Made by a program: the position numbers and the translations under genes | Assembly: GCF_030268045.1 (NCBI RefSeq) | Contig: NZ_BSDC01000002.1 | Coordinates: forward strand, 1-64,000 | DNA from: Geothrix edaphica | GTDB taxonomy: Bacteria; Acidobacteriota; Holophagae; Holophagales; Holophagaceae | Direction: 5' to 3' | Length of the DNA stretch: 64,000 bases | The notes under the pieces: generated by a model | What the model was told of the DNA's origin: nothing | What the model saw: the letters and a program-made list of their open reading frames with translations, nothing else | The model's database searches: none | In this document: positions 1-64,000 of the stretch, one piece after another | Layout of the letters: each line of letters starts with the position of its first letter | Position numbering within the stretch: position 1 is the first letter of the stretch

Positions 1-106
1 TCTGTGCCGTCGTCCTGCCGGCCTCGTGCTCTTTCAAGGCCAAGATGATCTGCTCCTCGGTGTATCTGCTCTTTCTCAAGGGGCCCTCCAGAGGGGGAGG
101 ACTCAC
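1..106 (-). CDS. IS3-family transposase OrfA, N-terminal fragment
   Basis: The first 35 codons are visible and then run off the window. The stretch RKSRYTEEQIILALKEHEAG is typical of the N-terminal helix-turn-helix of IS3-family OrfA proteins, which bind the element ends. I place the start at GTG (106-104) because an AAGGA ribosome-binding site lies about 7 nt upstream; an in-frame TTG at 79-77 directly before RKSRY is possible. The protein is intact as far as it can be seen. Confidence 0.75.
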   Translation of the reverse strand, partial: MSPPPLEGPLRKSRYTEEQIILALKEHEAGRTTAQ

Positions 107-140
107 ATTATCCTTGGTCTAGTTTTCCGGGAGGACGTCA
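1..140 (-). mobile_element. IS3-family insertion sequence, 5' end only, truncated by the window edge
   Basis: Read on the minus strand, this starts at 140 with TGACGTCCTCCCGG followed by GAAAACT, which looks like the left terminal inverted repeat of an IS3-family element. The start of an OrfA-type transposase follows directly. The plus-strand base after the repeat (141) is the middle of an attC site, TCATTCGTTAGGC, so the element has inserted within an integron recombination site. The other end, the OrfB part and any target duplication lie left of the window. Confidence 0.72.
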
Positions 141-153
141 TCATTCGTTAGGC
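141..153 (+). repeat. attC remnant, 3' end only
   Basis: Only TCATTCGTTAGGC, the last 13 bases of the common attC, survives next to the inserted IS3-type element. The R' box is at 147-153. The rest of the site should reappear at the other end of the element, outside the window. Confidence 0.8.
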
Positions 154-328
154 TTCGAACAGCGGGCTCGTCTGAATCCCGTTCGGCCTGTCAATTCGCC
201 TGTTCGGCCGTTCTGCTTGGGTTCTCATGGCGGGCGTGCCTTCATGGTGGCAAGCCTCACGGTGCTCTTTCCAATCTGCTCGCTTTTCCCAGCGCCTCGG
301 TTCATGTTCCGTCAGAGCTGACGTCTCG
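154..328 (+). other. Gene-less integron cassette (family N1, copy 1)
   Basis: No ORF with a sensible start was found on either strand. The sequence is clearly related to the gene-less cassette at 9,371-9,547: both share the block around GGCGGGC.TGC.TTCATGGTG, the motif GCTCTTTCCAATC (here 264-276), CTCGGTTCATGT and the end GTCTCGGCCTAAC. The attC sites after both copies also share the variant GGCGTGGCCGGTTAGCTCC, which suggests duplication of a whole cassette. Function unknown; a non-coding RNA, a promoter or a decayed gene are all possible. Confidence 0.7.
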
Positions 329-452
329 GCCTAACCTTCAGCTCAACTCGGACCCCGCCTGCATTGCCTTCCGTTCTCTCTCATCTTCCTGCTTCCTCGG
401 CTTCGCTCACCGCCTCGGTGCAGGCGTGGCCGGTTAGCTCCATTCGTTAGGC
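329..452 (+). repeat. attC site 1 (124 bp, main subtype)
   Basis: R'' GCCTAAC at 329-335 and R' GTTAGGC at 446-452. The right arm carries GGCGTGGCC instead of the usual GGCGGGGCC, a variant shared only with the site at 9,548. Confidence 0.93.
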
Positions 453-483
453 GCATTCCATCCGCGGGGAAACTGGTCACACC

Positions 484-930
484 ATGAAACTCCAGCCCTT
501 CATCTCCATCGCATTGATCTGTGTCACTGCATCGGCGGGTGATAAGAAGATTTCTGATGGGCCGGGAATTCCAGCGAAGTCTCACCGCGACTGGAGTGAG
601 GTCAAGAAGCTCTTGGCTCGCGCGGCCAAGGCAGAACCCGACTACTCGCCAGGCAAAGAGGTGTTTCTTGTGAGCCGCGTAATTGGTGGGCAAGACGGGC
701 TGCAGTTCGTTTGGTGGAAAAACCGCCGCCGAATTCTAGTCCTGTACCACCCTCTCAATGCTGATGACGAAGACCTCCTCGCTCTTAAATCGAAATACTG
801 CGTAAACCTAGATACAGGTGTGGTCCCAACTGACGATGACATCAACGGCAGCACCTACCTTGTTTCCCAGGCTTGGGTAGATGACCGTCTCCAGGAGTGC
901 AAAACTCACGGTGTCCTTCATGTTCAATGA
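484..930 (+). CDS. Cassette protein, secreted, unknown function (148 aa)
   Basis: First coding cassette in the window. The N-terminus (about residues 1-19) is a short hydrophobic signal peptide ending near TASAG, so the product is probably periplasmic. The mature part is mixed alpha/beta and polar, with a central region around residues 55-85 (KEVFLVSRVIGGQ) and a single Cys pair near residues 106 and 141. I do not recognise a family. The ATG lies 32 bases after the R' box and the best upstream purine run is GCGGGGA. The stop precedes the R'' box by 26 bases. Confidence 0.75.
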   Translation: MKLQPFISIALICVTASAGDKKISDGPGIPAKSHRDWSEVKKLLARAAKAEPDYSPGKEVFLVSRVIGGQDGLQFVWWKNRRRILVLYHPLNADDEDLLALKSKYCVNLDTGVVPTDDDINGSTYLVSQAWVDDRLQECKTHGVLHVQ

Positions 931-956
931 GCATATTCTTCGCGCACATCCATTGC

Positions 957-1080
957 GCCTAACCCTCCGCTCAACTCGGACCCCGCCTGCATTGCCTCCC
1001 GTTCTCTCTCAGCTTCCCGCTTCCTCGGCTCCGTTCAGCGCCTCGGCGCAGGCGGGTCCGGTTAGCTTCATTCGTTAGGC
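957..1080 (+). repeat. attC site 2 (124 bp, main subtype)
   Basis: R'' GCCTAAC at 957-963 and R' GTTAGGC at 1074-1080. The right arm reads GCAGGCGGGTCCGG, a one-base change that weakens pairing in the inner stem. Confidence 0.93.
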
Positions 1081-1100
1081 CGCATCCAAGGAGTCAAAGC

Positions 1101-1571
1101 ATGCTTAGAGTGTTCCTAATTGCCCTCGCCTTGGCTTGTTCCTCAGTCGCTTACACCCAGTCGACACTTGCGCCAAACGCCCCAGAAGATAAGCCTGTCG
1201 GGTTCACTGGGGACCAGCATCAGAGACTATTGAAGGCGGTGGCGCCTTATGTGGCTCAAGCCAGAAAGACATGGCCAACGGCCAAGGCGAATTACCTCAA
1301 AGGGCTTCCACCCAAGCATGTTTTTTTTGTGACCGTCGAACTGGCTGACATGCGAGGGAAACGTGAGATCACTTTCGTGGAAGTTCAGAAAATCGAGAAC
1401 GGCATCATCACTGGCCTGATCGCGAACGAAATCTCTACCGTGTCTGGGTACAAAGCAGGTCAGAGATTTTCAATCGCAGAGGCAGAAATCTGGGATTGGA
1501 CTATCTCCAAACCTGATGGCACCGAAGACGGAAACCTCGTAGGTAAGTTTCTCGAGACCTATAAGCTCTGA
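1101..1571 (+). CDS. Cassette protein, secreted, DUF2314-like (156 aa)
   Basis: Residues 1-19 form a signal peptide (LIALALACSSVAYTQ). The C-terminal half, with FVEVQKIENGIITG, YKAGQRFSIAEAEIWDW and a final DGNLVGKF, resembles DUF2314, a small domain of unknown biochemical role found in bacterial proteins. The likeness is by eye only. The start is well supported: AAGGAG lies 8 bases before the ATG and 20 bases after the R' box of the preceding attC, so this cassette brings its own ribosome-binding site. Confidence 0.78.
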   Translation: MLRVFLIALALACSSVAYTQSTLAPNAPEDKPVGFTGDQHQRLLKAVAPYVAQARKTWPTAKANYLKGLPPKHVFFVTVELADMRGKREITFVEVQKIENGIITGLIANEISTVSGYKAGQRFSIAEAEIWDWTISKPDGTEDGNLVGKFLETYKL

Positions 1572-1588
1572 TGGTCAGTAACCATGCG

Positions 1589-1712
1589 GTCTAACCCTTA
1601 GCTCAACTCGGACCCCGCCTGCATTGCCTTCCGCTCTCTCTCAACTTCTCGCTACCTCGGCTTCGTTCAGCGTCTCGGTGCAGGCGGGGCCGGTTAGCTT
1701 CATTCGTTAGGC
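1589..1712 (+). repeat. attC site 3 (124 bp, main subtype)
   Basis: R'' is GTCTAAC (1589-1595) and R' GTTAGGC (1706-1712). R'' no longer fully complements the GTTAGGC at the left end of its own cassette (1074), which points to a point mutation after insertion. Confidence 0.92.
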
Positions 1713-1927
1713 CGCCCAACCAGCGGAGTACGCTCTAAAATTTAGGCCTGCATCGAATCAATAGGCTCCAGTTGCTCCAAAACCCGCTTCATCCGTGGTT
1801 TTCCGGTCTGCCCATTCAAATTGCGCTGATCTATAGCCCCACGGTAAAATCAGCAATTACATCCCTCTCAAACCGGATTAGGCGGATTACGAACATCTTC
1901 GTCCTCGCCGTCCAAGTCTAGTTAGGC
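1713..1927 (+). other. Gene-less segment ending in an orphan R' box
   Basis: No ORF is convincing here. The segment begins GCCCAAC at 1714-1720, an R''-like heptamer, and ends GTTAGGC at 1921-1927, just before the next gene. If these two boxes are a pair, the element is 214 bp, longer than all other sites in the array, and the middle does not show the usual arms. It may be a gene-less cassette with a very different attC or a cassette whose attC has decayed. Confidence 0.4.
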
Positions 1928-1932
1928 CGTAT

Positions 1933-2376
1933 ATGCGACGAGAATCCATCATCCTCCTCTTACTGTGCATTCCATGGTTGACTGGATGCCACATCCCCCT
2001 ATTCCCTACCCACATCAAACTTGAGAAGTGCAATCGCACTCCGCCTGATCGATTATTCAATTCCAATACCTTTGCCCCTAAAAATTCACGTTCAGAACTC
2101 ATCATCATTCGAGACGCCGGATACTACGGTGCTGATTTCGCACTTCCTGTAGCGATAGATTCAGTCCGCTTCGCTGATATCCAGATCTGGGAATCGGCAA
2201 CCGCCTACCTCGAACCAGGTCCTCACAAGGTCGAATTCACTGAGCCCCCGGGGATTATTTCCATCGGCAAGCAGCACCCAACCTTCCTTCAGATTGATAT
2301 TCCAAAACAGGGCAAAACCATCATACGTATTGATCTGGGTCGCAAATACCCAGCCATTCGCCACGCTGAATACTAG
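1933..2376 (+). CDS. Cassette lipoprotein, DUF2846-like (147 aa)
   Basis: A lipobox (LTGC, Cys at residue 19) follows a hydrophobic N-terminus, so the protein is probably a lipid-anchored envelope protein. The core, with RDAGYYGADFALPVAIDSV and the later AYLEPGPHKVEF, has the pattern of DUF2846/PEGA-like beta domains, where a turn with PG.H ends a beta-hairpin. The ATG lies 6 bases after the AGG of the GTTAGGC at 1921, so that box can act as the Shine-Dalgarno sequence. The family call is tentative. Confidence 0.75.
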   Translation: MRRESIILLLLCIPWLTGCHIPLFPTHIKLEKCNRTPPDRLFNSNTFAPKNSRSELIIIRDAGYYGADFALPVAIDSVRFADIQIWESATAYLEPGPHKVEFTEPPGIISIGKQHPTFLQIDIPKQGKTIIRIDLGRKYPAIRHAEY

Positions 2377-2389
2377 CATCCGTTATCCG

Positions 2390-2513
2390 GCCTAACCCTT
2401 CGCTCAACCCGGACCCAACCGCCCTTGCCTCCCGCTCTCCTGCGATCCTTCCGATTTCCGTTCTCCATCCATCGTCCGGTTGCGGTTGGGCCGGTTAGCT
2501 TCCTTCGTTAGGC
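2390..2513 (+). repeat. attC site 4 (124 bp, subtype B)
   Basis: R'' GCCTAAC at 2390-2396 and R' GTTAGGC at 2507-2513. The inner arms are ACCCAACCGC and GCGGTTGGGCC instead of the C/G-only arms of the main subtype; both sides changed together, so the stem is kept. Confidence 0.93.
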
Positions 2514-2877
2514 ACACCCGGCTCTTCCCCTTCGTCTTTTGGGTTTGGTCCTTCTCAATCGGATTTCGGGTTCAGTGTCCTGGCTTCGCTGGTCGTGAAT
2601 CACTTGGGTCTGGTGGCTCCGTCTGCTCCTGAATGGCGGGCTTGCGCTGCTATGCACCGGCACCACTCTCCTGCGGGCCTTGTGGTGAATCCAACGGTTT
2701 CCCGTGGCATCCTGGCTCCGCCGTTCCTCAACTCGCTCCATCTTTGGCGCAATCCGCCTCAGTTCTTTGCCTTTGGGCTCGGTCGTGTGAATGCCTGTCC
2801 TTGTTCGGTCAGCATTCCCTTCGTCCGTTCTCATCTCAGCGTCTCGGCAGCTCGGGTGGGCTTCATGTTCGAGGGGT
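2514..2877 (+). other. Gene-less integron cassette (364 bp)
   Basis: Open frames cross this segment but run into the attC and lack start signals, codon structure or recognisable products. One stretch (GAATGGCGGGCTTGCGCTGC, 2631-2650) recalls the N1 family at 154 and 9,371. Otherwise I see no structure. Confidence 0.55.
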
Positions 2878-3001
2878 GCCTAACCCTCCGCTCAACTCGG
2901 ACCCCGCCTGCATTGCCTTCCGCTCTTTCTCTTCGTCTCGCTTCCTCGGCTCCGTTCATCGCCTCGGTGCAGGCGGGGCCGGTTAGCTTCATTCGTTAGG
3001 C
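2878..3001 (+). repeat. attC site 5 (124 bp, main subtype)
   Basis: R'' GCCTAAC at 2878-2884 and R' GTTAGGC at 2995-3001; arms CCCCGCCTGCA and TGCAGGCGGGG match perfectly. Confidence 0.94.
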
Positions 3002-3007
3002 ATCTTG

Positions 3008-3226
3008 ATGTTCGCATTCATATACCGATCTCTTGGAGTCCTCTTCCTGAGCGGTGGGCTATGGATACTCGTCTACTGGATGATCAGGCTCAGCAGAGAG
3101 CAAAACCTCACCTTGATGAATGGCCTGTGGGTTTTCCTCGGTTCACTGTTCTTCATCGCTATCGGAACTATCATGACTTTCTTCACCAAGGCTACACACC
3201 TAGGCATCCCTGGCAGCGATGCCTAA
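3008..3226 (+). CDS. Cassette membrane protein, small (72 aa)
   Basis: Two membrane segments are visible, about residues 6-26 (SLGVLFLSGGLWILVYWMI) and 38-58 (GLWVFLGSLFFIAIGTIMTF), joined by a short charged loop (RLSREQN). No family recognised. The ORF fills its cassette completely: the AGG of the preceding R' box lies 7 bases before the ATG, and the stop codon TAA is part of the R'' box of the next attC (GCCTAAC at 3221). A TTG directly upstream at 3005 could add one residue. Confidence 0.72.
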   Translation: MFAFIYRSLGVLFLSGGLWILVYWMIRLSREQNLTLMNGLWVFLGSLFFIAIGTIMTFFTKATHLGIPGSDA

Positions 3227-3344
3227 CCTTCCGCTCAACTCGGACCCCACCTGCATTGCCCTCCGCTCTCTCTCAACGCCCCGCTTCCTCGGCTCCGTTC
3301 AGCGCCTCGGTGCAGGCGGGGCCGGTTAGCTTCATTCGTTAGGC
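3221..3344 (+). repeat. attC site 6 (124 bp, main subtype)
   Basis: R'' GCCTAAC at 3221-3227 contains the stop codon of the upstream ORF; R' GTTAGGC at 3338-3344 lies at Shine-Dalgarno distance from the downstream ATG. Confidence 0.94.
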
Positions 3345-3349
3345 CTCTG

Positions 3350-3844
3350 ATGACTTCCGAAGCCCAGACAACCACGATCGCTGACTCCGAGTTCATCATT
3401 GAGGTCTCGGGGTTCTTACTTTTCCTGAAACGGTTCTTTCAGGTTGGGGCAATTTGGGTACTGATTGCCTCAGTCGTTGAGTCCTTTCAGGAGCGCAACT
3501 TTCTCTACATCATTACCGGCATAATCAGCTGCTGTATTTATCTGGCAGTCGCGAAATATGCCATCAGAACATTCCCAAGGAAAGTAAGCCTCGAGGGTGA
3601 ATCTATCGTCTTTCATAAAGTCCCAACCACCTGGCTGAATATCAATGGCATCCCCATTCCCCTCGGCATCACTCAGAGGCTTGTGAAACCCAAATCCGCT
3701 GTTGTGCTCGAATGGATTGGGCGAGCATTAACATTGAATGACATGAACAACGGCAAATCCATTCGTTTAGCGGCAGGTAAGCACGCTGACCGGCTTGCAG
3801 AATGGTTCAAATCCACGGGTGTCGGCAATCCGGTCGGAGGTTGA
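3350..3844 (+). CDS. Cassette membrane protein, unknown function (164 aa)
   Basis: Two adjacent hydrophobic segments at about residues 30-48 (VGAIWVLIASVVESF) and 53-72 (FLYIITGIISCCIYLAVAKY) are followed by a soluble C-terminal half of about 90 residues with alternating beta-type sequence ending near KHADRLAEWFKSTG. The layout, two helices then a PH-like soluble domain, resembles many small bacterial inner-membrane proteins, but I cannot name a family. The only ribosome-binding candidate is the AGG of the R' box 6 bases before the ATG. Confidence 0.75.
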   Translation: MTSEAQTTTIADSEFIIEVSGFLLFLKRFFQVGAIWVLIASVVESFQERNFLYIITGIISCCIYLAVAKYAIRTFPRKVSLEGESIVFHKVPTTWLNINGIPIPLGITQRLVKPKSAVVLEWIGRALTLNDMNNGKSIRLAAGKHADRLAEWFKSTGVGNPVGG

Positions 3845-3860
3845 CCTTGATCTACAGTCG

Positions 3861-3983
3861 GCCTAACCCTCAGCTCAACTCGGACCCCGCCTGCATTGCC
3901 ATCCGCTCTCTCTTAGCTTCCCGCTTCCTCGGCTCCGCTCAGCGCCTCGGTGCAGGCGGGGCCGGTTAGCTTCATCGTTAGGC
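3861..3983 (+). repeat. attC site 7 (123 bp, main subtype)
   Basis: R'' GCCTAAC at 3861-3867 and R' GTTAGGC at 3977-3983. One base is missing before R' (TTCATCGTTAGGC instead of TTCATTCGTTAGGC). Confidence 0.93.
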
Positions 3984-3990
3984 GTTCCTC

Positions 3991-4401
3991 ATGCCAAAAA
4001 CCATCCAACGCCTTTTCATAGCCATCCTTCCCTTCATGCTCGCTTGCGGGCCTTTAGTCCACACCGTTCGCAATCCTGCGGGTATGTCGACCTCTGTTGA
4101 GTGCAAGAAGTTCGGAGACGAACTCTTTGTTGATTTCAGACTTTCGCCCATTCCAGATAACACTCCATGCCGTGTGGCGTTTGAGGGCTCGGCGCCTGAA
4201 AAACTTGAAGTCCTGACTCAGAATGGATATTCCCTTGTTCGATGGAAAGTCGATCAAGCACATCTAAAAACTTTCTCAGCCAATCTATATAACTTTAAAT
4301 TGGCCACACCATCCAATGAGTACTCTGTATCCATTAAGCTTCAACCAACTTCACAACAGATTATTTCGGCCACAATTCAGTCACTTCTTCGACTTCATTA
4401 G
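3991..4401 (+). CDS. Cassette lipoprotein, unknown function (136 aa)
   Basis: The N-terminus (RLFIAILPFMLACG) ends in a lipobox with Cys at residue 19. The mature protein reads as beta-rich, possibly an immunoglobulin-like fold (CRVAFEGSAPEKLEVLTQNG), but no family is recognised. The R' box AGG lies 8 bases upstream of the ATG and no better ribosome-binding site is seen. Base composition falls toward AT in the last third, unlike the surrounding attC sites. Confidence 0.73.
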   Translation: MPKTIQRLFIAILPFMLACGPLVHTVRNPAGMSTSVECKKFGDELFVDFRLSPIPDNTPCRVAFEGSAPEKLEVLTQNGYSLVRWKVDQAHLKTFSANLYNFKLATPSNEYSVSIKLQPTSQQIISATIQSLLRLH

Positions 4402-4414
4402 GGTAACGCTCCAC

Positions 4415-4538
4415 GCCTAACCCTCCGCTCAACTCGGACCCCACCTGCATTGCCTTCTGCTCTCTCTCAGCTACTCGCTTTCTCGGCTCCGTTCGTCGCC
4501 TCGGTGCAGGCGGGGCCGGTTAGCTTCATTCGTTAGGC
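4415..4538 (+). repeat. attC site 8 (124 bp, main subtype)
   Basis: R'' GCCTAAC at 4415-4421 and R' GTTAGGC at 4532-4538; the left arm has CCCCACCTGCA, giving one G-T or mismatched pair in the stem. Confidence 0.93.
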
Positions 4539-4575
4539 GTTACTCCATCCGGTTCGGAAACACTCAAAATCGCCA

Positions 4576-5331
4576 ATGCTCAGACAACCACTCAAACCTG
4601 GATCTATGCGGGCCTTCCTCGCAAACGAGGATAGCTTTTCCTCATTTCTGCTTCGAGAAAGCACAATAGATGGCCTCGTGCCATGTTCCAAGATCCAGAT
4701 TCAGATCACACAAGACCGGTATGAATTGTTGTTACCATCCCAAAATAACCTTCCGGTTTTCCCCGTACCTGAAGGCGACCAAGTAACTGATTACCTTGTC
4801 GATCACTCAGATCTTTGGCGGCAGGCGTCTCTGCGCCTTAGTTTCGCTCCATCTATCTGCGGATCTGCACCTATGTTCGGTGTTCCATTTCGACGCGCTG
4901 TGGAAATCGCTCTAGCGTCTGGTCACGTAAAATCAAAATTTTATTTCCCTAATCAGGCGTTCAATAAGCACTACAAAACATTGCTATTGCACCTAGACCG
5001 TACTCAAGATGCTCGCGGAGATTTAGTCCAGCTGCAGGCATGGCACTACACTCCTGGGCAGACCTATGCTTATTACCTCCATGCCCTGTCTCCCGCGTTC
5101 AACCACGAGATCTATCACCTTGATGGAGCGACCATTTCGTTTTCAGAGCCCGACCTAGATGTGCTTCTGCTCGATTCAAGGAAGATAAAGGGCACCAACT
5201 ACCAAAAGCACTTCCGCCTCGATGGCTCTTTCTCAATTGAACACATGCATTCGATTGCCAGATTCTTCTTCCCATGCACAGAGTTGTATGACGAAGCTTT
5301 TGAAATCCAACCAGTTGCTCTACACGCCTAA
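4576..5331 (+). CDS. Cassette protein, cytoplasmic, unknown function (251 aa)
   Basis: One of the longest cassette proteins and one of the few without a signal or membrane segment. I recognise no domain. Visible features are an aromatic-rich middle (FYFPNQAFNKHYKTLLLHLD; WHYTPGQTYAYYLHAL) and a C-terminal FFFPCTELYDEAFEI. There is no clear ribosome-binding site before the ATG at 4576; a second ATG at 4606 is also possible. The stop TAA belongs to the R'' box of the next attC (5326-5332). Lower GC than the chromosomal genes suggests a foreign source. Confidence 0.7.
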   Translation: MLRQPLKPGSMRAFLANEDSFSSFLLRESTIDGLVPCSKIQIQITQDRYELLLPSQNNLPVFPVPEGDQVTDYLVDHSDLWRQASLRLSFAPSICGSAPMFGVPFRRAVEIALASGHVKSKFYFPNQAFNKHYKTLLLHLDRTQDARGDLVQLQAWHYTPGQTYAYYLHALSPAFNHEIYHLDGATISFSEPDLDVLLLDSRKIKGTNYQKHFRLDGSFSIEHMHSIARFFFPCTELYDEAFEIQPVALHA

Positions 5332-5449
5332 CCCTCCGCTCAACTCGGACCCCGCCTGCATTGCCTTCCGCTCTCTCTCAACATTCCGCTTCCTCGGCTC
5401 CGTTCAGCGCCTCGGCGCAGGCGGGGCCGGTTAGCTTCATTCGTTAGGC
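5326..5449 (+). repeat. attC site 9 (124 bp, main subtype)
   Basis: R'' GCCTAAC at 5326-5332 overlaps the stop codon of the upstream ORF; R' GTTAGGC at 5443-5449. Confidence 0.94.
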
Positions 5450-5470
5450 CGCATAACCACAGGAGCCCAT

Positions 5471-5761
5471 ATGGCATTCAGCGAAGAAAAGGTCCAGCAA
5501 GTCTGGGAGAAGGGCGAGAAGGTCGCAAACAATGATCCCAATGAATGGCGGAAGGATCAGTGTGGAGCCTGGATATATAGAAAGCATTACGGCAACCGTG
5601 ATTCACAGTACGGATGGGAAATTGACCACGTTTCACCTGGGGGTTCCGACGACGTTTCCAATCTTCGCCCTCTTCAATGGAAGAACAATCTTGATAAAAG
5701 CGACGGCCGCCTTAAGTGCAACGTCGTCGCAAGTGGCACAAAGAACATCGACAATGGGTAA
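5471..5761 (+). CDS. Cassette HNH endonuclease-like protein (96 aa)
   Basis: The core GWEIDHVSPGGSDDVSNLRPL, followed by WKNNLDKSDG, is a typical HNH nuclease motif: the D-H pair (about residues 56-57) is the metal and catalytic position, NLRPL the middle part, and N..K the end. The N-terminal third has D-Q-C-G-A-W-I, as in small stand-alone HNH proteins. It is short for a complete enzyme but typical for phage or defence HNH proteins. AGGAG lies 6 bases before the ATG. No partner gene is in the cassette. Its target, if any, cannot be told from sequence. Confidence 0.8.
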   Translation: MAFSEEKVQQVWEKGEKVANNDPNEWRKDQCGAWIYRKHYGNRDSQYGWEIDHVSPGGSDDVSNLRPLQWKNNLDKSDGRLKCNVVASGTKNIDNG

Positions 5762-5763
5762 GG

Positions 5764-5887
5764 GCCTAACCTCTCGCTCAACTCGGACCCAACCGCACGT
5801 GCCCTCCGCTCTCCCATGTGCGCTGGGATTTCCGTTCCCCTTCCATCGTCCGGTCGCGGTTGGGCCGGTTAGCTTCATTCGTTAGGT
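5764..5887 (+). repeat. attC site 10 (124 bp, subtype B, R' GTTAGGT)
   Basis: R'' GCCTAAC at 5764-5770 and R' GTTAGGT at 5881-5887. The TTAGGT end complements the R'' ACCTAAC of the next cassette (6309), as expected if that cassette entered as a circle cut after the G. Confidence 0.93.
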
Positions 5888-5892
5888 GCTAC

Positions 5893-6294
5893 GTGAAACA
5901 TCGTTTGCTCCGACTCGCCGCCTGCTTCCTCCTTTCGTCAGCCGTTGGCCTGTTTGCTGATGGCTTCAAATTCAAGGACGGCAGGCTTGCAGATGAACCA
6001 GTGATTGAGATCCGACTAACACAATCACAAATGGCCATTCTTCGTAAGCACTTCGAACCGGGGATGAAGCTCAAGCTAACAAAGAAACAGCAGGCAGAGA
6101 TTCTGGCCAAAGCGAAGATCAAAGTCGGGCCGACCATTCTCGAAATTTGGAAGCCTGCCAATATTGAAGGCGACTGTTCCTGCTTCCTCTGGAATATTGG
6201 CCTGCTGTTCAAAGACGGTTGGATTGAACTTCCTATTCATCGTCTTGTCTCTGACAAAGAGGCTGAAGATAGCCGGCCAGATCCGGAAGGCTAA
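5893..6294 (+). CDS. Cassette protein, secreted, unknown function (133 aa)
   Basis: I place the start at GTG (5893), 6 bases after the AGG of the R' box; the open frame extends into the attC but an upstream start would read through the recombination site. This gives a clean signal peptide (LLRLAACFLLSSAVGLFADG). The mature part is Lys/Glu-rich with KLTKKQQAEILAKAKIKVGP and two Cys at CSCFLWN. No family recognised. The gene ends 14 bases before its R'' box. Confidence 0.72.
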   Translation: MKHRLLRLAACFLLSSAVGLFADGFKFKDGRLADEPVIEIRLTQSQMAILRKHFEPGMKLKLTKKQQAEILAKAKIKVGPTILEIWKPANIEGDCSCFLWNIGLLFKDGWIELPIHRLVSDKEAEDSRPDPEG

Positions 6295-6308
6295 GCTGTC
6301 CATCGCGC

Positions 6309-6432
6309 ACCTAACCCTCCGCTCAACTCGGACCCCGCCTGCAGTGTCTTCCGCTCTTTCTCTTCGTTCCGCTTCCTCGGCTTTGTTCAACGCCTCGGTG
6401 CAGGCGGGGCCGGTTAGCTTCCTTCGTTAGGC
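6309..6432 (+). repeat. attC site 11 (124 bp, R'' ACCTAAC)
   Basis: R'' ACCTAAC at 6309-6315 and R' GTTAGGC at 6426-6432. The R'' variant matches the TTAGGT at the left end of this cassette, not its own R'. Confidence 0.93.
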
Positions 6433-6566
6433 CTCGAAAAGCCGCATCGCATCTAACTGTCAGGCACTTCGAATATCCCGTTCGTCTCGCTGTTCGTTCG
6501 TTCTTTCAATCGTCCGCTCGGTTTCCTCGTCGTCTCGGTCCATGCCCCGGCAAACCTGGCGTCTCG
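6433..6566 (+). other. Gene-less integron cassette (family N1-related, 134 bp)
   Basis: No ORF. It starts CTCGAAAA and ends CTGGCGTCTCGG before R'', the same ends as the gene-less cassettes at 9,371 and 9,672. The motif TTCTTTCAATCG..CCGCTCGG (from 6501) matches the CTTTCCAATC block of the family. Confidence 0.62.
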
Positions 6567-6690
6567 GCCTAACCTTCAGCTCAACTCGGACCCCGCCTGC
6601 ATTGTCTTCCGCTCTCTCTCATCATTTCGCTTCCTCGGCTTCGTTCATCGTCTCGGTGCAGGCGGGGCCGGTTAGCTCCCTTCGTTAGGT
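6567..6690 (+). repeat. attC site 12 (124 bp, R' GTTAGGT)
   Basis: R'' GCCTAAC at 6567-6573 and R' GTTAGGT at 6684-6690; the R' end complements the R'' ACCTAAC of the next cassette at 7174. Confidence 0.93.
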
Positions 6691-6696
6691 GCTTGC

Positions 6697-7167
6697 ATGG
6701 GATTGCTCTCTGGGCTGCTTAAGAAGTTCCGTCCGCTACAAGTGGACGACTCATTCTTTGGGCGAATCACCTACATGAAGGTGCACACTGCAAATGCATC
6801 CTATTGGGAGGCCAAGCGCTCATTCGCTCCGACCGGTCGTGAGATTGAGCTTTTCATCGATGCTCCCGCTCCGGAGCAGCCGCCAAACACATTGCAGCGA
6901 CAATTTTTCGAAAACGTCGAAAGTCGGTTCATCGAGATTGCCGCTGCCGCTGAATACGTATTACGTCCCTTGTTCGAAAAATGGACCCACCAGCCTCTAT
7001 CTAATCCATTTGACGTTGAGTTCACTCTGACAAGCTTTTCAATTCCCTGCGTGGCATTTGACAATGCCGATTGGGAAATGTCCTTCGAGTCCAAGACTGA
7101 CGAAAACCACCTATTCTCCGTGGCATTCTCCGGAATGAATGCAACGAAAGTTTCTGTTGATGGGTAA
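6697..7167 (+). CDS. Cassette protein, cytoplasmic, unknown function (156 aa)
   Basis: The N-terminus MGLLSGLLKKFRPLQVDD, then FFGRITYM and a Trp-containing strand (ASYWEAKRSF), has the look of small DUF2262/DUF2004-type or immunity-like proteins; this is an impression only. The middle (NVESRFIEIAAAAEYVLRPLFEKW) is one long helix. No signal peptide, so cytoplasmic. The AGG of the R' box 7 bases before the ATG is the only ribosome-binding candidate. It is followed by the one short, divergent attC of the array. Confidence 0.72.
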   Translation: MGLLSGLLKKFRPLQVDDSFFGRITYMKVHTANASYWEAKRSFAPTGREIELFIDAPAPEQPPNTLQRQFFENVESRFIEIAAAAEYVLRPLFEKWTHQPLSNPFDVEFTLTSFSIPCVAFDNADWEMSFESKTDENHLFSVAFSGMNATKVSVDG

Positions 7168-7173
7168 CGACGC

Positions 7174-7269
7174 ACCTAACCCTACGCTCAACACGGACCG
7201 CCCAACAGCTGCGCTGTTGGGTTCCCTCCGGCCTTCGGCCTCCGGCGGCCGGTTAGCTTCACGTTAGGA
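7174..7269 (+). repeat. attC site 13 (96 bp, subtype D)
   Basis: R'' ACCTAAC at 7174-7180 and R' GTTAGGA at 7263-7269. The centre differs from every other site: a CCCAACAGC/GCTGTTGGG hairpin and GGCCTTCGGCC replace the usual loop. The outer parts (CTCAACACGGACC; GGCCGGTTAGCTTC) are still array-like. Probably a cassette brought from another integron. Confidence 0.88.
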
Positions 7270-7286
7270 CTCTCGCAGGAACTCCC

Positions 7287-7979
7287 ATGAGAACGAATTC
7301 CTCAAAATACATTCTGTTGATTATTTTTACTTCAATGTCTCTACTCTTCTTGGGCTGCAAATCAATCTACAAGACGTATGATCGTTCAGTTTCTGACGCG
7401 GAATTATTCACACAACGGTTAAATGAAGTTTTTCCATCCGATATTGCCGTTTTCATCGATCGATATAGAATCTGCCAACATTGGCTCGGAGAAGATGCAT
7501 ATGACGAAGAAAGAGGAAAAGATATCGAACGGGGGATTACTGAGAATTGCAATGGGCTGAAAGAACTTGAATCACAAATTCAAATTAAATATAAAACCAA
7601 CGAGCCTCTATTGATGAAAATGAGGCAAGCCATTAAAGATACAGATAATGGCGATACGTTCCCAAGTTTTATCTATGATGACCCTCAAAGAAAATCCAAA
7701 TTTCTTAATGAATACTATGAAGCGAAAGCACAATATATAATTAAAACCCTAGAAAAACAACTCCCTAATTATAACTATATTCTAGAAAGGAATAGAAAAA
7801 TTAGCGGGGTAGAATTATTGGAAGAACTAGCTAGTGCTAGGTACGGGCTGGAGATTCAAAACCGCTATTTGTCCGGAGTTAATAATAATATTGATCGAAT
7901 TAATCTTATTACAAGATATCGGTTGCATTCAATTGAATCCAAATTGAAAGATGCCCTTTCTCAAGAGGTACGGCCATAA
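7287..7979 (+). CDS. Cassette lipoprotein, AT-rich, unknown function (230 aa)
   Basis: The lipobox LFLGC puts Cys at residue 24 after a strong hydrophobic run (ILLIIFTSMSLLFLG), so the product is probably membrane-anchored by lipid. The rest is highly charged and helical, with many Lys, Glu, Asn and Tyr (LEKQLPNYNYILERNRK), compatible with coiled coil. The gene is strikingly AT-rich, with many ATA and AAT codons, in sharp contrast to the GC-rich genome: a clear sign of recent transfer from a low-GC donor. AGGAA lies 7 bases before the ATG. No family recognised. Confidence 0.78.
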   Translation: MRTNSSKYILLIIFTSMSLLFLGCKSIYKTYDRSVSDAELFTQRLNEVFPSDIAVFIDRYRICQHWLGEDAYDEERGKDIERGITENCNGLKELESQIQIKYKTNEPLLMKMRQAIKDTDNGDTFPSFIYDDPQRKSKFLNEYYEAKAQYIIKTLEKQLPNYNYILERNRKISGVELLEELASARYGLEIQNRYLSGVNNNIDRINLITRYRLHSIESKLKDALSQEVRP

Positions 7980-8021
7980 TCTCTAGAACTGCAGCTATAA
8001 AAGTGACCCTCCGTCACATCG

Positions 8022-8144
8022 TCCTAACCCCTAGCTCAACTCGGACCCCGCCTGCATTGCCTTCCACTCTCTCTCATCGTTTCGCTTCCTCGGCTCCGTT
8101 CGTCGCCTCGGTGCAGGCGGGGCCGGTTAGCTCATTCGTTAGGC
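8022..8144 (+). repeat. attC site 14 (123 bp, R'' TCCTAAC)
   Basis: R'' TCCTAAC at 8022-8028 and R' GTTAGGC at 8138-8144; one base is missing in TTAGCTCATTCG. R'' complements the GTTAGGA at the left cassette boundary (7263). Confidence 0.92.
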
Positions 8145-8378
8145 CGACGTGGGCGGGCTCGGCACAACGCTTTCTGGTCTGCCTCCTCAGCATCCCGTCG
8201 CGCTATCGTGTGTCATTCCATCTTCCGCTTTGCCCCTGTCAAACCTGGCTTAACCAGCTGTTCGCTCTTTCCAAAGTTGTAGCGCTCGGGCCGTAAGATC
8301 CGGCGTTGTGGCCTTCCCGCCCACCTCCGCCTAACGTGCCCGTCTCGTGGGCTCGGTTCACCCAGCAATCGGCGTACG
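8145..8378 (+). other. Gene-less cassette with long inverted repeat (family N2, copy 1)
   Basis: No ORF is supported. Positions 8138-8170 and 8303-8335 are inverted copies, 27 of 33 bases pairing, with outer ends GTTAGGC and GCCTAAC. Inside, CCCGTCGCGCTA (8194-8205) pairs with TAGCGCTCGGG (8280-8290). The RNA could fold into one long hairpin. The CTCTTTCCAAAG motif lies in the loop side (from 8265). The last 43 bases share CTCGGTTCA with the N1 family. Confidence 0.68.
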
Positions 8379-8502
8379 GCCTAACCTCTCGCTCAACTCG
8401 GACCCCGCCTGCATTGCCTCTCGCTCTCTCCCAACATTCCGCTATCCCGGCTCCGCTCATCGTCTCGGTGCAGGCGGTGCCGCTTAGCTTCATTCGTTAG
8501 GC
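8379..8502 (+). repeat. attC site 15 (124 bp, main subtype)
   Basis: R'' GCCTAAC at 8379-8385 and R' GTTAGGC at 8496-8502. The right arm reads GGCGGTGCCGCTTAGC, with changes near the inner box. Confidence 0.92.
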
Positions 8503-8732
8503 CGACGTGGGCGGGCTCGGCACAACGCTTCTGGTCTGACTTCCCCGAGGTCCCGTCGCGCTAAAGTGGATTACTCCATCTCCGTCACTTCCCGCTGGCC
8601 CTGGCTTTCCGTTCTTCCGCTCTTTTCCATTCTTAGCGCTTGGGCCGGTGGCTCCGGCGTTGTGGCCTTGCCCGCCCACCTCCGCCTAACGTTCCCGTCT
8701 CTTGGCCTCGGTTCATCCAACACCGGCGCACG
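8503..8732 (+). other. Gene-less cassette with long inverted repeat (family N2, copy 2)
   Basis: Diverged tandem copy of the preceding cassette. The first 26 bases after R' are identical. The left arm (8496-8528) pairs with 8657-8690, ending in GCCTAAC, and the inner TCGCGCTA/TAGCGCTTGGG pair is kept although neighbouring sequence has changed. No ORF on either strand is convincing. Confidence 0.68.
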
Positions 8733-8856
8733 GCCTAACCGGTCGCTCAACGCGGACCCAGCCCGCATTGTCTCCCGCTCTCTCTCATCCACTCGCTTCC
8801 TCGGCTCCGTTCAGCGCCTCGGTGCAGGCGGGGCCGGTTAGCTTCTTTCGTTAGGC
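8733..8856 (+). repeat. attC site 16 (124 bp, mosaic arms)
   Basis: R'' GCCTAAC at 8733-8739 and R' GTTAGGC at 8850-8856. The left half (GGTCGCTCAACGCGGACCCA) differs from the main subtype while the right half is standard, as if two subtypes had recombined. Confidence 0.91.
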
Positions 8857-8871
8857 TCATCTGGAGTCACC

Positions 8872-9252
8872 ATGAAACCTTGGGTCCGCAACACTGTCGG
8901 CGTGTTATGCCATGTCCCCGGCATCTACATGCTGTTCTTCATGGCATTCATGATTCTGATGATCACGAATGCTCCGAAAGAGAATGGTCATGGGATGCCC
9001 ATTTGGTTCGCTGTCATCTTCATCTTTCACATTTTCGTAATGTTTCTCATGTTCTTACTGATGGCCTTCTTCGTTATTTGGCTGCTCAAAGGAATCACTT
9101 TGAGCACTGAAGCGAAAGTGATCTGGGCCATCGGTTCGTTCATGATTGGGCCAATTATCATGCCAATACTCTATTGGCTCTACCTTCGCAAAATGCCCGA
9201 TGGCCCTTATTTCTTCGGCGCCCCCTTATCCGAAGCCTCGCCCCAAGCCTAA
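8872..9252 (+). CDS. Cassette membrane protein, three to four helices (126 aa)
   Basis: Hydrophobic segments at about residues 10-31, 44-72 and 84-106 (the middle one rich in Phe and Met) make this an inner-membrane protein; a short cytoplasmic-type tail follows (YLRKMPDGPYFFGAP). No family recognised. GGAG lies 7 bases before the ATG, giving the cassette its own ribosome-binding site, while the stop TAA lies in the R'' box of the following attC. Confidence 0.75.
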   Translation: MKPWVRNTVGVLCHVPGIYMLFFMAFMILMITNAPKENGHGMPIWFAVIFIFHIFVMFLMFLLMAFFVIWLLKGITLSTEAKVIWAIGSFMIGPIIMPILYWLYLRKMPDGPYFFGAPLSEASPQA

Positions 9253-9370
9253 CCCTCCGCTCAACTCGGACCCCGCCTGCATTGCCTTCCGCTCTCTCTC
9301 AACATCCCGCTTCCTCGGCTCCGTTCGTCGCCTCGGTGCAGGCGGGGCCGGTTAGCTTCATTCGTTAGGC
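9247..9370 (+). repeat. attC site 17 (124 bp, main subtype)
   Basis: R'' GCCTAAC at 9247-9253 supplies the stop codon of the membrane-protein ORF; R' GTTAGGC at 9364-9370. Confidence 0.94.
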
Positions 9371-9547
9371 CTCGAAAGGCCGGCCTGGCTGCATTCCGTT
9401 CAGCCGGCCAATTCGCCTGTTCGACCGTTCTGCTTTGGGTTTCGCGGCGGGCATGCGTTCATGGTGACAAGCCATTTCACGCTCTTTCCAATCTCCGCTC
9501 GGTTTTCCCAGCACCTCGGTTCATGTCCCGTCAGAACTGGCGTCTCG
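9371..9547 (+). other. Gene-less integron cassette (family N1, copy 2)
   Basis: Paralogue of the cassette at 154-328, with the same order of blocks: CAATTCGCCTGTTCG, TTCATGGTG, GCTCTTTCCAATC (9481-9493), CTCGGTTCATGTCCCGTCAG and GTCTCGG before R''. An additional inverted pair GGCCGGCCTGG/CAGCCGGCC is near its start. No ORF. Confidence 0.68.
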
Positions 9548-9671
9548 GCCTAACCTTCAGCTCAACTCGGACCCCGCCTGCATTGCCTTCCGCTCTCTCT
9601 CATCATTTCGCTTCCTCGGCTCCGCTCAGCGTCTCGGTGCAGGCGTGGCCGGTTAGCTCCATTCGTTAGGC
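9548..9671 (+). repeat. attC site 18 (124 bp, main subtype)
   Basis: R'' GCCTAAC at 9548-9554 and R' GTTAGGC at 9665-9671; shares GGCGTGGCCGGTTAGCTCC with site 1. Confidence 0.93.
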
Positions 9672-9804
9672 CTCGAAAGCAGGTTGATTCGCTCTGTTTC
9701 TGGCATTCCGCATTTCCAATCAATTCGCAGCTTGTTTCGTTCTTTCCAAAGTCGCTCAATTCTTCCGTCGCCCTGGTTCATTCGTCGGCAGAACCAGCGT
9801 CTCG
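9672..9804 (+). other. Gene-less integron cassette (family N1-related, 133 bp)
   Basis: Begins CTCGAAAG and ends CAGCGTCTCGG like its relatives. It contains TCTTTCCAAAG (from 9741) and a small hairpin CTGGTTC...GAACCAG (9773-9797) at the place where relatives have CTCGGTTCATG...CAGAACTGG. No ORF. Confidence 0.62.
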
Positions 9805-9928
9805 GCCTAACCGTTAGCTCAACTCGGACCCAACCGCTCTTGCCTTCCGTTCTCCTCCGTTCATTCTGATTTCCGCTCTCCACTCATCATCCGGCTGCGG
9901 TTGGGCCGGTTACCTTTGTTCGTTAGGC
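9805..9928 (+). repeat. attC site 19 (124 bp, subtype B)
   Basis: R'' GCCTAAC at 9805-9811 and R' GTTAGGC at 9922-9928. Arms ACCCAACCGC and GCGGTTGGGCC pair exactly; the right side has GGTTACCTTTG in place of GGTTAGCTTCA. Confidence 0.92.
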
Positions 9929-9984
9929 GAAATCCAGACATGTAGGCTCAGTCCAAAAATATGCTTCTCTCATCAGGAACCGAT

Positions 9985-10719
9985 ATGAATTTAATCAGAG
10001 TATTCCTACCAATCCTGGTTTCATGCGTGCTCATGGCCCAAAGCGACCAAGAGTTGTTGAGACGAGGAAAAGCTTTTGAAAGACAACGAGATGGACAATC
10101 TGCCATTTTGGTCCTACGCCCACTTCTCAATAAGAAGAATCCATCAGCCCAGTTTATCGTTGGAACAATTTATCTCGAAGGCAGTCGAATTTATCCAGGG
10201 ATTACGCGTGATATTGTTCGTGGTTGGGAACTTATAAAATCCTCTGCTGAGAGTGGTGATCCAGATGCTCAATACTTTTTAGCCAATGAATATGCATATG
10301 GAACAGGTAGCGAGAATAGTGGCTTGCCCCACGATCGTTCAAAAGGGGTTTATTGGTTCAAAAAGGCAGCTACTCACGGAGATGTTGGCGCCATGATTTT
10401 GCTAGCCGACTGCTACCGAGAGGGTTGGGGGACCAACATCGAGTTTGTTCAAGCAATCAAGTGGTACAGAAAAGCCTCTTCCAAAGGAAATTCTGTGGCT
10501 ATGGCAAAGCTCGCAAGGATGTATTTGGAAGGTGAGGGGGTTCCTCAAAACTTCATCGAAGCCCATGCGTGGTTGAATCTTGCGGCCACGCAGAGCAAGA
10601 GCGAAACAGTATCCTTTGACCAAGAACGAGATGCCTTGGCTGCAAAAATGAATTCAAATCAGATCGAAAAAGCACAGGCAAGGGCCAAAGTTATTCTCGC
10701 TGAGTTGCGAATCAACTAG
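9985..10719 (+). CDS. Cassette Sel1-repeat protein, secreted (244 aa)
   Basis: I start at the ATG at 9985, with AGGA 8 bases upstream; the ATG at 9961 would add eight residues before the signal peptide (LIRVFLPILVSCVLMAQ). From about residue 45 the protein is a series of Sel1-like helical repeats: GWELIKSSAESGDPDAQYFL, GVYWFKKAATHGDVGAMILL, AIKWYRKASSKGNSVAMAKL and EAHAWLNLAATQSKSETVSF. Sel1 repeats form a solenoid used for protein-protein contacts, often in the periplasm. Complete, not truncated, and alone in its cassette. Confidence 0.87.
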   Translation: MNLIRVFLPILVSCVLMAQSDQELLRRGKAFERQRDGQSAILVLRPLLNKKNPSAQFIVGTIYLEGSRIYPGITRDIVRGWELIKSSAESGDPDAQYFLANEYAYGTGSENSGLPHDRSKGVYWFKKAATHGDVGAMILLADCYREGWGTNIEFVQAIKWYRKASSKGNSVAMAKLARMYLEGEGVPQNFIEAHAWLNLAATQSKSETVSFDQERDALAAKMNSNQIEKAQARAKVILAELRIN

Positions 10720-10748
10720 GGTTTAATTGCAAAGTTTGCACCCATTTC

Positions 10749-10874
10749 GCCTAACCCTCCGCTCAAGTCGGACCCAACCTGCACGGCCTGGTATCCTCTC
10801 TCTTGTTTCCGCCTTTCTCGTCTCTGTTTAGCTTTTCGGCTGCAGGTTGGGCCGCTTAGCTGCTTTCGTTAGGC
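10749..10874 (+). repeat. attC site 20 (126 bp, subtype C)
   Basis: R'' GCCTAAC at 10749-10755 and R' GTTAGGC at 10868-10874. Arms ACCCAACCTGCA and TGCAGGTTGGGCC combine features of the main and B subtypes; the loop sequence is unrelated to the others. Confidence 0.92.
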
Positions 10875-10882
10875 CGCTGCAA

Positions 10883-11347
10883 ATGACTCACACTCCCCGC
10901 CCACGGCTACTCACAAGACTCATTGCGCTTGCCTGCGTGCTAGGTCTGGCCAGTTGTTCACCAAAGCTCCAAGAGCACAAATCTGGATCGATCTCTGCTT
11001 CGCTTACGATTGGCATTCGCAATTTGACAGTGGTCGAAATTGTCCCGAATTCCAATCCAGTGAACATCGACTGGCAAGGCTACAACACGTTAGGCGGTGG
11101 ATTCCTAGATCCGGGGTTCGAAAGGATATTCATTTCAGATTCGGCAGAGACATTTCTAGTCACTGATAAGGGTGCAGGCAACAATCGATTGTATATAAAT
11201 GGTAAGACTTATGATTTCGACGGCAACCATCAACACATACGAATTCGGTTGGGCAAAGGAATCAGTATTGAGAATGGCTCCGACCATCAACAGGCCAACC
11301 ATATCTACGATCCTGACTTCTCGGCAGCAAGAAAGAAATTTCCATGA
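10883..11347 (+). CDS. Cassette lipoprotein, unknown function (154 aa)
   Basis: The ATG at 10883 is chosen because earlier in-frame codons lie in the attC. The N-terminus LIALACVLGLASCS is a lipoprotein signal with Cys at residue 24. The mature part is beta-rich with many Asn and Gly (NIDWQGYNTLGGGFLDPGF; NNRLYINGKTYDFDGN). No family recognised. The R' AGG lies 9 bases before the ATG, at the long end of usable spacing. Confidence 0.72.
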   Translation: MTHTPRPRLLTRLIALACVLGLASCSPKLQEHKSGSISASLTIGIRNLTVVEIVPNSNPVNIDWQGYNTLGGGFLDPGFERIFISDSAETFLVTDKGAGNNRLYINGKTYDFDGNHQHIRIRLGKGISIENGSDHQQANHIYDPDFSAARKKFP

Positions 11348-11359
11348 ATTCAATCGGCG

Positions 11360-11483
11360 GCCTAACCCTCCGCTGCACTCGGACCCCGCCTGCATTGCCT
11401 TTCGTTCTCTCTCAACTTCTCGCTTCCTCGGCTCCGTTCAGCGCCTCGGTGCAGGCGGTGCCGGTGAGCTTCATTCGTTAGGC
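11360..11483 (+). repeat. attC site 21 (124 bp, main subtype)
   Basis: R'' GCCTAAC at 11360-11366 and R' GTTAGGC at 11477-11483. The inner boxes are altered (CTGCACTCGG on the left, GGTGCCGGTGAGC on the right). Confidence 0.92.
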
Positions 11484-11507
11484 GCTCACAGTTCCACGGA
11501 GCAAGCC

Positions 11508-11783
11508 ATGATCGCCACGCTCAACAAGAAAAGCCTTCAGCTTGGTGTTCCAGGTTTGGTCCTGCAGTACGGCGGGTTGTTTCTGGCTGTTGATTTCTTT
11601 CCAGTCGGTGTGTTGGCCATTCTCATCGGGACAATCCTGTTACTTTTCGGGCTTGGTTATTACCTGAAGGCGAAGAACCGAAACCTGGCGTGGGTGGTTC
11701 TGATCTTCATTCCAATCCTCGGCATCTTGTTCCTGGCACTATTGGTCGATAAATCGAAACCTCTCTCCCCCGGGCGCGCCTAA
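11508..11783 (+). CDS. Cassette membrane protein, two helices (91 aa)
   Basis: Start chosen at the ATG at 11508, preceded by GGAG (11498-11501) at 6 bases; upstream frame lies in the attC. Hydrophobic segments cover about residues 13-30, 32-50 and 60-78 (VVLIFIPILGILFLALLV). The pattern WVVLIFIPILGILFLALLVDKS resembles the PLDc_N/phage-shock-like short membrane proteins but no family is certain. The stop TAA is in the R'' box of the next attC. Confidence 0.7.
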   Translation: MIATLNKKSLQLGVPGLVLQYGGLFLAVDFFPVGVLAILIGTILLLFGLGYYLKAKNRNLAWVVLIFIPILGILFLALLVDKSKPLSPGRA

Positions 11784-11901
11784 CCCCTCGCTCAAGTCGG
11801 ACCCCGCCTGCATTGCCTTCCGCTCTCTCTCATCATTTCGCTATCTCGGCTCTGCTCATCGCCTCGGCGCAGGCGCGGCCGCTTAGCTTCATTCGTTAGG
11901 C
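11778..11901 (+). repeat. attC site 22 (124 bp, main subtype)
   Basis: R'' GCCTAAC at 11778-11784 overlaps the upstream stop codon; R' GTTAGGC at 11895-11901. Right arm GGCGCGGCCGCTTAGC is a variant. Confidence 0.92.
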
Positions 11902-11963
11902 GCCATCGACTAGGAACCACAGCAGCCAACATTCATCAAAACCAACCAGAAAGGGGCACTGCA

Positions 11964-12488
11964 ATGCACATACTCATCCCGGTCGTCCTTCTTGCCGTTT
12001 CGAGTTCTCTCGCGGCTCAGGTTGTTCGCATTAAGGTCAAGGACCAGGGGCTGCCTCCGGGGTACCGGATTGAATTCAAGATCGGAGCCACTGTTCTGGG
12101 CATTCCCGAAAAGATTGGCAAATCGGATGACCTGAAAGAACGGATTCTTGGTGAGTCTGTCAGTACCCATGAGGTCGTTCTGCTTTCGGGCCAGTCGGAG
12201 GGGCTTGCCCTCGATATTCCGCTTAAAGCCGCTCCACTAGAGGCTCCAGGCCTTCGCGTCCTCCTCGGCCTTCCAGCTACTTACACCATTTACGATTCGG
12301 CGAATCAGGTGGTTCGTTCCAGCTCTGTGAGATTTCACGCTCTGACAACCACCTTCGATGACGGTCGAATTGTGTTGTACGCCCGACAGAACGGGCTTAC
12401 CCAGGACGGCAAACCAAACATTCTCGTTGGCACTGAAATAGATGGGCAACCGAAGGCAAAAATCATCGCCATCCCTAATACCAAGTAG
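11964..12488 (+). CDS. Cassette protein, secreted, unknown function (174 aa)
   Basis: The signal peptide covers about residues 1-18 (LIPVVLLAVSSSLAAQ). The mature protein is beta-rich, with regularly alternating hydrophobic residues (VVRIKVKDQGLPPGYRIEFK). No conserved domain recognised. AAAGGGG lies about 9 bases before the ATG. The leader of 62 bases after the R' box is longer than in most cassettes. Confidence 0.73.
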   Translation: MHILIPVVLLAVSSSLAAQVVRIKVKDQGLPPGYRIEFKIGATVLGIPEKIGKSDDLKERILGESVSTHEVVLLSGQSEGLALDIPLKAAPLEAPGLRVLLGLPATYTIYDSANQVVRSSSVRFHALTTTFDDGRIVLYARQNGLTQDGKPNILVGTEIDGQPKAKIIAIPNTK

Positions 12489-12503
12489 GCCTTTACCAGA
12501 GGC

Positions 12504-12626
12504 GCCTAACCTTGCGCTCAACTCGGACCCCGCCTGCTTTGCCTTCTGCTCTCTCTCATCTCTCTGCTTCCTCGGCTTCGTTCATCGCCTCGGTGCAGGC
12601 GGGGCCGGTTAGCTTCATCGTTAGGC
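12504..12626 (+). repeat. attC site 23 (123 bp, last complete site)
   Basis: R'' GCCTAAC at 12504-12510 and R' GTTAGGC at 12620-12626; one base is missing before R' (TTCATCGTTAGGC), as in site 7. Confidence 0.93.
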
Positions 12627-12632
12627 ATTCCC

Positions 12633-12698
12633 ATGATCAGTCGTACTGCCGTCAACCTAGCCCTTGTTGTTCAGATACTGTCCCTGCCCCTTCGTTAG
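12633..12698 (+). CDS. Possible leader peptide of 21 aa, coupled to the next gene
   Basis: ATG at 12633 opens a 21-codon frame (MISRTAVNLALVVQILSLPL, then R) ending in TAG within the sequence CGTTAGGAG. That same AGGAG is the ribosome-binding site of the gene at 12708, so translation of the small frame would end on the next gene's ribosome-binding site. It may be real coupling, or chance. Confidence 0.3.
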   Translation: MISRTAVNLALVVQILSLPLR

Positions 12699-12707
12699 GA
12701 GTCTCCC

Positions 12708-13217
12708 ATGCAGCAGTACAGAGTCTTCGTGGTTTTTGGAATTTCTCTCGCTCTATTTCATTGTGGCCAGCCATTGACAACCCAACCTCGAACCCCGCCA
12801 ATACCTTCTTCGAGCGCATCATCATTGAGTATTAAGCCAGAATCTATGATCTATTTTTTTAGAGATTCCTATACTCATCCGAACGACCCAATCGCTGTAA
12901 ATACATTCAGCCAACAGAGTGCATTTACGTTGGGATATGCGAGAGTAAAGATTTCAGTCGGCCTTGATGGCCGAATTTCAAAAAGCGAATTGATCGAATC
13001 CAACGGCCACATGTGGCGTTTGATTGGGCGTTCCATTTATAAACTTGAATTCAGACCAAACGACGCGACAGAACCGGGCCCATGGGACGTTGAAATTTAT
13101 TTTTCGGCGAGACAGCCTGATCCCAGTCACGCGCCGCAAGGCAAAGATTCAAGTCCCTTTCTGAAAACGGAGGGTGAAATTGGTTTGACCATCCTGAGTG
13201 TGACTCCAAAACCATAA
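12708..13217 (+). CDS. Cassette lipoprotein, TonB C-terminal-like (169 aa)
   Basis: The N-terminus VVFGISLALFHCGQ carries a lipobox with Cys at residue 19. After a Pro/Ser-rich linker, the region from about residue 80 (LGYARVKISVGLDGRISKSE then SNGHMWRLIGRSIYKLEFRP) resembles the TonB C-terminal fold, which in other proteins contacts outer-membrane partners. No transmembrane anchor other than the lipid. AGGAG (12697-12701) is 6 bases before the ATG. It is the last gene of the intact array and its attC has lost the right end. Confidence 0.72.
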   Translation: MQQYRVFVVFGISLALFHCGQPLTTQPRTPPIPSSSASSLSIKPESMIYFFRDSYTHPNDPIAVNTFSQQSAFTLGYARVKISVGLDGRISKSELIESNGHMWRLIGRSIYKLEFRPNDATEPGPWDVEIYFSARQPDPSHAPQGKDSSPFLKTEGEIGLTILSVTPKP

Positions 13218-13237
13218 ATCATGTTTCTGCCTGGGTC

Positions 13238-13343
13238 GCCTAACCCTCCGCTCAGCTCGGATCCCGCCTCCATTGCCTTCCACTCTTTCTCTTCTTCTTG
13301 CGTCCTCGGCTCCGCTCATGGCCTCGGGGCTTGCAGGGCCGGT
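13238..13343 (+). repeat. attC, 3' end lost (end of intact array)
   Basis: R'' GCCTAAC at 13238-13244 and the left two thirds match the main subtype, but after GGGCCGGT the sequence changes and TAGCTTCATTCGTTAGGC is absent. The site should not recombine. Confidence 0.88.
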
Positions 13344-13416
13344 CATGGGAAAGCCCTCACCGGAACAGGGACACCACCCTTCCACCCACGCTTGGATCCA
13401 GGTTGATGGTCAGGGG

Positions 13417-13581
13417 CTATCGTCGGTAGGCGATTTGAGCAATGAAGGATTCATGACTTGCGGGCTGATTTTCGCGAGGCCGGGTTTCGATCCGCAGCAA
13501 GATTCCCAGCAGGACGACAAAGGCGATCAGGATCGCCCGGTTGAGCCATGACCCCTTTTCCCCCCGTACCTTGGTGGTCAT
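13417..13581 (-). CDS. Possible small membrane protein (54 aa)
   Basis: Starts at ATG 13581 with GGGAG 6 bases upstream. After a basic N-terminus (TTKVRGEKGSWLNR) comes one membrane helix (AILIAFVVLLGILLRI) and a short polar tail. This is a plausible single-pass protein, in the opposite direction to all cassettes. No family recognised; it could be part of the chromosome or of an inserted fragment at the array end. The flanking 13,343-13,859 region holds no other gene that I can support. Confidence 0.4.
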   Translation of the reverse strand: MTTKVRGEKGSWLNRAILIAFVVLLGILLRIETRPRENQPASHESFIAQIAYRR

Positions 13582-13737
13582 GGCAGGCTCCCACTCCACG
13601 ATTTCAGCAGGATCAATAGGCTCTCAAGGTGACTGTCGGCCTGATGGTCCTAGAGCCGGAAACCTACGGCGCCGCAAACGGCCTCAGAAAAGGAGCAAGC
13701 TCCGTGCCGTTCCTTTATCCCAGGTAAGTGTTTGAAT

Positions 13738-13799
13738 ACAGGTCATCCCAAATACCCAATGGAAAAGGGGGTTAACATCCCTTGATCAAAATGACCTGT
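13738..13799. repeat. Inverted repeat ACAGGTCAT / ATGACCTGT
   Basis: Nine-base inverted repeats at 13738-13746 and 13791-13799, with a further ATGACCTG at 13815-13822. Could be operator half-sites or the ends of a tiny element; no gene lies between. Confidence 0.35.
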
Positions 13800-13859
13800 C
13801 GCCTTTCAATACGAATGACCTGACGTGCCCTCTTGCACCTCCAGCGCCACCGTCTTGCG

Positions 13860-13980
13860 GCCTGACCCCCCACCCGCTCGGCCCCCGACGGCATGGTTAT
13901 CCACGCTCTCATCATCTCGCTTCCTCGGCTTCGTTCAGCGCCTCGGCGCAGGCTGGTCCCGTGAGCTTCCTTCGTCAGGC
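13860..13980 (+). repeat. Degenerate attC with GTC core (121 bp)
   Basis: The body matches the array attC (CGCTTCCTCGGCTTCGTTCAGCGCC type loop and GCGCAGGC arm), but the outer boxes are GCCTGAC (13860-13866) and GTCAGGC (13974-13980). Both boxes changed together, so they still pair while the AAC/GTT core is lost. Confidence 0.78.
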
Positions 13981-13984
13981 CGCC

Positions 13985-14611
13985 ATGCTTCCCGACCACT
14001 TCGCGATGATCGGCGCCGTCATCGGCTCGCTCGGGGGCTTCTATTACCTATACGAAACCATCGCCGGCAAGGCCCAGCCCAACCGCATCACGTGGCTGCT
14101 TTGGGGAATCTTCCCGATGGTCATCTTCGTGGCGCAAAGGGCACAGGGCGTCGAGGGGGCCTCGTGGGCGTCGTTTGCCGCCGGCTTCACGCCGCTGCTT
14201 GTCTTCGCCGCATCGTTCTTCAACAAGAATGCCTATTGGAAAAGCGAGCCGCGCGACTACTACCTGATGGCAGCGGCCATCCTGGGCCTCATTCTCTGGG
14301 CCATGACCGACAGGCCCAACCTGGCTCTGCTGTTCTCGCTGCTGGCCGATGTGCTGGCGAGCATCCCGACCCTCATCAAGTCGTATCGGCACCCTCATTC
14401 CGAGAGCTGGATTGCCTATGCTGTCAGTGCATTCGGATTCGGAATAAGCTTCCTGTCGGTTCAAACCTACCATTTTGAAAATGTCGCTTTCGTAGCCTAT
14501 GTGTTCATCCTCAACGGCACCCTCGCGGTGCTGGCCTCGCGGAGCCCCAGGCACCAGCAGGCAACCCCTTCGAAAGGAGAGCGCGATGAGCAACGGACAG
14601 GTGGTGCCTGA
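13985..14611 (+). CDS. Membrane protein, PQ-loop-like conserved hypothetical (208 aa)
   Basis: About six to seven membrane segments; the opening FAMIGAVIGSLGGFYYLYET, then QPNRITWLLWG and the second-half repeat DRPNLALLFSLLADVLASIP-T-LIKSYRHP, recall two-repeat SWEET/PQ-loop-type small transporters and a conserved bacterial membrane family of unknown substrate. The start at 13985 follows the degenerate R' box GTCAGGC by 4 bases, so it looks like a fossil cassette gene. The C-terminal tail overlaps the cupin gene by 26 bases. Confidence 0.75.
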   Translation: MLPDHFAMIGAVIGSLGGFYYLYETIAGKAQPNRITWLLWGIFPMVIFVAQRAQGVEGASWASFAAGFTPLLVFAASFFNKNAYWKSEPRDYYLMAAAILGLILWAMTDRPNLALLFSLLADVLASIPTLIKSYRHPHSESWIAYAVSAFGFGISFLSVQTYHFENVAFVAYVFILNGTLAVLASRSPRHQQATPSKGERDEQRTGGA

Positions 14612-14930
14612 GACCAGGGGTGTCACGGTGCAGCTGCTCGCGACGGTGGATCTGGGCCCCGAGATCGAGGGCATGGCAGGGCGCCAGCTTCGGATGCGGA
14701 TGGTGACCATCGAGCCTGGAGGCGTCTTCGGCCCGATCCATGACCATAAGGACAGACCAGGCACCGTCTACATTCTGCAAGGAACCATCACGGATCACCG
14801 GAATGGCGTCGCAACGGACTATGGGCCGGGAGTGGGCTGGCCCGAGGACAGGAACACGACGCACTGGCTGGAGAACAGGGGAACGCTGCCGGCCGTGGAG
14901 ATCTCGGTCGATATCGTCCGGCAAGCGTAA
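14586..14930 (+). CDS. Cupin-domain protein (114 aa)
   Basis: Single small cupin barrel. The first metal-binding motif reads GGVFGPIHDHKDRPGTVYIL followed by QG, with H-x-H and a later acidic-free position, and the second half has a His in TTHWLENRG. Cupins of this size bind metal and act as small isomerases, dioxygenases or sensors; the substrate is not clear. AGGAG lies 7 bases before the ATG. It overlaps the upstream membrane-protein gene, so the two are probably translated together. Confidence 0.82.
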   Translation: MSNGQVVPETRGVTVQLLATVDLGPEIEGMAGRQLRMRMVTIEPGGVFGPIHDHKDRPGTVYILQGTITDHRNGVATDYGPGVGWPEDRNTTHWLENRGTLPAVEISVDIVRQA

Positions 14931-14958
14931 ACTCAGGCCCTGCATCCGACAGGATCGG

Positions 14959-15078
14959 GCCCGACGGCCCCCTCCACCCGGATCGCGAATGTCGTTCCGC
15001 CGCGCGCTCCCAACTTCCCCTTTCCTCGGCACCGCTCTTCGCCCCAGCACTGGCGAGTCCGGTCACTCCCAGTCAGGC
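14959..15078 (+). repeat. Strongly degenerate attC (120 bp)
   Basis: Boxes GCCCGAC (14959-14965) and GTCAGGC (15072-15078). Between them, TTCCCCTTTCCTCGGCACCG and GGCGAGTCCGGTCACT keep the order of the attC loop and right arm. Size and position just before a start codon support descent from an attC. Confidence 0.5.
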
Positions 15079-15081
15079 CTC

Positions 15082-15384
15082 ATGAAACCTCATGGACAAG
15101 ATCCAACCGGTGAACGAATCGCCTCAGGGTTGTTGGCGGGCTTCTTCACCGCCTTCGCCTGGTTCGCCCTCTGGCAAAAGGGCATCACCCTGAAGGGCAA
15201 GAGCGGTGCGACCAGTTTCGTCGATGGCCACGCCGGCCTGGTGGTGGCTGCCTTTGCGCTCCTGTTCGGGTGCCTTGGGGTCGCCCTGCTTCTGCGGAGC
15301 TTCAGGGCCGCGCGAACCGCCTATTTCATCGGCTTTGCCTTTCTGCTCGTCCCGGCGCTAGCCTTGGCTCTGATCCGCCGCTAG
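15082..15384 (+). CDS. Small membrane protein, unknown function (100 aa)
   Basis: Three hydrophobic segments: about residues 13-31 (ASGLLAGFFTAFAWFALW), 51-71 (LVVAAFALLFGCLGVALLL) and 79-97. The start at 15082 is 4 bases after the AGG of the degenerate R' box, so this again looks like a relic cassette gene. No family recognised. Confidence 0.65.
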   Translation: MKPHGQDPTGERIASGLLAGFFTAFAWFALWQKGITLKGKSGATSFVDGHAGLVVAAFALLFGCLGVALLLRSFRAARTAYFIGFAFLLVPALALALIRR

Positions 15385-15477
15385 GCCCAAGGTCGAGGTT
15401 CCTTCTTCCGGTTCCCCTGGCTCTTTCAATCGTCTGTCGGGTTCCCGTCTGCTCTGGGCCATCTGTTGGAGCTTCGA

Positions 15478-15942
15478 ATGGAAACCACCTACCCTGTTCT
15501 GTGCGCCTGGTGCGGAACGACAACGGGCCAAGGCCAGGTGCCCCACTCGCATGGCATTTGCCGGTCCTGCCGCGCTGCGCTGGTCGGCGTGCCCCTGCTT
15601 TCGGCAGAGCAGCTTGAAGCCATGCCCTTCGGCGTCATCGAGCTTGATCCGGATGGGTTTGTCCTGAGCTACAACAAGGCGGAGGAGTCCCTTTCCGGGA
15701 TGGCTTCCTCGAGTGTGGTGGGCAGGCATTTCTTCCGCGAAGTCGCGCCCTGCACTTCCGTGAAGGACTTTGAAGGCCGATTCCACTCGTTCATATCGTC
15801 CCAGTCAGGCCCCGAGAGCTTCAACTTCACCTTTCGGTTCCCAGGTCGAACCACGAAGGTCAGCATTGCCTTTGTCCGGTCCGAGCACGCATCGGCCTTT
15901 GTGCTGGTGAAAGCTTTCACGGAAATGGGCCACGGAGGCTAG
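15478..15942 (+). CDS. PYP-like PAS protein with N-terminal zinc ribbon (154 aa)
   Basis: Residues about 8-34 hold two Cys pairs (CAWCG and CRSC), a zinc-ribbon pattern. From about residue 48, MPFGVIELDPDGFVLSYNKA through FFREVAPCT and FEGRF matches photoactive yellow protein, a small blue-light PAS receptor that binds p-coumaric acid through a Cys. In that alignment the chromophore Cys (PYP Cys69), Tyr42 and Glu46 are all present, while Thr50 is Ser and Arg52 is Met. Start ATG 15478 has GGAG 6 bases upstream. Whether it binds a pigment cannot be told; no tyrosine ammonia-lyase or ligase gene is in the window. Confidence 0.85.
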   Translation: METTYPVLCAWCGTTTGQGQVPHSHGICRSCRAALVGVPLLSAEQLEAMPFGVIELDPDGFVLSYNKAEESLSGMASSSVVGRHFFREVAPCTSVKDFEGRFHSFISSQSGPESFNFTFRFPGRTTKVSIAFVRSEHASAFVLVKAFTEMGHGG

Positions 15943-15982
15943 GCTCGCGTCGACACCATGGGACCTTCAGCCGGGAGAGGCC

Positions 15983-16396
15983 TTGAACCATTCAGGTATG
16001 AATCATCCGAAACGCGCCCCCAAGGGGTTTTCCCCCGCGGGCCTCGGCGTCCAGTGCCTGAGGTGTGAAGGCACCGGCCGCCTCTCTGTTGGCTGCGATA
16101 TCTGCGATGGAAAAGGCCTGGTGGTCCTCAGCTGCCGAAAATGCTCTGGAAGCGGCACCTATTCGCAAGAGGCCGGGCCGTGCTCCCGCTGCGAAGCCAA
16201 AGGTGTGCTCCGTGATGGCACGACCTGCCCCCGCTGCAAGGGCCGCAGAACCCAGAAGGCCTTCTCCTCTGCCTGTGCCAAGTGCGCCGGCAGTGGCTCG
16301 GTCAGCCTTCCATGCAAGAAATGCCACGGCAGCCTCCAAGTTGTCGTCGATTGCAAGACCTGCAACGGCACGGGCATCTATCGGCGCGAACCATGA
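15983..16396 (+). CDS. Small protein with DnaJ-type CXXCXGXG zinc-finger repeats (137 aa)
   Basis: About eight Cys pairs of the form CXXC(X)G(X)G: CLRCEGTG, CDICDGKG, CRKCSGSG, CSRCEAKG, CPRCKG, CAKCAGSG, CKKCHG and CKTCNGTG. This is the DnaJ cysteine-rich zinc-binding pattern, here about twice as many repeats as in DnaJ and with no J domain, so a chaperone or scaffold role is only a guess. Start is TTG 15983 (GGGAG 6 bases upstream) or ATG 15998. The stop overlaps the next start (ATGA). Confidence 0.78.
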   Translation: MNHSGMNHPKRAPKGFSPAGLGVQCLRCEGTGRLSVGCDICDGKGLVVLSCRKCSGSGTYSQEAGPCSRCEAKGVLRDGTTCPRCKGRRTQKAFSSACAKCAGSGSVSLPCKKCHGSLQVVVDCKTCNGTGIYRREP

Positions 16397-16629
16397 GCGG
16401 CCCGATGCTCCCGCGCAGGTGGCTCCCGACCGCCCGCGGCTTTGAAGGCGGGCCCTACGACATCGAGGTCGGCCAGCAGCAGCGGCTCCGCGAGTTCAAG
16501 CTCGATGACCCTGCGGTTCAGGCCAAGCTCCGAGAACGATATGGCGCTCAGATCCCCCTCGATGAGCCGGTCATCTCGCCCGCCGCCATGTTCAACTCTG
16601 GACTCCTGCAGGTCGTCGCCCAGGAATGA
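16393..16629 (+). CDS. Hypothetical protein, coupled to the zinc-finger gene (78 aa)
   Basis: The ATG overlaps the TGA of the preceding gene (ATGA), so the two are translationally coupled. The product is small, soluble and charged (GFEGGPYDIEVGQQQRLREF; LRERYGAQIPLDEPV). No family recognised. It may partner the zinc-finger protein. A truncated attC begins 3 bases after its stop. Confidence 0.62.
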   Translation: MSGPMLPRRWLPTARGFEGGPYDIEVGQQQRLREFKLDDPAVQAKLRERYGAQIPLDEPVISPAAMFNSGLLQVVAQE

Positions 16630-16632
16630 GCC

Positions 16633-16663
16633 GCCCAACCCTCCGCTCAACCCGGATACCGCC
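16633..16663 (+). repeat. attC remnant, 5' end only
   Basis: GCCCAAC followed by CCTCCGCTCAACCCGGATAC matches the left 31 bases of the array attC, then homology stops. Farthest relic of the array to the right. Confidence 0.75.
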
Positions 16664-16689
16664 ATCCGCCAGGCTTCAGGAAATCACCG

Positions 16690-17124
16690 ATGCGTCTCTG
16701 GTCCATCCATCCCCAGTATCTAGATGCCAAGGGCCTCGTGGCTCTGTGGCGCGAAGGGCTGCTTGCCCAGGCCGTCCTGGCCGGCCAGACCAAGGGCTAT
16801 AGAAGCCATCCCCAGCTGGCGCGCTTCCTCCAGTCCTCGGCGCCGCCGTCGTACATCGCGGCCTACCTGAAGGAGGTGCATGCCGAATCGCTTCGCCGCA
16901 GCTACCACTTCGATGCGCGGAAAATCGGGGCGTTCCCGGCCCTTCCTCCGCTGTCCGTCACCCAGGGCCAGCTTGACTATGAGTGGACGCACCTCACGAC
17001 CAAGCTTCGCGTTCGCGACCCGGAGTGGCTCAAGCCGTTCGAGGCCATCAGACAGCCTGTCCCCCATCCCCTCTTTCAAGTCATCCCGGGCGGCATCGCG
17101 CCCTGGGAAGTGGTGACGGCGTGA
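16690..17124 (+). CDS. Pyrimidine dimer DNA glycosylase-like protein (144 aa)
   Basis: MRLWSIHPQYLDAKGLVALW, then LAQAVLAGQTKGYRSHPQL, is the opening of the bacterial pyrimidine-dimer glycosylase (Pyr_excise, T4 endonuclease V-like) family. In T4 enzymes the N-terminal residue and a Glu act in removing UV-damaged thymine dimers from DNA; this is the family's known role, not shown here. About 20 kDa-family length is normal. The gene directly follows an attC remnant, so it may be a former cassette. Confidence 0.8.
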   Translation: MRLWSIHPQYLDAKGLVALWREGLLAQAVLAGQTKGYRSHPQLARFLQSSAPPSYIAAYLKEVHAESLRRSYHFDARKIGAFPALPPLSVTQGQLDYEWTHLTTKLRVRDPEWLKPFEAIRQPVPHPLFQVIPGGIAPWEVVTA

Positions 17125-17143
17125 CCCCACCCGGACCGGCCCC

Positions 17144-17554
17144 TCAGCCCCGCTTCCGCGCCTCGTCCTCGGCGTCCTCCTCCTCCTCCTCATCCTCGAT
17201 GGAGGCCAGGGACACCGGTCGGCCCCGCAAGTCCAGGGGGGAGCCCTCCTCGGGGATGAAGATCTCCCGGTGGGGGTCCCAGCGGCCGATCCACTGGTCG
17301 TCCTCGGTATAGAAGCGGGCCTCCTCGGCCTCCGGGAACACCGCGATCCACTGGGCATGGCTGGAGCCCTGCTCGAAGGCCATGAGAACGGACCACGCCT
17401 CGCTGCGGCCCTCGGCCGCCTCGAGGGCGTCCACGAGCGCGTACGGAGGCGGAAAGGCCAGGGTGCACATCTCGTCCAGGTCCCTGATCGTGCGGGTGTG
17501 CAGCATGGCGACCCCCACCAGCCTTGGCCCTTGCGGGCAGGCACGAAAGATCAT
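17144..17554 (-). CDS. Hypothetical protein with acidic C-terminus (136 aa)
   Basis: Convergent with the glycosylase-like gene. I use the ATG at 17554; a later in-frame ATG at 17512, preceded by a GGTGGGGGT run, would give a shorter product starting LHTRTIRDLDEM. The sequence is soluble with WSVLMAFEQGSSHAQWIAVF and a final run of Asp and Glu (SIEDEEEEEDAEDEARKRG). No domain recognised. Confidence 0.6.
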   Translation of the reverse strand: MIFRACPQGPRLVGVAMLHTRTIRDLDEMCTLAFPPPYALVDALEAAEGRSEAWSVLMAFEQGSSHAQWIAVFPEAEEARFYTEDDQWIGRWDPHREIFIPEEGSPLDLRGRPVSLASIEDEEEEEDAEDEARKRG

Positions 17555-17652
17555 AGCGGGGAGGATCCTGGTTGGCAGGGCCAGCGGCAGCCCCATCCTC
17601 CCCAAGTGGTCGGACCCAGGATCCACCCAGCCCCTGCCGCTGCGGGCTCTCT

Positions 17653-17832
17653 TCAGATGGAACCGGCTTTTTTCGGAGAGGGCTTCCCGGTCGACTGCTC
17701 CACCTGCCGGTCAGGCTTCTGGTCAGGGCCTGGGATGTCCACGTCCATCTCCCGGGCCGGCGTTGTCGGAGGTGTCTTCACGCCGCCCTTCATCGGAACG
17801 GGCGTCTCCGTTTTGCTTGGATGTTTATGCAT
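17653..17832 (-). CDS. Small Pro/Lys-rich hypothetical protein (59 aa)
   Basis: ATG at 17832 with AGGTG 5 bases upstream. The product is polar and low in hydrophobic residues (MHKHPSKTETPVPMKGGVKT; DIPGPDQKPDRQVEQSTGKP), so probably disordered. Codon use fits the genome, with G or C in most third positions. No family recognised. Confidence 0.5.
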   Translation of the reverse strand: MHKHPSKTETPVPMKGGVKTPPTTPAREMDVDIPGPDQKPDRQVEQSTGKPSPKKAGSI

Positions 17833-18057
17833 GGATCACCTCAGAGGATGGTTGAGCCTCACGGAGCGAGCGGAGGCGGGTCGGCCATCCCCCGGCTCGC
17901 TCCCGAGGAAACCCTCAGGGGCAACATCCATTCCGTTATCGCATCTGCTTTATTCAAAACATTTAAAATATGTCGTTTCACGCATGGGAACGCTCATTCC
18001 AGTCAGAATGGAGCGCTGTCCCATTCAATTTGAAGGATCCAGGATGGAGCCTCGCAC

Positions 18058-18879
18058 ATGACCCAGCTGAGCCCCGACCAGGTTGCCGGAAACTGGGGGG
18101 CCATCGCCTCGGACTACGAGCGGGCCTTCGAGAACCTGAGCGCCCAGTACGCCGCCCATGCCCTCCGGCTGCTGGCCCTCCGGGCGGGCGACCGCGTCCT
18201 CGACGTGGCCGCGGGCACCGGCACCTTCAGCCTCCAGGCGGCGCGAGCCGGGGCCGAGGTCCTCGCCACGGATTTCGCGCCGGGGATGGTGGCCCGGCTG
18301 CGGGAACGCATCGCCGCGGAAGGGCTCGGCGGCATCTCCGCCGAGGTCATGGACGGGCAGGCGCTGGCCCTCCCCGATGCCTCCTTCGATGTCGCGGCCT
18401 CGGTGCTGGGACTGATCTTCTTCCCCGACCTGGAGCGCGGGCTGGGCGAGCTGCGGCGGGTGCTGCGGGCGGGTGGGCGCGCCGCGGTCGTCTGCTGGCG
18501 CGATCCCGCCAGCCTGCCGCTGATGACCCTGGTGAGGCAGGCCATCCAGCGCGTGGCCCCAGAGTTCCAGCCCCCTTCCGCACCGCCTGTCTGGGCCCGC
18601 CTCGCGGGCGCCGAGGTGCTGAAGATCCGGATGGAAGCGGCTGGCTTCCGGAGGGTGGAGGTCGTGACCTCCACGGCCATCCAGCGCATCGACGCACCGG
18701 AAGCCTACTGGGCCGGCTTCACGCGCTCGGCGCCGCCCCTGGCCTACCTGTTCAGCCAGCTCGGACCCGAGCGCACGGCGGCCGTAGGACGGGAGTACAT
18801 CGAGGCCCTCCGGGCCCAGTCCAAGGACGGCGTGCCGACCCTGACCGTGGAGGCCTGCCTTGGCATCGGCCATGCCTGA
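18058..18879 (+). CDS. Class I SAM-dependent methyltransferase (273 aa)
   Basis: Motif I of Rossmann-type methyltransferases is clear (RVLDVAAGTGTFSLQAA, about residues 48-64), followed by the acidic residue of motif II (EVLATDFAPGM) and motif IV to VI (FDVAASVLGLIFFPDLERGL; RVLRAGGRAAVVCW). The general look is UbiE/COQ5-like small-molecule methyltransferase; the substrate is unknown. It overlaps the following membrane methyltransferase by 8 bases, so the two are cotranscribed. The start is the ATG right after GAGCCTCGCAC. Confidence 0.85.
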   Translation: MTQLSPDQVAGNWGAIASDYERAFENLSAQYAAHALRLLALRAGDRVLDVAAGTGTFSLQAARAGAEVLATDFAPGMVARLRERIAAEGLGGISAEVMDGQALALPDASFDVAASVLGLIFFPDLERGLGELRRVLRAGGRAAVVCWRDPASLPLMTLVRQAIQRVAPEFQPPSAPPVWARLAGAEVLKIRMEAAGFRRVEVVTSTAIQRIDAPEAYWAGFTRSAPPLAYLFSQLGPERTAAVGREYIEALRAQSKDGVPTLTVEACLGIGHA

Positions 18880-19345
18880 CCGGGATGCGGGCCCCGGCGT
18901 CCGCCTGCCCCCGCCCCTGGTGTTCCTCGCGGGGCTGGGCCTCGGCTTCCTGCTCCAGCGCATCGCCCCCCTGGCCTTCGCCGCCCAGGGCCAGCCCCTC
19001 CCCCGCTGGCTGGGCGGGCTCCTCGCCCTGGGCTCCGCGGCGCTGGCCCTCTGGGCCTTCCGCACCTTCCACCGCGCCCACACCACCGTGAGGCCCGACC
19101 GCAGCGCCTCGACGCTCCTCACTGGGGGGCCCTTCCGGTTCACCCGGAACCCCCTCTATCTCAGCCTCTCGCTCCTCCACGCAGGCCTCGCCTTCCTGGC
19201 CAATGCCCTCTGGCCCGCGCTCATGCTGGTGCCGGTCCTCCTCCTGATCCGCTACCACGTCATCGCCCGGGAGGAGCGGCACCTGCTGGGCCTGTTCGGG
19301 GCCGAGTACCAGGCCTACTGCCGCAGGGTACGGCGCTGGTTCTGA
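18872..19345 (+). CDS. Isoprenylcysteine carboxyl methyltransferase-like membrane protein (157 aa)
   Basis: Several membrane segments, and the family signature TGGPFRFTRNPLYLSLSLLH followed by LIRYHVIAREERHLLGLFGA and EYQAYCRRVRRW at the end. This is the ICMT/phospholipid methyltransferase-like fold, with the conserved RNP and the E-E-R.L region near the SAM site. Start ATG 18872 overlaps the upstream stop; a TTG at 18860 is possible. In bacteria the substrate of such small members is usually unknown. Confidence 0.85.
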   Translation: MPDRDAGPGVRLPPPLVFLAGLGLGFLLQRIAPLAFAAQGQPLPRWLGGLLALGSAALALWAFRTFHRAHTTVRPDRSASTLLTGGPFRFTRNPLYLSLSLLHAGLAFLANALWPALMLVPVLLLIRYHVIAREERHLLGLFGAEYQAYCRRVRRWF

Positions 19346-19373
19346 CCGGGGCGGCCGGCCCTATGCTTACGAC

Positions 19374-19961
19374 ATGGCCGATTCGTTCCACGCCCGCATT
19401 CCCACGCTCTCCGACGCCGACCTGCGGCGCTACCTCGAGCAGCCCCTGGTCTACAAGACCGAGGCGGTGGAGCTGGCCCTCGCAGAGCTCCGCCGGCGCG
19501 GCCACGCGATCCCCGCGGACGACCTGGCGCGCCTCCAGCGCCTCCTCGATACCCGCGACGCCGCCCGGCAGGCGGAGCTGGAGCCCGGGCCCGACAGCCT
19601 GCTCGGGGCCTCCCCGGCCGCCCGGAGGGCACGCCTCCGCCGCATCACGGCCGGCCTCCTGGCCGCGGGCCTCGGCGCGGCCACGCTCCTCTACGTCACC
19701 GCCAAGCCACCGGCGGCCACCCCCCTGGGCTACGAGCCCGAGAACACCAAGCGGTACCTGCGGCAGTTGGAGGTCGTCGGGGGCAAGGCCAACGTGGTGG
19801 GCACGGAGTTCCAGCGCTGGTTCGAGGGGCTCTGGCAGGGGCGCCAGCTGGCCTTCACCGTGGCCTGGCTGACGGTCCTGCTCGCCGCCGCCTTCTGGTT
19901 CCTGAGCACCCGGCTGGCCGTGGGAACGCCTGCGGACACGGATGCGGATGGGGGCCGCTGA
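19374..19961 (+). CDS. Membrane protein, two helices, unknown function (195 aa)
   Basis: The first 75 residues are helical and charged ([40 protein letters not shown]), the look of a short cytoplasmic helical-hairpin domain. One membrane helix follows at about residues 90-107 and another at about 160-178 ([15 protein letters not shown]), with a periplasmic loop between. No family recognised. It ends one base before rlmF. Confidence 0.65.
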
Positions 19962-19962
19962 C

Positions 19963-20937
19963 ATGCGCCCGCGCCCAGCCCCAGGCCCGAAGGAGCCCCG
20001 GTCCGCCAAGCCCGGCCTGCACCCGCGCAACCGGCACGCCGGGGGCTACGCCTTCCCCGGGCTGATCGCGGCCAGCCCCGAGCTCGGGCCCTTCCTGCGG
20101 CGCGCCCCCCACGGCGGGTCCACCATCGACTTCGCGGACCCCGCGGCGGTGAAGGCCCTGAACCGCGCCCTGCTGGCGGAGGCCTACGGCATCCGGGGCT
20201 GGGACCTCCCTCCGGGCTACCTGTGCCCGCCCATTCCCGGCCGGGCGGACTACCTGCACCACCTGGCGGACCTGCTGGCGGAGGACGGGCCCATCCCCCG
20301 GGGCCCCGCCGTGCGCGTGCTGGATATCGGCACCGGCGCCAGCGCCATCTACCCCCTGCTGGGCCACCGGGAATACGGCTGGTCCTTCGTGGGCACGGAC
20401 ATCGATGGCGCCGCCCTGGCCTCGGCGGCCCGCACCCTGGCCGCGAACCCGGGGCTGGAGGCGGCCGTCGCCCTGCGGAAGCAGGCCGACCCGAAGGCCA
20501 TCCTCGCGGGCGTGGTGGGGCCGGGAGAGACCTTCGACCTGACCCTCTGCAATCCCCCCTTCCACGGATCGCTCCGCGAGGCCCGGGAGGGCACCCAGCG
20601 GAAGTGGCGCAACCTGGGCCGCGGCCAGGGCGCGACACCGGTCCTGAACTTCGGCGGCCAGGGGGCGGAGCTCTGGTGCGAGGGCGGCGAGGCGGGCTTC
20701 GCCCGGCGCCTGATCGAAGAGAGCGCCCGGATGCCAGGCCAGGTGCTCTGGTTCACCACGCTGATCTCCAGCTCCAGGAACCTGCCCGCCCTGCAGCGGG
20801 CCCTCCGCCAGGCCGGGGCCGTGGAGGTCCACACGGTGCCCATGGCCCAGGGCCAGAAGCAGAGCCGGTTCCTGGCCTGGACCTTCCTTGATGCGGCGGC
20901 GCGGGAAGCCTGGCGGAAGCGGCGCTCCGGGTTGTGA
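19963..20937 (+). CDS. rlmF: 23S rRNA (adenine(1618)-N(6))-methyltransferase RlmF
   Basis: RlmF methylates N6 of A1618 in 23S rRNA using SAM. The hallmarks are [16 protein letters not shown] near the start, motif [28 protein letters not shown] and the N6-adenine active site NPPF ([20 protein letters not shown]). ATG 19963 gives the better start; ATG 19942 overlaps the upstream gene. Length (324 aa) is near that of E. coli RlmF (308). Confidence 0.93.
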
Positions 20938-20941
20938 TCCG

Positions 20942-21310
20942 ATGTTTCGGACTGACAGGTATGATTACTCCGTCACCGGAGTCCCCGTGTTCGTCCTTCG
21001 CCGCCTGCCCGCCCTGCTCGCCCTGCTCATGCTGGGGGCGCACTTCCTCCGCTTCGGGCAGCTGGCCCTGATGCTGCTCTGCCTCGCCCTGCTGGCGCCG
21101 CTCTTCGTGCCGCGGCCATGGGCGCAGGCCACGGCGCGCTGGGCCCTCGCGCTGGGCACGGTGGTATGGCTGTGGACCCTGGCGGGAGGCGTCCGTACGC
21201 GCCTGGCCTTCGGCGAGCCCTGGCTGCGCCTGGCGCTCATCCTCGGCGCCGTGGCGGCGTTCACGGCCTGGGCCGCGTGGCTGCTGCGGAAACAGGACAG
21301 ACGGGGTTGA
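20942..21310 (+). CDS. Membrane protein, unknown function (122 aa)
   Basis: Starts 4 bases after rlmF. Four hydrophobic segments follow a short N-terminus (MFRTDRYDYSVTGVPVFVLR): about residues 20-38, 40-55, 66-84 and 95-115. Arg-rich ends suggest positive-inside orientation. No family recognised. Convergent with glsA, 3 bases apart. Confidence 0.65.
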   Translation: MFRTDRYDYSVTGVPVFVLRRLPALLALLMLGAHFLRFGQLALMLLCLALLAPLFVPRPWAQATARWALALGTVVWLWTLAGGVRTRLAFGEPWLRLALILGAVAAFTAWAAWLLRKQDRRG

Positions 21311-21313
21311 AGC

Positions 21314-22225
21314 TCAGAACACCGACCACCCGGTCCGGGTCGTGAAGCGGTCCAGGGCCTCGACGCCGGCGATGCTGTTGCCGTGGGGGTCGAGGGCGGG
21401 GCTCCAGACGCAGAGGACGCCGCGCTCGGGCAGCACGGCCAGGATGCCGCCGCCCACGCCGCTCTTGCCGGGCAGGCCCACGCGATAGGCGAAGTCGCCG
21501 GCGGCGTCGTAGGTGCCGCAGGTGAGCATGATCGAGTTGATGCGCTTGGACTCGCTGCGGGAGAGCAGGCGCGAGCCGTCGGCCCGCAGGCCGTGGTTGG
21601 CCAGGAAGAGGCCCGCCCTGGCCAGATCCGCGCAGCTCATGCTGAGGCTGCACTGGCGGAAGTAGTGGTCCAGCACCCGGTCCACCGGGTTCTCGAGGTT
21701 GCCGCAGCTGGCCATGAAGTGGGCCAGGGCCGCGTTGCGGTGGCCGTGGGAGGCTTCCGACGCGGCCACCTCGGGATCCACGTCCACGGCCGGGTTGCCG
21801 CTTTCGGCGCGCAGGAAGTCCCGCAGGGTGCCCAGGGAGTCGCCAGTCAGCGTGAGCAGCCGGTCGATGAGCACGAGAGCGCCGGCGTTGATGAAGGGGT
21901 TGCGCGGAATGCCCTTCTCGTACTCCAGCTGCACGAGAGAGTTGAAGGGGTTGCCCGAGGGTTCGCGGCCCACGCGCCGCCACAGGGCCTCGCCATCGCG
22001 GGCCAGCACCAGGGCCAGGGAGAAGGCCTTGGACACGCTCTGGATGGAGAAGGGCGTCCGCCAGTCGCCGCTGCCCACGAGCTGCCCGTCCATGGTGGCC
22101 AGGGCGAGGCCGAAACGCGCGGGATCCACCGCCGCCAGGGCCGGGATGTAGTCCGCCACCTTCCCCTGCGCCGCGCAGGGGGCCGATTCCATGGCCAGGT
22201 CGTCGAGGAGGGCTTGGAGATCCAT
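21314..22225 (-). CDS. glsA: Glutaminase A
   Basis: Converts glutamine to glutamate and ammonia. The serine-dependent beta-lactamase-like active site is visible as FSIQSVSKAFSL (S-x-x-K near residue 60), then GNPFNSLVQLEYEKGIPRNP with FINAGALVLIDRL, and late GKSGVGGGILAVLPERG. Length 303 aa is normal for bacterial GlsA (about 308). The start is ATG 22225; upstream frame is open but would overlap the divergent gene. A GGGGG run lies just before the ATG. Confidence 0.94.
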   Translation of the reverse strand: MDLQALLDDLAMESAPCAAQGKVADYIPALAAVDPARFGLALATMDGQLVGSGDWRTPFSIQSVSKAFSLALVLARDGEALWRRVGREPSGNPFNSLVQLEYEKGIPRNPFINAGALVLIDRLLTLTGDSLGTLRDFLRAESGNPAVDVDPEVAASEASHGHRNAALAHFMASCGNLENPVDRVLDHYFRQCSLSMSCADLARAGLFLANHGLRADGSRLLSRSESKRINSIMLTCGTYDAAGDFAYRVGLPGKSGVGGGILAVLPERGVLCVWSPALDPHGNSIAGVEALDRFTTRTGWSVF

Positions 22226-22268
22226 GCCCCCAGAATCCCACAGGAGCAATGGGTTTAGGATGGTCGCC

Positions 22269-22772
22269 ATGACGCCTCTCGCCGCCGACCTCCTCCTGCT
22301 GTTCCGCCGCGACCTGCGCTGCCTCATCCGCGAGGTGGACCTCTTCCCCGATGACGCCAGCCTGTGGCGCACGGTGCCGGGCATCGCCAACAGCGCCGGG
22401 AACCTGGCCCTGCACCTGGCGGGCAACCTCCAGCACTTCGTGGGCGCCGTGCTGGGCGCCACGGGCTACGTGCGCCAGCGGGAGCGGGAGTTCGCCCAGC
22501 GGGAGGGCAGTCGCGCCTCCGTGATCGCGGAGCTGGAGGCCACGCTCGCCGCCGTGGAGGCGGGGCTGGCTGCCCTGACGGAAGAGGCCGAAGCGGCCAC
22601 CTTCCCCGCGCCCGTGGGGCCCCACCGGCCTCTCACGGGGATCTTCCTGATGCACCTGGCCACGCACCTGGCCTTCCACCTGGGCCAGGTGGGCTACCTG
22701 CGCCGGGCCCTCACGGGCGATCCGGCCAGCGCCGGGGGCATGTCCGTGGCCGAACTGCTGGAGCACCGATGA
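22269..22772 (+). CDS. DinB-like protein (167 aa)
   Basis: Four-helix-bundle DinB/YfiT-type protein: helix with GIANSAGNLALHLAGNLQHF (first metal His), then FLMHLATHLAFHLGQVGYLR (H...H) give the three-His metal-binding pattern. Members include thiol-dependent transferases and stress proteins; the substrate is unknown. Divergent from glsA, with 43 bases between. The start is ATG 22269 or ATG 22260. Confidence 0.82.
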   Translation: MTPLAADLLLLFRRDLRCLIREVDLFPDDASLWRTVPGIANSAGNLALHLAGNLQHFVGAVLGATGYVRQREREFAQREGSRASVIAELEATLAAVEAGLAALTEEAEAATFPAPVGPHRPLTGIFLMHLATHLAFHLGQVGYLRRALTGDPASAGGMSVAELLEHR

Positions 22773-23290
22773 ACGACCCTGCCCTGACCCACCCCACCGC
22801 CTCGGAAGAGACCCTGCTGCTGCCCCTCCAGGCCGGGGCCCTGCTGGGCGTCCTGGTGGCCCTCTGGACCTTCGTCATGGGCTTCACGGGCTGGTACCGC
22901 CACCCCAGCCTGCTCTTCCTCTTCTGGCTGGTGATCCCCCTGCAGATCGTCGTCCTGGTGCTGATGCTCTGGAGGACCGCCCCCACCGCCGGCTACCTGC
23001 GCCAGGTGCAGAACGGCATGGGAGCCTCGTTCATCGCGTCCATCATCATCTTCGCGGCCAGCCTGCTCTTCACCATGGTGGTGTTCCCCAGCTACTTCGC
23101 GGAGCTGGAGGCCCTGGGGCGTCTCCAGATGGCGAAGCAGGGCCTCAGCCCCGAGCAGATCGAGGCCGTGGTGAAGGCCCAGGCCCCCATGCAGAAGCCC
23201 CTGGGTAGCGCCTTCGCCGGGGCCCTGGGCACCTGGATCACGGGGCTGTTCACCTCGCTCATCGCGGCGGCGTGGTTCCGCAAGAAGTAG
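22769..23290 (+). CDS. DUF4199-type membrane protein (173 aa)
   Basis: Overlaps the DinB-like gene by 4 bases (ATGA), so they are coupled. Four membrane segments at about residues 24-42, 48-68, 84-106 and 148-168. The loop with LQMAKQGLSPEQIEAVVKAQ fits the DUF4199 family, small bacterial inner-membrane proteins of unknown role. Confidence 0.78.
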   Translation: MNDPALTHPTASEETLLLPLQAGALLGVLVALWTFVMGFTGWYRHPSLLFLFWLVIPLQIVVLVLMLWRTAPTAGYLRQVQNGMGASFIASIIIFAASLLFTMVVFPSYFAELEALGRLQMAKQGLSPEQIEAVVKAQAPMQKPLGSAFAGALGTWITGLFTSLIAAAWFRKK

Positions 23291-23291
23291 G

Positions 23292-23732
23292 CTACCGCTC
23301 CTGCCGCACGCCCTCCACGAGCGCCAGGGGGTGGGCGGCGCCGGCCCGGGCGTCGTCCACGCAGCGCAGCACGAGGCCCGAGCGCAGGGGCGCGGCCGCC
23401 AGCTCCTCGCGGCTGAGCCAGCGACAGCCCAGGATCTGCGGGTCCTCGGGAACGGCCTCCGCGCCTTCGGGCACGGAGCCCCGGAAGCAGATGCGGCAGT
23501 AGTCCCTCCCGTTGCGGGCCCGCAGCTGGTAGATGCCCACCACCGCCTCGGGCGTGAAGGCCAGCCCGGTCTCCTCCCGCACCTCGCGCCGAACGGCATC
23601 CAGGAGGCCTTCGCCGGGTTCCACGTGCCCCGCAGGCTGGTTGAGGACACGCTCAGGCGAGCCGTCCGTCTCCTCGACGAAAAGGAAGCGGCCGTTCCGC
23701 TCGATGACGGCCGCGACCGTGAGGGCCCACAT
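23292..23732 (-). CDS. Nudix hydrolase, NudJ-like (146 aa)
   Basis: The Nudix box is complete: GHVEPGEGLLDAVRREVREE followed by TGL, with the metal-binding REVREE. The start (VAAVIERNGRFLFVEETDG then NQPAGHVEPGE) is close to E. coli NudJ, which hydrolyses nucleoside and thiamine-precursor pyrophosphates. Start overlaps the stop of the upstream DUF4337 gene (TGATG), so both are translated together. Substrate assignment remains a guess. Confidence 0.85.
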   Translation of the reverse strand: MWALTVAAVIERNGRFLFVEETDGSPERVLNQPAGHVEPGEGLLDAVRREVREETGLAFTPEAVVGIYQLRARNGRDYCRICFRGSVPEGAEAVPEDPQILGCRWLSREELAAAPLRSGLVLRCVDDARAGAAHPLALVEGVRQER

Positions 23733-24262
23733 CAGACCGCCAGGAACAGGTAGAAGCCGTTGATGAAGTAGACGATGCCCACCACGCCCACCACGAGGCC
23801 CAGGAGGTAGACGGGCTTCTGCTTCAGCAGGGCGGCGATGGAGGAGAGCAGGATGCCGATCTGGAGGAAGATCACGGCCAGGCCGAAGGCGGCGCCATGC
23901 TTCTGGGCATCGGCCTTGGCCTCCTCGAAGCGGCGGGCCTCCTTCTGGATCTCGGCCTTCTCGCCGTCGTACTTGGCGACCTTCTTCTCGACGTCGGCGA
24001 GGCTCTTCTCCAGGGTGGGCGCGGCGGCCTTCGGGGCCAGCTCCAGTTCCCGGCGCAGGCGCATGGCCTCGACCTCATAGAGGTTTCCCTTGATGCCCTT
24101 GGCCTGGTAGTAGGCCCACTGATCCGAGGCCTGGCTCTGGCTCAGCACCGCCCGCGTGGAGTGGCCGCCGCCCTTGAAGGTGGCCAGCGTGGCGCAGACC
24201 GCCAGGATCACCGTCGTCAGGGCCAGCAGGCTCAGCCAGGGTTCTTTCTTCTCGTCGCTCAT
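23732..24262 (-). CDS. DUF4337-type membrane protein (176 aa)
   Basis: One N-terminal helix (WLSLLALTTVILAVCATLA), a periplasmic coiled-coil-like middle with many Lys and Glu (LADVEKKVAKYDGEKAEIQK), and two C-terminal helices (AVIFLQIGILLSSIAALL; YLLGLVVGVVGIVYFINGFY). The N-terminal DQWAYYQAKGIKGNLYE is the signature of DUF4337. Function unknown. Its stop overlaps the Nudix start. Confidence 0.85.
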   Translation of the reverse strand: MSDEKKEPWLSLLALTTVILAVCATLATFKGGGHSTRAVLSQSQASDQWAYYQAKGIKGNLYEVEAMRLRRELELAPKAAAPTLEKSLADVEKKVAKYDGEKAEIQKEARRFEEAKADAQKHGAAFGLAVIFLQIGILLSSIAALLKQKPVYLLGLVVGVVGIVYFINGFYLFLAV

Positions 24263-24477
24263 GGGACTCCGCCTCAACTAGCTCCCTCCATCTTACGGAA
24301 AAACGGGTGGTTGCTTGAACCGGGCAGGCCCCGGCCTATCGTGGGAAGTGGAGTCCTCCGGGATGTGCGCCGTCTGCCGCAGTCCTCCTCCGATCCTGCC
24401 GAGATCTGCTGCCCTTCCGGGGGCGGGCGCTCCGTGCCCGTCCCCACGTTCCCCCGGCAAAGCCCCAGGAGGCTCCC

Positions 24478-25356
24478 ATGTTGCATCGCACTGCGCTTTG
24501 CGTCGGGATCAACCAGTACCAGAACTTCCCTTCAGCCAGCCTGCACGGGTGCGTCAACGACGCCCGCGACATGGCCGCCCTGCTGAAGGACCTGCTGGGC
24601 TTCGAGGATTCCGACATCATCCAGTTGACGGACCAGGCCGCCACCAAGGCCAACATCATGCGCGAGCTGCGTCGCATGGTGGAGGGCGCCCTGGCCGGCC
24701 GGTACAACCACCTGGTCTTCACCTTCGCGGGCCATGGCACACAAGTGCCGGACCTGAACCTCGACGAGTTCGACCGGGCCGACGAGGCCTTCTGCCCCCA
24801 TGACCTGGCCAAGAGCGGCCCCCAGTGGGACCGCGACCACCTCATCGTGGACGACGAACTCCACGACCTGTTCGTGCAGCTGCCCCCAAGCGTGATCCTG
24901 GAGATCCTGCTCGACACGTCCCACAGCGGCGCGGGCCTTCGCGCCGCGGACCTGCTCATGGACCGCAAGCCCCGCTACCTGCCGCCGCCTTCGCTCGAGG
25001 CCTTCCGCGACATCGAGTACCGCCGCGCCCGGCCGGCCCACATCAAGCTCCTGGAGAAGGGCCTGTCTCACCACATCCTGTGGACCGCCTGCAAGGACAG
25101 TCAGACCGCCGCGGACGCCTTCATGCAGGGCGACTGGCACGGCGCCTTCACCTGGCACTTCTGCCGCGAGGCCATGGCCAGCGGCAACCACCTCACCCGC
25201 GCCAAGGTGCTGGCCAAGATCCGCTCCGACCTCAGCGCCGCCCACTTCACGCAGACACCCCAGCTGGACTGCGAGGCCGTCACCCGGCACGCCGTGATGA
25301 AGGCCATCGAGGTGCCCGCCAGCGTCGCCCCCCTGCCCAGCGACATGCCGAGTTGA
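24478..25356 (+). CDS. Caspase-fold (C14) protein with Ser at the catalytic Cys position
   Basis: Peptidase C14/metacaspase fold: ALCVGINQYQNFPSASLHGC and VNDARDMAALLKDLLGF, then the His motif LVFTFAGHGTQVPD, which holds the catalytic His. The second motif is ILLDTSHSGAG where active members have D-x-C-H-S-G: the nucleophile Cys is Ser (codon TCC, around 24918). The fold is otherwise full length, with late LWTACKDSQTAADAF and GAFTWHFC. So it is a likely inactive pseudo-caspase, or works with Ser. AGGAGG-like sequence lies before the ATG. Confidence 0.86.
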   Translation: MLHRTALCVGINQYQNFPSASLHGCVNDARDMAALLKDLLGFEDSDIIQLTDQAATKANIMRELRRMVEGALAGRYNHLVFTFAGHGTQVPDLNLDEFDRADEAFCPHDLAKSGPQWDRDHLIVDDELHDLFVQLPPSVILEILLDTSHSGAGLRAADLLMDRKPRYLPPPSLEAFRDIEYRRARPAHIKLLEKGLSHHILWTACKDSQTAADAFMQGDWHGAFTWHFCREAMASGNHLTRAKVLAKIRSDLSAAHFTQTPQLDCEAVTRHAVMKAIEVPASVAPLPSDMPS

Positions 25357-25378
25357 CGTAATCCAGTCCCAGAATGAA

Positions 25379-25402
25379 GAAGGGCGCCAAAAGGCGCCCT
25401 TC
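25379..25402. terminator. Bidirectional terminator hairpin
   Basis: Perfect 10-bp stem GAAGGGCGCC/GGCGCCCTTC with loop AAAA, between the convergent caspase-like and ahcY genes. Pyrimidine tail TCTCT on the plus strand. Confidence 0.75.
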
Positions 25403-25422
25403 TCTCTGAAACGCGCCGCGTT

Positions 25423-26820
<1,398 letters not shown>

Positions 26821-26888
26821 GGGGACCTCCACAGAGGGCCAGGTCGAGAAGGTGGTCGGCCCACCCCAGCGCCCCGGTTCAGGGTTGA

Positions 26889-26977
26889 GGCGAGCGCCGT
26901 TCCAGAAAGGATGGGTCCGAGCCTGAGATCCCGCACAGCCGATCTGCCGGGTCCTGCAGCGCTCCTCGGACCCTCCC
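26889..26977 (-). promoter_or_regulatory. SAH riboswitch upstream of ahcY
   Basis: On the minus strand: P1 GGTCCGAG/CTCGGACC (8 bp), conserved GAGGAGCGCTGCA, P2 CCCG...CGGG, CAGGCTCGGACC, then AACGGCGCTC whose GCGCTC pairs with GAGCGC as the pseudoknot. This matches the known SAH-binding ahcY leader RNA, which turns the gene on when SAH accumulates. Confidence 0.88.
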
Positions 26978-26999
26978 AGGATAGCGGTGACGACAGGAA

Positions 27000-27180
27000 G
27001 TCGGGGTGGTTTTCCTTCAATTCAGACCGTGTCTTGTAGCAAAATTTCTTCAAAATTTTGCTACAAGAAATAAAACTAGAAATAATTCTATTTGATAAAT
27101 ATTTAATCAATTTTGTAATATTTAGCTAACAAAATTTCTTCGTATAAAAATTTATTCGGCTGAAAATACGCGACTTGCAA
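27000..27180. promoter_or_regulatory. AT-rich spacer with promoter-like sequence
   Basis: About 150 bases of very AT-rich DNA in a GC-rich region, between divergent ahcY and the ComEA-like gene. AAAATTTCTTC occurs at 27041 and 27131. It probably carries the promoters of one or both genes, but I cannot assign -35 and -10 boxes with certainty. Confidence 0.5.
27032..27068. repeat. Perfect 16-bp inverted repeat
   Basis: TCTTGTAGCAAAATTT (27032-27047) and its exact complement (27053-27068) with a 5-base loop. It could be an operator or a transcript hairpin. It lacks the GC-rich stem of an ordinary terminator. Confidence 0.7.
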
Positions 27181-27227
27181 ACTGGCACAACCCTCGATTG
27201 GACATGACTGCCTGAAAGGAGGCAACC

Positions 27228-27542
27228 ATGTCCAACCCCTTCACCACCCTCGCCTTGGCGCTCGCCCTGGCCCTTCCCCTCTCCGCCGCGGCCGGCCGCG
27301 CCCCCCGGGCCCCCCAGCGGGCCGTGAACCTCAACACGGCCTCGGTGACCGAGCTGATGCAGCTGCCCCGCATCGGCCAGAAGACCGCCGAGCGCATCGT
27401 GTCCTTCCGCAAGCAGCACGGCGGCTTCCAGCGGCCGGAGGAGCTGATGAACGTCAAGGGCATCGGCGAGAAGTCCTACGCCAAGCTCAAGCCCTACCTG
27501 GCCCTCTCCCCCGCGCCGCGCCCCGCGGCCGCGGCGAAGTAG
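27228..27542 (+). CDS. ComEA-like helix-hairpin-helix protein (104 aa)
   Basis: Signal peptide at about residues 1-22 (TLALALALALPLSAAAG), then the ComEA-type HhH pair: VNLNTASVTELMQLPRIGQK, TAERIVSFRKQHGGFQRPEE and LMNVKGIGEKSYAKLKPYL. Such proteins bind DNA outside the cytoplasmic membrane during natural transformation; here no other competence genes are adjacent. AAAGGAGG lies 6 bases before the ATG. A gene for a pseudopilin-like protein follows 9 bases downstream. Confidence 0.88.
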   Translation: MSNPFTTLALALALALPLSAAAGRAPRAPQRAVNLNTASVTELMQLPRIGQKTAERIVSFRKQHGGFQRPEELMNVKGIGEKSYAKLKPYLALSPAPRPAAAAK

Positions 27543-27551
27543 GGGGCGGCC

Positions 27552-28052
27552 ATGCTCCAGAGCCGCCGCGCCTCCCAGCTGGGAGCCTCCCTGCTGGACC
27601 TCACCGTCTCCATGGCCGTGGCCGCCGCCGTGACCATGGTGTGTCTGGCCCAGTGGGACTCGGGCAGCCTCGACCTCTCGATGGCCCACCAGGAGATCCG
27701 CGGCAGCCTGGAGCAGGCCTTCAGCCTCGCCTGGGCCCGGGGCACCAACGTCACCGTGGCCCTGGGCCAGGCCAGCGGAGAGGGGGAGCACCTGCGGGTG
27801 CAGCTCAGCCGCCGGGTGAAGTGGGGCAAGCCCGCCCACATTCCCCTGCCTCCGGGCATGGACACGCCCACGGTGGCGACCCGCACCGGCGAGGCCCACC
27901 CCATCCTCACCGTCACGCCCCGCCACACGGCCCTGGCCAGCACCTGGTTCCTGAATGACGGCCGGGAAGCCCTGTGCATGCGGCTGTCCGGCCAGGGGAA
28001 GCTCCAGGTGCTCCGCTGGCACCGGGACCGCCAGAAGTGGACGAGGGTCTGA
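27552..28052 (+). CDS. Pseudopilin-like protein (166 aa)
   Basis: Residues about 8-32, QLGASLLDLTVSMAVAAAVT, resemble a class III signal: prepilin peptidase would cut after Gly, leaving a hydrophobic helix. The usual Glu at mature position 5 is Asp. The rest (LEQAFSLAWARGTNVTVALG) fits GspH/FimT-type minor pseudopilins. Directly after the ComEA-like gene, so the pair may act in DNA uptake or in a type II/IV pilus-like machine. Function is inferred. Confidence 0.68.
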   Translation: MLQSRRASQLGASLLDLTVSMAVAAAVTMVCLAQWDSGSLDLSMAHQEIRGSLEQAFSLAWARGTNVTVALGQASGEGEHLRVQLSRRVKWGKPAHIPLPPGMDTPTVATRTGEAHPILTVTPRHTALASTWFLNDGREALCMRLSGQGKLQVLRWHRDRQKWTRV

Positions 28053-28148
28053 TGCGCATCTTCTTCGCCGCCAAAGCGGCTCAGACCTCTCCTTCGAACA
28101 CAGGGAACTGCATCCTCGTCCGTCCCCCTGCCAGCTAGGAGCATGATC

Positions 28149-28829
28149 ATGCGCATTCTGGACCTTTCCCCCGATCAGCGCCCCCGGGAACGCCTGCTGG
28201 CGGGCCACGGCGAGACCCTCTCCGATGCCGACCTCCTGGCCCTGCTCTGGGGCACGGGGCTCCGCGGGCACAGCGCCGTGGAGCTGGCCCAGGGCGTTCT
28301 CGGGCGCACTGGCGGCCTGGCGGGTCTCCTGGCCTTGGGGCTGACCGACTGGCTGGACCAGCCGGGCCTCGGCCCCGCCAAGGCCGGCCAGCTCTGGGCC
28401 GCCCTCGAACTGACCCGGCGCGCCCAGCGCGGTTCGGACCGGCCCCGCATCACCAGCCCCCGCGCCGCCGGCAGCTACCTGCTGCCCCGGTGCCAGGGCT
28501 GGACGGAAGAGCGCTTCGGCCTGCTGGCCCTCAATGCCAAGGGCGACCTGCTGGCCGAGCGCATCCTCAGCCAGGGCACGGCCACGGCCACGCTCATCAG
28601 CCCCCGCGAGTTCTTCCGCGAGGCTCTGCGCTACGGCGCCAGCACCGCCCTGGCCTTCCACAACCACCCCAGCGGCGACCCCGCCCCCAGCCGCGAGGAC
28701 ATCCAGCTCACGCGGCGTCTCCAGGCCGCCGGCGAGTCCCTCGGCGTGCCCCTGGCCGACCACCTCATCCTCGGCCATGAGCGCTACCACAGCTTCCGGG
28801 CGGCGGAGGGATGGGACCACCGGGGGTGA
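28149..28829 (+). CDS. radC: RadC family JAMM-domain protein
   Basis: N-terminal helix-hairpin-helix-like part (RERLLAGHGETLSDADLLAL; LGPAKAGQLWAALELTRR) and C-terminal JAMM/MPN+ domain with E..., then the metal motif FHNHPSGDPAPSREDIQLT. RadC's exact role is unsettled; it is linked to DNA repair or recombination contexts. I use ATG 28149 because AGGAG (28137) lies 7 bases before it; ATG 28143 is too close. The 96 bases before it hold no gene. Confidence 0.92.
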   Translation: MRILDLSPDQRPRERLLAGHGETLSDADLLALLWGTGLRGHSAVELAQGVLGRTGGLAGLLALGLTDWLDQPGLGPAKAGQLWAALELTRRAQRGSDRPRITSPRAAGSYLLPRCQGWTEERFGLLALNAKGDLLAERILSQGTATATLISPREFFREALRYGASTALAFHNHPSGDPAPSREDIQLTRRLQAAGESLGVPLADHLILGHERYHSFRAAEGWDHRG

Positions 28830-29065
28830 TCAGGTGCTTGCGACTCCGCGAGGACGAGCTCCCCTCTCTGCCAGGCTTCGATGAATGACCAGGTCGACCG
28901 GTCAGGGGGATTCCCTCCGCGCCACGCGACGCATGACGCTCCGGCCGCACGAAATGCTGGTACGGTCTTGATCGCCAGCGGCGGGGTCACCATCTGATCG
29001 CAACGAAGTGCAGGGAGGATAGGACGGGCCGGAGGCCCGAGTCAGCCTGCCAGCATTTCTGTGAC

Positions 29066-29207
<142 letters not shown>

Positions 29208-29290
29208 AAGGCCCCCCAGATTACCGTTGGCGGCCGCCTCGCACAAGGCTTCTTGCCGGAAGCCGCGCCCAGCCTTCAAGATGGAGGCAT

Positions 29291-29380
29291 GGAGGGATGG
29301 CCGAGCGGTTTAAGGCAACGGTCTTGAAAACCGTCGTGGGTGTGAGCTCACCGCGAGTTCGAATCTCGCTCCCTCCGCCA
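29291..29380 (+). tRNA. tRNA-Ser (anticodon TGA)
   Basis: 90 nt with encoded CCA. Acceptor GGAGGGA/TCCCTCC; anticodon arm ACGGT-CTTGAAA-ACCGT; long variable arm (CGTGGGTGTGAGCTCACCG); T-loop AGTTCGAATCT. Confidence 0.95.
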
Positions 29381-29385
29381 CATCA

Positions 29386-29410
29386 GCGCCCCGCATCGCG
29401 GGGCGCCTTC
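29386..29410 (+). terminator. Terminator after tRNA-Ser(TGA)
   Basis: Perfect 9-bp stem GCGCCCCGC/GCGGGGCGC with loop ATC, then CTTCATTC. Confidence 0.7.
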
Positions 29411-29468
29411 ATTCAGGTACGCGGGAGCGGGATTCGAAATCACTGAATCGCCGGCAGGAATGCCCTGA

Positions 29469-29819
29469 CTATTTCTTCTTGTGGGCGTGGACCTTGGCGA
29501 ACATGGCGTCGGTCATGGGGGACACCATGTGCTTGCCGTGGCAGGTGGCGCACTGGGCCTTGTCCGGCATGATGAGGCCCGCCTTCTTCGCGGCGGCGGG
29601 ATCCTTCATGACCTTGACGGCCTTGTACTCGCTGCCGGGACCGTGGCAGGCCTCGCAATCCAGCACGGGCTTCGTCTTGGCGTGCGCCGAGGCGTTCCAG
29701 GACTCGAACTGAACCTTGTGACACATCTTGCAGGCCGCGGCGCCGACCTTGGTCGGTGCGGCGGTGAGGGCCACGGCGCTCGCGACGAGGCCCAGCGCCA
29801 TGGAACGGATCAACAGCAT
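29469..29819 (-). CDS. Periplasmic triheme c-type cytochrome (116 aa)
   Basis: Signal peptide about residues 1-22 (LIRSMALGLVASAVALTAA), then three CXXCH haem sites: CKMCH, CEACH and CATCH, with further His for axial ligands (SAHAKTK; HGKHMVSPM). A small multihaem electron carrier of the cytochrome c554/c3-like kind, acting in the periplasm. ATG 29819 has AAGGAGG 6 bases upstream, which decides the start over an earlier in-frame codon. Such proteins are frequent in metal- and humic-reducing bacteria. Confidence 0.92.
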   Translation of the reverse strand: MLLIRSMALGLVASAVALTAAPTKVGAAACKMCHKVQFESWNASAHAKTKPVLDCEACHGPGSEYKAVKVMKDPAAAKKAGLIMPDKAQCATCHGKHMVSPMTDAMFAKVHAHKKK

Positions 29820-29904
29820 GAGTTCCTCCTTGAAAGAAGCCCCCAGGCTACGCCCCTGGGCCGGAATCTTCACGCAACCTCGAGGTCAAGAATAAAACCG
29901 GGGC

Positions 29905-31278
29905 TCAAGGCGTGCAGAACCGATGGTGGCGGAGGGGCGGAATGCCATCGTAGACGCACAGTCCGCGGGCGGGAGGCAGGCGGTAGGGAAGCCAGCGCCG
30001 GAAGGCCGGCTGCGTCCGGCTGTCAGGGGCCTGGTTCATGGACCAGCGGGAGGCCCGCTCCTCTCCGTCGAGGCGGAAGCGGGCCCGCACGGACCACAGG
30101 TACTCGGTGGCCGGCGCCAGGACGCAGTCCAAGCGGTGCTCCACGAAGGCTGCGGAGGGCGGCTGGGGGTCCTCGCCAGGCGTCGCCGGATCGCTCTGCG
30201 GGTCCAGCCTGAATCCCAGCCGCTCGTACACCAACTCACCCGGGCCACCCCCGACCGACTTCCAGATCCGGAGGTCGTACCGGACCTCGGAGATGCGCGC
30301 GAACAGGCGTCCGGAATCATGGTCGAGATCCTCCCGGCGGGGAAAAGCCTCCCACTGGAGGGTGGGGCTGAGGCTCTCCACCTTCGGCGTGGCGCCGTGG
30401 AGCGGGGAGGCGGCGAGGGACACCTGTCCGGGCTTGCGGGGCCGCAGCCCGCAGGTCGAAGGGGTGGTCGACATCGAGAGGTGGAAGTCCTGGACCAGGA
30501 AGGCCGAGTCGGCGACGGCTTCGGCAGCCGCATCCAGGGTGGCCTCCAGCGCCTCCCGCAACCGCCTCCCCTCTTCCGCACTCCACTCCTGGAAGGGGCG
30601 GCGGGGACCGCCCACGGTGAAGGTCCGGAACAGCAGCGCGGTCCCCTGCGGATCCAGCACGCGGTAGGAGGTCGTCAGTTCGAAGTCCGCCACGGGATAA
30701 GATCCGGCCCCGCCGTACAGGCCCCAGGAGAGGGCGGACACCTCCAGGCGCAGGCCCGGCGTGGAGCCCGGAGGGGCCGGGGCCTTCCCGGCCGAGGGCA
30801 GCCGCCGGGCCACCTTGCGGGCCAGCTCGGCGGAGAGATCCGCTGGATCGCGGGCGAGGAGGGCCTTCACCGCCTGGGCCTCCTTCTCAGGGATGCCCTG
30901 GGCGTAGCCGACCACCGCGCCCCCTGCCCCGCCCATCAGGGTCCCCGCCGGGACGAGGATGGGCGCGAGGATCACGAAGAAGGGGCCCGTCTGCAGGGAG
31001 ACCATCAAACCTGCGGCGGCCCCGGTGGCCGCGCCGGTGGCCGCACCCTTGCCGGTGGCGTGGCCCTTGCCGACCTCGCCGTCCAGCCGGGCCTGCGTTC
31101 CCGCCTCCGGCGCGACGGACACAACCTCCACCGTGGTGGTCCCCCGGCGGGCGGGTTCCGGCACGGCGGAGGTATAGGCCAGGGGGTGCGGGGCGGTGCA
31201 GCCCCAGGCCAGAACGGCCAGGAGACCCGCGGAGAGGTGGCCTCCCCAGGCGGGTCTCCCGTGACGGACGGTGGGCAT
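29905..31278 (-). CDS. Lipoprotein with glycine-zipper region, unknown function (457 aa)
   Basis: Signal with lipobox LAWGC (Cys at residue 27). Residues about 75-125 form a Gly/Ala-rich hydrophobic stretch (GKGAATGAATGAAAGLMVSL; TLMGGAGGAVVGYAQG), a glycine-zipper pattern found in outer-membrane lipoproteins. The rest is a large soluble part with WSAEEGRRLREALEATLDAA and later Trp-rich sequence. No family recognised for the C-terminal half. GGAGGGGG lies before the ATG. Confidence 0.72.
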   Translation of the reverse strand: MPTVRHGRPAWGGHLSAGLLAVLAWGCTAPHPLAYTSAVPEPARRGTTTVEVVSVAPEAGTQARLDGEVGKGHATGKGAATGAATGAAAGLMVSLQTGPFFVILAPILVPAGTLMGGAGGAVVGYAQGIPEKEAQAVKALLARDPADLSAELARKVARRLPSAGKAPAPPGSTPGLRLEVSALSWGLYGGAGSYPVADFELTTSYRVLDPQGTALLFRTFTVGGPRRPFQEWSAEEGRRLREALEATLDAAAEAVADSAFLVQDFHLSMSTTPSTCGLRPRKPGQVSLAASPLHGATPKVESLSPTLQWEAFPRREDLDHDSGRLFARISEVRYDLRIWKSVGGGPGELVYERLGFRLDPQSDPATPGEDPQPPSAAFVEHRLDCVLAPATEYLWSVRARFRLDGEERASRWSMNQAPDSRTQPAFRRWLPYRLPPARGLCVYDGIPPLRHHRFCTP

Positions 31279-31304
31279 GGCCCCCTCCGGAATGCCGGCT
31301 CGGA

Positions 31305-32417
31305 TTATCCGACGATGGTCTTCATCCAGCCATGGGAATCAGGCGCGAGGCCGTGCTGGAGGTTGAGGAGGGCCTCGCGCAGCTTGGCGGCCACAGGGCC
31401 GGTCTCGCCGTTGTTCACGAGCCACTCGCCCTGGCGGGACTTCACGTGGCCCACGGGCGTGATGACCGCGGCGGTCCCGCAGGCGAAGGCCTCGGTCATG
31501 CGGCCCTCGGCGACGGCGGCCTTCCACTCCGCCACGCTGATCTTGCGCTCCTCCGACCGGAAGCCCAGCTCGCGGGCCAGCTGCAGCAGGCTGTCGCGGG
31601 TGATGCCGGGCAGCAGGGTGCCGGTGAGCTCGGGCGTGACGACCACGGTCTCGCCCTTCTCCTGGTAGACGAAGAAGATGTTCATGCCGCCCATCTCCTC
31701 GATGTACTCGCGGTGGATGGCGTCGAGCCACACCACCTGGTCGCAGCCCTCGCCCTTGGCCTGGCGCTGGGCCACGAGGCTGGCGGCGTAGTTGCCGGCG
31801 CACTTCGCGAACCCGGTGCCGCCGGGGGCGGCCCGGACGTAGTCATCGGAGATCCACACGGTCACAGGCTTCACGCCGCCGGAGAAGTAGGCGCCGCTGG
31901 GGCTGGCCATGAGGATGAAGAGGTACTCGCTGCTGGCGTGGACGCCCAGCGCGGGCTCGGTGCCGATCATGAGCGGGCGCATGTAGAGGCTCTCGCCCAC
32001 GGCGCCGGGCACCCAGGCCTGGTCCTGCGTGATCAGGGCCCTGGTGGCCTCGAGGAAGCGGGCCTCGGGCAGCTCGGGCATGGCGAGGCGGGCTGCCGAC
32101 TTGTTGAGGCGCTGGGCATTGGCCTCGGGGCGGAAGGAGGCGATGCTGCCGTCTTTCTGCTTGTAGGCCTTGAACCCCTCGAAGATGGCCTGGCCGTAGT
32201 GCAACACGGAGGAGGCCGGGGACATCTCGATGGGACCGTAGGCCTTCAGCACGCCCCTGCCCCAGCCCTGCCCTTCCTTGTAGGGGATCACCACCATGTG
32301 GTCGGTGAACACCTGCCCGAACCGGGGATTGGTCATGCGCTTCGCGCGCTCCTCGGGGCTGGCGGCATGGTCCGAGGGGCAGATCTCGAGGGTGGAAGTG
32401 GACGTCACGGGATTCAC
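31305..32417 (-). CDS. ilvE: Branched-chain-amino-acid aminotransferase
   Basis: Fold-IV PLP enzyme that makes Leu, Ile and Val from their keto acids with glutamate. The PLP Lys is in GGTGFAKCAGNYAASL, and EYIEEMGGMNIFFVY and LPGITRDSLLQLARELG are the expected later motifs. Length 370 aa fits the eukaryote-like long type. The start is GTG 32417, with AAGGAG 6 bases before. It follows the MocR gene with 23 bases between. Confidence 0.95.
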   Translation of the reverse strand: MNPVTSTSTLEICPSDHAASPEERAKRMTNPRFGQVFTDHMVVIPYKEGQGWGRGVLKAYGPIEMSPASSVLHYGQAIFEGFKAYKQKDGSIASFRPEANAQRLNKSAARLAMPELPEARFLEATRALITQDQAWVPGAVGESLYMRPLMIGTEPALGVHASSEYLFILMASPSGAYFSGGVKPVTVWISDDYVRAAPGGTGFAKCAGNYAASLVAQRQAKGEGCDQVVWLDAIHREYIEEMGGMNIFFVYQEKGETVVVTPELTGTLLPGITRDSLLQLARELGFRSEERKISVAEWKAAVAEGRMTEAFACGTAAVITPVGHVKSRQGEWLVNNGETGPVAAKLREALLNLQHGLAPDSHGWMKTIVG

Positions 32418-32440
32418 AGGCGCTCCTTGAAGATGGACGA

Positions 32441-33910
32441 TCAGGCCCGGCGGACCAGGTGCCCGAGCCGCGCGATGGCGTCCCGGGTGGTCGCGGGGTC
32501 GTGCGTGGAAAAGTTCAGGCGGAGGCAGTTGGTACCGCGCCCGTCGGCGAAGAAGAGGGGGCCCGGCGCGAAGCCGATGCCGTGCTGCAGCGCGTCGCGG
32601 TGCAGGTCCAGGGCGGAGAAATCCTCAGGCATCACCACCCAGAGGTGCATGCCGCCCTTGGGCTCGGACACCTGGGTGCCCGGGGGGAAGTGCTCGGCCA
32701 GAGCCTCCACCATCGCGTCGCGGCGCTCCTTGAGCGCGCGGCGGAGCCGGGCCAGGTGGCGCCGGAAGCCGCCGGTATCAAGGAAGCGGGCCACCACCGC
32801 CTGCAGGAGGGGGGGCTGGCCGATGGTCTGTACCTCCTGGATGGGCGCCATGCGCCGCAGCAGGTCGTCCTTCGCGATGAGGTAGCCCAGACGCAGGCCC
32901 GCCGCCAGCGACTTGGAGAAGCTCCCCAGGTGGATGACGTTGTCGGACCCCTCCAGGCGCCGGAAGGGCGGCAGGGAGTTGCCGGAGAACCGCAGGTCGC
33001 CGTAGGCGGAGTCCGTCACCACGATCACGCCGTGGGTCCGGGCCACGGCCAGCACGCGCTCCCGCCGGGCCTTGGACTGGGTCATGCCCGTGGGATTGTG
33101 GAAGCTGGGCACGGTGAAGAGCAGCTTGGCCTCGCTGCGCTGGAGGGCCGAGGCCAGCCGCTCGGGATCCAGCCCCTGGCGGTCCACAGGCACGGGCACG
33201 GCCTCCCGGCCCAGGGCGCGGATGAGGGCCAGGATGCCCACGTAGCAGGGGCTTTCCACCAGCACGCGGTCGCCGGGCACGGTGAAGGATTCCAGGGCCA
33301 ACGCCAGGCCGGACTGGGCGCCGGGCAGGGAGCGGATGCCCCAGCCCGCGTCGATGGGCTCGCCCTCGGAAGCCAGCCAGCGGGCCACGGCCTCCAGGTA
33401 GGGGGGATGGCCGGCCGGGGCTGCGTAGACCCAGACCTCCGAGCCCATCTCCTTGAGCACCTGGGTCGTGATGCGGCGCAGCTGCTCGCCCGGCAGCAGG
33501 TCCGAGGGGATGAAGCCCGCGGAGAAGCTCACCAGGTGGCGGTCCTGCACCCGCTCCAGGGTCTCGCCCAGCCAGGAGCCCAGCTCGCCGTCATGGACCA
33601 GCAGGGGCGAACCCTCGAAGGGGAACTCGCTGCTGGCCCGCAGACCCGGGGCCTCCGGCAGGCGGGGCGCCACGAAGCTGCCCCGGCCCTGCACCGTCTG
33701 GATCCAGCCGGTCCGCTTCAGACCCGCCAGGGCCTTCAGCACCGTCAGGCGGTGGACGCCCCAGCGCTGGGCCAGCTCCGGCACCGCCGGCAGGCGGGAA
33801 CCCGGCCGCCACTCGCCCTCCTGGATCAGTCCCCGCAGCCGCCGCTGCAGCTGCAGATACAAGGGGCTGGAGGCGCCCGGGTCGAGGGTGGGATCGAGAA
33901 CCATCCCCAT
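32441..33910 (-). CDS. MocR/PdxR-type regulator (GntR-HTH fused to aminotransferase)
   Basis: N-terminal winged helix of GntR type (LYLQLQRRLRGLIQEGEWRP; RLPAVPELAQRWGVHRLTVL), then a fold-I aminotransferase domain with the PLP Lys in HLGSFSKSLAAGLRLGYL and SPCYVGILALIRALGREAV before it. MocR proteins are transcription factors using PLP. It is upstream of ilvE on the same strand, so may control amino-acid or vitamin B6 genes; target unknown. Start is ATG 33910, or ATG 33904. Confidence 0.92.
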   Translation of the reverse strand: MGMVLDPTLDPGASSPLYLQLQRRLRGLIQEGEWRPGSRLPAVPELAQRWGVHRLTVLKALAGLKRTGWIQTVQGRGSFVAPRLPEAPGLRASSEFPFEGSPLLVHDGELGSWLGETLERVQDRHLVSFSAGFIPSDLLPGEQLRRITTQVLKEMGSEVWVYAAPAGHPPYLEAVARWLASEGEPIDAGWGIRSLPGAQSGLALALESFTVPGDRVLVESPCYVGILALIRALGREAVPVPVDRQGLDPERLASALQRSEAKLLFTVPSFHNPTGMTQSKARRERVLAVARTHGVIVVTDSAYGDLRFSGNSLPPFRRLEGSDNVIHLGSFSKSLAAGLRLGYLIAKDDLLRRMAPIQEVQTIGQPPLLQAVVARFLDTGGFRRHLARLRRALKERRDAMVEALAEHFPPGTQVSEPKGGMHLWVVMPEDFSALDLHRDALQHGIGFAPGPLFFADGRGTNCLRLNFSTHDPATTRDAIARLGHLVRRA

Positions 33911-34074
33911 CAGGATCGGTCAAATCCCCCCTAAAAACGATGGAATTGACAGTCTGCAACAGACCATGGCCCGGGGGCGATGGGCTTCGAGGTATTCCTC
34001 AGACCACCGTAGACCAGTGGCGAGGCTCAACCTCCCCCGCATCCGGGCGTCCATAATGGTGAACCGGAGGTCCC

Positions 34075-34620
34075 ATGCGCCGCCTTGCTCTGCCCGCCGC
34101 CCTGCTCTCGCTCCTCGCCCTGGGTGCCTGCACGGGCTACAGCGTGAACTACGACTACGATGTGACCGCCTCGTTCGCCCGATACAAGACCTTCGACTAC
34201 TACACCTCCAAGAAGGGCACCGGCGGCACCACCAGCCTCATGGACAAGCGGGTGCGCGCGGCCGTGGAGAAGGAGCTCCAGGCCAAGGGCTTTGCGATGG
34301 AGACCAAGGCGGATCCCGACTTCCTCGTGACCTACTACCCCATCGTCCATGAGCGGCGATACCGCACCACCACCCATATGGGCTGGGGCTGGGGTTGGGG
34401 CTACCGGCCCTTCTACGGAGGTGTCGGCACCAGCATGAGCCAGGTGCACAGCTACCAGGAAGGCACCATCGTCATCGAGATCGTGGACTTCAAGACCAAT
34501 CAGATGATCTGGCAGGGCGCCGCCGCCGGCGCCCTCACAGGCTTGGAGAACCCCGAGGATGCCGACGAAGTCGTGCCCCGGGCCGTGCGCGACATTCTGG
34601 CCAAGTTCCCGCCAAGGTAG
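34075..34620 (+). CDS. DUF4136 lipoprotein (181 aa)
   Basis: Lipobox LGAC (Cys at residue 19). The mature part matches DUF4136: NYDYDVTASFARYKTFDYYT, a middle with DFLVTYYPIVHERRYRTT, a Gly/Trp/Tyr-rich patch (MGWGWGWGYRPFYGG) and GTIVIEIVDFKTNQMIWQG. Family members are outer-envelope proteins of unknown function. Divergent from the MocR gene. Confidence 0.88.
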   Translation: MRRLALPAALLSLLALGACTGYSVNYDYDVTASFARYKTFDYYTSKKGTGGTTSLMDKRVRAAVEKELQAKGFAMETKADPDFLVTYYPIVHERRYRTTTHMGWGWGWGYRPFYGGVGTSMSQVHSYQEGTIVIEIVDFKTNQMIWQGAAAGALTGLENPEDADEVVPRAVRDILAKFPPR

Positions 34621-34713
34621 GCCCTGCCCCACCCACTAGCCCCGCTTAGCGGCAAGGCGCCATTTGAGCCACCCACCGCCCACAACTCCCCATGGCGATG
34701 AATGACGTGGATC

Positions 34714-34739
34714 GTCCCAGGTAAGCCTTGCTCTGGGAC
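34714..34739. terminator. Weak hairpin between DUF4136 and katE ends
   Basis: GTCCCAG (34714-34720) and CTGGGAC (34733-34739) form a 7-bp stem between two convergent genes. No T-tract is obvious. Confidence 0.4.
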
Positions 34740-34759
34740 TGACCGCACCGTTGAGAAAA

Positions 34760-36868
34760 TCAGGCGAGTGTCCGGACGCTCGCTTCCCGGTCCCATTGAC
34801 GAGTCTTTGCCGCGGCGATGAAGCGCTCCAGGGCGCCGATGGCCATCACGCCAGCATCATGTTTAATGCCTGCCTTATTCAGCAGGAACTCTCCGCCCTT
34901 GTCGACACCAATCGCTTTTAGATGACCAAAGGCGTCGCGCACGAAATCCATAGCGTCAGATTCTTCACTAAGCATCACGGCAGCTGCCTTGGAGAGGATG
35001 ACTGCGACCGCATCAAACAGGACCGATGGCATGCCGGCCAGCTGTCCATCGATTTTCAGGTGGGAGCCATCCGACAGTTTCACGTCGCCGATGTTCAGTG
35101 CGACCCGCTTCACGTTGGCGCCTGCTGCAAGGACAGCCTTGGCGATAGCCTCGATACTTCCAGCGTCCGATCCATCCGCCACCAACAGCCCGATCGTGCG
35201 TCCTTCGAGCGTATCTTTCATCTTGCCGATGAGTTGCAGTGCCGGGGATGGGGCGAGATCCTGAACGGCCACGGCCGAAGCCGGTGCCGGCGGCAGTTCG
35301 GTCATTCCGAGTCCCGAGGCGACGCGTTGCGCGAGGTCCTCTTCGATATGGCGCAGGTGGCCCACCATCGCTTCGCGGATATGTGGATGCTCGACCTTCG
35401 ACAGTTCAAACACCAAGGCAGAGGCAAGATGGGTCTGTTCGCAGGAAGTCTGGCTGCGATAGAACTGCCGGGCCTGGCTGTAATGGTCGGCGAAACGCTC
35501 AGGCCGAATCCGGCCCTTGGCACCGGTCTCCTCCGACACCGCACTGTGAAATCCGTCGACTGGATGTTCGCGCGGAGAGTCTGCCGCCAGCGTATTCGGT
35601 TCGTAGGACACCCGACCAGTGGGTTGCGCCATTTGCATGTGGGCGTCGCGCTGGTGGTTGGCGAAAGGGCATTTCGGCGCGTTGATTGGTAGCTGGTGGA
35701 AATTCGGCGAACCTAGCCGGGACAATTGCGTGTCCAAATACGAAAACAGCCGCCCCTGCAGGAGCGGGTCGTTGGTGAAATCCATGCCGGGCACAATGTG
35801 TGACGGGCAAAAGGCCACTTGCTCAGTCTCGGCGAAAAAATTGTTCGGCCAGCGGTTGAGCACCATGCGGCCTATGACCTGCAAGGGTACCAGTTCTTCC
35901 GGTATCAGTTTGGTCGCGTCGAGGTGATCAAACGGAAAGGCATCTGCGTCTTCTTCGGAGAACAGTTGGACTGCCAATTCCCATTCCGGAAATGCCCCGG
36001 AGCTGATCGCTTCGAACATGTCCCGCCGATGGAAATCGGGATCGGCACCCGCGAGTTTGACCGTTTCGTTCCAGGTCGTCGCTTGCAAACCAAGCTTGGG
36101 CCGCCAGTGAAATTTTACGAAGGTCGAGTCGCCTGCAGCATTGAGCAAGCGGAACGAATGGACACCGAAACCTTCGATCATTCGTAGCGACCGTGGCAAG
36201 GTGCGATCGGACATGATCCACATCACCATGTGCATGGACTCTGGTGTCAGGGAAATATAGTCCCAGAAGGTGTCATGCGCCGTTGCGGCCTGCGGAAAAG
36301 CACGGTCCGGTTCCATCTTGATTGCATGTACCAGGTCGGGGAATTTAATCGCGTCCTGAATGAAGAACACTGGAACGTTATTGCCGACCAAGTCCCAGTT
36401 CCCTTCTTTCGTATAAAATTTGACAGCAAAGCCGCGAACATCTCTCGGCGTATCAGCTGAGCCAGATCCGCCTGCCACCGTGGAAATGCGCGTGAAGACC
36501 GGCGTTTGCACGCCCACTTCGGTCAGCACCTTCGCTGATGTGTATTTCCCCAACGATTTGGTCAGCTCGAAATAACCATGTGCGCCAGTGCCACGCGCGT
36601 GGACGATCCGTTCGGGGATTCGTTCGTGGTCAAAATGGGTGATTTTTTCCCGGATGATGAAGTCCTCCAGCAGGGTGGGACCGCGGGAGTTGGCTCTCAG
36701 GGAGTTCTGGTTGTCTGAAAGGCTCAGGCCCTGATTGGTCGTCAATCGCGCCTGATCGCTGCCCCCGCTTTGATGCCATTCACCGCCGGCACCAACTGAA
36801 ACAGTGGGTTCCATGCCCTGTTTTCTCTGCTTTGCCCGGGCCGGTGTCGTTGTTTTCCCTTTGGTCAT
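34760..36868 (-). CDS. katE: Large-subunit monofunctional catalase (HPII type)
   Basis: Removes hydrogen peroxide. Catalytic His is in [15 protein letters not shown], Asn in [17 protein letters not shown], and the haem Tyr in [18 protein letters not shown]. Length 702 aa and a C-terminal class I amidotransferase-like domain ([20 protein letters not shown]) mark the HPII clade. GC is visibly lower and codon use freer than neighbours (TTT, GAA, AAA common), so it looks acquired together with the ferritin-like gene upstream. The AGGAGG before the ATG is clear. Confidence 0.95.
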
Positions 36869-36944
36869 CCTGAACCTCCTGTTGTGCTGGCACGAGGGCG
36901 AAGGATCGGAGCGGGTGGCCTCCAGGGCGGCTCGGCGATGGGCG

Positions 36945-37502
36945 TCACACCGTCAGCCAGTCGCTCAACTCCTCGGCATGCTCCTGCTCCTGGCTCAGGA
37001 TGCCTTCGAGCATGCGTCGGGTGGACGAGTCCTTGTCGCCGATCAGCGCGATCATCTGGCTGTAGGCCTCGATGGCAACGCGTTCGGCAATCAGGTTCGT
37101 CTTGATCATGGCCTGCAGGTCGCTCGAGTCGTCGTAGTCGGCGTGGCTGCGCGCGAGCAAGGAGCCAGGTGAAAAGTCGGGCTCGCCGCCGAGCTGTACA
37201 ATGCGCTCCGCCACCTGGTCGGCGTGCGCCGTTTCCTCCAACGCGTGCACCATGAACTCCTCGGCGATCTTCGGCGAGGCCAAGCCCTTGGCGGTGAAGT
37301 GGTGGCGCTTGTAGCGCAGCACACAGACGAGTTCAGTCGCCAGCGCGTCGTTCAACAGCTTGATGATGTCCTCGCGCCACGGGCCATAGCTCGGGGTCAC
37401 CGCGCCCTGATCGAGCGAACGCTTCGCCGCGTCAAGCCCGGCTTCATCGAGCACCAAACGCTCGCCCTTTCGGGCACTGGCAGGATGATTCTTGGCACTC
37501 AT
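36945..37502 (-). CDS. Bacterioferritin-like ferritin (185 aa)
   Basis: Ferritin-like di-iron four-helix bundle: ATELVCVLRYKRHHF, then EEFMVHALEETAHADQVAER (E-x-x-H) and the second pair LIAERVAIEAYSQMIAL with SQEQEHAEELSDWL. Conserved Glu and His fit iron storage or detoxification. Start ATG 37502 has AAGGAG upstream. It lies 76 bases upstream of katE on the same strand, so iron removal and peroxide removal probably form one oxidative-stress operon. Confidence 0.9.
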   Translation of the reverse strand: MSAKNHPASARKGERLVLDEAGLDAAKRSLDQGAVTPSYGPWREDIIKLLNDALATELVCVLRYKRHHFTAKGLASPKIAEEFMVHALEETAHADQVAERIVQLGGEPDFSPGSLLARSHADYDDSSDLQAMIKTNLIAERVAIEAYSQMIALIGDKDSSTRRMLEGILSQEQEHAEELSDWLTV

Positions 37503-37905
37503 GGGGGCTCCTTGGACAGGTGGCGTTGGGGCGGGACTGATCGGCCGCGCCGGTGCCCAGCGGGGCGGAGCACGGCCGCGACGAACGGCGCGGGAATGAC
37601 TAGGGGATGCGGGGTTCAAAGACCCTTGTGGATTCGAGGGAAGACGGACCTCATGACCAGGGAAATCAATTCTGACCATGAGCACTTAGTCAGGCATCTT
37701 CTGGGCCAATGGTTAACGCGTATGTAAATAAGCTATTTAAACTTGTACCGAGACCAGGATGAGGGATGGATCAATCACTACGAAGTGGTGTCCTACTTCA
37801 TATCGAAGGAGTGGAAGGTCAGCATCAGGCACCGGCCAAGTCGCTGGACATTCGGACGATTGAGGACGGGGAGGCGTAACCTGGAGGCCTCATCAAGGAG
37901 CCCCC
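37503..37905. other. Intergenic region without a supported gene
   Basis: Divergent promoter region between the ferritin-like gene and tpx. It contains an AT-rich block (37711-37750) and the inverted pair GAAGTGGTGTCCTACTTC (37780-37797). A 60-codon frame from 37743 lacks a ribosome-binding site and recognisable product. Confidence 0.5.
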
Positions 37906-38403
37906 ATGGCCCAGATCACCATTAAAGGCACTCCCATCCACACCTCCGGCGACCTGCCGAAGGTGGGCGTCGCGGCGCCGGCCTTCACCCTGGTGCGCAC
38001 CGACCTCTCCGAAGTCTCCGCCAAGGACCTCGCCGGCCAGCGCGTGGTGCTGAACATCTTCCCCAGCCTGGACACGCCCACCTGCGCGGCCAGCGTGCGC
38101 AAGTTCAACGCCCGCGCCAACGAGAAGCCCAACACGACCATCCTCTGCGTGAGCGCCGACCTGCCCTTCGCCCAGAAGCGGTTCTGCGGGGCCGAGGGCC
38201 TGGACAACGTGGTGCCCGCCTCCACGTTCCGCTCCCAGGATTTCGGCCAGACCTACGGGGTGACCCTGCTGGACGGCCCCCTCAAGGGCCTGCTCGCCCG
38301 CGCCGTGGTGGTGGTGGATGGAGCCGGCAAGGTGGTCCACACGGAGCTGGTGCCCGAGATCGCCCAGGAGCCCGACTACAACGCCGCGCTGGCGGTGCTG
38401 TAG
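37906..38403 (+). CDS. tpx: Thiol peroxidase
   Basis: Peroxiredoxin of the atypical 2-Cys Tpx group, reducing peroxides with thioredoxin. Peroxidatic Cys in [17 protein letters not shown] (near residue 61), resolving Cys in [14 protein letters not shown] (near residue 95), both present. Length 165 aa is normal. AAGGAG lies 7 bases before the ATG. It neighbours katE and ferritin, which suggests an oxidative-stress cluster, although its base composition is the genome's own. Confidence 0.95.
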
Positions 38404-38423
38404 GCAGTCTTCAGTCCTCCGTG

Positions 38424-38447
38424 AGCGGCCCTTCGGGGCCGCTTTTT
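38424..38447 (+). terminator. Rho-independent terminator of tpx
   Basis: AGCGGCCC/GGGCCGCT with TTCG loop and a TTTTT tail, 20 bases after the stop. Confidence 0.88.
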
Positions 38448-39694
38448 CATCCGATGCGGTCCATCTTGCGGAGCCCCGGCACCTTCCAGGCGGTGGTGGC
38501 CACCACCAGCAGGGTCATGCAGCCCCCGAAGACCACGGAGGGCACCAGGCCCAGGAGCCGCGCCGCCAGGCCGCTCTCGAAGGCGCCGATCTCGTTGCTG
38601 GAGCCGATGAACACCTGGTTCACCGACGATACGCGGCCCAGCATGTGCTCGGGCGTGAGGGTCTGGAGCAGGGTGGCGCGCAGGACCACGCTCACGTTGT
38701 CCACGGCGCCGCTGGCGACCAGCAGCAGCAGGCTGAGCAGGAAGCTGCGGCTCAGGGCGAAGGCGATCATGGCCGCACCGAAAGCGCCGACGCAGATCAG
38801 GAGCGTCCGCCCAGCCCGCCGCAGGGGCGGCAGGTGGGCCAGGGTGATGCCCATGAGCACCGAGCCCAGGGCCGGGGCCGCCCGCAGGGCGCCGAGGCCC
38901 TGGGGCCCGACCTTCAGGACCTCCTTGGCGAACACAGGCAGCACGGCGACGGCCCCGCCGAAGAGCACGGCGAATAGGTCGAGGCTGATGGCGCCCAGCA
39001 GCAGCCGCTGGGAGAACACGAAGCGCAGGCCCTCGCCCAGGCTCTGCAGGATCGAGCCGCTGCGCGGCGCGACGGCCCGGGGCATGTAGCGGATGAAGAG
39101 CAGGCCCAGCAGGCCGCAGGCCAGGAGGGTCATCACCAGGAAGTGGGCCGCCACCGGGCCGCGCCAGGCGTAGACGAGGCCGCCCAGGGCCGGCCCCAGC
39201 ACCATGCCCGAGTGGAACACCGACACGCGCCAGGTGGAGCCGTTGGCATAGAGCGCCTTCGGGAGCAGGTCCGTGCCCAGGGCCACGTTGGCCGGGCGGT
39301 AGAAGGCCCGCATGATGCCCGTGAGGAAGATGACCGCGTAGATGGGCCAGACCGCCCGAGCCAGGGGTCCAGCCTGGAAGCGCCAGCTGAAGGCCCCCAG
39401 CAGCCCGGAGCAGAAGGCGAGGCCCAGGGTGGCGGCCATGCAGAGGCGCAGGCGGTTCACCCGGTCCGCCGCGTGGCCGCCGAACAGCGCCAGGGTCAGG
39501 AAGGGCAGCGCCTCGGACAGGCCCACCAGGCCCAGGGCCAGGGGATCCCCCGTGCGGTCGTAGACCTGCCAGCCCACCACCACGCCCTGCATCTGGAGGC
39601 CCAGCGTGACAAGGCCCATGGTCGCGATGAACCAGCGGTAGTTCCCGTCCCTCAGGGCCGCGTAGGGATCGTGGGGAACCGCCGATTCTGTCAC
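38447..39694 (-). CDS. MFS transporter (415 aa)
   Basis: About twelve membrane segments. The MFS loop motif appears as FGGHAADRVNRLRLCM between helices 2 and 3, and FYRPANVALGTDLLPKALYA and SVFHSGMVLGPALGGLVYA in helix 4-5 recall the EntS/MFS_3 exporter group. Substrate unknown. It lies 6 bases after the MacB-like permease gene and is probably in its operon. Confidence 0.85.
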   Translation of the reverse strand: MTESAVPHDPYAALRDGNYRWFIATMGLVTLGLQMQGVVVGWQVYDRTGDPLALGLVGLSEALPFLTLALFGGHAADRVNRLRLCMAATLGLAFCSGLLGAFSWRFQAGPLARAVWPIYAVIFLTGIMRAFYRPANVALGTDLLPKALYANGSTWRVSVFHSGMVLGPALGGLVYAWRGPVAAHFLVMTLLACGLLGLLFIRYMPRAVAPRSGSILQSLGEGLRFVFSQRLLLGAISLDLFAVLFGGAVAVLPVFAKEVLKVGPQGLGALRAAPALGSVLMGITLAHLPPLRRAGRTLLICVGAFGAAMIAFALSRSFLLSLLLLVASGAVDNVSVVLRATLLQTLTPEHMLGRVSSVNQVFIGSSNEIGAFESGLAARLLGLVPSVVFGGCMTLLVVATTAWKVPGLRKMDRIG

Positions 39695-39700
39695 GGCGGG

Positions 39701-40918
39701 TTACTCGTACCTCAATGCGTCAATGACATCCAGCCTGGCGGCCTTCAGGGCCGGCAGGAAGCCCGCCGCCACACCCACCAGCCCCGAGAAGCCCAGGCCC
39801 AGGGCCACGGCCCAGGATTCGGTCACGGCGGGAATCTGGAACTTCTGGAGGATGAACACGGCGGAGTAGGCGAACGCGATGCCGATGAGGCCGCCGAACA
39901 CGGAGAGCACGATCGCCTCGATGAGGAACTGCCAGAGGATGCTGTGCTGGGTGGCGCCCAAGGCACGGCGGATGCCGATCTCCCGGGTGCGTTCCGTGAC
40001 GCTCACCAGCATGATGTTGGAGATCCCGATGCCGCCCACCACCAGGGAGATGCTGGCGGCCACGGCGAGCAGGGCGGTGAGGATGCCCGCCTGCTGGGTC
40101 TGCATCTGCACGATGTCATCCTGCTTGCGGATCTGGAAGGGGTTGTCGTCCTTGGGCGCCACCTTCATGCGCTGGCGCAGCAGCGCCGTGACCTCGGCCT
40201 CGGCCAGCTCGGCCTTGCCCTCCTGGGCGCTCACCATGATGCGCTGGATCTTGTCGCGACCCATGATCTTGCGCATGACGGTGGTGTAGGGCGCCACGAT
40301 GAGATCGTCCTGGTCGCCCCACATGCCGGCGCCCTTCTTCTCGAGGACGCCCACCACCTGGAAGGGCAGCGCGCCCACCCGCACCGTCTGGCCCACGGGA
40401 TCCTCGCCGTTGGGGAAGAGGTTGTCCTTCACGGTCTGGCCGATGACGCAGACCTTGGCCATGCCGCGGATCTCGGTGTCTGTGAAGAAGCGCCCGTTCT
40501 CGACCTCCCAGCCGCGGATCTGGAGGAACTCGGGGCCGGTGCCCTGGACCTGCGTCACGTAGTTGCTGTTCTGGTAGATGATGGGCCGCGTGGTCTGGAC
40601 CTGGGCCGAGGCGGCCACCACGCTGCTCTGCGCCAGCTCCTGCTGGATCAGGGGGGGGTCGCTCTCCAGCAGGATGTCCGCGCTGCCCATGGCGGAAGGC
40701 CCGAAGCGGTTGCCGCCGCTGCCCGGGAAGATGGTCAGCATGTTGGAGCCCATGTTCTGGATGAGGGCGATGGAGGCGCGCTTGGAACCCTCGCCGATGC
40801 CGATCATGGCGATGACGGCGCCCACACCGACGATGATGCCGAGCATGGTGAGGAAGGCCCGCGTCTTGTTCCGGGTGATGGCAAATAAGGCGAGTTTGAT
40901 GAATTCCAGGAATCGCAT
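39701..40918 (-). CDS. MacB-type ABC transporter permease, no ATPase domain (405 aa)
   Basis: Four membrane helices in the MacB/FtsX layout: one N-terminal helix (LTMLGIIVGVGAVIAMIGIG), a periplasmic MacB_PCD domain (about residues 60-270), and three at the end (LVVGGIGISNIMLVSVTERT, then REIGIRRALGATQHSILWQF). This is the mechanotransmission type; no nucleotide-binding domain is fused and none lies next to it. Directly downstream of the MacA-like gene. Confidence 0.92.
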   Translation of the reverse strand: MRFLEFIKLALFAITRNKTRAFLTMLGIIVGVGAVIAMIGIGEGSKRASIALIQNMGSNMLTIFPGSGGNRFGPSAMGSADILLESDPPLIQQELAQSSVVAASAQVQTTRPIIYQNSNYVTQVQGTGPEFLQIRGWEVENGRFFTDTEIRGMAKVCVIGQTVKDNLFPNGEDPVGQTVRVGALPFQVVGVLEKKGAGMWGDQDDLIVAPYTTVMRKIMGRDKIQRIMVSAQEGKAELAEAEVTALLRQRMKVAPKDDNPFQIRKQDDIVQMQTQQAGILTALLAVAASISLVVGGIGISNIMLVSVTERTREIGIRRALGATQHSILWQFLIEAIVLSVFGGLIGIAFAYSAVFILQKFQIPAVTESWAVALGLGFSGLVGVAAGFLPALKAARLDVIDALRYE

Positions 40919-40929
40919 GGACCCCCCGG

Positions 40930-42474
40930 CTAGCGCCGTCCCCCGGTCGCGCCCATGGGTGCCGCGCCGTTGGTCTGCTTGGTGTTCTCCACGCCGGTCA
41001 GGATCTGCATGCCCTCCTGGAGCCCCTCGCCCGTGACCTCGGTGAACTGTCCATCGGTGATGCCGGCTTTCACCACGATGGCCTTGGGCTTGCCATTCTC
41101 CAGCACCCAGATGCGGTCCTCCCGCCGGGCCACCATTCCGCCCTTGCTGCCGGTGCCGCTCTGGGCCCCCGGCCGCGGGCCGCCGCCCATGGTCATGGGC
41201 TGACCGAGACGGGGGCCGTCGGCCTTCTTCTCCTCCTTGATGAAGGCGGCGGGATTGAAGCGCAGGGCCGAATTGGGCACGCGGAGCACGTCCTTGCGCT
41301 GGTTGGTGATGATGGTGACGTTGGCGGTCATGCCGGAACGCAGGGCCAGGCTTCCCGTGAACTTGGGGCCCCCGAGCAGGCTGGCGCCTCCGGGGATCCG
41401 GGCCAGCAGCTTCGGATCGCCGCTGGGGGCCTGGGCCGGAGCCGCGCCCCGCGAGCGGCCGGGAAGCGCCTGGGTCTGGCCGGCCAGGCGCTCCTTGAAC
41501 CGCTTCAGGAACTGGTCCTTGGTCACACCCTGGGCCTCCATGCGGTCCTTCAGGCGCTCCCAGGCCTTCTCGGGATCCGGCGCGGCTTCGTGACCTGCGC
41601 CGGCGCCGGCGGCCCGGGCCGCCTGCGGCGAGGCCGGGGCCTGGCCACCCCCGTCGGCGCCGGCCAGGGGCTCATTGGGCACGATCATCTCCACCACGTA
41701 GTTCACGACATTCTGCGTCGTGATCGGCTCCTGGCGGACCAGGCTCACAGTGGCGGCGAACTGCTTGTCCGGCAGGCTGTCCACGGTGAAGAGGGCGCGC
41801 TGGCCCACCTGGACCTCATCGATGTCCGATTCGCCGATGGAGACCTGGACCTTCATCTTGGAAAGGTCCTGGGCGATCTGGAACAAGTTGGGCGTGCTGA
41901 AGCTGGCCGCCACGGTCTGCCCCACGTCCGCCAGCCGGGAGATCACCACCCCATCCACCGGGGCCGTGATGTCGCAATAGCCCCGGTTCGCCCTGGCCCG
42001 GTTCAGGGTGGCCCGGGCGGACTCCAGATTGCCCTTGGCGTTCTTGAGGGCCGTCTCCTTGGTGTCGAGATCCTGGGCGGCCAGGAGCTTGTCCTCCGCC
42101 AGCCGCCGGCTGCGTTCGTAGTCGGACTTGGCGAAATCATAGGCGGCCTGGGCCCGGAGGAGGCTCGCCTGGGCATCCTGGAGCTGGGTGTCAGACAACG
42201 TGGGGTCGATCTGGGCGATGAGCTGGCCCTTCTTCACGATGCTGTTGTAGTCCACATAGAGGGCCGAGATCACCCCCGACACCTGGGTGCCCACGGCCAC
42301 CTGCACCACCGGGCTCACCGAGCCCGTGGCGTTGATGCGCTGGGTGATGTTGCCCTTGTCCAGCTTGGCCTGGCGCCACTTCACCTCGTCCTTGGGCCTC
42401 GTGAGGAAGTAGGCGGTTCCGCCTGCCACCACCGCGACGCCGATGCCAAGGCCGATCCAGGTGTTCCGCTTCAT
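40930..42474 (-). CDS. MacA-like periplasmic adaptor subunit (514 aa)
   Basis: N-terminal anchor (WIGLGIGVAVVAGGTAYFL), biotinyl-lipoyl halves (ISALYVDYNSIVKKGQLIAQ; NRGYCDITAPVDGVVISRLA) around a coiled-coil hairpin (LRAQAAYDFAKSDYERSRRL), then a beta-barrel. An insertion around residues 280-370 is unusually long, rich in Ala, Gly and charged residues, compared with the normal length of about 370-400. Partner of the MacB-type permease. A TGTATG...CATACA palindrome lies 64 bases upstream. Confidence 0.9.
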   Translation of the reverse strand: MKRNTWIGLGIGVAVVAGGTAYFLTRPKDEVKWRQAKLDKGNITQRINATGSVSPVVQVAVGTQVSGVISALYVDYNSIVKKGQLIAQIDPTLSDTQLQDAQASLLRAQAAYDFAKSDYERSRRLAEDKLLAAQDLDTKETALKNAKGNLESARATLNRARANRGYCDITAPVDGVVISRLADVGQTVAASFSTPNLFQIAQDLSKMKVQVSIGESDIDEVQVGQRALFTVDSLPDKQFAATVSLVRQEPITTQNVVNYVVEMIVPNEPLAGADGGGQAPASPQAARAAGAGAGHEAAPDPEKAWERLKDRMEAQGVTKDQFLKRFKERLAGQTQALPGRSRGAAPAQAPSGDPKLLARIPGGASLLGGPKFTGSLALRSGMTANVTIITNQRKDVLRVPNSALRFNPAAFIKEEKKADGPRLGQPMTMGGGPRPGAQSGTGSKGGMVARREDRIWVLENGKPKAIVVKAGITDGQFTEVTGEGLQEGMQILTGVENTKQTNGAAPMGATGGRR

Positions 42475-42500
42475 GACGCCGCGCTCCGCTTCTCAAAGGG

Positions 42501-42517
42501 GCCGGGCAGGGCCCGGC
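42501..42517 (-). terminator. Possible terminator of the nuo operon
   Basis: GCCGGGC/GCCCGGC with AGG loop between nuoN and the MacA-like gene, followed on the minus strand by CCCCTTTG. It sits in the MacA leader, so attenuation is also possible. Confidence 0.4.
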
Positions 42518-42537
42518 CTGGTACCTTCGCATAACGA

Positions 42538-42555
42538 TGTATGGACCAGCATACA
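42538..42555. promoter_or_regulatory. Palindrome TGTATG-N6-CATACA, possible operator
   Basis: Six-base inverted repeats spaced by 6 bases upstream of the MacA-like gene. Spacing and position fit a TetR-type operator for an efflux operon; no regulator gene is adjacent. Confidence 0.35.
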
Positions 42556-42585
42556 AGGTTCCCGGTTGAGGCGGAAAAACCGGAA

Positions 42586-44085
42586 CTAGCGGATCAGGCC
42601 CAAGCCCTCTACGATGGCCCGCTTCGCGAACCCGTCCGACAGGGCGTACTGGAGGAAGCCACCGGCCAGCACGATGACGGCGCAGACCAGCACGGCCGCA
42701 CCCGCCAGGGGGGCATGCACCGCCGGGCGGTCCGAGGCCAGGCGCTCCGCCTCGGCGCTGGGGGCCTGGAGGAAGAGGGCCACCAGGAGGCGCAGGTAGT
42801 AGTAGGCGGACACCAGGCTCGCCAGCACGCCCAGGATGGCCAGGCCCACATGGCCCGTGCCCACCAGCTCGCGGAAGATCATGTACTTGCCGTAGAAGCC
42901 GCCCAGGGGCGGAATGCCCGCCAGGCTCAGCATGAAGACTGCGGCGGCGAAGCCCATGGCCGGGCGCTTCCAGCCCAGCCCCCGCAGGTCCTCGAAGGTG
43001 GTGTGTTCGCCCACCAGGCCGAAGGCCGTCAGCAGGCCGAAGGCGCCCATGTTCATGGCCAGGTAGATGACCAGGTAGAACAGCACGCCCGTGTAGGCGG
43101 CCGGCGTGCCGGCCACGAAGCCCAGCAGGAGGTAGCCGGCGTGGCTGATGCTGGAGTAGGCCAGCATGCGCTTCACGTTGGACTGGACCAGGGCCGTGAG
43201 GTTGCCGAGGACCAGCGTGGCGACGGCCAGCACGGCCACCACCGTCTGCATCTTCGCGCCCACGGCGCCCAGGGGGGCGAAGCTGCCGGGGAACACGCGC
43301 AGCAGGGCGATGAAGGCCACGCCCTTGGTGGCCACGGACATGAAGCCGGCGATGGGGTGGGGCGACGCCTCGTAGGCATCCGGCGTCCACTGGTGGAAGG
43401 GCACGGCGGAGACCTTGAAGAGGAAGCCCAGCAGCATCAGGGCGGCGCCCACCAGCACCACGGGATCCAGGGCGAGGCCCTGAGTCCTGAGGGCGGTGGC
43501 GGCGGCGGCCAGGTCGAAGGTCCCGCTCATGCCGTAGATCAGCACACCGCCCATGAGGAAGCAGCTGGAGGCCACGGCGCCCGTGAGGAAGTACTTCATG
43601 CCGCCTTCGGCGCTCTCGGACCGGGCCCGCACGGTGCCCACCAGGGCGTAGAGGGGGATGCTGAACAGCTCCAGCCCCAGGAAGAGCGCCACGAAGTGGG
43701 TGGTCGAGGCGAAGAGCATCATGCCCGTCACCGAGAAGAGGAGCAGGGAGAGCGTCTCGCCCTTCACCCAGCCCTCCTGGTGGAAGTGGTCCCAGCTCTG
43801 GAGAATGGTCAGGGCCGCGGCCACGACCACGAAGATGCCCGTGAACTGGGCCAGGCGGTCCATGTGCAGCTGGAAGAAGCTGGGCTGGGCGCCGGTGTTC
43901 CACAGCTCCGTGAGGTACCAGAAGCTGCCGGCCACGGCCAGGAGGGCCGTGCCGTACATGGCGCCGCGGATCCACTTGGCGGTGGCCTGGTCCTTGTCGA
44001 GGGACATCAGGACGACCAGGCAGGCCCCGAAGGCCGGGAGGAGCAGCGGCAGCAGGGCCGCCCACTGGCTGGGGGTGAGGCTCAT
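42586..44085 (-). CDS. nuoN: NADH-quinone oxidoreductase subunit N
   Basis: Antiporter-like membrane subunit of complex I. About fourteen helices; the discontinuous-helix region with key Lys and Glu is visible as TLVLGNLTALVQSNVKRMLA and YSSISHAGYLLLGF; also FLFKVSAVPFHQWTPDAYEA with the conserved W-T-P-D. Length 499 aa is normal. The ATG overlaps the nuoM stop (TGATG). Confidence 0.96.
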   Translation of the reverse strand: MSLTPSQWAALLPLLLPAFGACLVVLMSLDKDQATAKWIRGAMYGTALLAVAGSFWYLTELWNTGAQPSFFQLHMDRLAQFTGIFVVVAAALTILQSWDHFHQEGWVKGETLSLLLFSVTGMMLFASTTHFVALFLGLELFSIPLYALVGTVRARSESAEGGMKYFLTGAVASSCFLMGGVLIYGMSGTFDLAAAATALRTQGLALDPVVLVGAALMLLGFLFKVSAVPFHQWTPDAYEASPHPIAGFMSVATKGVAFIALLRVFPGSFAPLGAVGAKMQTVVAVLAVATLVLGNLTALVQSNVKRMLAYSSISHAGYLLLGFVAGTPAAYTGVLFYLVIYLAMNMGAFGLLTAFGLVGEHTTFEDLRGLGWKRPAMGFAAAVFMLSLAGIPPLGGFYGKYMIFRELVGTGHVGLAILGVLASLVSAYYYLRLLVALFLQAPSAEAERLASDRPAVHAPLAGAAVLVCAVIVLAGGFLQYALSDGFAKRAIVEGLGLIR

Positions 44086-45701
44086 CAGTGCACCTCGTGC
44101 GCGGCGGGAGCTTCGGGAAGATGCGCTCCGGATTCGGCGTGGGCCGCGGGGGCCGCGTGGACCGCCGGGGCCAGGACGAAGGTCCTCGGCGCCGGGGCCT
44201 TGATCTCCTGGAGCAGCGCGGCCACGGGGGTCTCGCTGGCGGCCACGAAGGTCTTCGGGTGGACGCCCATCCAGACGATGAGCACCACCAGGGGCAGCAT
44301 CACCGCGACCTCGCGGGCGTTCAGGTCGCTGTGCAGGTGATGGGTGCCGCTGTCCTCGTCCTTGTTCTCGGGGCCCCAGAAGACCCGCATGAACATCCAG
44401 AGCATGTAGACCGCACCCAGCAGCACGCCGGAGGTAGCCAGGCAGGCGTAGAGGCGGCCCCAGCCGAAGCCCGAGAGGAACGTGCCGTTCAGGATCCAGA
44501 ACTCGCCCACGAACCCGTTGGTGAGGGGCAGGCCGATGGAGCTGAGCGTCACGATCAGGAAGAAGGTGGTGAAGATGGGCATCTTCACGGCCACACCGCC
44601 GAAGTCCGCGATCATCCGGGTGTGGGCCCGGTCGTAGAGCATGCCCACCAGGAGGAAGAGCGCGCCGGTGCTGATGCCGTGGTTGAGCATCTGGAGCATG
44701 GCGCCCTGGGTGCCGATGACGGTCATGGAGGCGAGGCCCAGCATCACGAAGCCCATGTGGCTCACGGAGGAGTAGGCCACCAGCTTCTTGATGTCGCGCT
44801 GGACCATGGCCACCAGGGCCCCATAGACGATGGCGATGACGCTCAGCAGGGCGATGGGCTTGGCGTAGTGCATCGCCGCCTGGGGGAACATGGGGATGGC
44901 GAAGCGGATGAAGCCGTATCCGCCCAGCTTCAGCAGCACGCCGGCAAGGATCACCGAGCCCGCCGTGGGCGCCTGCACGTGGGCGTCCGGCAGCCAGGTG
45001 TGCAGGGGGAACAGCGGCACCTTGATGGCGAAGGCCACCGCAAAGGCGATGAAGAGCCAGCCCTGCACGCCGAAGGGCAGCGCGGACGCGGCCTGGGCCA
45101 TGAGCGCCGGGTTGAAGCCGCCGGCCTTGTTGGCCAGGTAGAGCAGCGCCACCAGCCAGAGCAGCGACCCGCTCAGGGTGTAGAGGAAGAACTTGTTGGC
45201 CGCGTAGCGGCGCTCGTCGCCGCCCCAGACCCCGATCATGAAGTACATCGGGATCAGCATGGCCTCCCAGAAGAGGTAGAACACGAACAGGTCCTGGGCC
45301 ACCAGGGCGCCCAGCATGCCAGTCTCCAGCAGGAGGAACAGGGCCGCGAAGGTGCCCATGCGGTCCTTGAGGCTGTTCCAGGTGCCCAGCATGGTGAGGG
45401 GCACGAGGAAGGTCGTGAGGAGCACGAGCCAGAGGTTGAGGCCGTCCACCGCCAAGGCGTAGTCCACCGGCAGGCCCACCAGGGTGAACCAGGGGGCCCG
45501 CTCCGCCAGGACTGTGCCGCCCGCGGCCGGGTTGTGGCCCAGCAGCCAGGCCAGGCTCAGGATGAAGATGGCCAGGGCGCCCAGGAAGCCGAGCAGCCGT
45601 GCGAGCTTGCCGAGCTTGTGCGGCAGGGCCATCAGCGCGAAGCCCAGGACGGTCGGCGCGAAGACCAGGAAGGTGAGGGGATGGAGGTTCAGCCAGGTCA
45701 T
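44085..45701 (-). CDS. nuoM: NADH-quinone oxidoreductase subunit M
   Basis: Antiporter-like proton channel subunit. FFLYTLSGSLLWLVALLYL, KVPLFPLHTWLPDAHVQAPT, GSVILAGVLLKLGGYGFIRF and MVQRDIKKLVAYSSVSHMGF are characteristic. Length 538 aa with a longer, Ala/Pro-rich C-terminal tail (HAAPAAHAESGAHLPEAPA). Start is ATG 45701, after a GGGGCG run; it lies 8 bases after nuoL. Confidence 0.96.
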   Translation of the reverse strand: MTWLNLHPLTFLVFAPTVLGFALMALPHKLGKLARLLGFLGALAIFILSLAWLLGHNPAAGGTVLAERAPWFTLVGLPVDYALAVDGLNLWLVLLTTFLVPLTMLGTWNSLKDRMGTFAALFLLLETGMLGALVAQDLFVFYLFWEAMLIPMYFMIGVWGGDERRYAANKFFLYTLSGSLLWLVALLYLANKAGGFNPALMAQAASALPFGVQGWLFIAFAVAFAIKVPLFPLHTWLPDAHVQAPTAGSVILAGVLLKLGGYGFIRFAIPMFPQAAMHYAKPIALLSVIAIVYGALVAMVQRDIKKLVAYSSVSHMGFVMLGLASMTVIGTQGAMLQMLNHGISTGALFLLVGMLYDRAHTRMIADFGGVAVKMPIFTTFFLIVTLSSIGLPLTNGFVGEFWILNGTFLSGFGWGRLYACLATSGVLLGAVYMLWMFMRVFWGPENKDEDSGTHHLHSDLNAREVAVMLPLVVLIVWMGVHPKTFVAASETPVAALLQEIKAPAPRTFVLAPAVHAAPAAHAESGAHLPEAPAAHEVH

Positions 45702-45709
45702 CGCCCCAC

Positions 45710-47614
45710 CTACTTCAGGAAGACATAGAGGAGGATCGCGGCCCCCAGCGCCATGCTGAGCGCGTAGTTGCGCACTCGGCCGGTCTGGAAGAGGGCGGTG
45801 AAGTCCCCGAAGACCCGGGCCAACGCGCCGGGCAGGTTCACGCCCACGCCATCGATGAGGATGACGTCGAAGAGCTTCCACAGCACGTTGCCGAACCAGC
45901 GGATGGGCCGGAGCAGGTAGAGCTCCACGCCCTCATCCACGTAGTACTTGTTCAGCAGCACCCGGTGGATCGTGGGGAACTTCTGCGCGAAGGCCAGCTC
46001 CCAGGCCGGACCGTCCTTGTACTTGGACCACCCCAGGAAGCCGAAGACCAGGCCCAGGGTGGTGGAGATCACCGCCAGCAGGACCGCCGGGCCCTCGTGG
46101 TGGCCGTGGGCGGCGTGGGTCTGCCCGTAGGTCAGGGCCGGCTTCAGCCACTCGCCGATGCTGAAGTGGCCGCCGAAGGCCTCGGGCACGCCCCAGAAGC
46201 CCCAGAGCAGCGAGCCCACCGCCAGCACCATGAGCGGCACCGTCATGGACAGCGGGCTCTCGTGGGCGTGGTCGTAGGCGTGGCGGTCGCGGGGCTCGCC
46301 CCAGAAGGCCAGGGCCATGAGGCGCCACATGTAGAAGCTCGTGCAGCAGGCGGCGATCACGCCGACCGCCCACAGGGCCGGGGACTTCAGGTAGGCCAGG
46401 TAGAGGATCTCGTCCTTGCTGAAGAAGCCCGAAGTGCCGGGGAAGCCCATGATGGCGACGGTGCCGGCCACCATGGTGAGGAAGGTGATCTTCGTCTTGT
46501 TCTTCAGGCCACCCATCTTGAAGAGGTCCTGCTCGTGGTGCATGGCGTGGATCGCGCTGCCGGCGCCGAGGAAGAGGAGGGCCTTGAACCAGGCGTGGGT
46601 GAAGACGTGGAAGAAGCCCGCCGCGAAGCCCGCCGCGCCGAGGCCCAGGAACATGTAGCCCAGCTGGGAGACGGTGGAGTAGGCCAGCACCTTCTTGATG
46701 TCCCGCTGGAAGAGGCCGATGCTGGCGGCGAACAGGGCTGTGGCCGCACCCACCCAGGCCACCACGGTCATGGTGGTGGGCGTCAGGGTGTAGACCGGGG
46801 CCAGGCGGCAGATCATGTAGATGCCGCTGGTCACCATGGTGGCCGCGTGGATCAGGGCGCTGACCGGCGTGGGGCCCGCCATGGCGTCCGGCAGCCAGAG
46901 GTAGAGGGGCAGCTGGGCGCTCTTGCCCGTGGCGCCCACGAAGAGCATCAGCGTGGCGAAGGTGAGAATGCCGAAGCTCGCCTCGGGGGCCAGGTGGCCC
47001 GCCTGGGTGAGGATGTCGGAGATGGTGAGGGTGCCGAAGGCGGCGAAGAGGACCAGCATGCCGATGGACACGCCCAGGTCACCCACGCGGTTGAAGAGGA
47101 AGGCCTTGAGGCCCGCCTGGGGGGCGAAGTCCGTCTCGAAGTAGTAGCCGATGAGCAGGTAGGAGCAGAGCCCCACGCCCTCCCAGCCCACGAACATCAG
47201 GGGCAGGCTCGAGCCCAGGACCAGGGTCAGCATGAAGAACACGAAGAGGTTCAGGTAGCTGAAGAAGCGGGCGTAGCCCTCCTCTGCGTGCATGTACCCC
47301 AAGGAGTAGAGATGGATGAGGAAGCCGACGCCCGTGACCACCAGCATCATGGTGCCGCTGAGGGGATCGATCACCAGGCCGAAGGGGACGGCCATGGAGC
47401 CGGTCACCATCCATTCGCCGTAGTTCAGCACCAGCCGGTGATCCGGCAGGGCCTTCATGGCGAAGAATGCCGAGGTGGCCAGCAGCAGGGAGCCGAGGAC
47501 CACGCCCAGGCCGGCGATCGTGACGACGCTCTTGCCTGCGCGCTTGCCCAGCAGGCCGTTGAAGGCCGCGCCCAGCAGGGGGAGGATCGGAATGAGCCAG
47601 TAGTACTTGTTCAT
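45710..47614 (-). CDS. nuoL: NADH-quinone oxidoreductase subunit L
   Basis: Largest antiporter-like subunit with the C-terminal lateral helix. GVGLCSYLLIGYYFETDFAP, KSAQLPLYLWLPDAMAGPTP, VSALIHAATMVTSGIYMICR and FQRDIKKVLAYSTVSQLGYM are NuoL signatures. Length 634 aa, normal. It starts 7 bases after nuoK. Confidence 0.96.
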   Translation of the reverse strand: MNKYYWLIPILPLLGAAFNGLLGKRAGKSVVTIAGLGVVLGSLLLATSAFFAMKALPDHRLVLNYGEWMVTGSMAVPFGLVIDPLSGTMMLVVTGVGFLIHLYSLGYMHAEEGYARFFSYLNLFVFFMLTLVLGSSLPLMFVGWEGVGLCSYLLIGYYFETDFAPQAGLKAFLFNRVGDLGVSIGMLVLFAAFGTLTISDILTQAGHLAPEASFGILTFATLMLFVGATGKSAQLPLYLWLPDAMAGPTPVSALIHAATMVTSGIYMICRLAPVYTLTPTTMTVVAWVGAATALFAASIGLFQRDIKKVLAYSTVSQLGYMFLGLGAAGFAAGFFHVFTHAWFKALLFLGAGSAIHAMHHEQDLFKMGGLKNKTKITFLTMVAGTVAIMGFPGTSGFFSKDEILYLAYLKSPALWAVGVIAACCTSFYMWRLMALAFWGEPRDRHAYDHAHESPLSMTVPLMVLAVGSLLWGFWGVPEAFGGHFSIGEWLKPALTYGQTHAAHGHHEGPAVLLAVISTTLGLVFGFLGWSKYKDGPAWELAFAQKFPTIHRVLLNKYYVDEGVELYLLRPIRWFGNVLWKLFDVILIDGVGVNLPGALARVFGDFTALFQTGRVRNYALSMALGAAILLYVFLK

Positions 47615-47621
47615 CGCATCC

Positions 47622-47951
47622 TCACTGCTTCAGGCTGGCGGCCCGGTCCGAGTCGGTGGTGTCCCGGTGACGGTAGAGGCCGATGACCAGCGCCAGGCCG
47701 ATGGCTGCCTCGCAGGCGGCCACGGCGATGATGAAGAGGTAGAACACCATGGCCTGGGCATCGCCGCCGCGGAAGCGGGCGAAGGCCAGCAGGGCCACGT
47801 TGGCGGCGTTGAGCATCAGCTCCACGCCCATGAACTGCAGCAGGAGGGTGCGGCGCAGCAGCACCGTCGCCAGCCCCAGGAAGAAGAGCAGGAGGGCCAC
47901 CACCAGGTATCCCTGGAGGCCGCCGTGGAGGATCGCATCCATGCCGGTCAT
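47622..47951 (-). CDS. nuoK: NADH-quinone oxidoreductase subunit K
   Basis: Three-helix subunit with the proton-path Glu residues: FMGVELMLNAANVALLAF and AVAACEAAIGLALVIGLYR. Length 109 aa is slightly longer than the common 100-105. It lies 10 bases downstream of nuoJ. Confidence 0.96.
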   Translation of the reverse strand: MTGMDAILHGGLQGYLVVALLLFFLGLATVLLRRTLLLQFMGVELMLNAANVALLAFARFRGGDAQAMVFYLFIIAVAACEAAIGLALVIGLYRHRDTTDSDRAASLKQ

Positions 47952-47961
47952 CGTGGGCTCC

Positions 47962-48456
47962 TCACAGGTTCCGTTTTGTCAGCGCCACGGCGCCGATCAT
48001 GGCGGCCAGCAGCACCAGGCCCGCCACCTCGAAGCCCAGCAGGTGGTCCGCGAAGAGGGTGGTGCCCACCTTCTGCAGCGTCATGGCCTGGGGCATCTCG
48101 GCCCCCTTCACCGCCAGGGCCTTCAGGCCGCCGGAACCCAGCACCAGCTTCACCGCGCCGAAGGCCAGGGCCGCGAGCAGGGCCAGGGACACCCAGCGCT
48201 GGACGGGACGGGAGGCCTGGGCCTCCTCCTCCTGGTGGCTGTTCAGCATCATGATCACGAAGAGCACCAGCACCATGATCGCGCCGGTGTAGACGATGAT
48301 CTGGAGGGCCGCGGCCACCGGATTGGCCAGCAGCACGAAGAGGCCCGCCACGCCGAAGAAGGCGGCCACCATGCAGAGGCCCGCCACGACGACGTTCTTC
48401 TGCAGCAGCATCCCCAGGGCGCCCAGGAGGGTGATGAGGGCAAAGGTGATGAACAT
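47962..48456 (-). CDS. nuoJ: NADH-quinone oxidoreductase subunit J
   Basis: Five-helix subunit; PVAAALQIIVYTGAIMVLVL then FVIMMLNSHQEEE is the conserved middle. The last helix reads LLGFEVAGLVLLAAMIGAVA followed by LTKRNL. Starts 10 bases after nuoI. Confidence 0.95.
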   Translation of the reverse strand: MFITFALITLLGALGMLLQKNVVVAGLCMVAAFFGVAGLFVLLANPVAAALQIIVYTGAIMVLVLFVIMMLNSHQEEEAQASRPVQRWVSLALLAALAFGAVKLVLGSGGLKALAVKGAEMPQAMTLQKVGTTLFADHLLGFEVAGLVLLAAMIGAVALTKRNL

Positions 48457-48466
48457 GGCCGCTCCC

Positions 48467-49030
48467 TTACAACGCGATCGTGCGGCGCGGCACGGACGGG
48501 GTGGGATCCTCGGAGATGCGCTCCTTGCCGTCCGGCTCGGAGTAGGTGTTCATCAGGTCCCACTTGCCGAACTGCATGGACAGCCGGTCGTAGGCGGCCA
48601 CTTCGTAGTCCTTGCGGAGCCAGATGGCGTCCTTGGGGCAGGCCTCCTCGCACATGCCGCAGTAGATGCAGCGCAGCATGTCGATGCTGAACTTGGCCGG
48701 CCGCTTCTCTTCGAAGCCCTGGGTGATGTTCAGGTCGCTGAACTCCTCCGCCTCGATGCTGATGCAGCGGGCCGGGCAGGCCTCCTGGCACATGAAGCAG
48801 GCCACGCACTTGATGGCGCCATCCTCGAACCGCTTCAGCTCGTGGAGGCCGCGGTAGCCCTCAGGCATCGCCTTCTTCATGTCCGGGTACTGGATCGTGA
48901 AGCGCTTCGCGGTGGGCGTGAAGAGCTGCTTGAGGAAGTGCTGGAACGTGATTCCCATGCCCTTCATCACCGGCCAGACATAGGTGCGGTCCAGCCAGCT
49001 CAGCTCGACCTTCTTGACGACGACACCCAT
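48467..49030 (-). CDS. nuoI: NADH-quinone oxidoreductase subunit I
   Basis: Ferredoxin-like subunit with two [4Fe-4S] clusters: CVACFMCQEACPARCI and CIYCGMCEEACPKDAI, both complete. It carries electrons from the peripheral arm toward quinone. ATG 49030 opens with GVVVKKVELSWLDRTYV; 187 aa is normal. It lies 11 bases after nuoH. Confidence 0.96.
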   Translation of the reverse strand: MGVVVKKVELSWLDRTYVWPVMKGMGITFQHFLKQLFTPTAKRFTIQYPDMKKAMPEGYRGLHELKRFEDGAIKCVACFMCQEACPARCISIEAEEFSDLNITQGFEEKRPAKFSIDMLRCIYCGMCEEACPKDAIWLRKDYEVAAYDRLSMQFGKWDLMNTYSEPDGKERISEDPTPSVPRRTIAL

Positions 49031-49041
49031 CGCCTTACTCC

Positions 49042-50103
49042 TCAGTGACCCTGGCTCATGCGCCAGGCGTGGAAGATCAGGTTGACCATGGACATGGGCA
49101 GCATCGCCTTCCATCCGAGCCGCATGAGCTGGTCATAGCGGAACCGCGGCAGGGTCCAGCGGATCCAGACGAAGACCCAGGCGAAGAACAGCATCTTCAC
49201 CAGGAAGCTCAGCACCGAGAGCATGACCGAGGGGTCCTTCACGAAGGGCACCTGCCAGCCCCCGAAGTAGAGGGTGGCCATGAGGGCCGAGGCGGTCATC
49301 AGGTGGCAGTACTCGGACAGGGCCAGGAGGCTGAACTTCATGCTGCCGTATTCGGTATTGAAGCCCGCCACGATCTCGCTCTCACCCTCGGCGAAGTCGA
49401 AGGGCAGCCGGTTCGTCTCGGCGAACATGCAGGTGAAGAACACGATGAACCCGAGGGGCTGGCGGACGATGTTCCAGGCCCAGGGCAGGTGGCCCTGGGC
49501 GCTGATGACCTCCGAGGGATCGTAACCGCCGGTGGTCATGAAGATCGTGACCACGGCCAGGCTCATGCCGATCTCGTAGCTCACCATGGCCGCCGAGGCC
49601 CGCATGCCGCCGAGGATCGACCACTTGTTGTTGCTGGACCAGGCCGCCACCAGCACGCCGTAGACCGCCATGCCGCCGATGGCCAGGGGATAGAGCAGCC
49701 CCATGCCGTTGCCGGGGTCCAGCAGGGCCAGATGGTACTCCTGGCCGCCGCTCGTGAAGCTGCGGCCGAAGGGGATCACGGCGAAGCCCATGAGGGCCGG
49801 CACGAGGGCCAGGAAGGGCGCCAGCCAGAAGAGCGCCTTGTTGGCATCGTGCGGGACCAGGTCCTCCTTGAAGAAGAACTTGATGCCGTCCGCCAGCGGC
49901 TGTACGAGCCCGAGGATCTTGATCTTGCCGAAGAGGGCGGCGCGGTTGGGGCCGATGCGGTCCTGGATCATGGCCGAACCCCGGCGCTCCACCCAGGTCC
50001 AGAGGGCCGCCAGCGAGAAGACCCCGGCGAAGACGATGACGAGTTTCGCCACCATCCAAGCGGTGGCAGGCGAGGTGTGCAGCAGGCTTGCGAGCTTGTC
50101 CAT
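49042..50103 (-). CDS. nuoH: NADH-quinone oxidoreductase subunit H
   Basis: Eight-helix subunit at the quinone site: RRGSAMIQDRIGPNRAALFG, LQPLADGIKFFFKEDLVPHD and the acidic loop RLPFDFAEGESEIVAGFNTE, YGSMKF are all conserved. Length 353 aa. The ATG at 50103 is chosen; the open frame before it is Gly/Pro-rich. First gene of a nuoHIJKLMN cluster; nuoA-G are not in the window. Confidence 0.96.
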   Translation of the reverse strand: MDKLASLLHTSPATAWMVAKLVIVFAGVFSLAALWTWVERRGSAMIQDRIGPNRAALFGKIKILGLVQPLADGIKFFFKEDLVPHDANKALFWLAPFLALVPALMGFAVIPFGRSFTSGGQEYHLALLDPGNGMGLLYPLAIGGMAVYGVLVAAWSSNNKWSILGGMRASAAMVSYEIGMSLAVVTIFMTTGGYDPSEVISAQGHLPWAWNIVRQPLGFIVFFTCMFAETNRLPFDFAEGESEIVAGFNTEYGSMKFSLLALSEYCHLMTASALMATLYFGGWQVPFVKDPSVMLSVLSFLVKMLFFAWVFVWIRWTLPRFRYDQLMRLGWKAMLPMSMVNLIFHAWRMSQGH

Positions 50104-50228
50104 GGGCGGCTTCCCGGCAGGGCCACCCGCGGGGAGGCCCAACCCATCGAGCCTATCAGAGCCGCGGCGTTCCCGACATGGAGGGAAAGAACCCCGGGGG
50201 CGGCGATGCGACCTCGGTCACAGCCCAA

Positions 50229-50252
50229 AGGCCAAAGCTGGAGCTTTGGCCT
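50229..50252. terminator. Perfect 11-bp hairpin upstream of nuoH
   Basis: AGGCCAAAGCT/AGCTTTGGCCT with a GG loop. It lies between glnS end and nuoH start; on the plus strand it is followed by CATGTAAAAAG. Either a terminator or a regulator site of nuoH. Confidence 0.5.
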
Positions 50253-50296
50253 CATGTAAAAAGCAAGGGTATGTCGCGCGGCCTGGCCGCGCTCTA

Positions 50297-50327
50297 GAGA
50301 AATCGTGGGCGGAGCCCGCGATTTCTC
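50297..50327 (-). terminator. Hairpin overlapping the glnS stop
   Basis: GAGAAATCG and CGATTTCTC, with inner TGGGC/GCCCG, make a long stem that begins within the glnS stop codon on the minus strand. T-tract lacking. Confidence 0.55.
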
Positions 50328-52035
50328 AGCCTTTCGCCTCGATTTTGCTCCAGCTATCCTTCAGCCCCACGGTCCGGTTGAACACGGGCCTGCCCGGCTG
50401 GCTGTCCGCATCAACCGCGAAGTAGCCGGTCCGCTCGAACTGGAAGCGCTCGCCGGGGCGGGCCTCCGCCAGGCCGGGTTCCAGGCGCGCTTCGGCCAGG
50501 ACCTCGAGGCTGCTGGGGTTGAGGAGGGTCTTCCAGTCCTGGCCCTCGGCCACGTCCATGGGGTCCTCCTGGGTGAAGAGGGCCTCGTAGAGTCGCACCT
50601 CGGCCTTCACCGCGTGGGCGGCGCTCACCCAGTGGAGGGTGCCCTTCACCTTGCGGCCATCGGGCGCGTTGCCACCCCGGCTCGCGGGGTCCCACTCGCA
50701 GCGGAGCTCCATCACGGCCCCGGCGGCATCCTTGACCACCTCCTTGCAGGTGACCAGGCAGGCCCCCCGCAGGCGGACCTCGGCGCCGGGTGCCAGGCGG
50801 AACCACTTCCTGGGGGCCTCCTCGCGGAAGTCGTCCTGGTCGATGAAGAGCTCCCGGGTGAAGGGCAGCTTGCGGGTGCCCATGGCCGGATCGTCCGGGT
50901 GGTTCGCCACCTCCACCTCGAAGGCCTCAGCCTCCGTCATGTTGGTGATGACCACCTTGAGGGGGCGCAGCACCGCCATGCGGCGGGGGGCCCGCTTCTC
51001 CAGGTCCTCGCGGATGCAGAACTCCAGCAGGCCCACGTCGGCCACCATATCGCGCTTGGCCACGCCCACCCGCTCGGCGAAGGCCCGCACGGCCTCGGGC
51101 GTGTAGCCCCGACGGCGCAGGCCGCAGATGGTGGGCATGCGGGGATCGTCCCAGCCGCGGACTACCCCGTCCTGCACCAGCTGGAGCAGGCGGCGCTTGC
51201 TCATCACCGTGTAGGTCAGGTTGAGCCGGGCGAACTCGATCTGGCGCGGCAGGGGGCGCTGGAAGAACTTCCCCTCGACATCCTGCTCCAGGAACCACTC
51301 GTAGAGAGGCCGGTGGTCCTCGAACTCCAGGGTGCAGATGGAGTGGGTGATGGTCTCGATGGCGTCGGACACGCCGTGGGCGTAGTCGTACATGGGGTAG
51401 ATGCACCAGTCATCGCCCGTGCGGTGGTGGTGCGCCCGGCGGATGCGGTACATGAGCGGATCCCGCAGGTTCATGTTGCCGCTCGCCATGTCGATCTTGG
51501 CGCGCAGGACCTTCGAGCCATCCGGGAACTCGCCGGCCTTCATGCGCCGGAAGAGATCCAGGTTCTCGTCGGGGCTGCGATCGCGGTACGGGCTGGGCCG
51601 CCCCGGGGTGTGGAAGTTGCCGCGGTACTCCCGGATCTCCGCCTCGGTGAGGTCGCAGACGTAGGCCCTGCCCTGCTGGATCAGGTACTCCGCGTAGTCA
51701 TAGAGGAAGGGGAAGTAGTCCGAGGCGTAGTGCTCGCCCTTCCACTGGAAGCCCAGCCACTGGACGTCCTCGCGGATGGAGTCCACATATTCGACATCCT
51801 CTTTGACGGGGTTCGTATCGTCGAAGCGCAGGTTGGTGGCGCCGCCATAGGCCTTCGCCAGGCCGAAGTTCAGGCAGATGCTCTTGGCGTGCCCGATGTG
51901 CAGGTAGCCGTTAGGCTCCGGCGGGAAGCGCGTGAGCACCCGCCCCCCATGCTTCCCCGAGGCGCGGTCCGCCTCCACGATCTCCTCGATGAAGTGGAGG
52001 CTCTTGGGTTCGGGGGTCGGCAGGTCAGCGGACAT
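50326..52035 (-). CDS. glnS: Glutamine--tRNA ligase
   Basis: Class I aminoacyl-tRNA synthetase charging tRNA-Gln. HIGH motif in [25 protein letters not shown]-like [14 protein letters not shown], and GlnRS-specific [20 protein letters not shown] and the beta-barrel C-terminal part. Length 569 aa (E. coli 554). Start ATG 52035 after a GAGCCCCG context. With gltX nearby, both tRNA-Gln charging by GlnRS and glutamate charging are present. Confidence 0.96.
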
Positions 52036-52094
52036 CGGGGCTCACAGGATGCAAACCTCAAAGATACCCGCTGGCCGGCCCTCCCCGGTAATGG

Positions 52095-52910
52095 TCATCC
52101 CAGCCCCGCCGCCACCTGGGTGGCCCGCTCGATGCCGCGGGCGACGACGGAGCGGATGCGGCCGTCCTCCAGGGCCAGCAGGCCGGCGATGGTGCAGCCG
52201 GCGGGGGTGGTGACATCGTCCTTGAGGGCAGCGGGGTGGCGGCCGGTCTCCAGCACCATGGAGGCGGCTCCCAGGGTCATCTGGGCCGCGAGCTCCACGG
52301 CCACGGCCCGGGGCAGGCCGCACTGGACGCCGCCTTCGGCCAGGGCCTCGAGGATCACGAACATGAAGGCCGGGCCGCTGGCGCTGAGGCCCGTTACCGC
52401 GTCCATGTGCCGCTCGTCCAGGTCCATGACCCGGCCCAGGGGCTCGAAGAGGGTCCGAGCCTGGCCCAGCTGGGCCTCGGTGACCCCCTGCCCCGCCGCC
52501 AGCACCGTCATGCCCCGGCGGATGGAGCAGGGCGTGTTGGGCATGGCTCGCACCAGGGGCGTGCCCTCCGGCGTGTGCGCCGCCAGGAAGTCCAGAGTCG
52601 TCCCCGCGGCGATGGAGACCACCAGGGGCCGGTGCTCCAGCGCCCCCGCAGCGGCCAGGCCCGCCAGCAGGCCCTTCAGCTCCTTGGGCTTCACGCAGAG
52701 CAGCACCACCTCCGCGCGCCGCACCGCGGCGTTGGCGTCGTTCGACAGCGCGATGCCCAGGGCCTCGGCCCGGCCCTGGGCGGCCGCGGGATGCCGGGTG
52801 GCGGCGTGGATCCGGCCCGCGGGATAGCCCGACGCCTCCACCAGGCCGGCGCTGATGGCCTGGCCCATGGTGCCGAAGCCGAGGATGGCGAGCTGGGGAT
52901 GGCGGCTCAT
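52095..52910 (-). CDS. proC: Pyrroline-5-carboxylate reductase
   Basis: Last step of proline synthesis, NADPH-dependent. Rossmann start LAILGFGTMGQAISAGLVEA, then VVLLCVKPKELKGLL, VRAMPNTPCSIRRGMTVLA and GLSASGPAFMFVILEALAEG with the catalytic region DDVTTPAGCTIAGLLALEDG. 271 aa, normal. Ribosome-binding AGGGAG lies upstream. Confidence 0.96.
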   Translation of the reverse strand: MSRHPQLAILGFGTMGQAISAGLVEASGYPAGRIHAATRHPAAAQGRAEALGIALSNDANAAVRRAEVVLLCVKPKELKGLLAGLAAAGALEHRPLVVSIAAGTTLDFLAAHTPEGTPLVRAMPNTPCSIRRGMTVLAAGQGVTEAQLGQARTLFEPLGRVMDLDERHMDAVTGLSASGPAFMFVILEALAEGGVQCGLPRAVAVELAAQMTLGAASMVLETGRHPAALKDDVTTPAGCTIAGLLALEDGRIRSVVARGIERATQVAAGLG

Positions 52911-52927
52911 GGCGACTCCCTGGAACG

Positions 52928-52953
52928 AAAAACCCCCGCCGGGGGGGCGGGGG
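52928..52953 (-). terminator. Rho-independent terminator of the gltX operon
   Basis: On the minus strand CCCCCGCC/GGCGGGGG with a 5-base loop and TTTTT tail. Confidence 0.82.
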
Positions 52954-53092
52954 TGGATGGCGGAACCTGGATCCAGGTCAGCCGATCACGCGACTCCCCC
53001 CGCACGCAAGGTGCTAGGGCGCGGGTGGATGGCCGGAATGAGGATCATGCCAACCAATATAACGAGTTCGGGCTTCCGGCGGGAGAAAACCG

Positions 53093-53437
53093 CTATTGGT
53101 CCCGCCCCTGGCCCAGGGTCCACCAGTCACAGGCCTCCAGGTCGGAGACCACGAAGCCCTGGCGCATCTCGGAGATGCGCTGGAAGCGGGTGCAGGCGGG
53201 CGTGTGGAAGCCGGTCGTGACCTCGCCGGGGCCCGAGCGCACACCGAAGTAGAACTCGGACTGTTCGAGGCCCAGCCGAACCGCCGTCTCCTGGAGGGCT
53301 TCCCGGTGGTCCATGCCCTCGGGGATGCCCTGGATCACCTGCACGGTCTCCCCGGCGATGATGGTGGGGGCGTAGGCCGCGGCGCCCTGGTCCTCCAGCA
53401 CGGCCAGGGTGATGTGGGTGAACTCCTGGAGGTCCAT
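53093..53437 (-). CDS. Hypothetical protein coupled to gltX (114 aa)
   Basis: Starts at ATG 53437, overlapping the gltX stop (TGATG), so it is made from the same transcript. The product is soluble: FTHITLAVLEDQGAAAYAPT, then GETVQVIQGIPEGMDHREAL and a C-terminal FVVSDLEACDWWTLGQGRDQ. No family recognised. Gap to the following terminator is 140 bases without a gene. Confidence 0.72.
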   Translation of the reverse strand: MDLQEFTHITLAVLEDQGAAAYAPTIIAGETVQVIQGIPEGMDHREALQETAVRLGLEQSEFYFGVRSGPGEVTTGFHTPACTRFQRISEMRQGFVVSDLEACDWWTLGQGRDQ

Positions 53438-54909
53438 CAGAGCCAGCGCTTCAGCCGCTCGGCGACTTCCCCGGGACCCACGAGCATCAGGGTGTCGAAG
53501 ATGCCGGGGCTGACGGGCTTGCCGCAGATCGCCACGCGGAGGGCCTGGGCCAGGTCCTTGGTCTTGAGGCCGTGCCGCTCGAGGATGGCGTTGAAGCCGG
53601 CCTCCAGGCCCTCGTGGCTGTAGTCGGTGAGCCCGGCCACGTCCCGCAGGGCGGGCTTGACCGCCGCGGTCATGAACTTCTCCACGGCCTTCTCGTCGAA
53701 GCCGGCGGGCCGCTCGAAGGCGAAGCGCAGGACCTCGGCCATGTCCGTGAGGGACTTGCCCTTCTGGGTCGACTGGATGGCCTGGGCCTTCCAGGCGTCG
53801 GGCTTCCCGGCCCATTCCGCCGGCATGAAGGGGCGCAGGTGCGGCTCCAGCTCCTGCCAGGAGGCCCGCTGGATGAGCTTCTGGTTCAGCCACTGGAGCT
53901 TGTCCATGTCGAAGCGGGCGGCGCTCTTCTGGCAGTCGGCCAGGTCGAAGAGCTGGATCATCTGCTCGTCCGTGAGCAGTTCCTCCTCGGCGCTCTCCAC
54001 GGCCTTCCCGTCGATCTTGGGGGTCCAGGAGAGCCGGGCCAGGGCCAGCCGCACGGCGGAGGGCAGCAGGCCCATGGCCTGGTACTCGGTGATGCTGGTG
54101 GCGCCGTGGCGCTTGCTGAGCTTGGCGCCGTCGGCACCCAGGATCATGGGCACGTGGGCGAAGGCGGGCAGGTCGTAGCCGAAGGCCGCGAACAGGGGGA
54201 TCTGCTTGGGCGTGTTGTTCAGGTGGTCGTCGCCGCGGATGACGTGGGTGACCTCCATGTGGGTGTCGTCCACCACCACGCAGAAGTTGTAGGTGGGCAC
54301 GCCGATCTCACCGGGGCCCTCCCCGGTGCGGGCGATGATCCAGTCATCGAGGCTGTCCGCCGGGAACCGGGTGTCGCCCTTGATGAGGTCCGGCACCACG
54401 ATGTCGCCGTCCACGGGCATGCGGAAGCGGATGGCGGCGGGCTGGCTCGCGTCGTGGCCCGCGGCCGCGCAGCCCTTTCCTGCGTCCAGGCCGCGGTTGT
54501 ACTGGAAGACCTTGCCGGCGGCCTCCACCGCCTTGCGCCGCTCATCCAGGGTTTCCCTCGAGCAGCGGCAGCGGTAGGCCAGGCCCTTGTCCAGCAGCTC
54601 CTGGATCTTGGCCCGGTAGAGGTCCATGCGCTGCATCTGGCGGTAGGGGCCGTGGGGACCCTTCCACTGGCTGGGATCGCCCACGACCGGGCCCTCGTCC
54701 CAGTCCAGCCCGCACCAGGCCATGCCTTCCTCGATGATGCGGATGTTGTCGTCGGTGCTGCGGGAGAGGTCGGTGTCCTCGATGCGCAGGATGAAGCGCC
54801 CCCCGTGCCTGCGCGCGAAGAGCCAGCAGAACAGGGCCGTGCGCACCCCGCCGATGTGGAGCATGCCGGTGGGGGACGGGGCGAAGCGGGTGACGACCTG
54901 GCGGGACAT
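53437..54909 (-). CDS. gltX: Glutamate--tRNA ligase
   Basis: Charges tRNA-Glu. HIGH-type motif FAPSPTGMLHIGGVRTALFC, RFILRIEDTDLSRSTDDNIR, zinc-site-like YRCRCSRETLDERRK, and KMSKS-type GADGAKLSKRHGATSITEYQ. 490 aa is normal for the family. Start ATG 54909 lies after GCCTTCCC; the C-terminal anticodon-binding part ends in GEVAERLKRWL. Confidence 0.96.
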   Translation of the reverse strand: MSRQVVTRFAPSPTGMLHIGGVRTALFCWLFARRHGGRFILRIEDTDLSRSTDDNIRIIEEGMAWCGLDWDEGPVVGDPSQWKGPHGPYRQMQRMDLYRAKIQELLDKGLAYRCRCSRETLDERRKAVEAAGKVFQYNRGLDAGKGCAAAGHDASQPAAIRFRMPVDGDIVVPDLIKGDTRFPADSLDDWIIARTGEGPGEIGVPTYNFCVVVDDTHMEVTHVIRGDDHLNNTPKQIPLFAAFGYDLPAFAHVPMILGADGAKLSKRHGATSITEYQAMGLLPSAVRLALARLSWTPKIDGKAVESAEEELLTDEQMIQLFDLADCQKSAARFDMDKLQWLNQKLIQRASWQELEPHLRPFMPAEWAGKPDAWKAQAIQSTQKGKSLTDMAEVLRFAFERPAGFDEKAVEKFMTAAVKPALRDVAGLTDYSHEGLEAGFNAILERHGLKTKDLAQALRVAICGKPVSPGIFDTLMLVGPGEVAERLKRWL

Positions 54910-54922
54910 GGGAAGGCTCCGG

Positions 54923-55001
54923 GCGATCAGCGATCAGCTACCAGCCATCAGACAAAGCAGCGGGCGCCATCGGCGCCCGACTGATAGCTGAGAGCTGACA
55001 G
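54923..55001. repeat. Seven-base tandem repeats flanking a hairpin
   Basis: Units such as GATCAGC GATCAGC TACCAGC CATCAG lie on one side and CTGATAG CTGAGAG CTGACAG on the other, inverted around the stem CGGGCGCC/GGCGCCCG (54961-54979). Between the MglA-like gene end and gltX start. The hairpin is the probable terminator of the MglA-like gene. Confidence 0.6.
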
Positions 55002-55002
55002 C

Positions 55003-55890
55003 CTATTTAATATACAGCTTCAGCTTGATCTCGACGGGACCCTCGCCGCTGAAGAGGCTGCGATCCAGCACGATGGGTACCTCGACCACGCTGCGGTGGG
55101 GCATGTGGGCCGGCGGGAAGGCCTGGGTCGGGGAGAAGGCCGAGTCGACGGGGAACTCGTCGATCTCCTCCAGCAGCTCGCCGGCAGACAGCTCTTCGAC
55201 TTCCAGGGGCTTGGTGGATTCCGCCATGGCGGGGGGAGGCGGTGGCGGGGGCGGTGGCTCCCCTCCGGTCAGAATGGTCTGCGGTTCCTCGACCACGCCC
55301 CCGCCGTATTTCTCGGCGAGGCTCTTCAGCACCAGCCGGGCCACGCCCGTGAGCGTCTCCTTCACGCCCTCGCCCCGCATGGCACAGGCCTCGAAGGTGG
55401 GGACATGGAAGAGGTTGATCTCCTTGTCCAGGGTGCCCACGGGCAGGGCGTTTGGCGTGTCCCGCTTGTTCCACTGGATCACGTGGGGGATCTTCGACAG
55501 GTCCGTGCCCTGCTCTTTCAGGTTGGCGATGAGGTTCTGGAAGCTCTCCTTGTTGCTCTCCAGGGCCGGCGCCTGGGAGTCCGCCACGAACACCACCGCG
55601 TCGGCGCCGCGGAGCACCAGCTTGCGGGTGGCGTCGTAGAAGACCTGGCCGGGCACGGTGTAGAGCTGCACCCGGGTCTTCATGCCCCGGATGGTGCCGA
55701 GGTCGATGGGCAGGAAGTCGAAGAAGAGGGTCCGGTCCGTCTGGGTCGCCAGGGACAGCATCTTGCCCCGCCCCTCGCCGGGCAGGGTGTCGTAGACATG
55801 CTGGAGATTGGTCGTCTTCCCGCAAAGGCCCGGGCCGTAGTAGACGATCTTGGCCGTCAACTCTTTCGTGGCCGCATTGAACAGCACCAT
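55003..55890 (-). CDS. MglA-like small GTPase with C-terminal extension (295 aa)
   Basis: The first 195 residues are an MglA/Arf-like GTPase: P-loop VYYGPGLCGKTTNLQHVYD, RTLFFDFLPIDLGTIRGMKT, switch II TVPGQVFYDATRKLVLRGAD and the base-binding QWNKRDTP. In myxobacteria MglA sets cell polarity for motility. Here it continues past a run of nine Pro (about residue 213) into an acidic tail (EVEELSAGELLEEIDEFPVD) and a short beta-type end. No mglB gene is adjacent. The extension's role is unknown. Confidence 0.92.
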   Translation of the reverse strand: MVLFNAATKELTAKIVYYGPGLCGKTTNLQHVYDTLPGEGRGKMLSLATQTDRTLFFDFLPIDLGTIRGMKTRVQLYTVPGQVFYDATRKLVLRGADAVVFVADSQAPALESNKESFQNLIANLKEQGTDLSKIPHVIQWNKRDTPNALPVGTLDKEINLFHVPTFEACAMRGEGVKETLTGVARLVLKSLAEKYGGGVVEEPQTILTGGEPPPPPPPPPAMAESTKPLEVEELSAGELLEEIDEFPVDSAFSPTQAFPPAHMPHRSVVEVPIVLDRSLFSGEGPVEIKLKLYIK

Positions 55891-56030
55891 GCCTTCACCT
55901 TCGCGATCTTCCGGGAAGATTGGCGGGTCTGCGGCATGCCGTCAAGAAAGAACCGAGATGACCGTTCTATCCCCCGGCCCGCCGATGATGCGCTACACTT
56001 CCGGCCATCCCACCATCCTTGAGGGTTTCC

Positions 56031-57032
56031 ATGGCCAAGCTGCTGGTGCACGAAAGCGCGGGAGTCCGCGAGTTCGAGATCGTGGATAACGAAGTCCACA
56101 TGGGGCGCGAGCTGGACAACACCCTGCGCCTGCCGGATCCCAGCATCAGCCGCCATCACTGCGTGCTGCGCAAGGTGGGCGGGGGCTATGAGATCCAGGA
56201 CCTCCAGAGCAGCAACGGCGTGCTCGTGAACGGCAACCGGGTGCAGTCCTCCCCGCTGCGGAACGGCGACCGCATCACCCTGGGCCAGATCCAACTCACC
56301 TTCCAGGACCCCCTCTCCGAAGTCGGGGCCACCGTGACGGTGAGCCGTGAGGAGGCTCCCCAGCCCCCCCTCGGCACCGTGCGCATGTCCGCCGACGAGC
56401 TGGCCGCCATCCATACCGGGAAGCCCCCCGCCGGAGAGGCCCAGCCCTCCACCGGGCCCGTCCCGGTCAAGGTCGTTCCCCCGATCCCGCCGGTGGCACC
56501 GCCCCCGGCCCCCAGGCCCGCGCCCTCCACCGGCCCATCGTCCCTGCCCGGCTTCCTCCAGCCCTACCTGCCCTCCGTGCCCGACGACGCGATGCCCACG
56601 GGCGAGCGCGGGGACTTCGGGTCGCGCCTGCTGGCCTACCTCATCGACATCGCGCCCCTGGTGGCCCTCTGGGTGCTCATCTTCGTGTTGCAGATGGTCC
56701 TGAGTGCCATTCTCGGGGCCGGCGCCTGCCTGGTGTCGGCGCTGATCGGCCTTCTGCACCTCGTCGCGGTCATCGGCTACGCGTGGTTCTTCCTCCCCTA
56801 CTGCTGGATCAAGTTCGGGGCCAGCCCGGGCAAGAAAATCATGAAGCTGCGGGTGGTGCCCGAGGACAATCCCGTCGGCCGCATCGATGTGACCGGGGCC
56901 ATCCTCCGCATGGTCGGCCACCTGGTCAACGGCGTGCTGCTGGGCCTGCCCTACCTCATGATCCTGGGCGCCGAGCGGAAGGGCCTGCAGGACATCATCT
57001 CCAAGTCCCTCGTCATCAAGGTCGACCGCTGA
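56031..57032 (+). CDS. FHA-domain and RDD-family membrane protein (333 aa)
   Basis: Residues 1-95 form an FHA domain (IVDNEVHMGRELDNTLRLPD, SISRHHCVLRKVGGGYEIQD, LQSSNGVLVNGNRV), which binds phosphothreonine. A Pro-rich linker (VVPPIPPVAPPPAPRPAPS) leads to an RDD membrane domain (GSRLLAYLIDIAPLVALWVL; FGASPGKKIMKLRVV). ATG 56031 has GAGGG 5 bases upstream. It probably links Ser/Thr-kinase signalling to the membrane; no kinase gene is in the window. Confidence 0.88.
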   Translation: MAKLLVHESAGVREFEIVDNEVHMGRELDNTLRLPDPSISRHHCVLRKVGGGYEIQDLQSSNGVLVNGNRVQSSPLRNGDRITLGQIQLTFQDPLSEVGATVTVSREEAPQPPLGTVRMSADELAAIHTGKPPAGEAQPSTGPVPVKVVPPIPPVAPPPAPRPAPSTGPSSLPGFLQPYLPSVPDDAMPTGERGDFGSRLLAYLIDIAPLVALWVLIFVLQMVLSAILGAGACLVSALIGLLHLVAVIGYAWFFLPYCWIKFGASPGKKIMKLRVVPEDNPVGRIDVTGAILRMVGHLVNGVLLGLPYLMILGAERKGLQDIISKSLVIKVDR

Positions 57033-57091
57033 CGCGGGGGTGATCTGACGCCGGCGCCCGCCACCGCGGGCCCCCTTCGTCTGGAGAGCGG

Positions 57092-57619
57092 ATGATCCTC
57101 ACCGGCAAGCAGATCCTCGAGGCCCGGGACCAGGGCCGCCTCCGCATCGACCCCTGGCGCGACGACCAGCTGAACCCGAACAGCTACAACCTGCGCCTGG
57201 GCGACGACCTGGCCGTCTACACCGAGCGCGAGCTCGACATGGCCAAGCCCAACGGCATCGAGTTCCTGAAGATCCCCCCCGAGGGTTTGCTGCTGAAGCC
57301 CGGAACGCTGTACCTGGGGCGCACCCTGGAGTACACCGAGACCCACGGCATGGTGCCCATGCTCGAGGGCCGCAGCAGCGTGGGGCGCCTGGGGCTCTTC
57401 GTCCACGTCACGGCGGGCTTCGGCGACATCGGTTTCTGCGGCTTCTGGACCCTGGAGATCAGCTGCATCCAGCCCGTGCGCATCTACGCCGGCGTGGGCA
57501 TCTGCCAGATCTTCTACCACACCGTCAGCGGCGACTACGACAGCTACGAGTCCGGCAAGTACCAGCGGAACTCGGGCATCCAGCCTTCGATGCTGTGGAA
57601 GGATTTCGTGAAAGAGTGA
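57092..57619 (+). CDS. dcd: dCTP deaminase
   Basis: Makes dUTP from dCTP for thymidylate synthesis. RLRIDPWRDDQLNPNSYNLR, LEGRSSVGRLGLFVHVTAGF and GDIGFCGFWTLEISCIQPVR are the trimer active-site motifs, with the catalytic Glu in TLE. 175 aa is normal. GGAGAG lies 6 bases before the ATG. Confidence 0.95.
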   Translation: MILTGKQILEARDQGRLRIDPWRDDQLNPNSYNLRLGDDLAVYTERELDMAKPNGIEFLKIPPEGLLLKPGTLYLGRTLEYTETHGMVPMLEGRSSVGRLGLFVHVTAGFGDIGFCGFWTLEISCIQPVRIYAGVGICQIFYHTVSGDYDSYESGKYQRNSGIQPSMLWKDFVKE

Positions 57620-58030
57620 TCAGGGCTGGGTCTGGAGCACCCAGATCCAGTTGGCCAGCAGCAGGGTGACCCCCACGGCCAGCAGGGCGCCGCGCGCCCG
57701 GAGGGACAGTTCCACCCGGGGCGCCCGGCCTGTGGCCAGCCGGACCAGCAGCCACAGGCCGCCCAGACCCAGGCCCAGGGCCACCAGGGGGTTCAGGCGC
57801 AGGGCCTCCCCCCAGGCGCCCCTGCCGAAGGCCAGCACCACCCGCGTGCTGCCGCAGGTGGGGCAGGGATGGCCGGACCAGCGGTGGAAGAGACAGGTTT
57901 CGAGGGAAGGGGCACCCCGCCCTTCCAGCAGGACGCCCCCCAACACCAGCAGCAGCCAGGAGCCCACCAGCACCGCGGCCCACAACGGGGGCCGCGGCAA
58001 CCGGGGGACACGCTCCCAGCGGACCGGCAC
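57620..58030 (-). CDS. DUF2752 membrane protein (136 aa)
   Basis: Contains the family signature HRWSGHPCPTCGSTRVVLAF, a Cys-pair motif followed by G-(S/M)-T-R, between membrane helices (WAAVLVGSWLLLVLGGVLL; LVALGLGLGGLWLLVRLA; ALLAVGVTLLLANWIWVL). Function unknown. Convergent with dcd; the stop is next to that of dcd. Confidence 0.88.
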   Translation of the reverse strand: MPVRWERVPRLPRPPLWAAVLVGSWLLLVLGGVLLEGRGAPSLETCLFHRWSGHPCPTCGSTRVVLAFGRGAWGEALRLNPLVALGLGLGGLWLLVRLATGRAPRVELSLRARGALLAVGVTLLLANWIWVLQTQP

Positions 58031-58043
58031 GAAGCCTTTCGGA

Positions 58044-58334
58044 TCAGTGTCCGCGCATGGCTCCGAGGACGGCCATGCCGCCGAAGAACACCATCCAGAC
58101 GAGCGACAGGATGCCCAGCACGCAGCCGATGATCCCGAGGATCTTCGCCGCCTTCGTCAGCCCCTCGCCGCTGGGATCCATCTGCCCTTCGGCCATGGCC
58201 TTGAGGTCGCTGCTGCCCATGACCCAGGCGAGGATGGCGAAGATGATGCAGCAGATGATGCCGAGGATGCCGAAGACGAGGAGCATGGTGCCCCGGTGGG
58301 CCTTCACCGGTGCGGCGGACGTGTAGTCGTTCAT
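58044..58334 (-). CDS. Small membrane protein, DUF4190-like (96 aa)
   Basis: Two helices: MLLVFGILGIICCIIFAILA and ILGIIGCVLGILSLVWMVFF, with the loop GSSDLKAMAEGQMDPSGEGL typical of DUF4190-type proteins. Lies 13 bases upstream of the DUF2752 gene, so the two form an operon. GGAGC lies before the ATG. Confidence 0.8.
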   Translation of the reverse strand: MNDYTSAAPVKAHRGTMLLVFGILGIICCIIFAILAWVMGSSDLKAMAEGQMDPSGEGLTKAAKILGIIGCVLGILSLVWMVFFGGMAVLGAMRGH

Positions 58335-58446
58335 TGGGGGCTCCTGGGAGCGGAGGGCCCGGGGATCACCCCGGATATGGTTGGGAATGGACCCAGTCTA
58401 GAGGGAGTCCACGAGCTTGGGTAGGGACTCCGTGGGAAAGGCAGGT

Positions 58447-60051
<1,605 letters not shown>

Positions 60052-60151
60052 GGCCAATCCGGAGGGAGTGTTGAGTTTAACACGCGCTGTAGGCCTCTTC
60101 GGCCAGGCGCGGTATTCTATGAGGTTCCACCTGAAGGTGGCTGGAGATCCG

Positions 60152-61528
60152 TTGACCAAAGTCGGTTTCATGTCCCTGGGCTGCCCCAAGAACCTGGTGG
60201 ATTCGGAAGTCATGCTGGGCCACCTGCGGCTCAAGGGCTACCAGATCACCCCCGTGCTGGAAGAGGCCCAGGTGCTGGTGGTCAACACCTGCGGCTTCAT
60301 CGACGCCGCCAAGCAGGAGAGCGTCGAGGCCATCCTCCAGGCCGCGTCCATGAAGAAGGAGGGCGCCTGCGAGAAGCTCATCGTGGCGGGCTGCCTGGTG
60401 GAGCGGTACCGGGACGAGCTCATGACCGAGCTGCCGGAGATCGACGCCTGTATCGGCACCCGCGACATCGAGCAGATCGCCGAGGTCATCGGCGCCGGTG
60501 CGGCCTTTGAGCTGAACCCCAATCCCGACTACCTCTACACCGAGGCCAGCCCCCGGATGCTCACCACGCCCAAGGCCAGCGCCTACCTGAAGATCAGCGA
60601 GGGCTGCGACCATGCCTGCGCCTTCTGCGTCATCCCGCAGCTCCGGGGCGCCCAGCGGAGCCGCAGCATCGAGAGCGTGGTGGCCGAGGCGAAGAACCTG
60701 GTGGCCCAGGGCGTGCTGGAGATCAGCCTCGTGGGCCAGGACACCACGGACTACGGCCGCGATTTCGGGGATCCCGACGCCCTGGAGAAGCTGGTGCGCG
60801 CCCTCGGCTCCGTGGAAGGCCTGCGCTGGTTCCGCATCCACTACGCCTATCCCAACCGCCTCACCGACGGTCTGCTCCACGCCATGGCCGACACGCCCAA
60901 CTGCGCCCGCTACCTGGACATGCCCCTGCAGCACGCGGACGCCGCCATCCTCAAGGCCATGGCCCGGGGCGGCAGCCGGACGCAGTTCCTGAAGCTCCTC
61001 GAGAAGGTGCGCCGCATCGTGCCGGGCATCGCCATCCGGTCGAACTTCATCGTGGGCTTCCCCGGCGAGGACGAAGCCGCCTTCGAGGAGCTGAAGGCCT
61101 TCGTGCAGGAGGCCCGCTTCGACCATGTGGGTGTCTTCACCTACAGCCCCGAGGAGGGCACCACCGCCCACGGCCTGGGCGATCCCGTCGCGAAGCGCAC
61201 CAAGGAGGCCCGCAAGCGGCGCATCCTCGAGCTGCAGCAGAAGATCGCCCGGGAGAAGAACCAGGAGAAGGTGGGCACGGTCATCGACGTGCTGGTGGAA
61301 GGCGCCCACGAGGAGACGGATCTCCTCGTGAAGGGCCGCCACCAGGGCCAGGCCCCCGAGATCGACGGCAACGTGCTGCTGGTGGATGGCGCCCCCCAGG
61401 TGAACACCATCCAGCGGGTGCGCATCGTGAAGGCCCACGCCTACGACCTCATCGGCGAGGTGGAAGAGGGCGGCCTGGAAGCCACCACCGCGGCCTACGA
61501 AGCCTCCTTCCGGGCGAAACGGGCCTAA
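60152..61528 (+). CDS. rimO: Ribosomal protein S12 methylthiotransferase
   Basis: Radical-SAM enzyme adding a methylthio group to an Asp of ribosomal protein S12. MTTase part: GFMSLGCPKNLVDSEVMLGH and VLVVNTCGFIDAAKQES; SAM cluster CDHACAFCVIP; C-terminal TRAM domain. The TTG at 60152 with GGAG 5 bases upstream gives the usual N-terminus; ATG 60119 would add 11 residues. Divergent from the cyclase gene. Confidence 0.95.
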   Translation: MTKVGFMSLGCPKNLVDSEVMLGHLRLKGYQITPVLEEAQVLVVNTCGFIDAAKQESVEAILQAASMKKEGACEKLIVAGCLVERYRDELMTELPEIDACIGTRDIEQIAEVIGAGAAFELNPNPDYLYTEASPRMLTTPKASAYLKISEGCDHACAFCVIPQLRGAQRSRSIESVVAEAKNLVAQGVLEISLVGQDTTDYGRDFGDPDALEKLVRALGSVEGLRWFRIHYAYPNRLTDGLLHAMADTPNCARYLDMPLQHADAAILKAMARGGSRTQFLKLLEKVRRIVPGIAIRSNFIVGFPGEDEAAFEELKAFVQEARFDHVGVFTYSPEEGTTAHGLGDPVAKRTKEARKRRILELQQKIAREKNQEKVGTVIDVLVEGAHEETDLLVKGRHQGQAPEIDGNVLLVDGAPQVNTIQRVRIVKAHAYDLIGEVEEGGLEATTAAYEASFRAKRA

Positions 61529-61582
61529 ACGGACTCCGAAAGTCCTCGTAGGACCTTGAGAACCGTTCTCCGGGGATCCTTC

Positions 61583-63772
61583 ATGCGCCATCCGGCCCTG
61601 GCCTTTGCCTGCCTGCCCATCCTGGCCTCCCAGGCCCCCCATCCGCCCCACCTGGCCATCCCCCGGCTGGCCCAGGCGCCTTCCATGGCCCGCGACGCGG
61701 ACCTCTCCACCTGGAAGGAGGCCCTGGTCATCACCGAGTTCGGCATGATCATGCCGGACGACAAGGGCGAGAACCGCTGGCCCACCATCGTCCATGTGGG
61801 CTGGGGCCCCGATGCGCTCTACGTCGCCGTGGAGGCCAGGGACCCGGAGCCCTCGAAGATCCATGCCGCCCGCCACATGCGCGACACCAACAACGGCGAC
61901 TTCGACTTCGTGGGCGTGGACCTGGATCCCTCCGGCAAGGGCCAGAGCATCGCACGCTTCTTCGTGACGCCCCTGGGCGGCCAGATTGACGAGATCATGA
62001 CGGACAGCACCGGGGAGAACGCTTCCTACGACTGCCTCTGGGACTCCACCGGCGTGCTGACGCCGGACGGCTACGTCGTGAAGATGCGCATCCCCTACAG
62101 CAGCCTGCGCCGGCGGCCCGGCGACTGGGCCTTCCGCATCCTGCGCATCATCCCCCGGGAGCGGCGCTACGGCATCTCCTGGCCCCGTATGAGCAAGGAC
62201 GTGCAGTGCGACATCTGCCAGATGGCCCGGGTCTCCGGCGCCCCGGTGGACAAGCCGGGCTCGCCCTTCCTGGTGATCCCCTTCGCCACCTACAGCCGCA
62301 CCCAGTCGCTGGAGACGGACCCGGTCGCACCGGTGGAATCCAAGGCCCGCCTGGGCATGGATGTCCGCTACGCCACCACGGCCCTGACCTTCGAGGGCAC
62401 CTACCGCCCCGACTTCGCCACGGCGGACGCTGACGTGGACCCGCTCCAGATCAACAGCCGCTTCAGGGTGTTCTACCCCGAGCGCCGGCCCTTCTTCCTG
62501 GAGGGCATGGACCTGCTCTCCCCGCCTTCCGCCCAGCGGCAGTTCTTCAGCCGCTCCATCCAGAGCCCCCTCTACGGCCTCAAGGCCTCGGGCCAGGGCT
62601 CCCTCGCCAGCTGGACCGTGCTCCACGCCAAGGACGACGACGGTGGCCTGATGCTGAGCGCCAATGGCGCCCGGGGCGTCGAGGGGCTGCCCACCCGCGA
62701 CACGGCGGCGGCCCTGCGCTTCCAGCTGGATGGCCGGGGCTCGGGCCTGTCCTTCCTCGGCACGGACAAGCGCCTGCAGGGGGGGCCGGACGCCGCCGGT
62801 GGGCTCATCGGCGGCCAGAGCGGAGGCCTCTACCTGGATCAGTATCTGGGCTCCGAGTTCCACTTCATCGGCAGCGCCATGACCGCCACCTCGCATCTCC
62901 CCCAGGCCGACGGCAGCCTCCTCTCCCAGCGCGGCACCTCCACCTCCGCCGAGCTGGACTGGAACACCCGCCACTGGTTCGCCTACGCCATCAACCAGAC
63001 CACCAGCCCCGGCCTCGTCCTGGTGTCGGGCTTCACGGACCTCCGGGGCTACCGCCAGCAGACCGCCGCCATCGGGTGGCAGGGCAACTGGAACGGCGGC
63101 CGGTTCTCCCAGGCGAACGCCAGCCTGCGCGGGCGGCGCCTCTCCTGGTGGGACGGCAACCCCTTCGACCGCGCCGTGGGCCTGAGCGCCTATGTGGAAA
63201 CCGCCGACCGCTGGGCCTGGAGCGTGGACTGGGACATCGCGGGGCGCACCTGGGCCAACGATGAGGTGACCTCCAACGCCACCCGCAACATCAACATGGC
63301 CCTGAGCTGGAAGAAGTTCAGCTGGGCCCAGATGCTGGCGCGGGTCGTCCAGGGGCGCACCATCGACCTCGCCACCGGCGCCCCGGCCCGCCTCCACACC
63401 ACCAGCTTCAGCTCCCACGGGGCCCTCGGGGACGTGTGCTATGACCTGACGGCGCAGAAGACGGAGCTGAACCGCGAGTCCGACGACCTCCTGCTCGTGC
63501 GGGCCCGGAAGCTGACCACCACGGCCACCTACCAGATGCCGCGCTTCTTCTACCTGAAGGCCCAGGCCTTCGTGGTGCGGTACGACGGCTCGGAGATCGA
63601 CGGCGTGGACAAGTTCCTCAAGGCCTTCCTGGGCTGGCAGCCCAATGCCTTCACCAACGCCTATGTGGGCTGGTCCGGCCAGCGGCGGCGGGATCCCCTC
63701 GCCATCGCCCCCGCCGAGCGGATGGTGGAGCGGGGGCTCTTCGCCAAGCTGGCCTGGGCCATGCAGTTCTGA
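61583..63772 (+). CDS. DUF5916-type outer-membrane protein with CBM9-like domain (729 aa)
   Basis: Signal peptide (ALAFACLPILASQAP), then a CBM9-like domain (LSTWKEALVITEFGMIMPDD; PTIVHVGWGPDALYVAVEAR; DFDFVGVDLDPSGKG) and a DUF5916 beta-barrel: FRVFYPERRPFFLEGMDLL, repeated alternating strands, and the final residue Phe typical of outer-membrane proteins (KLAWAMQF). Natural role is unknown. ATG 61583 is chosen with GGGGATC upstream; an upstream in-frame start at 61556 adds nine residues. Confidence 0.88.
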   Translation: MRHPALAFACLPILASQAPHPPHLAIPRLAQAPSMARDADLSTWKEALVITEFGMIMPDDKGENRWPTIVHVGWGPDALYVAVEARDPEPSKIHAARHMRDTNNGDFDFVGVDLDPSGKGQSIARFFVTPLGGQIDEIMTDSTGENASYDCLWDSTGVLTPDGYVVKMRIPYSSLRRRPGDWAFRILRIIPRERRYGISWPRMSKDVQCDICQMARVSGAPVDKPGSPFLVIPFATYSRTQSLETDPVAPVESKARLGMDVRYATTALTFEGTYRPDFATADADVDPLQINSRFRVFYPERRPFFLEGMDLLSPPSAQRQFFSRSIQSPLYGLKASGQGSLASWTVLHAKDDDGGLMLSANGARGVEGLPTRDTAAALRFQLDGRGSGLSFLGTDKRLQGGPDAAGGLIGGQSGGLYLDQYLGSEFHFIGSAMTATSHLPQADGSLLSQRGTSTSAELDWNTRHWFAYAINQTTSPGLVLVSGFTDLRGYRQQTAAIGWQGNWNGGRFSQANASLRGRRLSWWDGNPFDRAVGLSAYVETADRWAWSVDWDIAGRTWANDEVTSNATRNINMALSWKKFSWAQMLARVVQGRTIDLATGAPARLHTTSFSSHGALGDVCYDLTAQKTELNRESDDLLLVRARKLTTTATYQMPRFFYLKAQAFVVRYDGSEIDGVDKFLKAFLGWQPNAFTNAYVGWSGQRRRDPLAIAPAERMVERGLFAKLAWAMQF

Positions 63773-63797
63773 AGCGGGGGAAGGCTACACTGGTGGG

Positions 63798-64000
63798 ATG
63801 CTGCAGTTCCGCAACCTGACCCGCGCCTATGAACTCGGCGGCGAGCGCGCCGGCGTGTTCGGCGTATCGCTGGCGGTGCCGAAGGGCTGCCTCGCCGTCC
63901 TGGCGGGGCCCAGCGGCAGCGGCAAGACCACCCTGCTCCAGCTGGCGGGCCTGCTGGATCAGCCCGACGAGGGCGCCGTCCTTCTGAATGGACAGGAAGT
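63798..64000 (+). CDS. ABC transporter ATP-binding protein, N-terminal part
   Basis: Runs off the window after 67 residues. The Walker A motif LAGPSGSGKTTLLQLAGLLD is intact, and the order, with GAVLLNGQEV after it, fits the LolD/MacB-type ATPase group. GGTGGG precedes the ATG at 63798. It could serve the ATPase-less MacB-like permease at 39.7 kb, but that is only a possibility. Confidence 0.85.
   Translation, partial: MLQFRNLTRAYELGGERAGVFGVSLAVPKGCLAVLAGPSGSGKTTLLQLAGLLDQPDEGAVLLNGQE

Follow-up and report, generated by a model that had tools for sequence, protein, structure and literature searches.

An integron array in Geothrix edaphica with an attI-bearing gene-less unit, and attI-like sites heading integrase-less arrays

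The window, the whole 64,000-nt stretch of the Geothrix edaphica genome analysed here, carries a large attC array at its left end. From sequence comparison, the best explanation, which we hold to be quite probable, is that this array forms the far portion of the primary integron, that attI has been copied into a gene-less unit (el217) and to orphan chromosomal sites, and that one IntI inserted cassettes there in trans. The evidence consists of the array anatomy, synteny, attI-like cores, conserved left flanks beside changing cassettes, and a cassette in common with an orphan array from a different species; from these we infer recombination at the orphan sites and at el217, action in trans and the origin of the attI copies.

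Array anatomy and its link to the primary integron

The 23 complete attC sites described in the earlier note were all present and all on the + strand, with R' boxes at 446-12620. Eighteen were exactly 124 bp long, three were 123 bp, one was 126 bp and one was 96 bp; with a mean column identity of 84% across the window sites, they are homogeneous and not, as had been claimed, nearly identical. Two types were distinguished, the main one with the arm CCCCGCCTGCA and the second with CCCAACC. On the bottom strand the sites fold as textbook attC, with a 7-bp R helix, an unpaired spacer, an L helix with extrahelical bases and a long arm, which bears out the boxes and pairing arms noted before. Standard pairs filled 95.5% of the cells of that structure, vs 17-49% with the partners slid. 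Both partners had changed in five pairs; for the last pair of the arm this was seen in a single sequence only. The R and L boxes, extrahelical bases and single orientation expected of a sedentary integron were thus found in 23 complete sites.

An insertion-sequence end (1-140, - strand) truncates the first attC at the left edge of the array, leaving an R' remnant at 147-153; the same end recurs on contig C4, upstream of the attC array at its right end. All further features are on the + strand. A gene-less cassette of family g2 (154-328; attC 329-452), present in other Geothrix, is followed by an ORF at 484-930 (attC 957-1080) and a DUF2314 ORF at 1101-1571 (attC 1589-1712). Then comes el217 (1707-1921), with an ORF directly 3' of it (1933-2376; second-type attC 2390-2513), a gene-less g3 cassette (2514-2877; attC 2878-3001) and an ORF with a hydrophobic product (3005-3226; attC 3221-3344). 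ORFs at 3350-3844, 3991-4401 and 4576-5331 (attC 3861-3983, 4415-4538 and 5326-5449) precede one with an HNH-like motif, seen by eye and without a Pfam match (5471-5761; second-type attC 5764-5887). After an ORF at 5893-6294 (attC 6309-6432) and a gene-less g4 cassette (6433-6566; attC 6567-6690), an ORF at 6697-7167 ends in the short 96-bp attC (7174-7269) and an AT-rich ORF at 7287-7979 in attC 8022-8144.

Two gene-less g1 cassettes follow at 8145-8378 and 8503-8732 (attC 8379-8502 and 8733-8856), a family that is conserved across Geothrix and also supplies the first cassette of an orphan array in the same genome. Beyond an ORF for a membrane protein, predicted by eye (8872-9252; attC 9247-9370), family g2 is repeated (9371-9547; attC 9548-9671), and a gene-less cassette for which no relatives were found (9672-9804) carries a second-type attC (9805-9928). 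The remaining units are a Sel1-repeat ORF (9961-10719; 126-bp attC 10749-10874), an ORF at 10883-11347 (attC 11360-11483), another ORF for a membrane protein predicted by eye (11508-11783; attC 11778-11901) and an ORF at 11964-12488 with the last complete attC (12504-12626). After an ORF at 12708-13217, an attC truncated at its 3' side (13238-13343) forms the distal end, and a degenerate attC lies past it at 13860-13980. The cassettes between attC sites therefore hold a single gene or, in seven cases, none, as had been stated; the unit at 1707-1927, with an attI-like site instead of attC, had been missed.

Pfam and PADLOC searches of the cassette ORFs gave nothing beyond DUF2314, Sel1 repeats and one marginal PtuA match, which was read as Sel1/coil noise. 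No credible Rfam match was obtained at the gathering threshold on 1-20000 or at E<=0.5 on 8100-9810, and the gene-less families had no codon periodicity. In a promoter scan, shuffled sequence contained more promoter-like sites than the array did, and el217 had none, so a promoter role for el217 is unsupported.

Both intI and attI, for which the earlier note had proposed a search, were found at the end of contig C3. The integrase (557586-558482) matches TIGR02249 with 429 bits (cut-off 265). An island of about 28 kb splits the gene just before the catalytic-tyrosine codon, and the catalytic-tyrosine segment is lost in this strain; IntI is thus probably inactive now and the array probably frozen, and the arrays of this genome may be static. 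In relatives intI is full length, with broken primary copies in G035 and G018. The primary attI adjoins intI (L015:13714-13733), ends in TGTCCAATTTAAAG|TTAGGC and is conserved in 25 relatives.

In four relatives with continuous sequence (G010, G020, G007 and G017), the genes glsA and ahcY, which flank the window array, lie distal to the intI array, which would place the window array at the far end of that array. This supports reading the window array as the far portion of the primary, sedentary chromosomal integron, whose intI and attI are on C3; an assembly gap separates C3 from C2, and their joining relies on the synteny in these four relatives. The same synteny decided in favour of the intI array over a continuation of one of the orphan arrays found at the ends of contigs (left of C1, right of C2). 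A chromosomal integron in a non-Vibrio host, as first proposed, is therefore supported by IntI, attI and synteny, the host being an acidobacterium. Its sedentary nature is also supported, with the qualification that intI is split here; the duplicated attI and the orphan-attI arrays had escaped that reading.

Most window cassettes had no match in the sequence of relatives examined, and species differ almost completely. A few were 94-97% identical to cassettes of other species, in other positions: the DUF2314 cassette (97.2%, in an orphan-attI array of G010) and those with the ORFs at 3350-3844 (94%, G005), 5893-6294 (95.5%, G011) and 11964-12488 (97.3%, G009). This supports mobility of the cassettes, and the turnover for which the earlier note proposed a comparison of related strains was seen between Geothrix species. 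The array would have been assembled by IntI-mediated attC x attI recombination, with attC folded on the bottom strand. That it is an inert tandem-repeat array and not an integron, which the earlier note allowed if both an integrase and cassette differences were lacking, has a negligible probability. IntI is disrupted in this genome and the array contig lacks intI, but this reading is already refuted by the IntI match, the attC covariation, the glsA/ahcY synteny with an intI platform and the exchange of cassettes between species.

A gene-less unit ending in attI

The right end of el217 (215 bp) is an attI-like site, not an attC; its core at 1909-1927 reads CGTCCAAGTCTAG|TTAGGC, and the last ~55 bp are 84-89% identical to the primary attI of other Geothrix. 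Eleven of the 47 Geothrix genomes carried copies of el217, and none of 30 other genomes of the family did; the copies sit exactly at G|TT, after attC R' boxes or after the primary attI. From these exact junctions in different contexts we infer that el217 was moved like a cassette by IntI. It would insert at G|TT after attI or attC, bringing its own attI at the right end.

As in the delta-attI-type cassettes of class 1/2 mobile integrons, whose right end is a whole or partial attI and for which excision and insertion by IntI1 were shown experimentally (PMC12901181), an attI-derived right-hand site replaces attC in el217. Unlike those cassettes (PMC12901181), el217 is gene-less, with no ORF of at least 55 aa within 1707-1921, has a long attI and resides in a sedentary chromosomal integron; its conservation among Geothrix species is 76-96%. 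We regard it as very improbable that el217 is a gene-less cassette of the usual kind whose attC is exceptionally long (~217 bp). The unit does start near GCCCAAC and end in GTTAGGC, a possible R''/R' pair, but other copies have GCCCATC or GCCCTCC in place of the first box, and el217 has no L'' box, no extrahelical-base pattern and no attC model match. Its end is homologous to the primary attI, and modules related to it stand at the head of arrays.

Orphan attI sites and integrase-less arrays

In many Geothrix species, attI-like cores without intI head integrase-less arrays at other chromosomal loci. The left core of these orphan sites follows CGTCYAAT-N4-AG, and the search pattern allowed a gap of 4-5 nt because most sites have 5-nt spacing, not 4. 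The pattern had 86 matches vs 12 for its reversed form in 77 genomes, and 51 vs 0 in 13 good genomes. Discovery by pattern only gave 26 sites; 24 had enough downstream sequence, and in all of these attC sites then lay downstream on the strand expected. Up to six pattern sites occurred per genome; there were no exact-pattern sites in G035 and G033, and the site at lpxB was absent from G020, G010, G017 and G035.

An attC model search found 51 attC in the G. edaphica genome. CALINs are defined by two or more attC with no intI close by; such clusters were present at C2:658383-660562, C3:160284-161046 and C4:83144-84643, among others. Platform elements do remain in such clusters, since an attI-like core heads most secondary arrays; no recognisable attI head was seen at two clusters of this genome, near C2:652k and C1:934k, the latter a single degenerate attC.

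The orphan sites match attI over ~20 to >100 bp. IntI1 is reported to insert cassettes at non-classical attG sites (Loot et al. 2024, as cited in the accessible text of PMC12444791, PMC11023631 and PMC12901181), and cassettes might likewise have entered ordinary chromosomal attG-like sites with little beyond G|TT, the attI-like left half being host DNA that fits by chance. We consider this quite unlikely: the left core is far above chance, spacer positions that the pattern leaves unspecified (TTCAA) match the primary attI, and long modules at unrelated loci have >100 bp in common with each other. Some orphan sites that resemble attI over only ~20 bp could be chromosomal sequences serving as good targets.

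Between species, the 100 nt to the left of orthologous orphan sites were on average 63-83% identical, and the 100 nt to the right 33-46% (shuffled 31-38%); the first cassette was common to only 1 of 77 species pairs. First cassettes thus continued to change after species split, which argues against the orphan-attI arrays being decayed complete integrons that each lost their own intI at the locus. The usual proposal for CALINs is that they are degraded integrons (PMC9024848), the homology of the long modules seems by eye to start near the position of the intI start codon in related platforms, and two primary intI genes are broken, as described above; yet this origin appears unlikely. By tblastn, no intI remnant was found at the orphan loci examined, where the only matches were the primary intI (L168) and its edge (L271). 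The upstream gene ends 100-300 bp from the orphan site at several loci, the short sites have only ~20-60 bp in common with attI, and up to six sites per genome would need an independent loss of intI for each.

We prefer copied attI sites served by one integrase. The primary attI would have been copied in two ways, as el217 inside arrays and as orphan attI at intergenic chromosomal positions, each orphan copy heading an array without intI. A single IntI most likely inserted cassettes at these sites in trans and so would have fed several arrays that draw on a common cassette pool. The simplest route to new copies may be recombination of attI-bearing circles with attC, attI or chromosomal GTT sites.

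Relation to known systems

In the standard integron model there is one attI per intI. Clusters of attC that lack an integrase occur about as often as complete integrons and are usually termed degraded integrons. Integrons, CALINs and delta-attI cassettes are all already known, and no report of conserved orphan attI heading integrase-less arrays was found in the open-access literature.

Like the Vibrio VCR and Xanthomonas sedentary integrons, the Geothrix system occupies a conserved chromosomal locus with intI, attI and a long run of single-gene cassettes whose attC are homogeneous; its products are mostly unknown and some cassettes gene-less. It differs from them in its acidobacterial host, in an attI duplicated in the array and at several chromosomal loci, and in the intI broken in this strain. 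Geothrix is a non-pathogenic genus of soil bacteria. As in the conserved-locus CALINs of Xanthomonas, there are several attC arrays without adjoining intI in a genome, at loci that are conserved from species to species (accessible text of PMC12444791); unlike those, for which that text describes no attI, nearly all of the Geothrix arrays are headed by a recognisable attI core. The orphan sites resemble attG as putative IntI insertion points in the chromosome outside the integron. As summarised in the same text, attG are neither attC nor attI and are broadly spread (Loot et al. 2024), whereas in Geothrix the sites match attI, with conservation at orthologous loci.

The wider reading, which we lean towards slightly, is a distributed integron: one IntI may serve several attI platforms, attI would be a mobile cassette-like module that seeds new platforms within arrays and at conserved intergenic sites, and many CALINs would be satellite arrays fed in trans instead of dead integrons. 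If attI is copied and moved and its orphan copies are fed in trans, satellite arrays would be a regular part of the integron system, cassette expression would not be confined to one position, and the location of CALINs could be predicted from a short motif. The motif, the orthologous loci and the intact intI genes of relatives make the in trans model directly testable in Geothrix.

The window array and its integrase

All 23 complete attC sites that the earlier note had placed on one strand were recovered on the + strand within 141-13343 of the window, the first 64 kb of C2 (660,716 bp) in a genome of 3.16 Mb and six contigs. Their lengths were 124 bp (n = 18), 123 bp (n = 3), 126 bp (n = 1) and 96 bp (n = 1), and mean column identity across the aligned sites was 84%. 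The attC hairpin is a fold of the bottom strand, with 95.5% paired cells in the named structure vs 17-49% in slid structures, and both-side changes occurred at five pairs, one of which (the last pair of the arm) changed in a single sequence only. An insertion sequence (1-140) cuts the array on the left, and on the right it is broken off in a truncated attC (13238-13343). It holds seven gene-less cassettes and 17 cassette ORFs, most of which had no match in the Pfam search (only DUF2314 and Sel1 repeats were recognized). The cassette protein at 5471-5761 has an HNH-nuclease-like motif (EIDHVSPGGSDDVSNLRPLQWKNNLDKSD) under the Pfam detection level.

The IntI search identified one integron integrase in the genome, at the right end of C3 (TIGR02249, 429 bits); attI, which the note had suggested looking for along with intI, is present there too. 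This IntI is closest to that of Geothrix oryzisoli (94%), followed by those of other Geothrix species (80-88%), all within Acidobacteriota. Upstream of intI are located attI (...CTGTCCAATTTAAAG/TTAGGC), cassettes and the contig end. On the distal flank of the window array, glsA and ahcY lie at 21.7 kb and 25.9 kb. Four relatives whose sequence is uninterrupted here (G010, G020, G007, G017) carry both genes past the far end of the intI array, and by this gene order the window array appears to be the distal part of the primary integron. C2 and C3 are taken to adjoin across an assembly gap. The observation and the main interpretation of the earlier note both hold. The array itself belongs to a known kind of system, and an integron in Acidobacteriota is not new, since taxon-specific attC models already include the phylum (PMC8352920).

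Our IntI covers TIGR02249 only to position 299 of 315, with the remainder at C3:529229-529294. The frame is interrupted just ahead of the catalytic-tyrosine codon, where ~28.3 kb of DNA has been inserted; at the break, TTMIYTHVL in relatives is replaced by TTIIRTYGLL and a stop. The insert (C3:529.3k-557.6k; 6601-12554 of L015, the intI/attI region) encodes a helicase-like gene as well as a VPA1267-family protein and has three tyrosine-recombinase genes side by side. The three recombinase genes and the VPA1267-family protein make it look like a trio-recombinase island, similar to gamma-mobile-trio or recombinase-in-trio elements but in an acidobacterial host. The integron of this strain is probably silent at present. 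IntI was above the cut-off in 29 of 47 Geothrix genomes. In G035 (C1:774208-775153), where attC sites are few (14), and in G018 (C18/C25), the primary intI is broken by a split or by stop codons. IntI homologues with up to 60% identity to ours also occur on viral-collection contigs (IMG/VR, L017-L037), some of which may be misbinned chromosomal integrons and some perhaps phage-borne.

A gene-less unit carrying attI

A unit overlooked in the earlier note, el217 (1707-1921, core reaching 1927), has neither gene nor attC. It comes right after the attC at 1589-1712, joined to its R' box exactly at G/TT. Its final ~55 bp are 84-89% identical to the primary attI of other Geothrix, and a second copy in this genome (91% identical) immediately follows the primary attI on C3. 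Copies were present in 11 of 47 Geothrix genomes and in none of 30 genomes from other genera of the family. They follow the primary attI (this genome, G004, G012), an attC (the window, G020, G011) or an older attI-like module (G009), or head arrays beside a tetratricopeptide-like gene (G009, G020, G010). The simplest reading of these placements is that el217 is an attI-bearing cassette. Its circular form would include a complete attI, and recombination of that attI with an attC or with another attI would put it in the observed positions; attI x attI recombination occurs at low frequency (PMC4792948). In mobile integrons, delta-attI cassettes have been described and are active (PMC12901181); their counterpart in Geothrix would be gene-less and conserved across the genus. 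No report of such a genus-wide gene-less attI cassette was found in the open-access literature.

Orphan attI sites and their probable use

The covariance-model scan proposed in the note gave 51 attC matches genome-wide, about half of them outside the window, where nearly all clusters start with an attI-like core without intI. Examples, with flanking genes named by eye, are the orphan cores that follow an aldo-keto reductase gene at C1:603k, an M28-type peptidase gene at C2:658k and an lpxB-like gene at C3:162k, and those at C1:1087k, C1:1688k and C4:85k; variant cores occur at C1:1269k and C1:1.9k (after folE). The core pattern CGYCYAA-N(4-5)-AGTTAGG matched 51 times in 13 good genomes vs 0 for the reversed pattern, and 86 vs 12 times in 77 genomes. 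Among 26 sites picked by this pattern alone, all 24 testable ones (>220 bp downstream) had a downstream attC within 5 kb on the expected strand, one being a primary attI with an intI edge alongside. The spacer, left free in the pattern, reads TTCAA in orphan sites and primary attI, which argues for common descent of the two. Primary attI and many orphan sites also have a TTAGGCG-like box ~20-30 nt upstream of the core, a candidate accessory site for IntI. In long attI modules (e.g. L157:17214-17351, L215, L216, L206) a conserved motif, TAGCTCCRCGGTTCNTTCAACAMTTAC, lies between an intI-start-like end and the TTAGGCGAAC box; also present in Holophaga-type primary attI (L072, L076), it might serve as a promoter, as a regulator or as an accessory site for the integrase.

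Orthologous orphan loci were compared in up to 11 species. Mean identity was 63-83% over 100 nt left of the crossover and 33-46% over 100 nt to its right, close to that of shuffled sequence (31-38%), and only one of 77 species pairs had a first cassette in common. The lpxB-locus site is missing in G020, G010, G017 and G035. A stable left half beside a variable right half is the pattern expected of an attI in use. Transfer of whole arrays does not account for it, because the left flanks are part of the locus. AttC architecture, attI homology, G/TT junctions, the conservation pattern and cassette sharing are read directly from the DNA; in the model we propose, IntI would bind the orphan cores and insert cassettes there in trans, and attI circles would form.

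CALINs are usually viewed as degraded integrons, and attI sites outside class 1 are poorly described (PMC9024848). In Xanthomonas, CALINs at conserved loci are read as ancestral activity and contrasted with dispersed attG insertion (PMC12444791). We found no open-access report of conserved orphan attI heading CALINs. With its duplicated, apparently mobile attI and its orphan-attI arrays, the Geothrix system departs from the usual integron plan while remaining of a known kind.

Cassette turnover and gene-less families

For four gene cassettes of the window, a close copy (94-97%) was found in another Geothrix species: in G010 for 1081-1588, in G005 for 3345-3860, in G011 for 5888-6308 and in G009 for 11902-12503. 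Most others were unmatched in the array sequence of relatives compared, which bears out, between species, the cassette turnover raised in the note. Since the G010 copy sits in an array without adjoining intI, cassettes are common to both array types across species.

The gene-less family g1 (window 8145-8378 and 8503-8732; L159:7975-8205; L260:333-556) shows 78-91% identity between Geothrix species, lacks codon periodicity and matched nothing in Rfam. Its invariant ends (GTTAGGC-CGACGTGGGCGGG ... CCCGCCCACCTCCGCCTAAC) form a large inverted repeat that takes in the recombination box. Other pyrimidine-rich gene-less families (window 154-328, 9371-9547, 6433-6566, 2514-2877) recur among Geothrix species and in both primary and orphan arrays.
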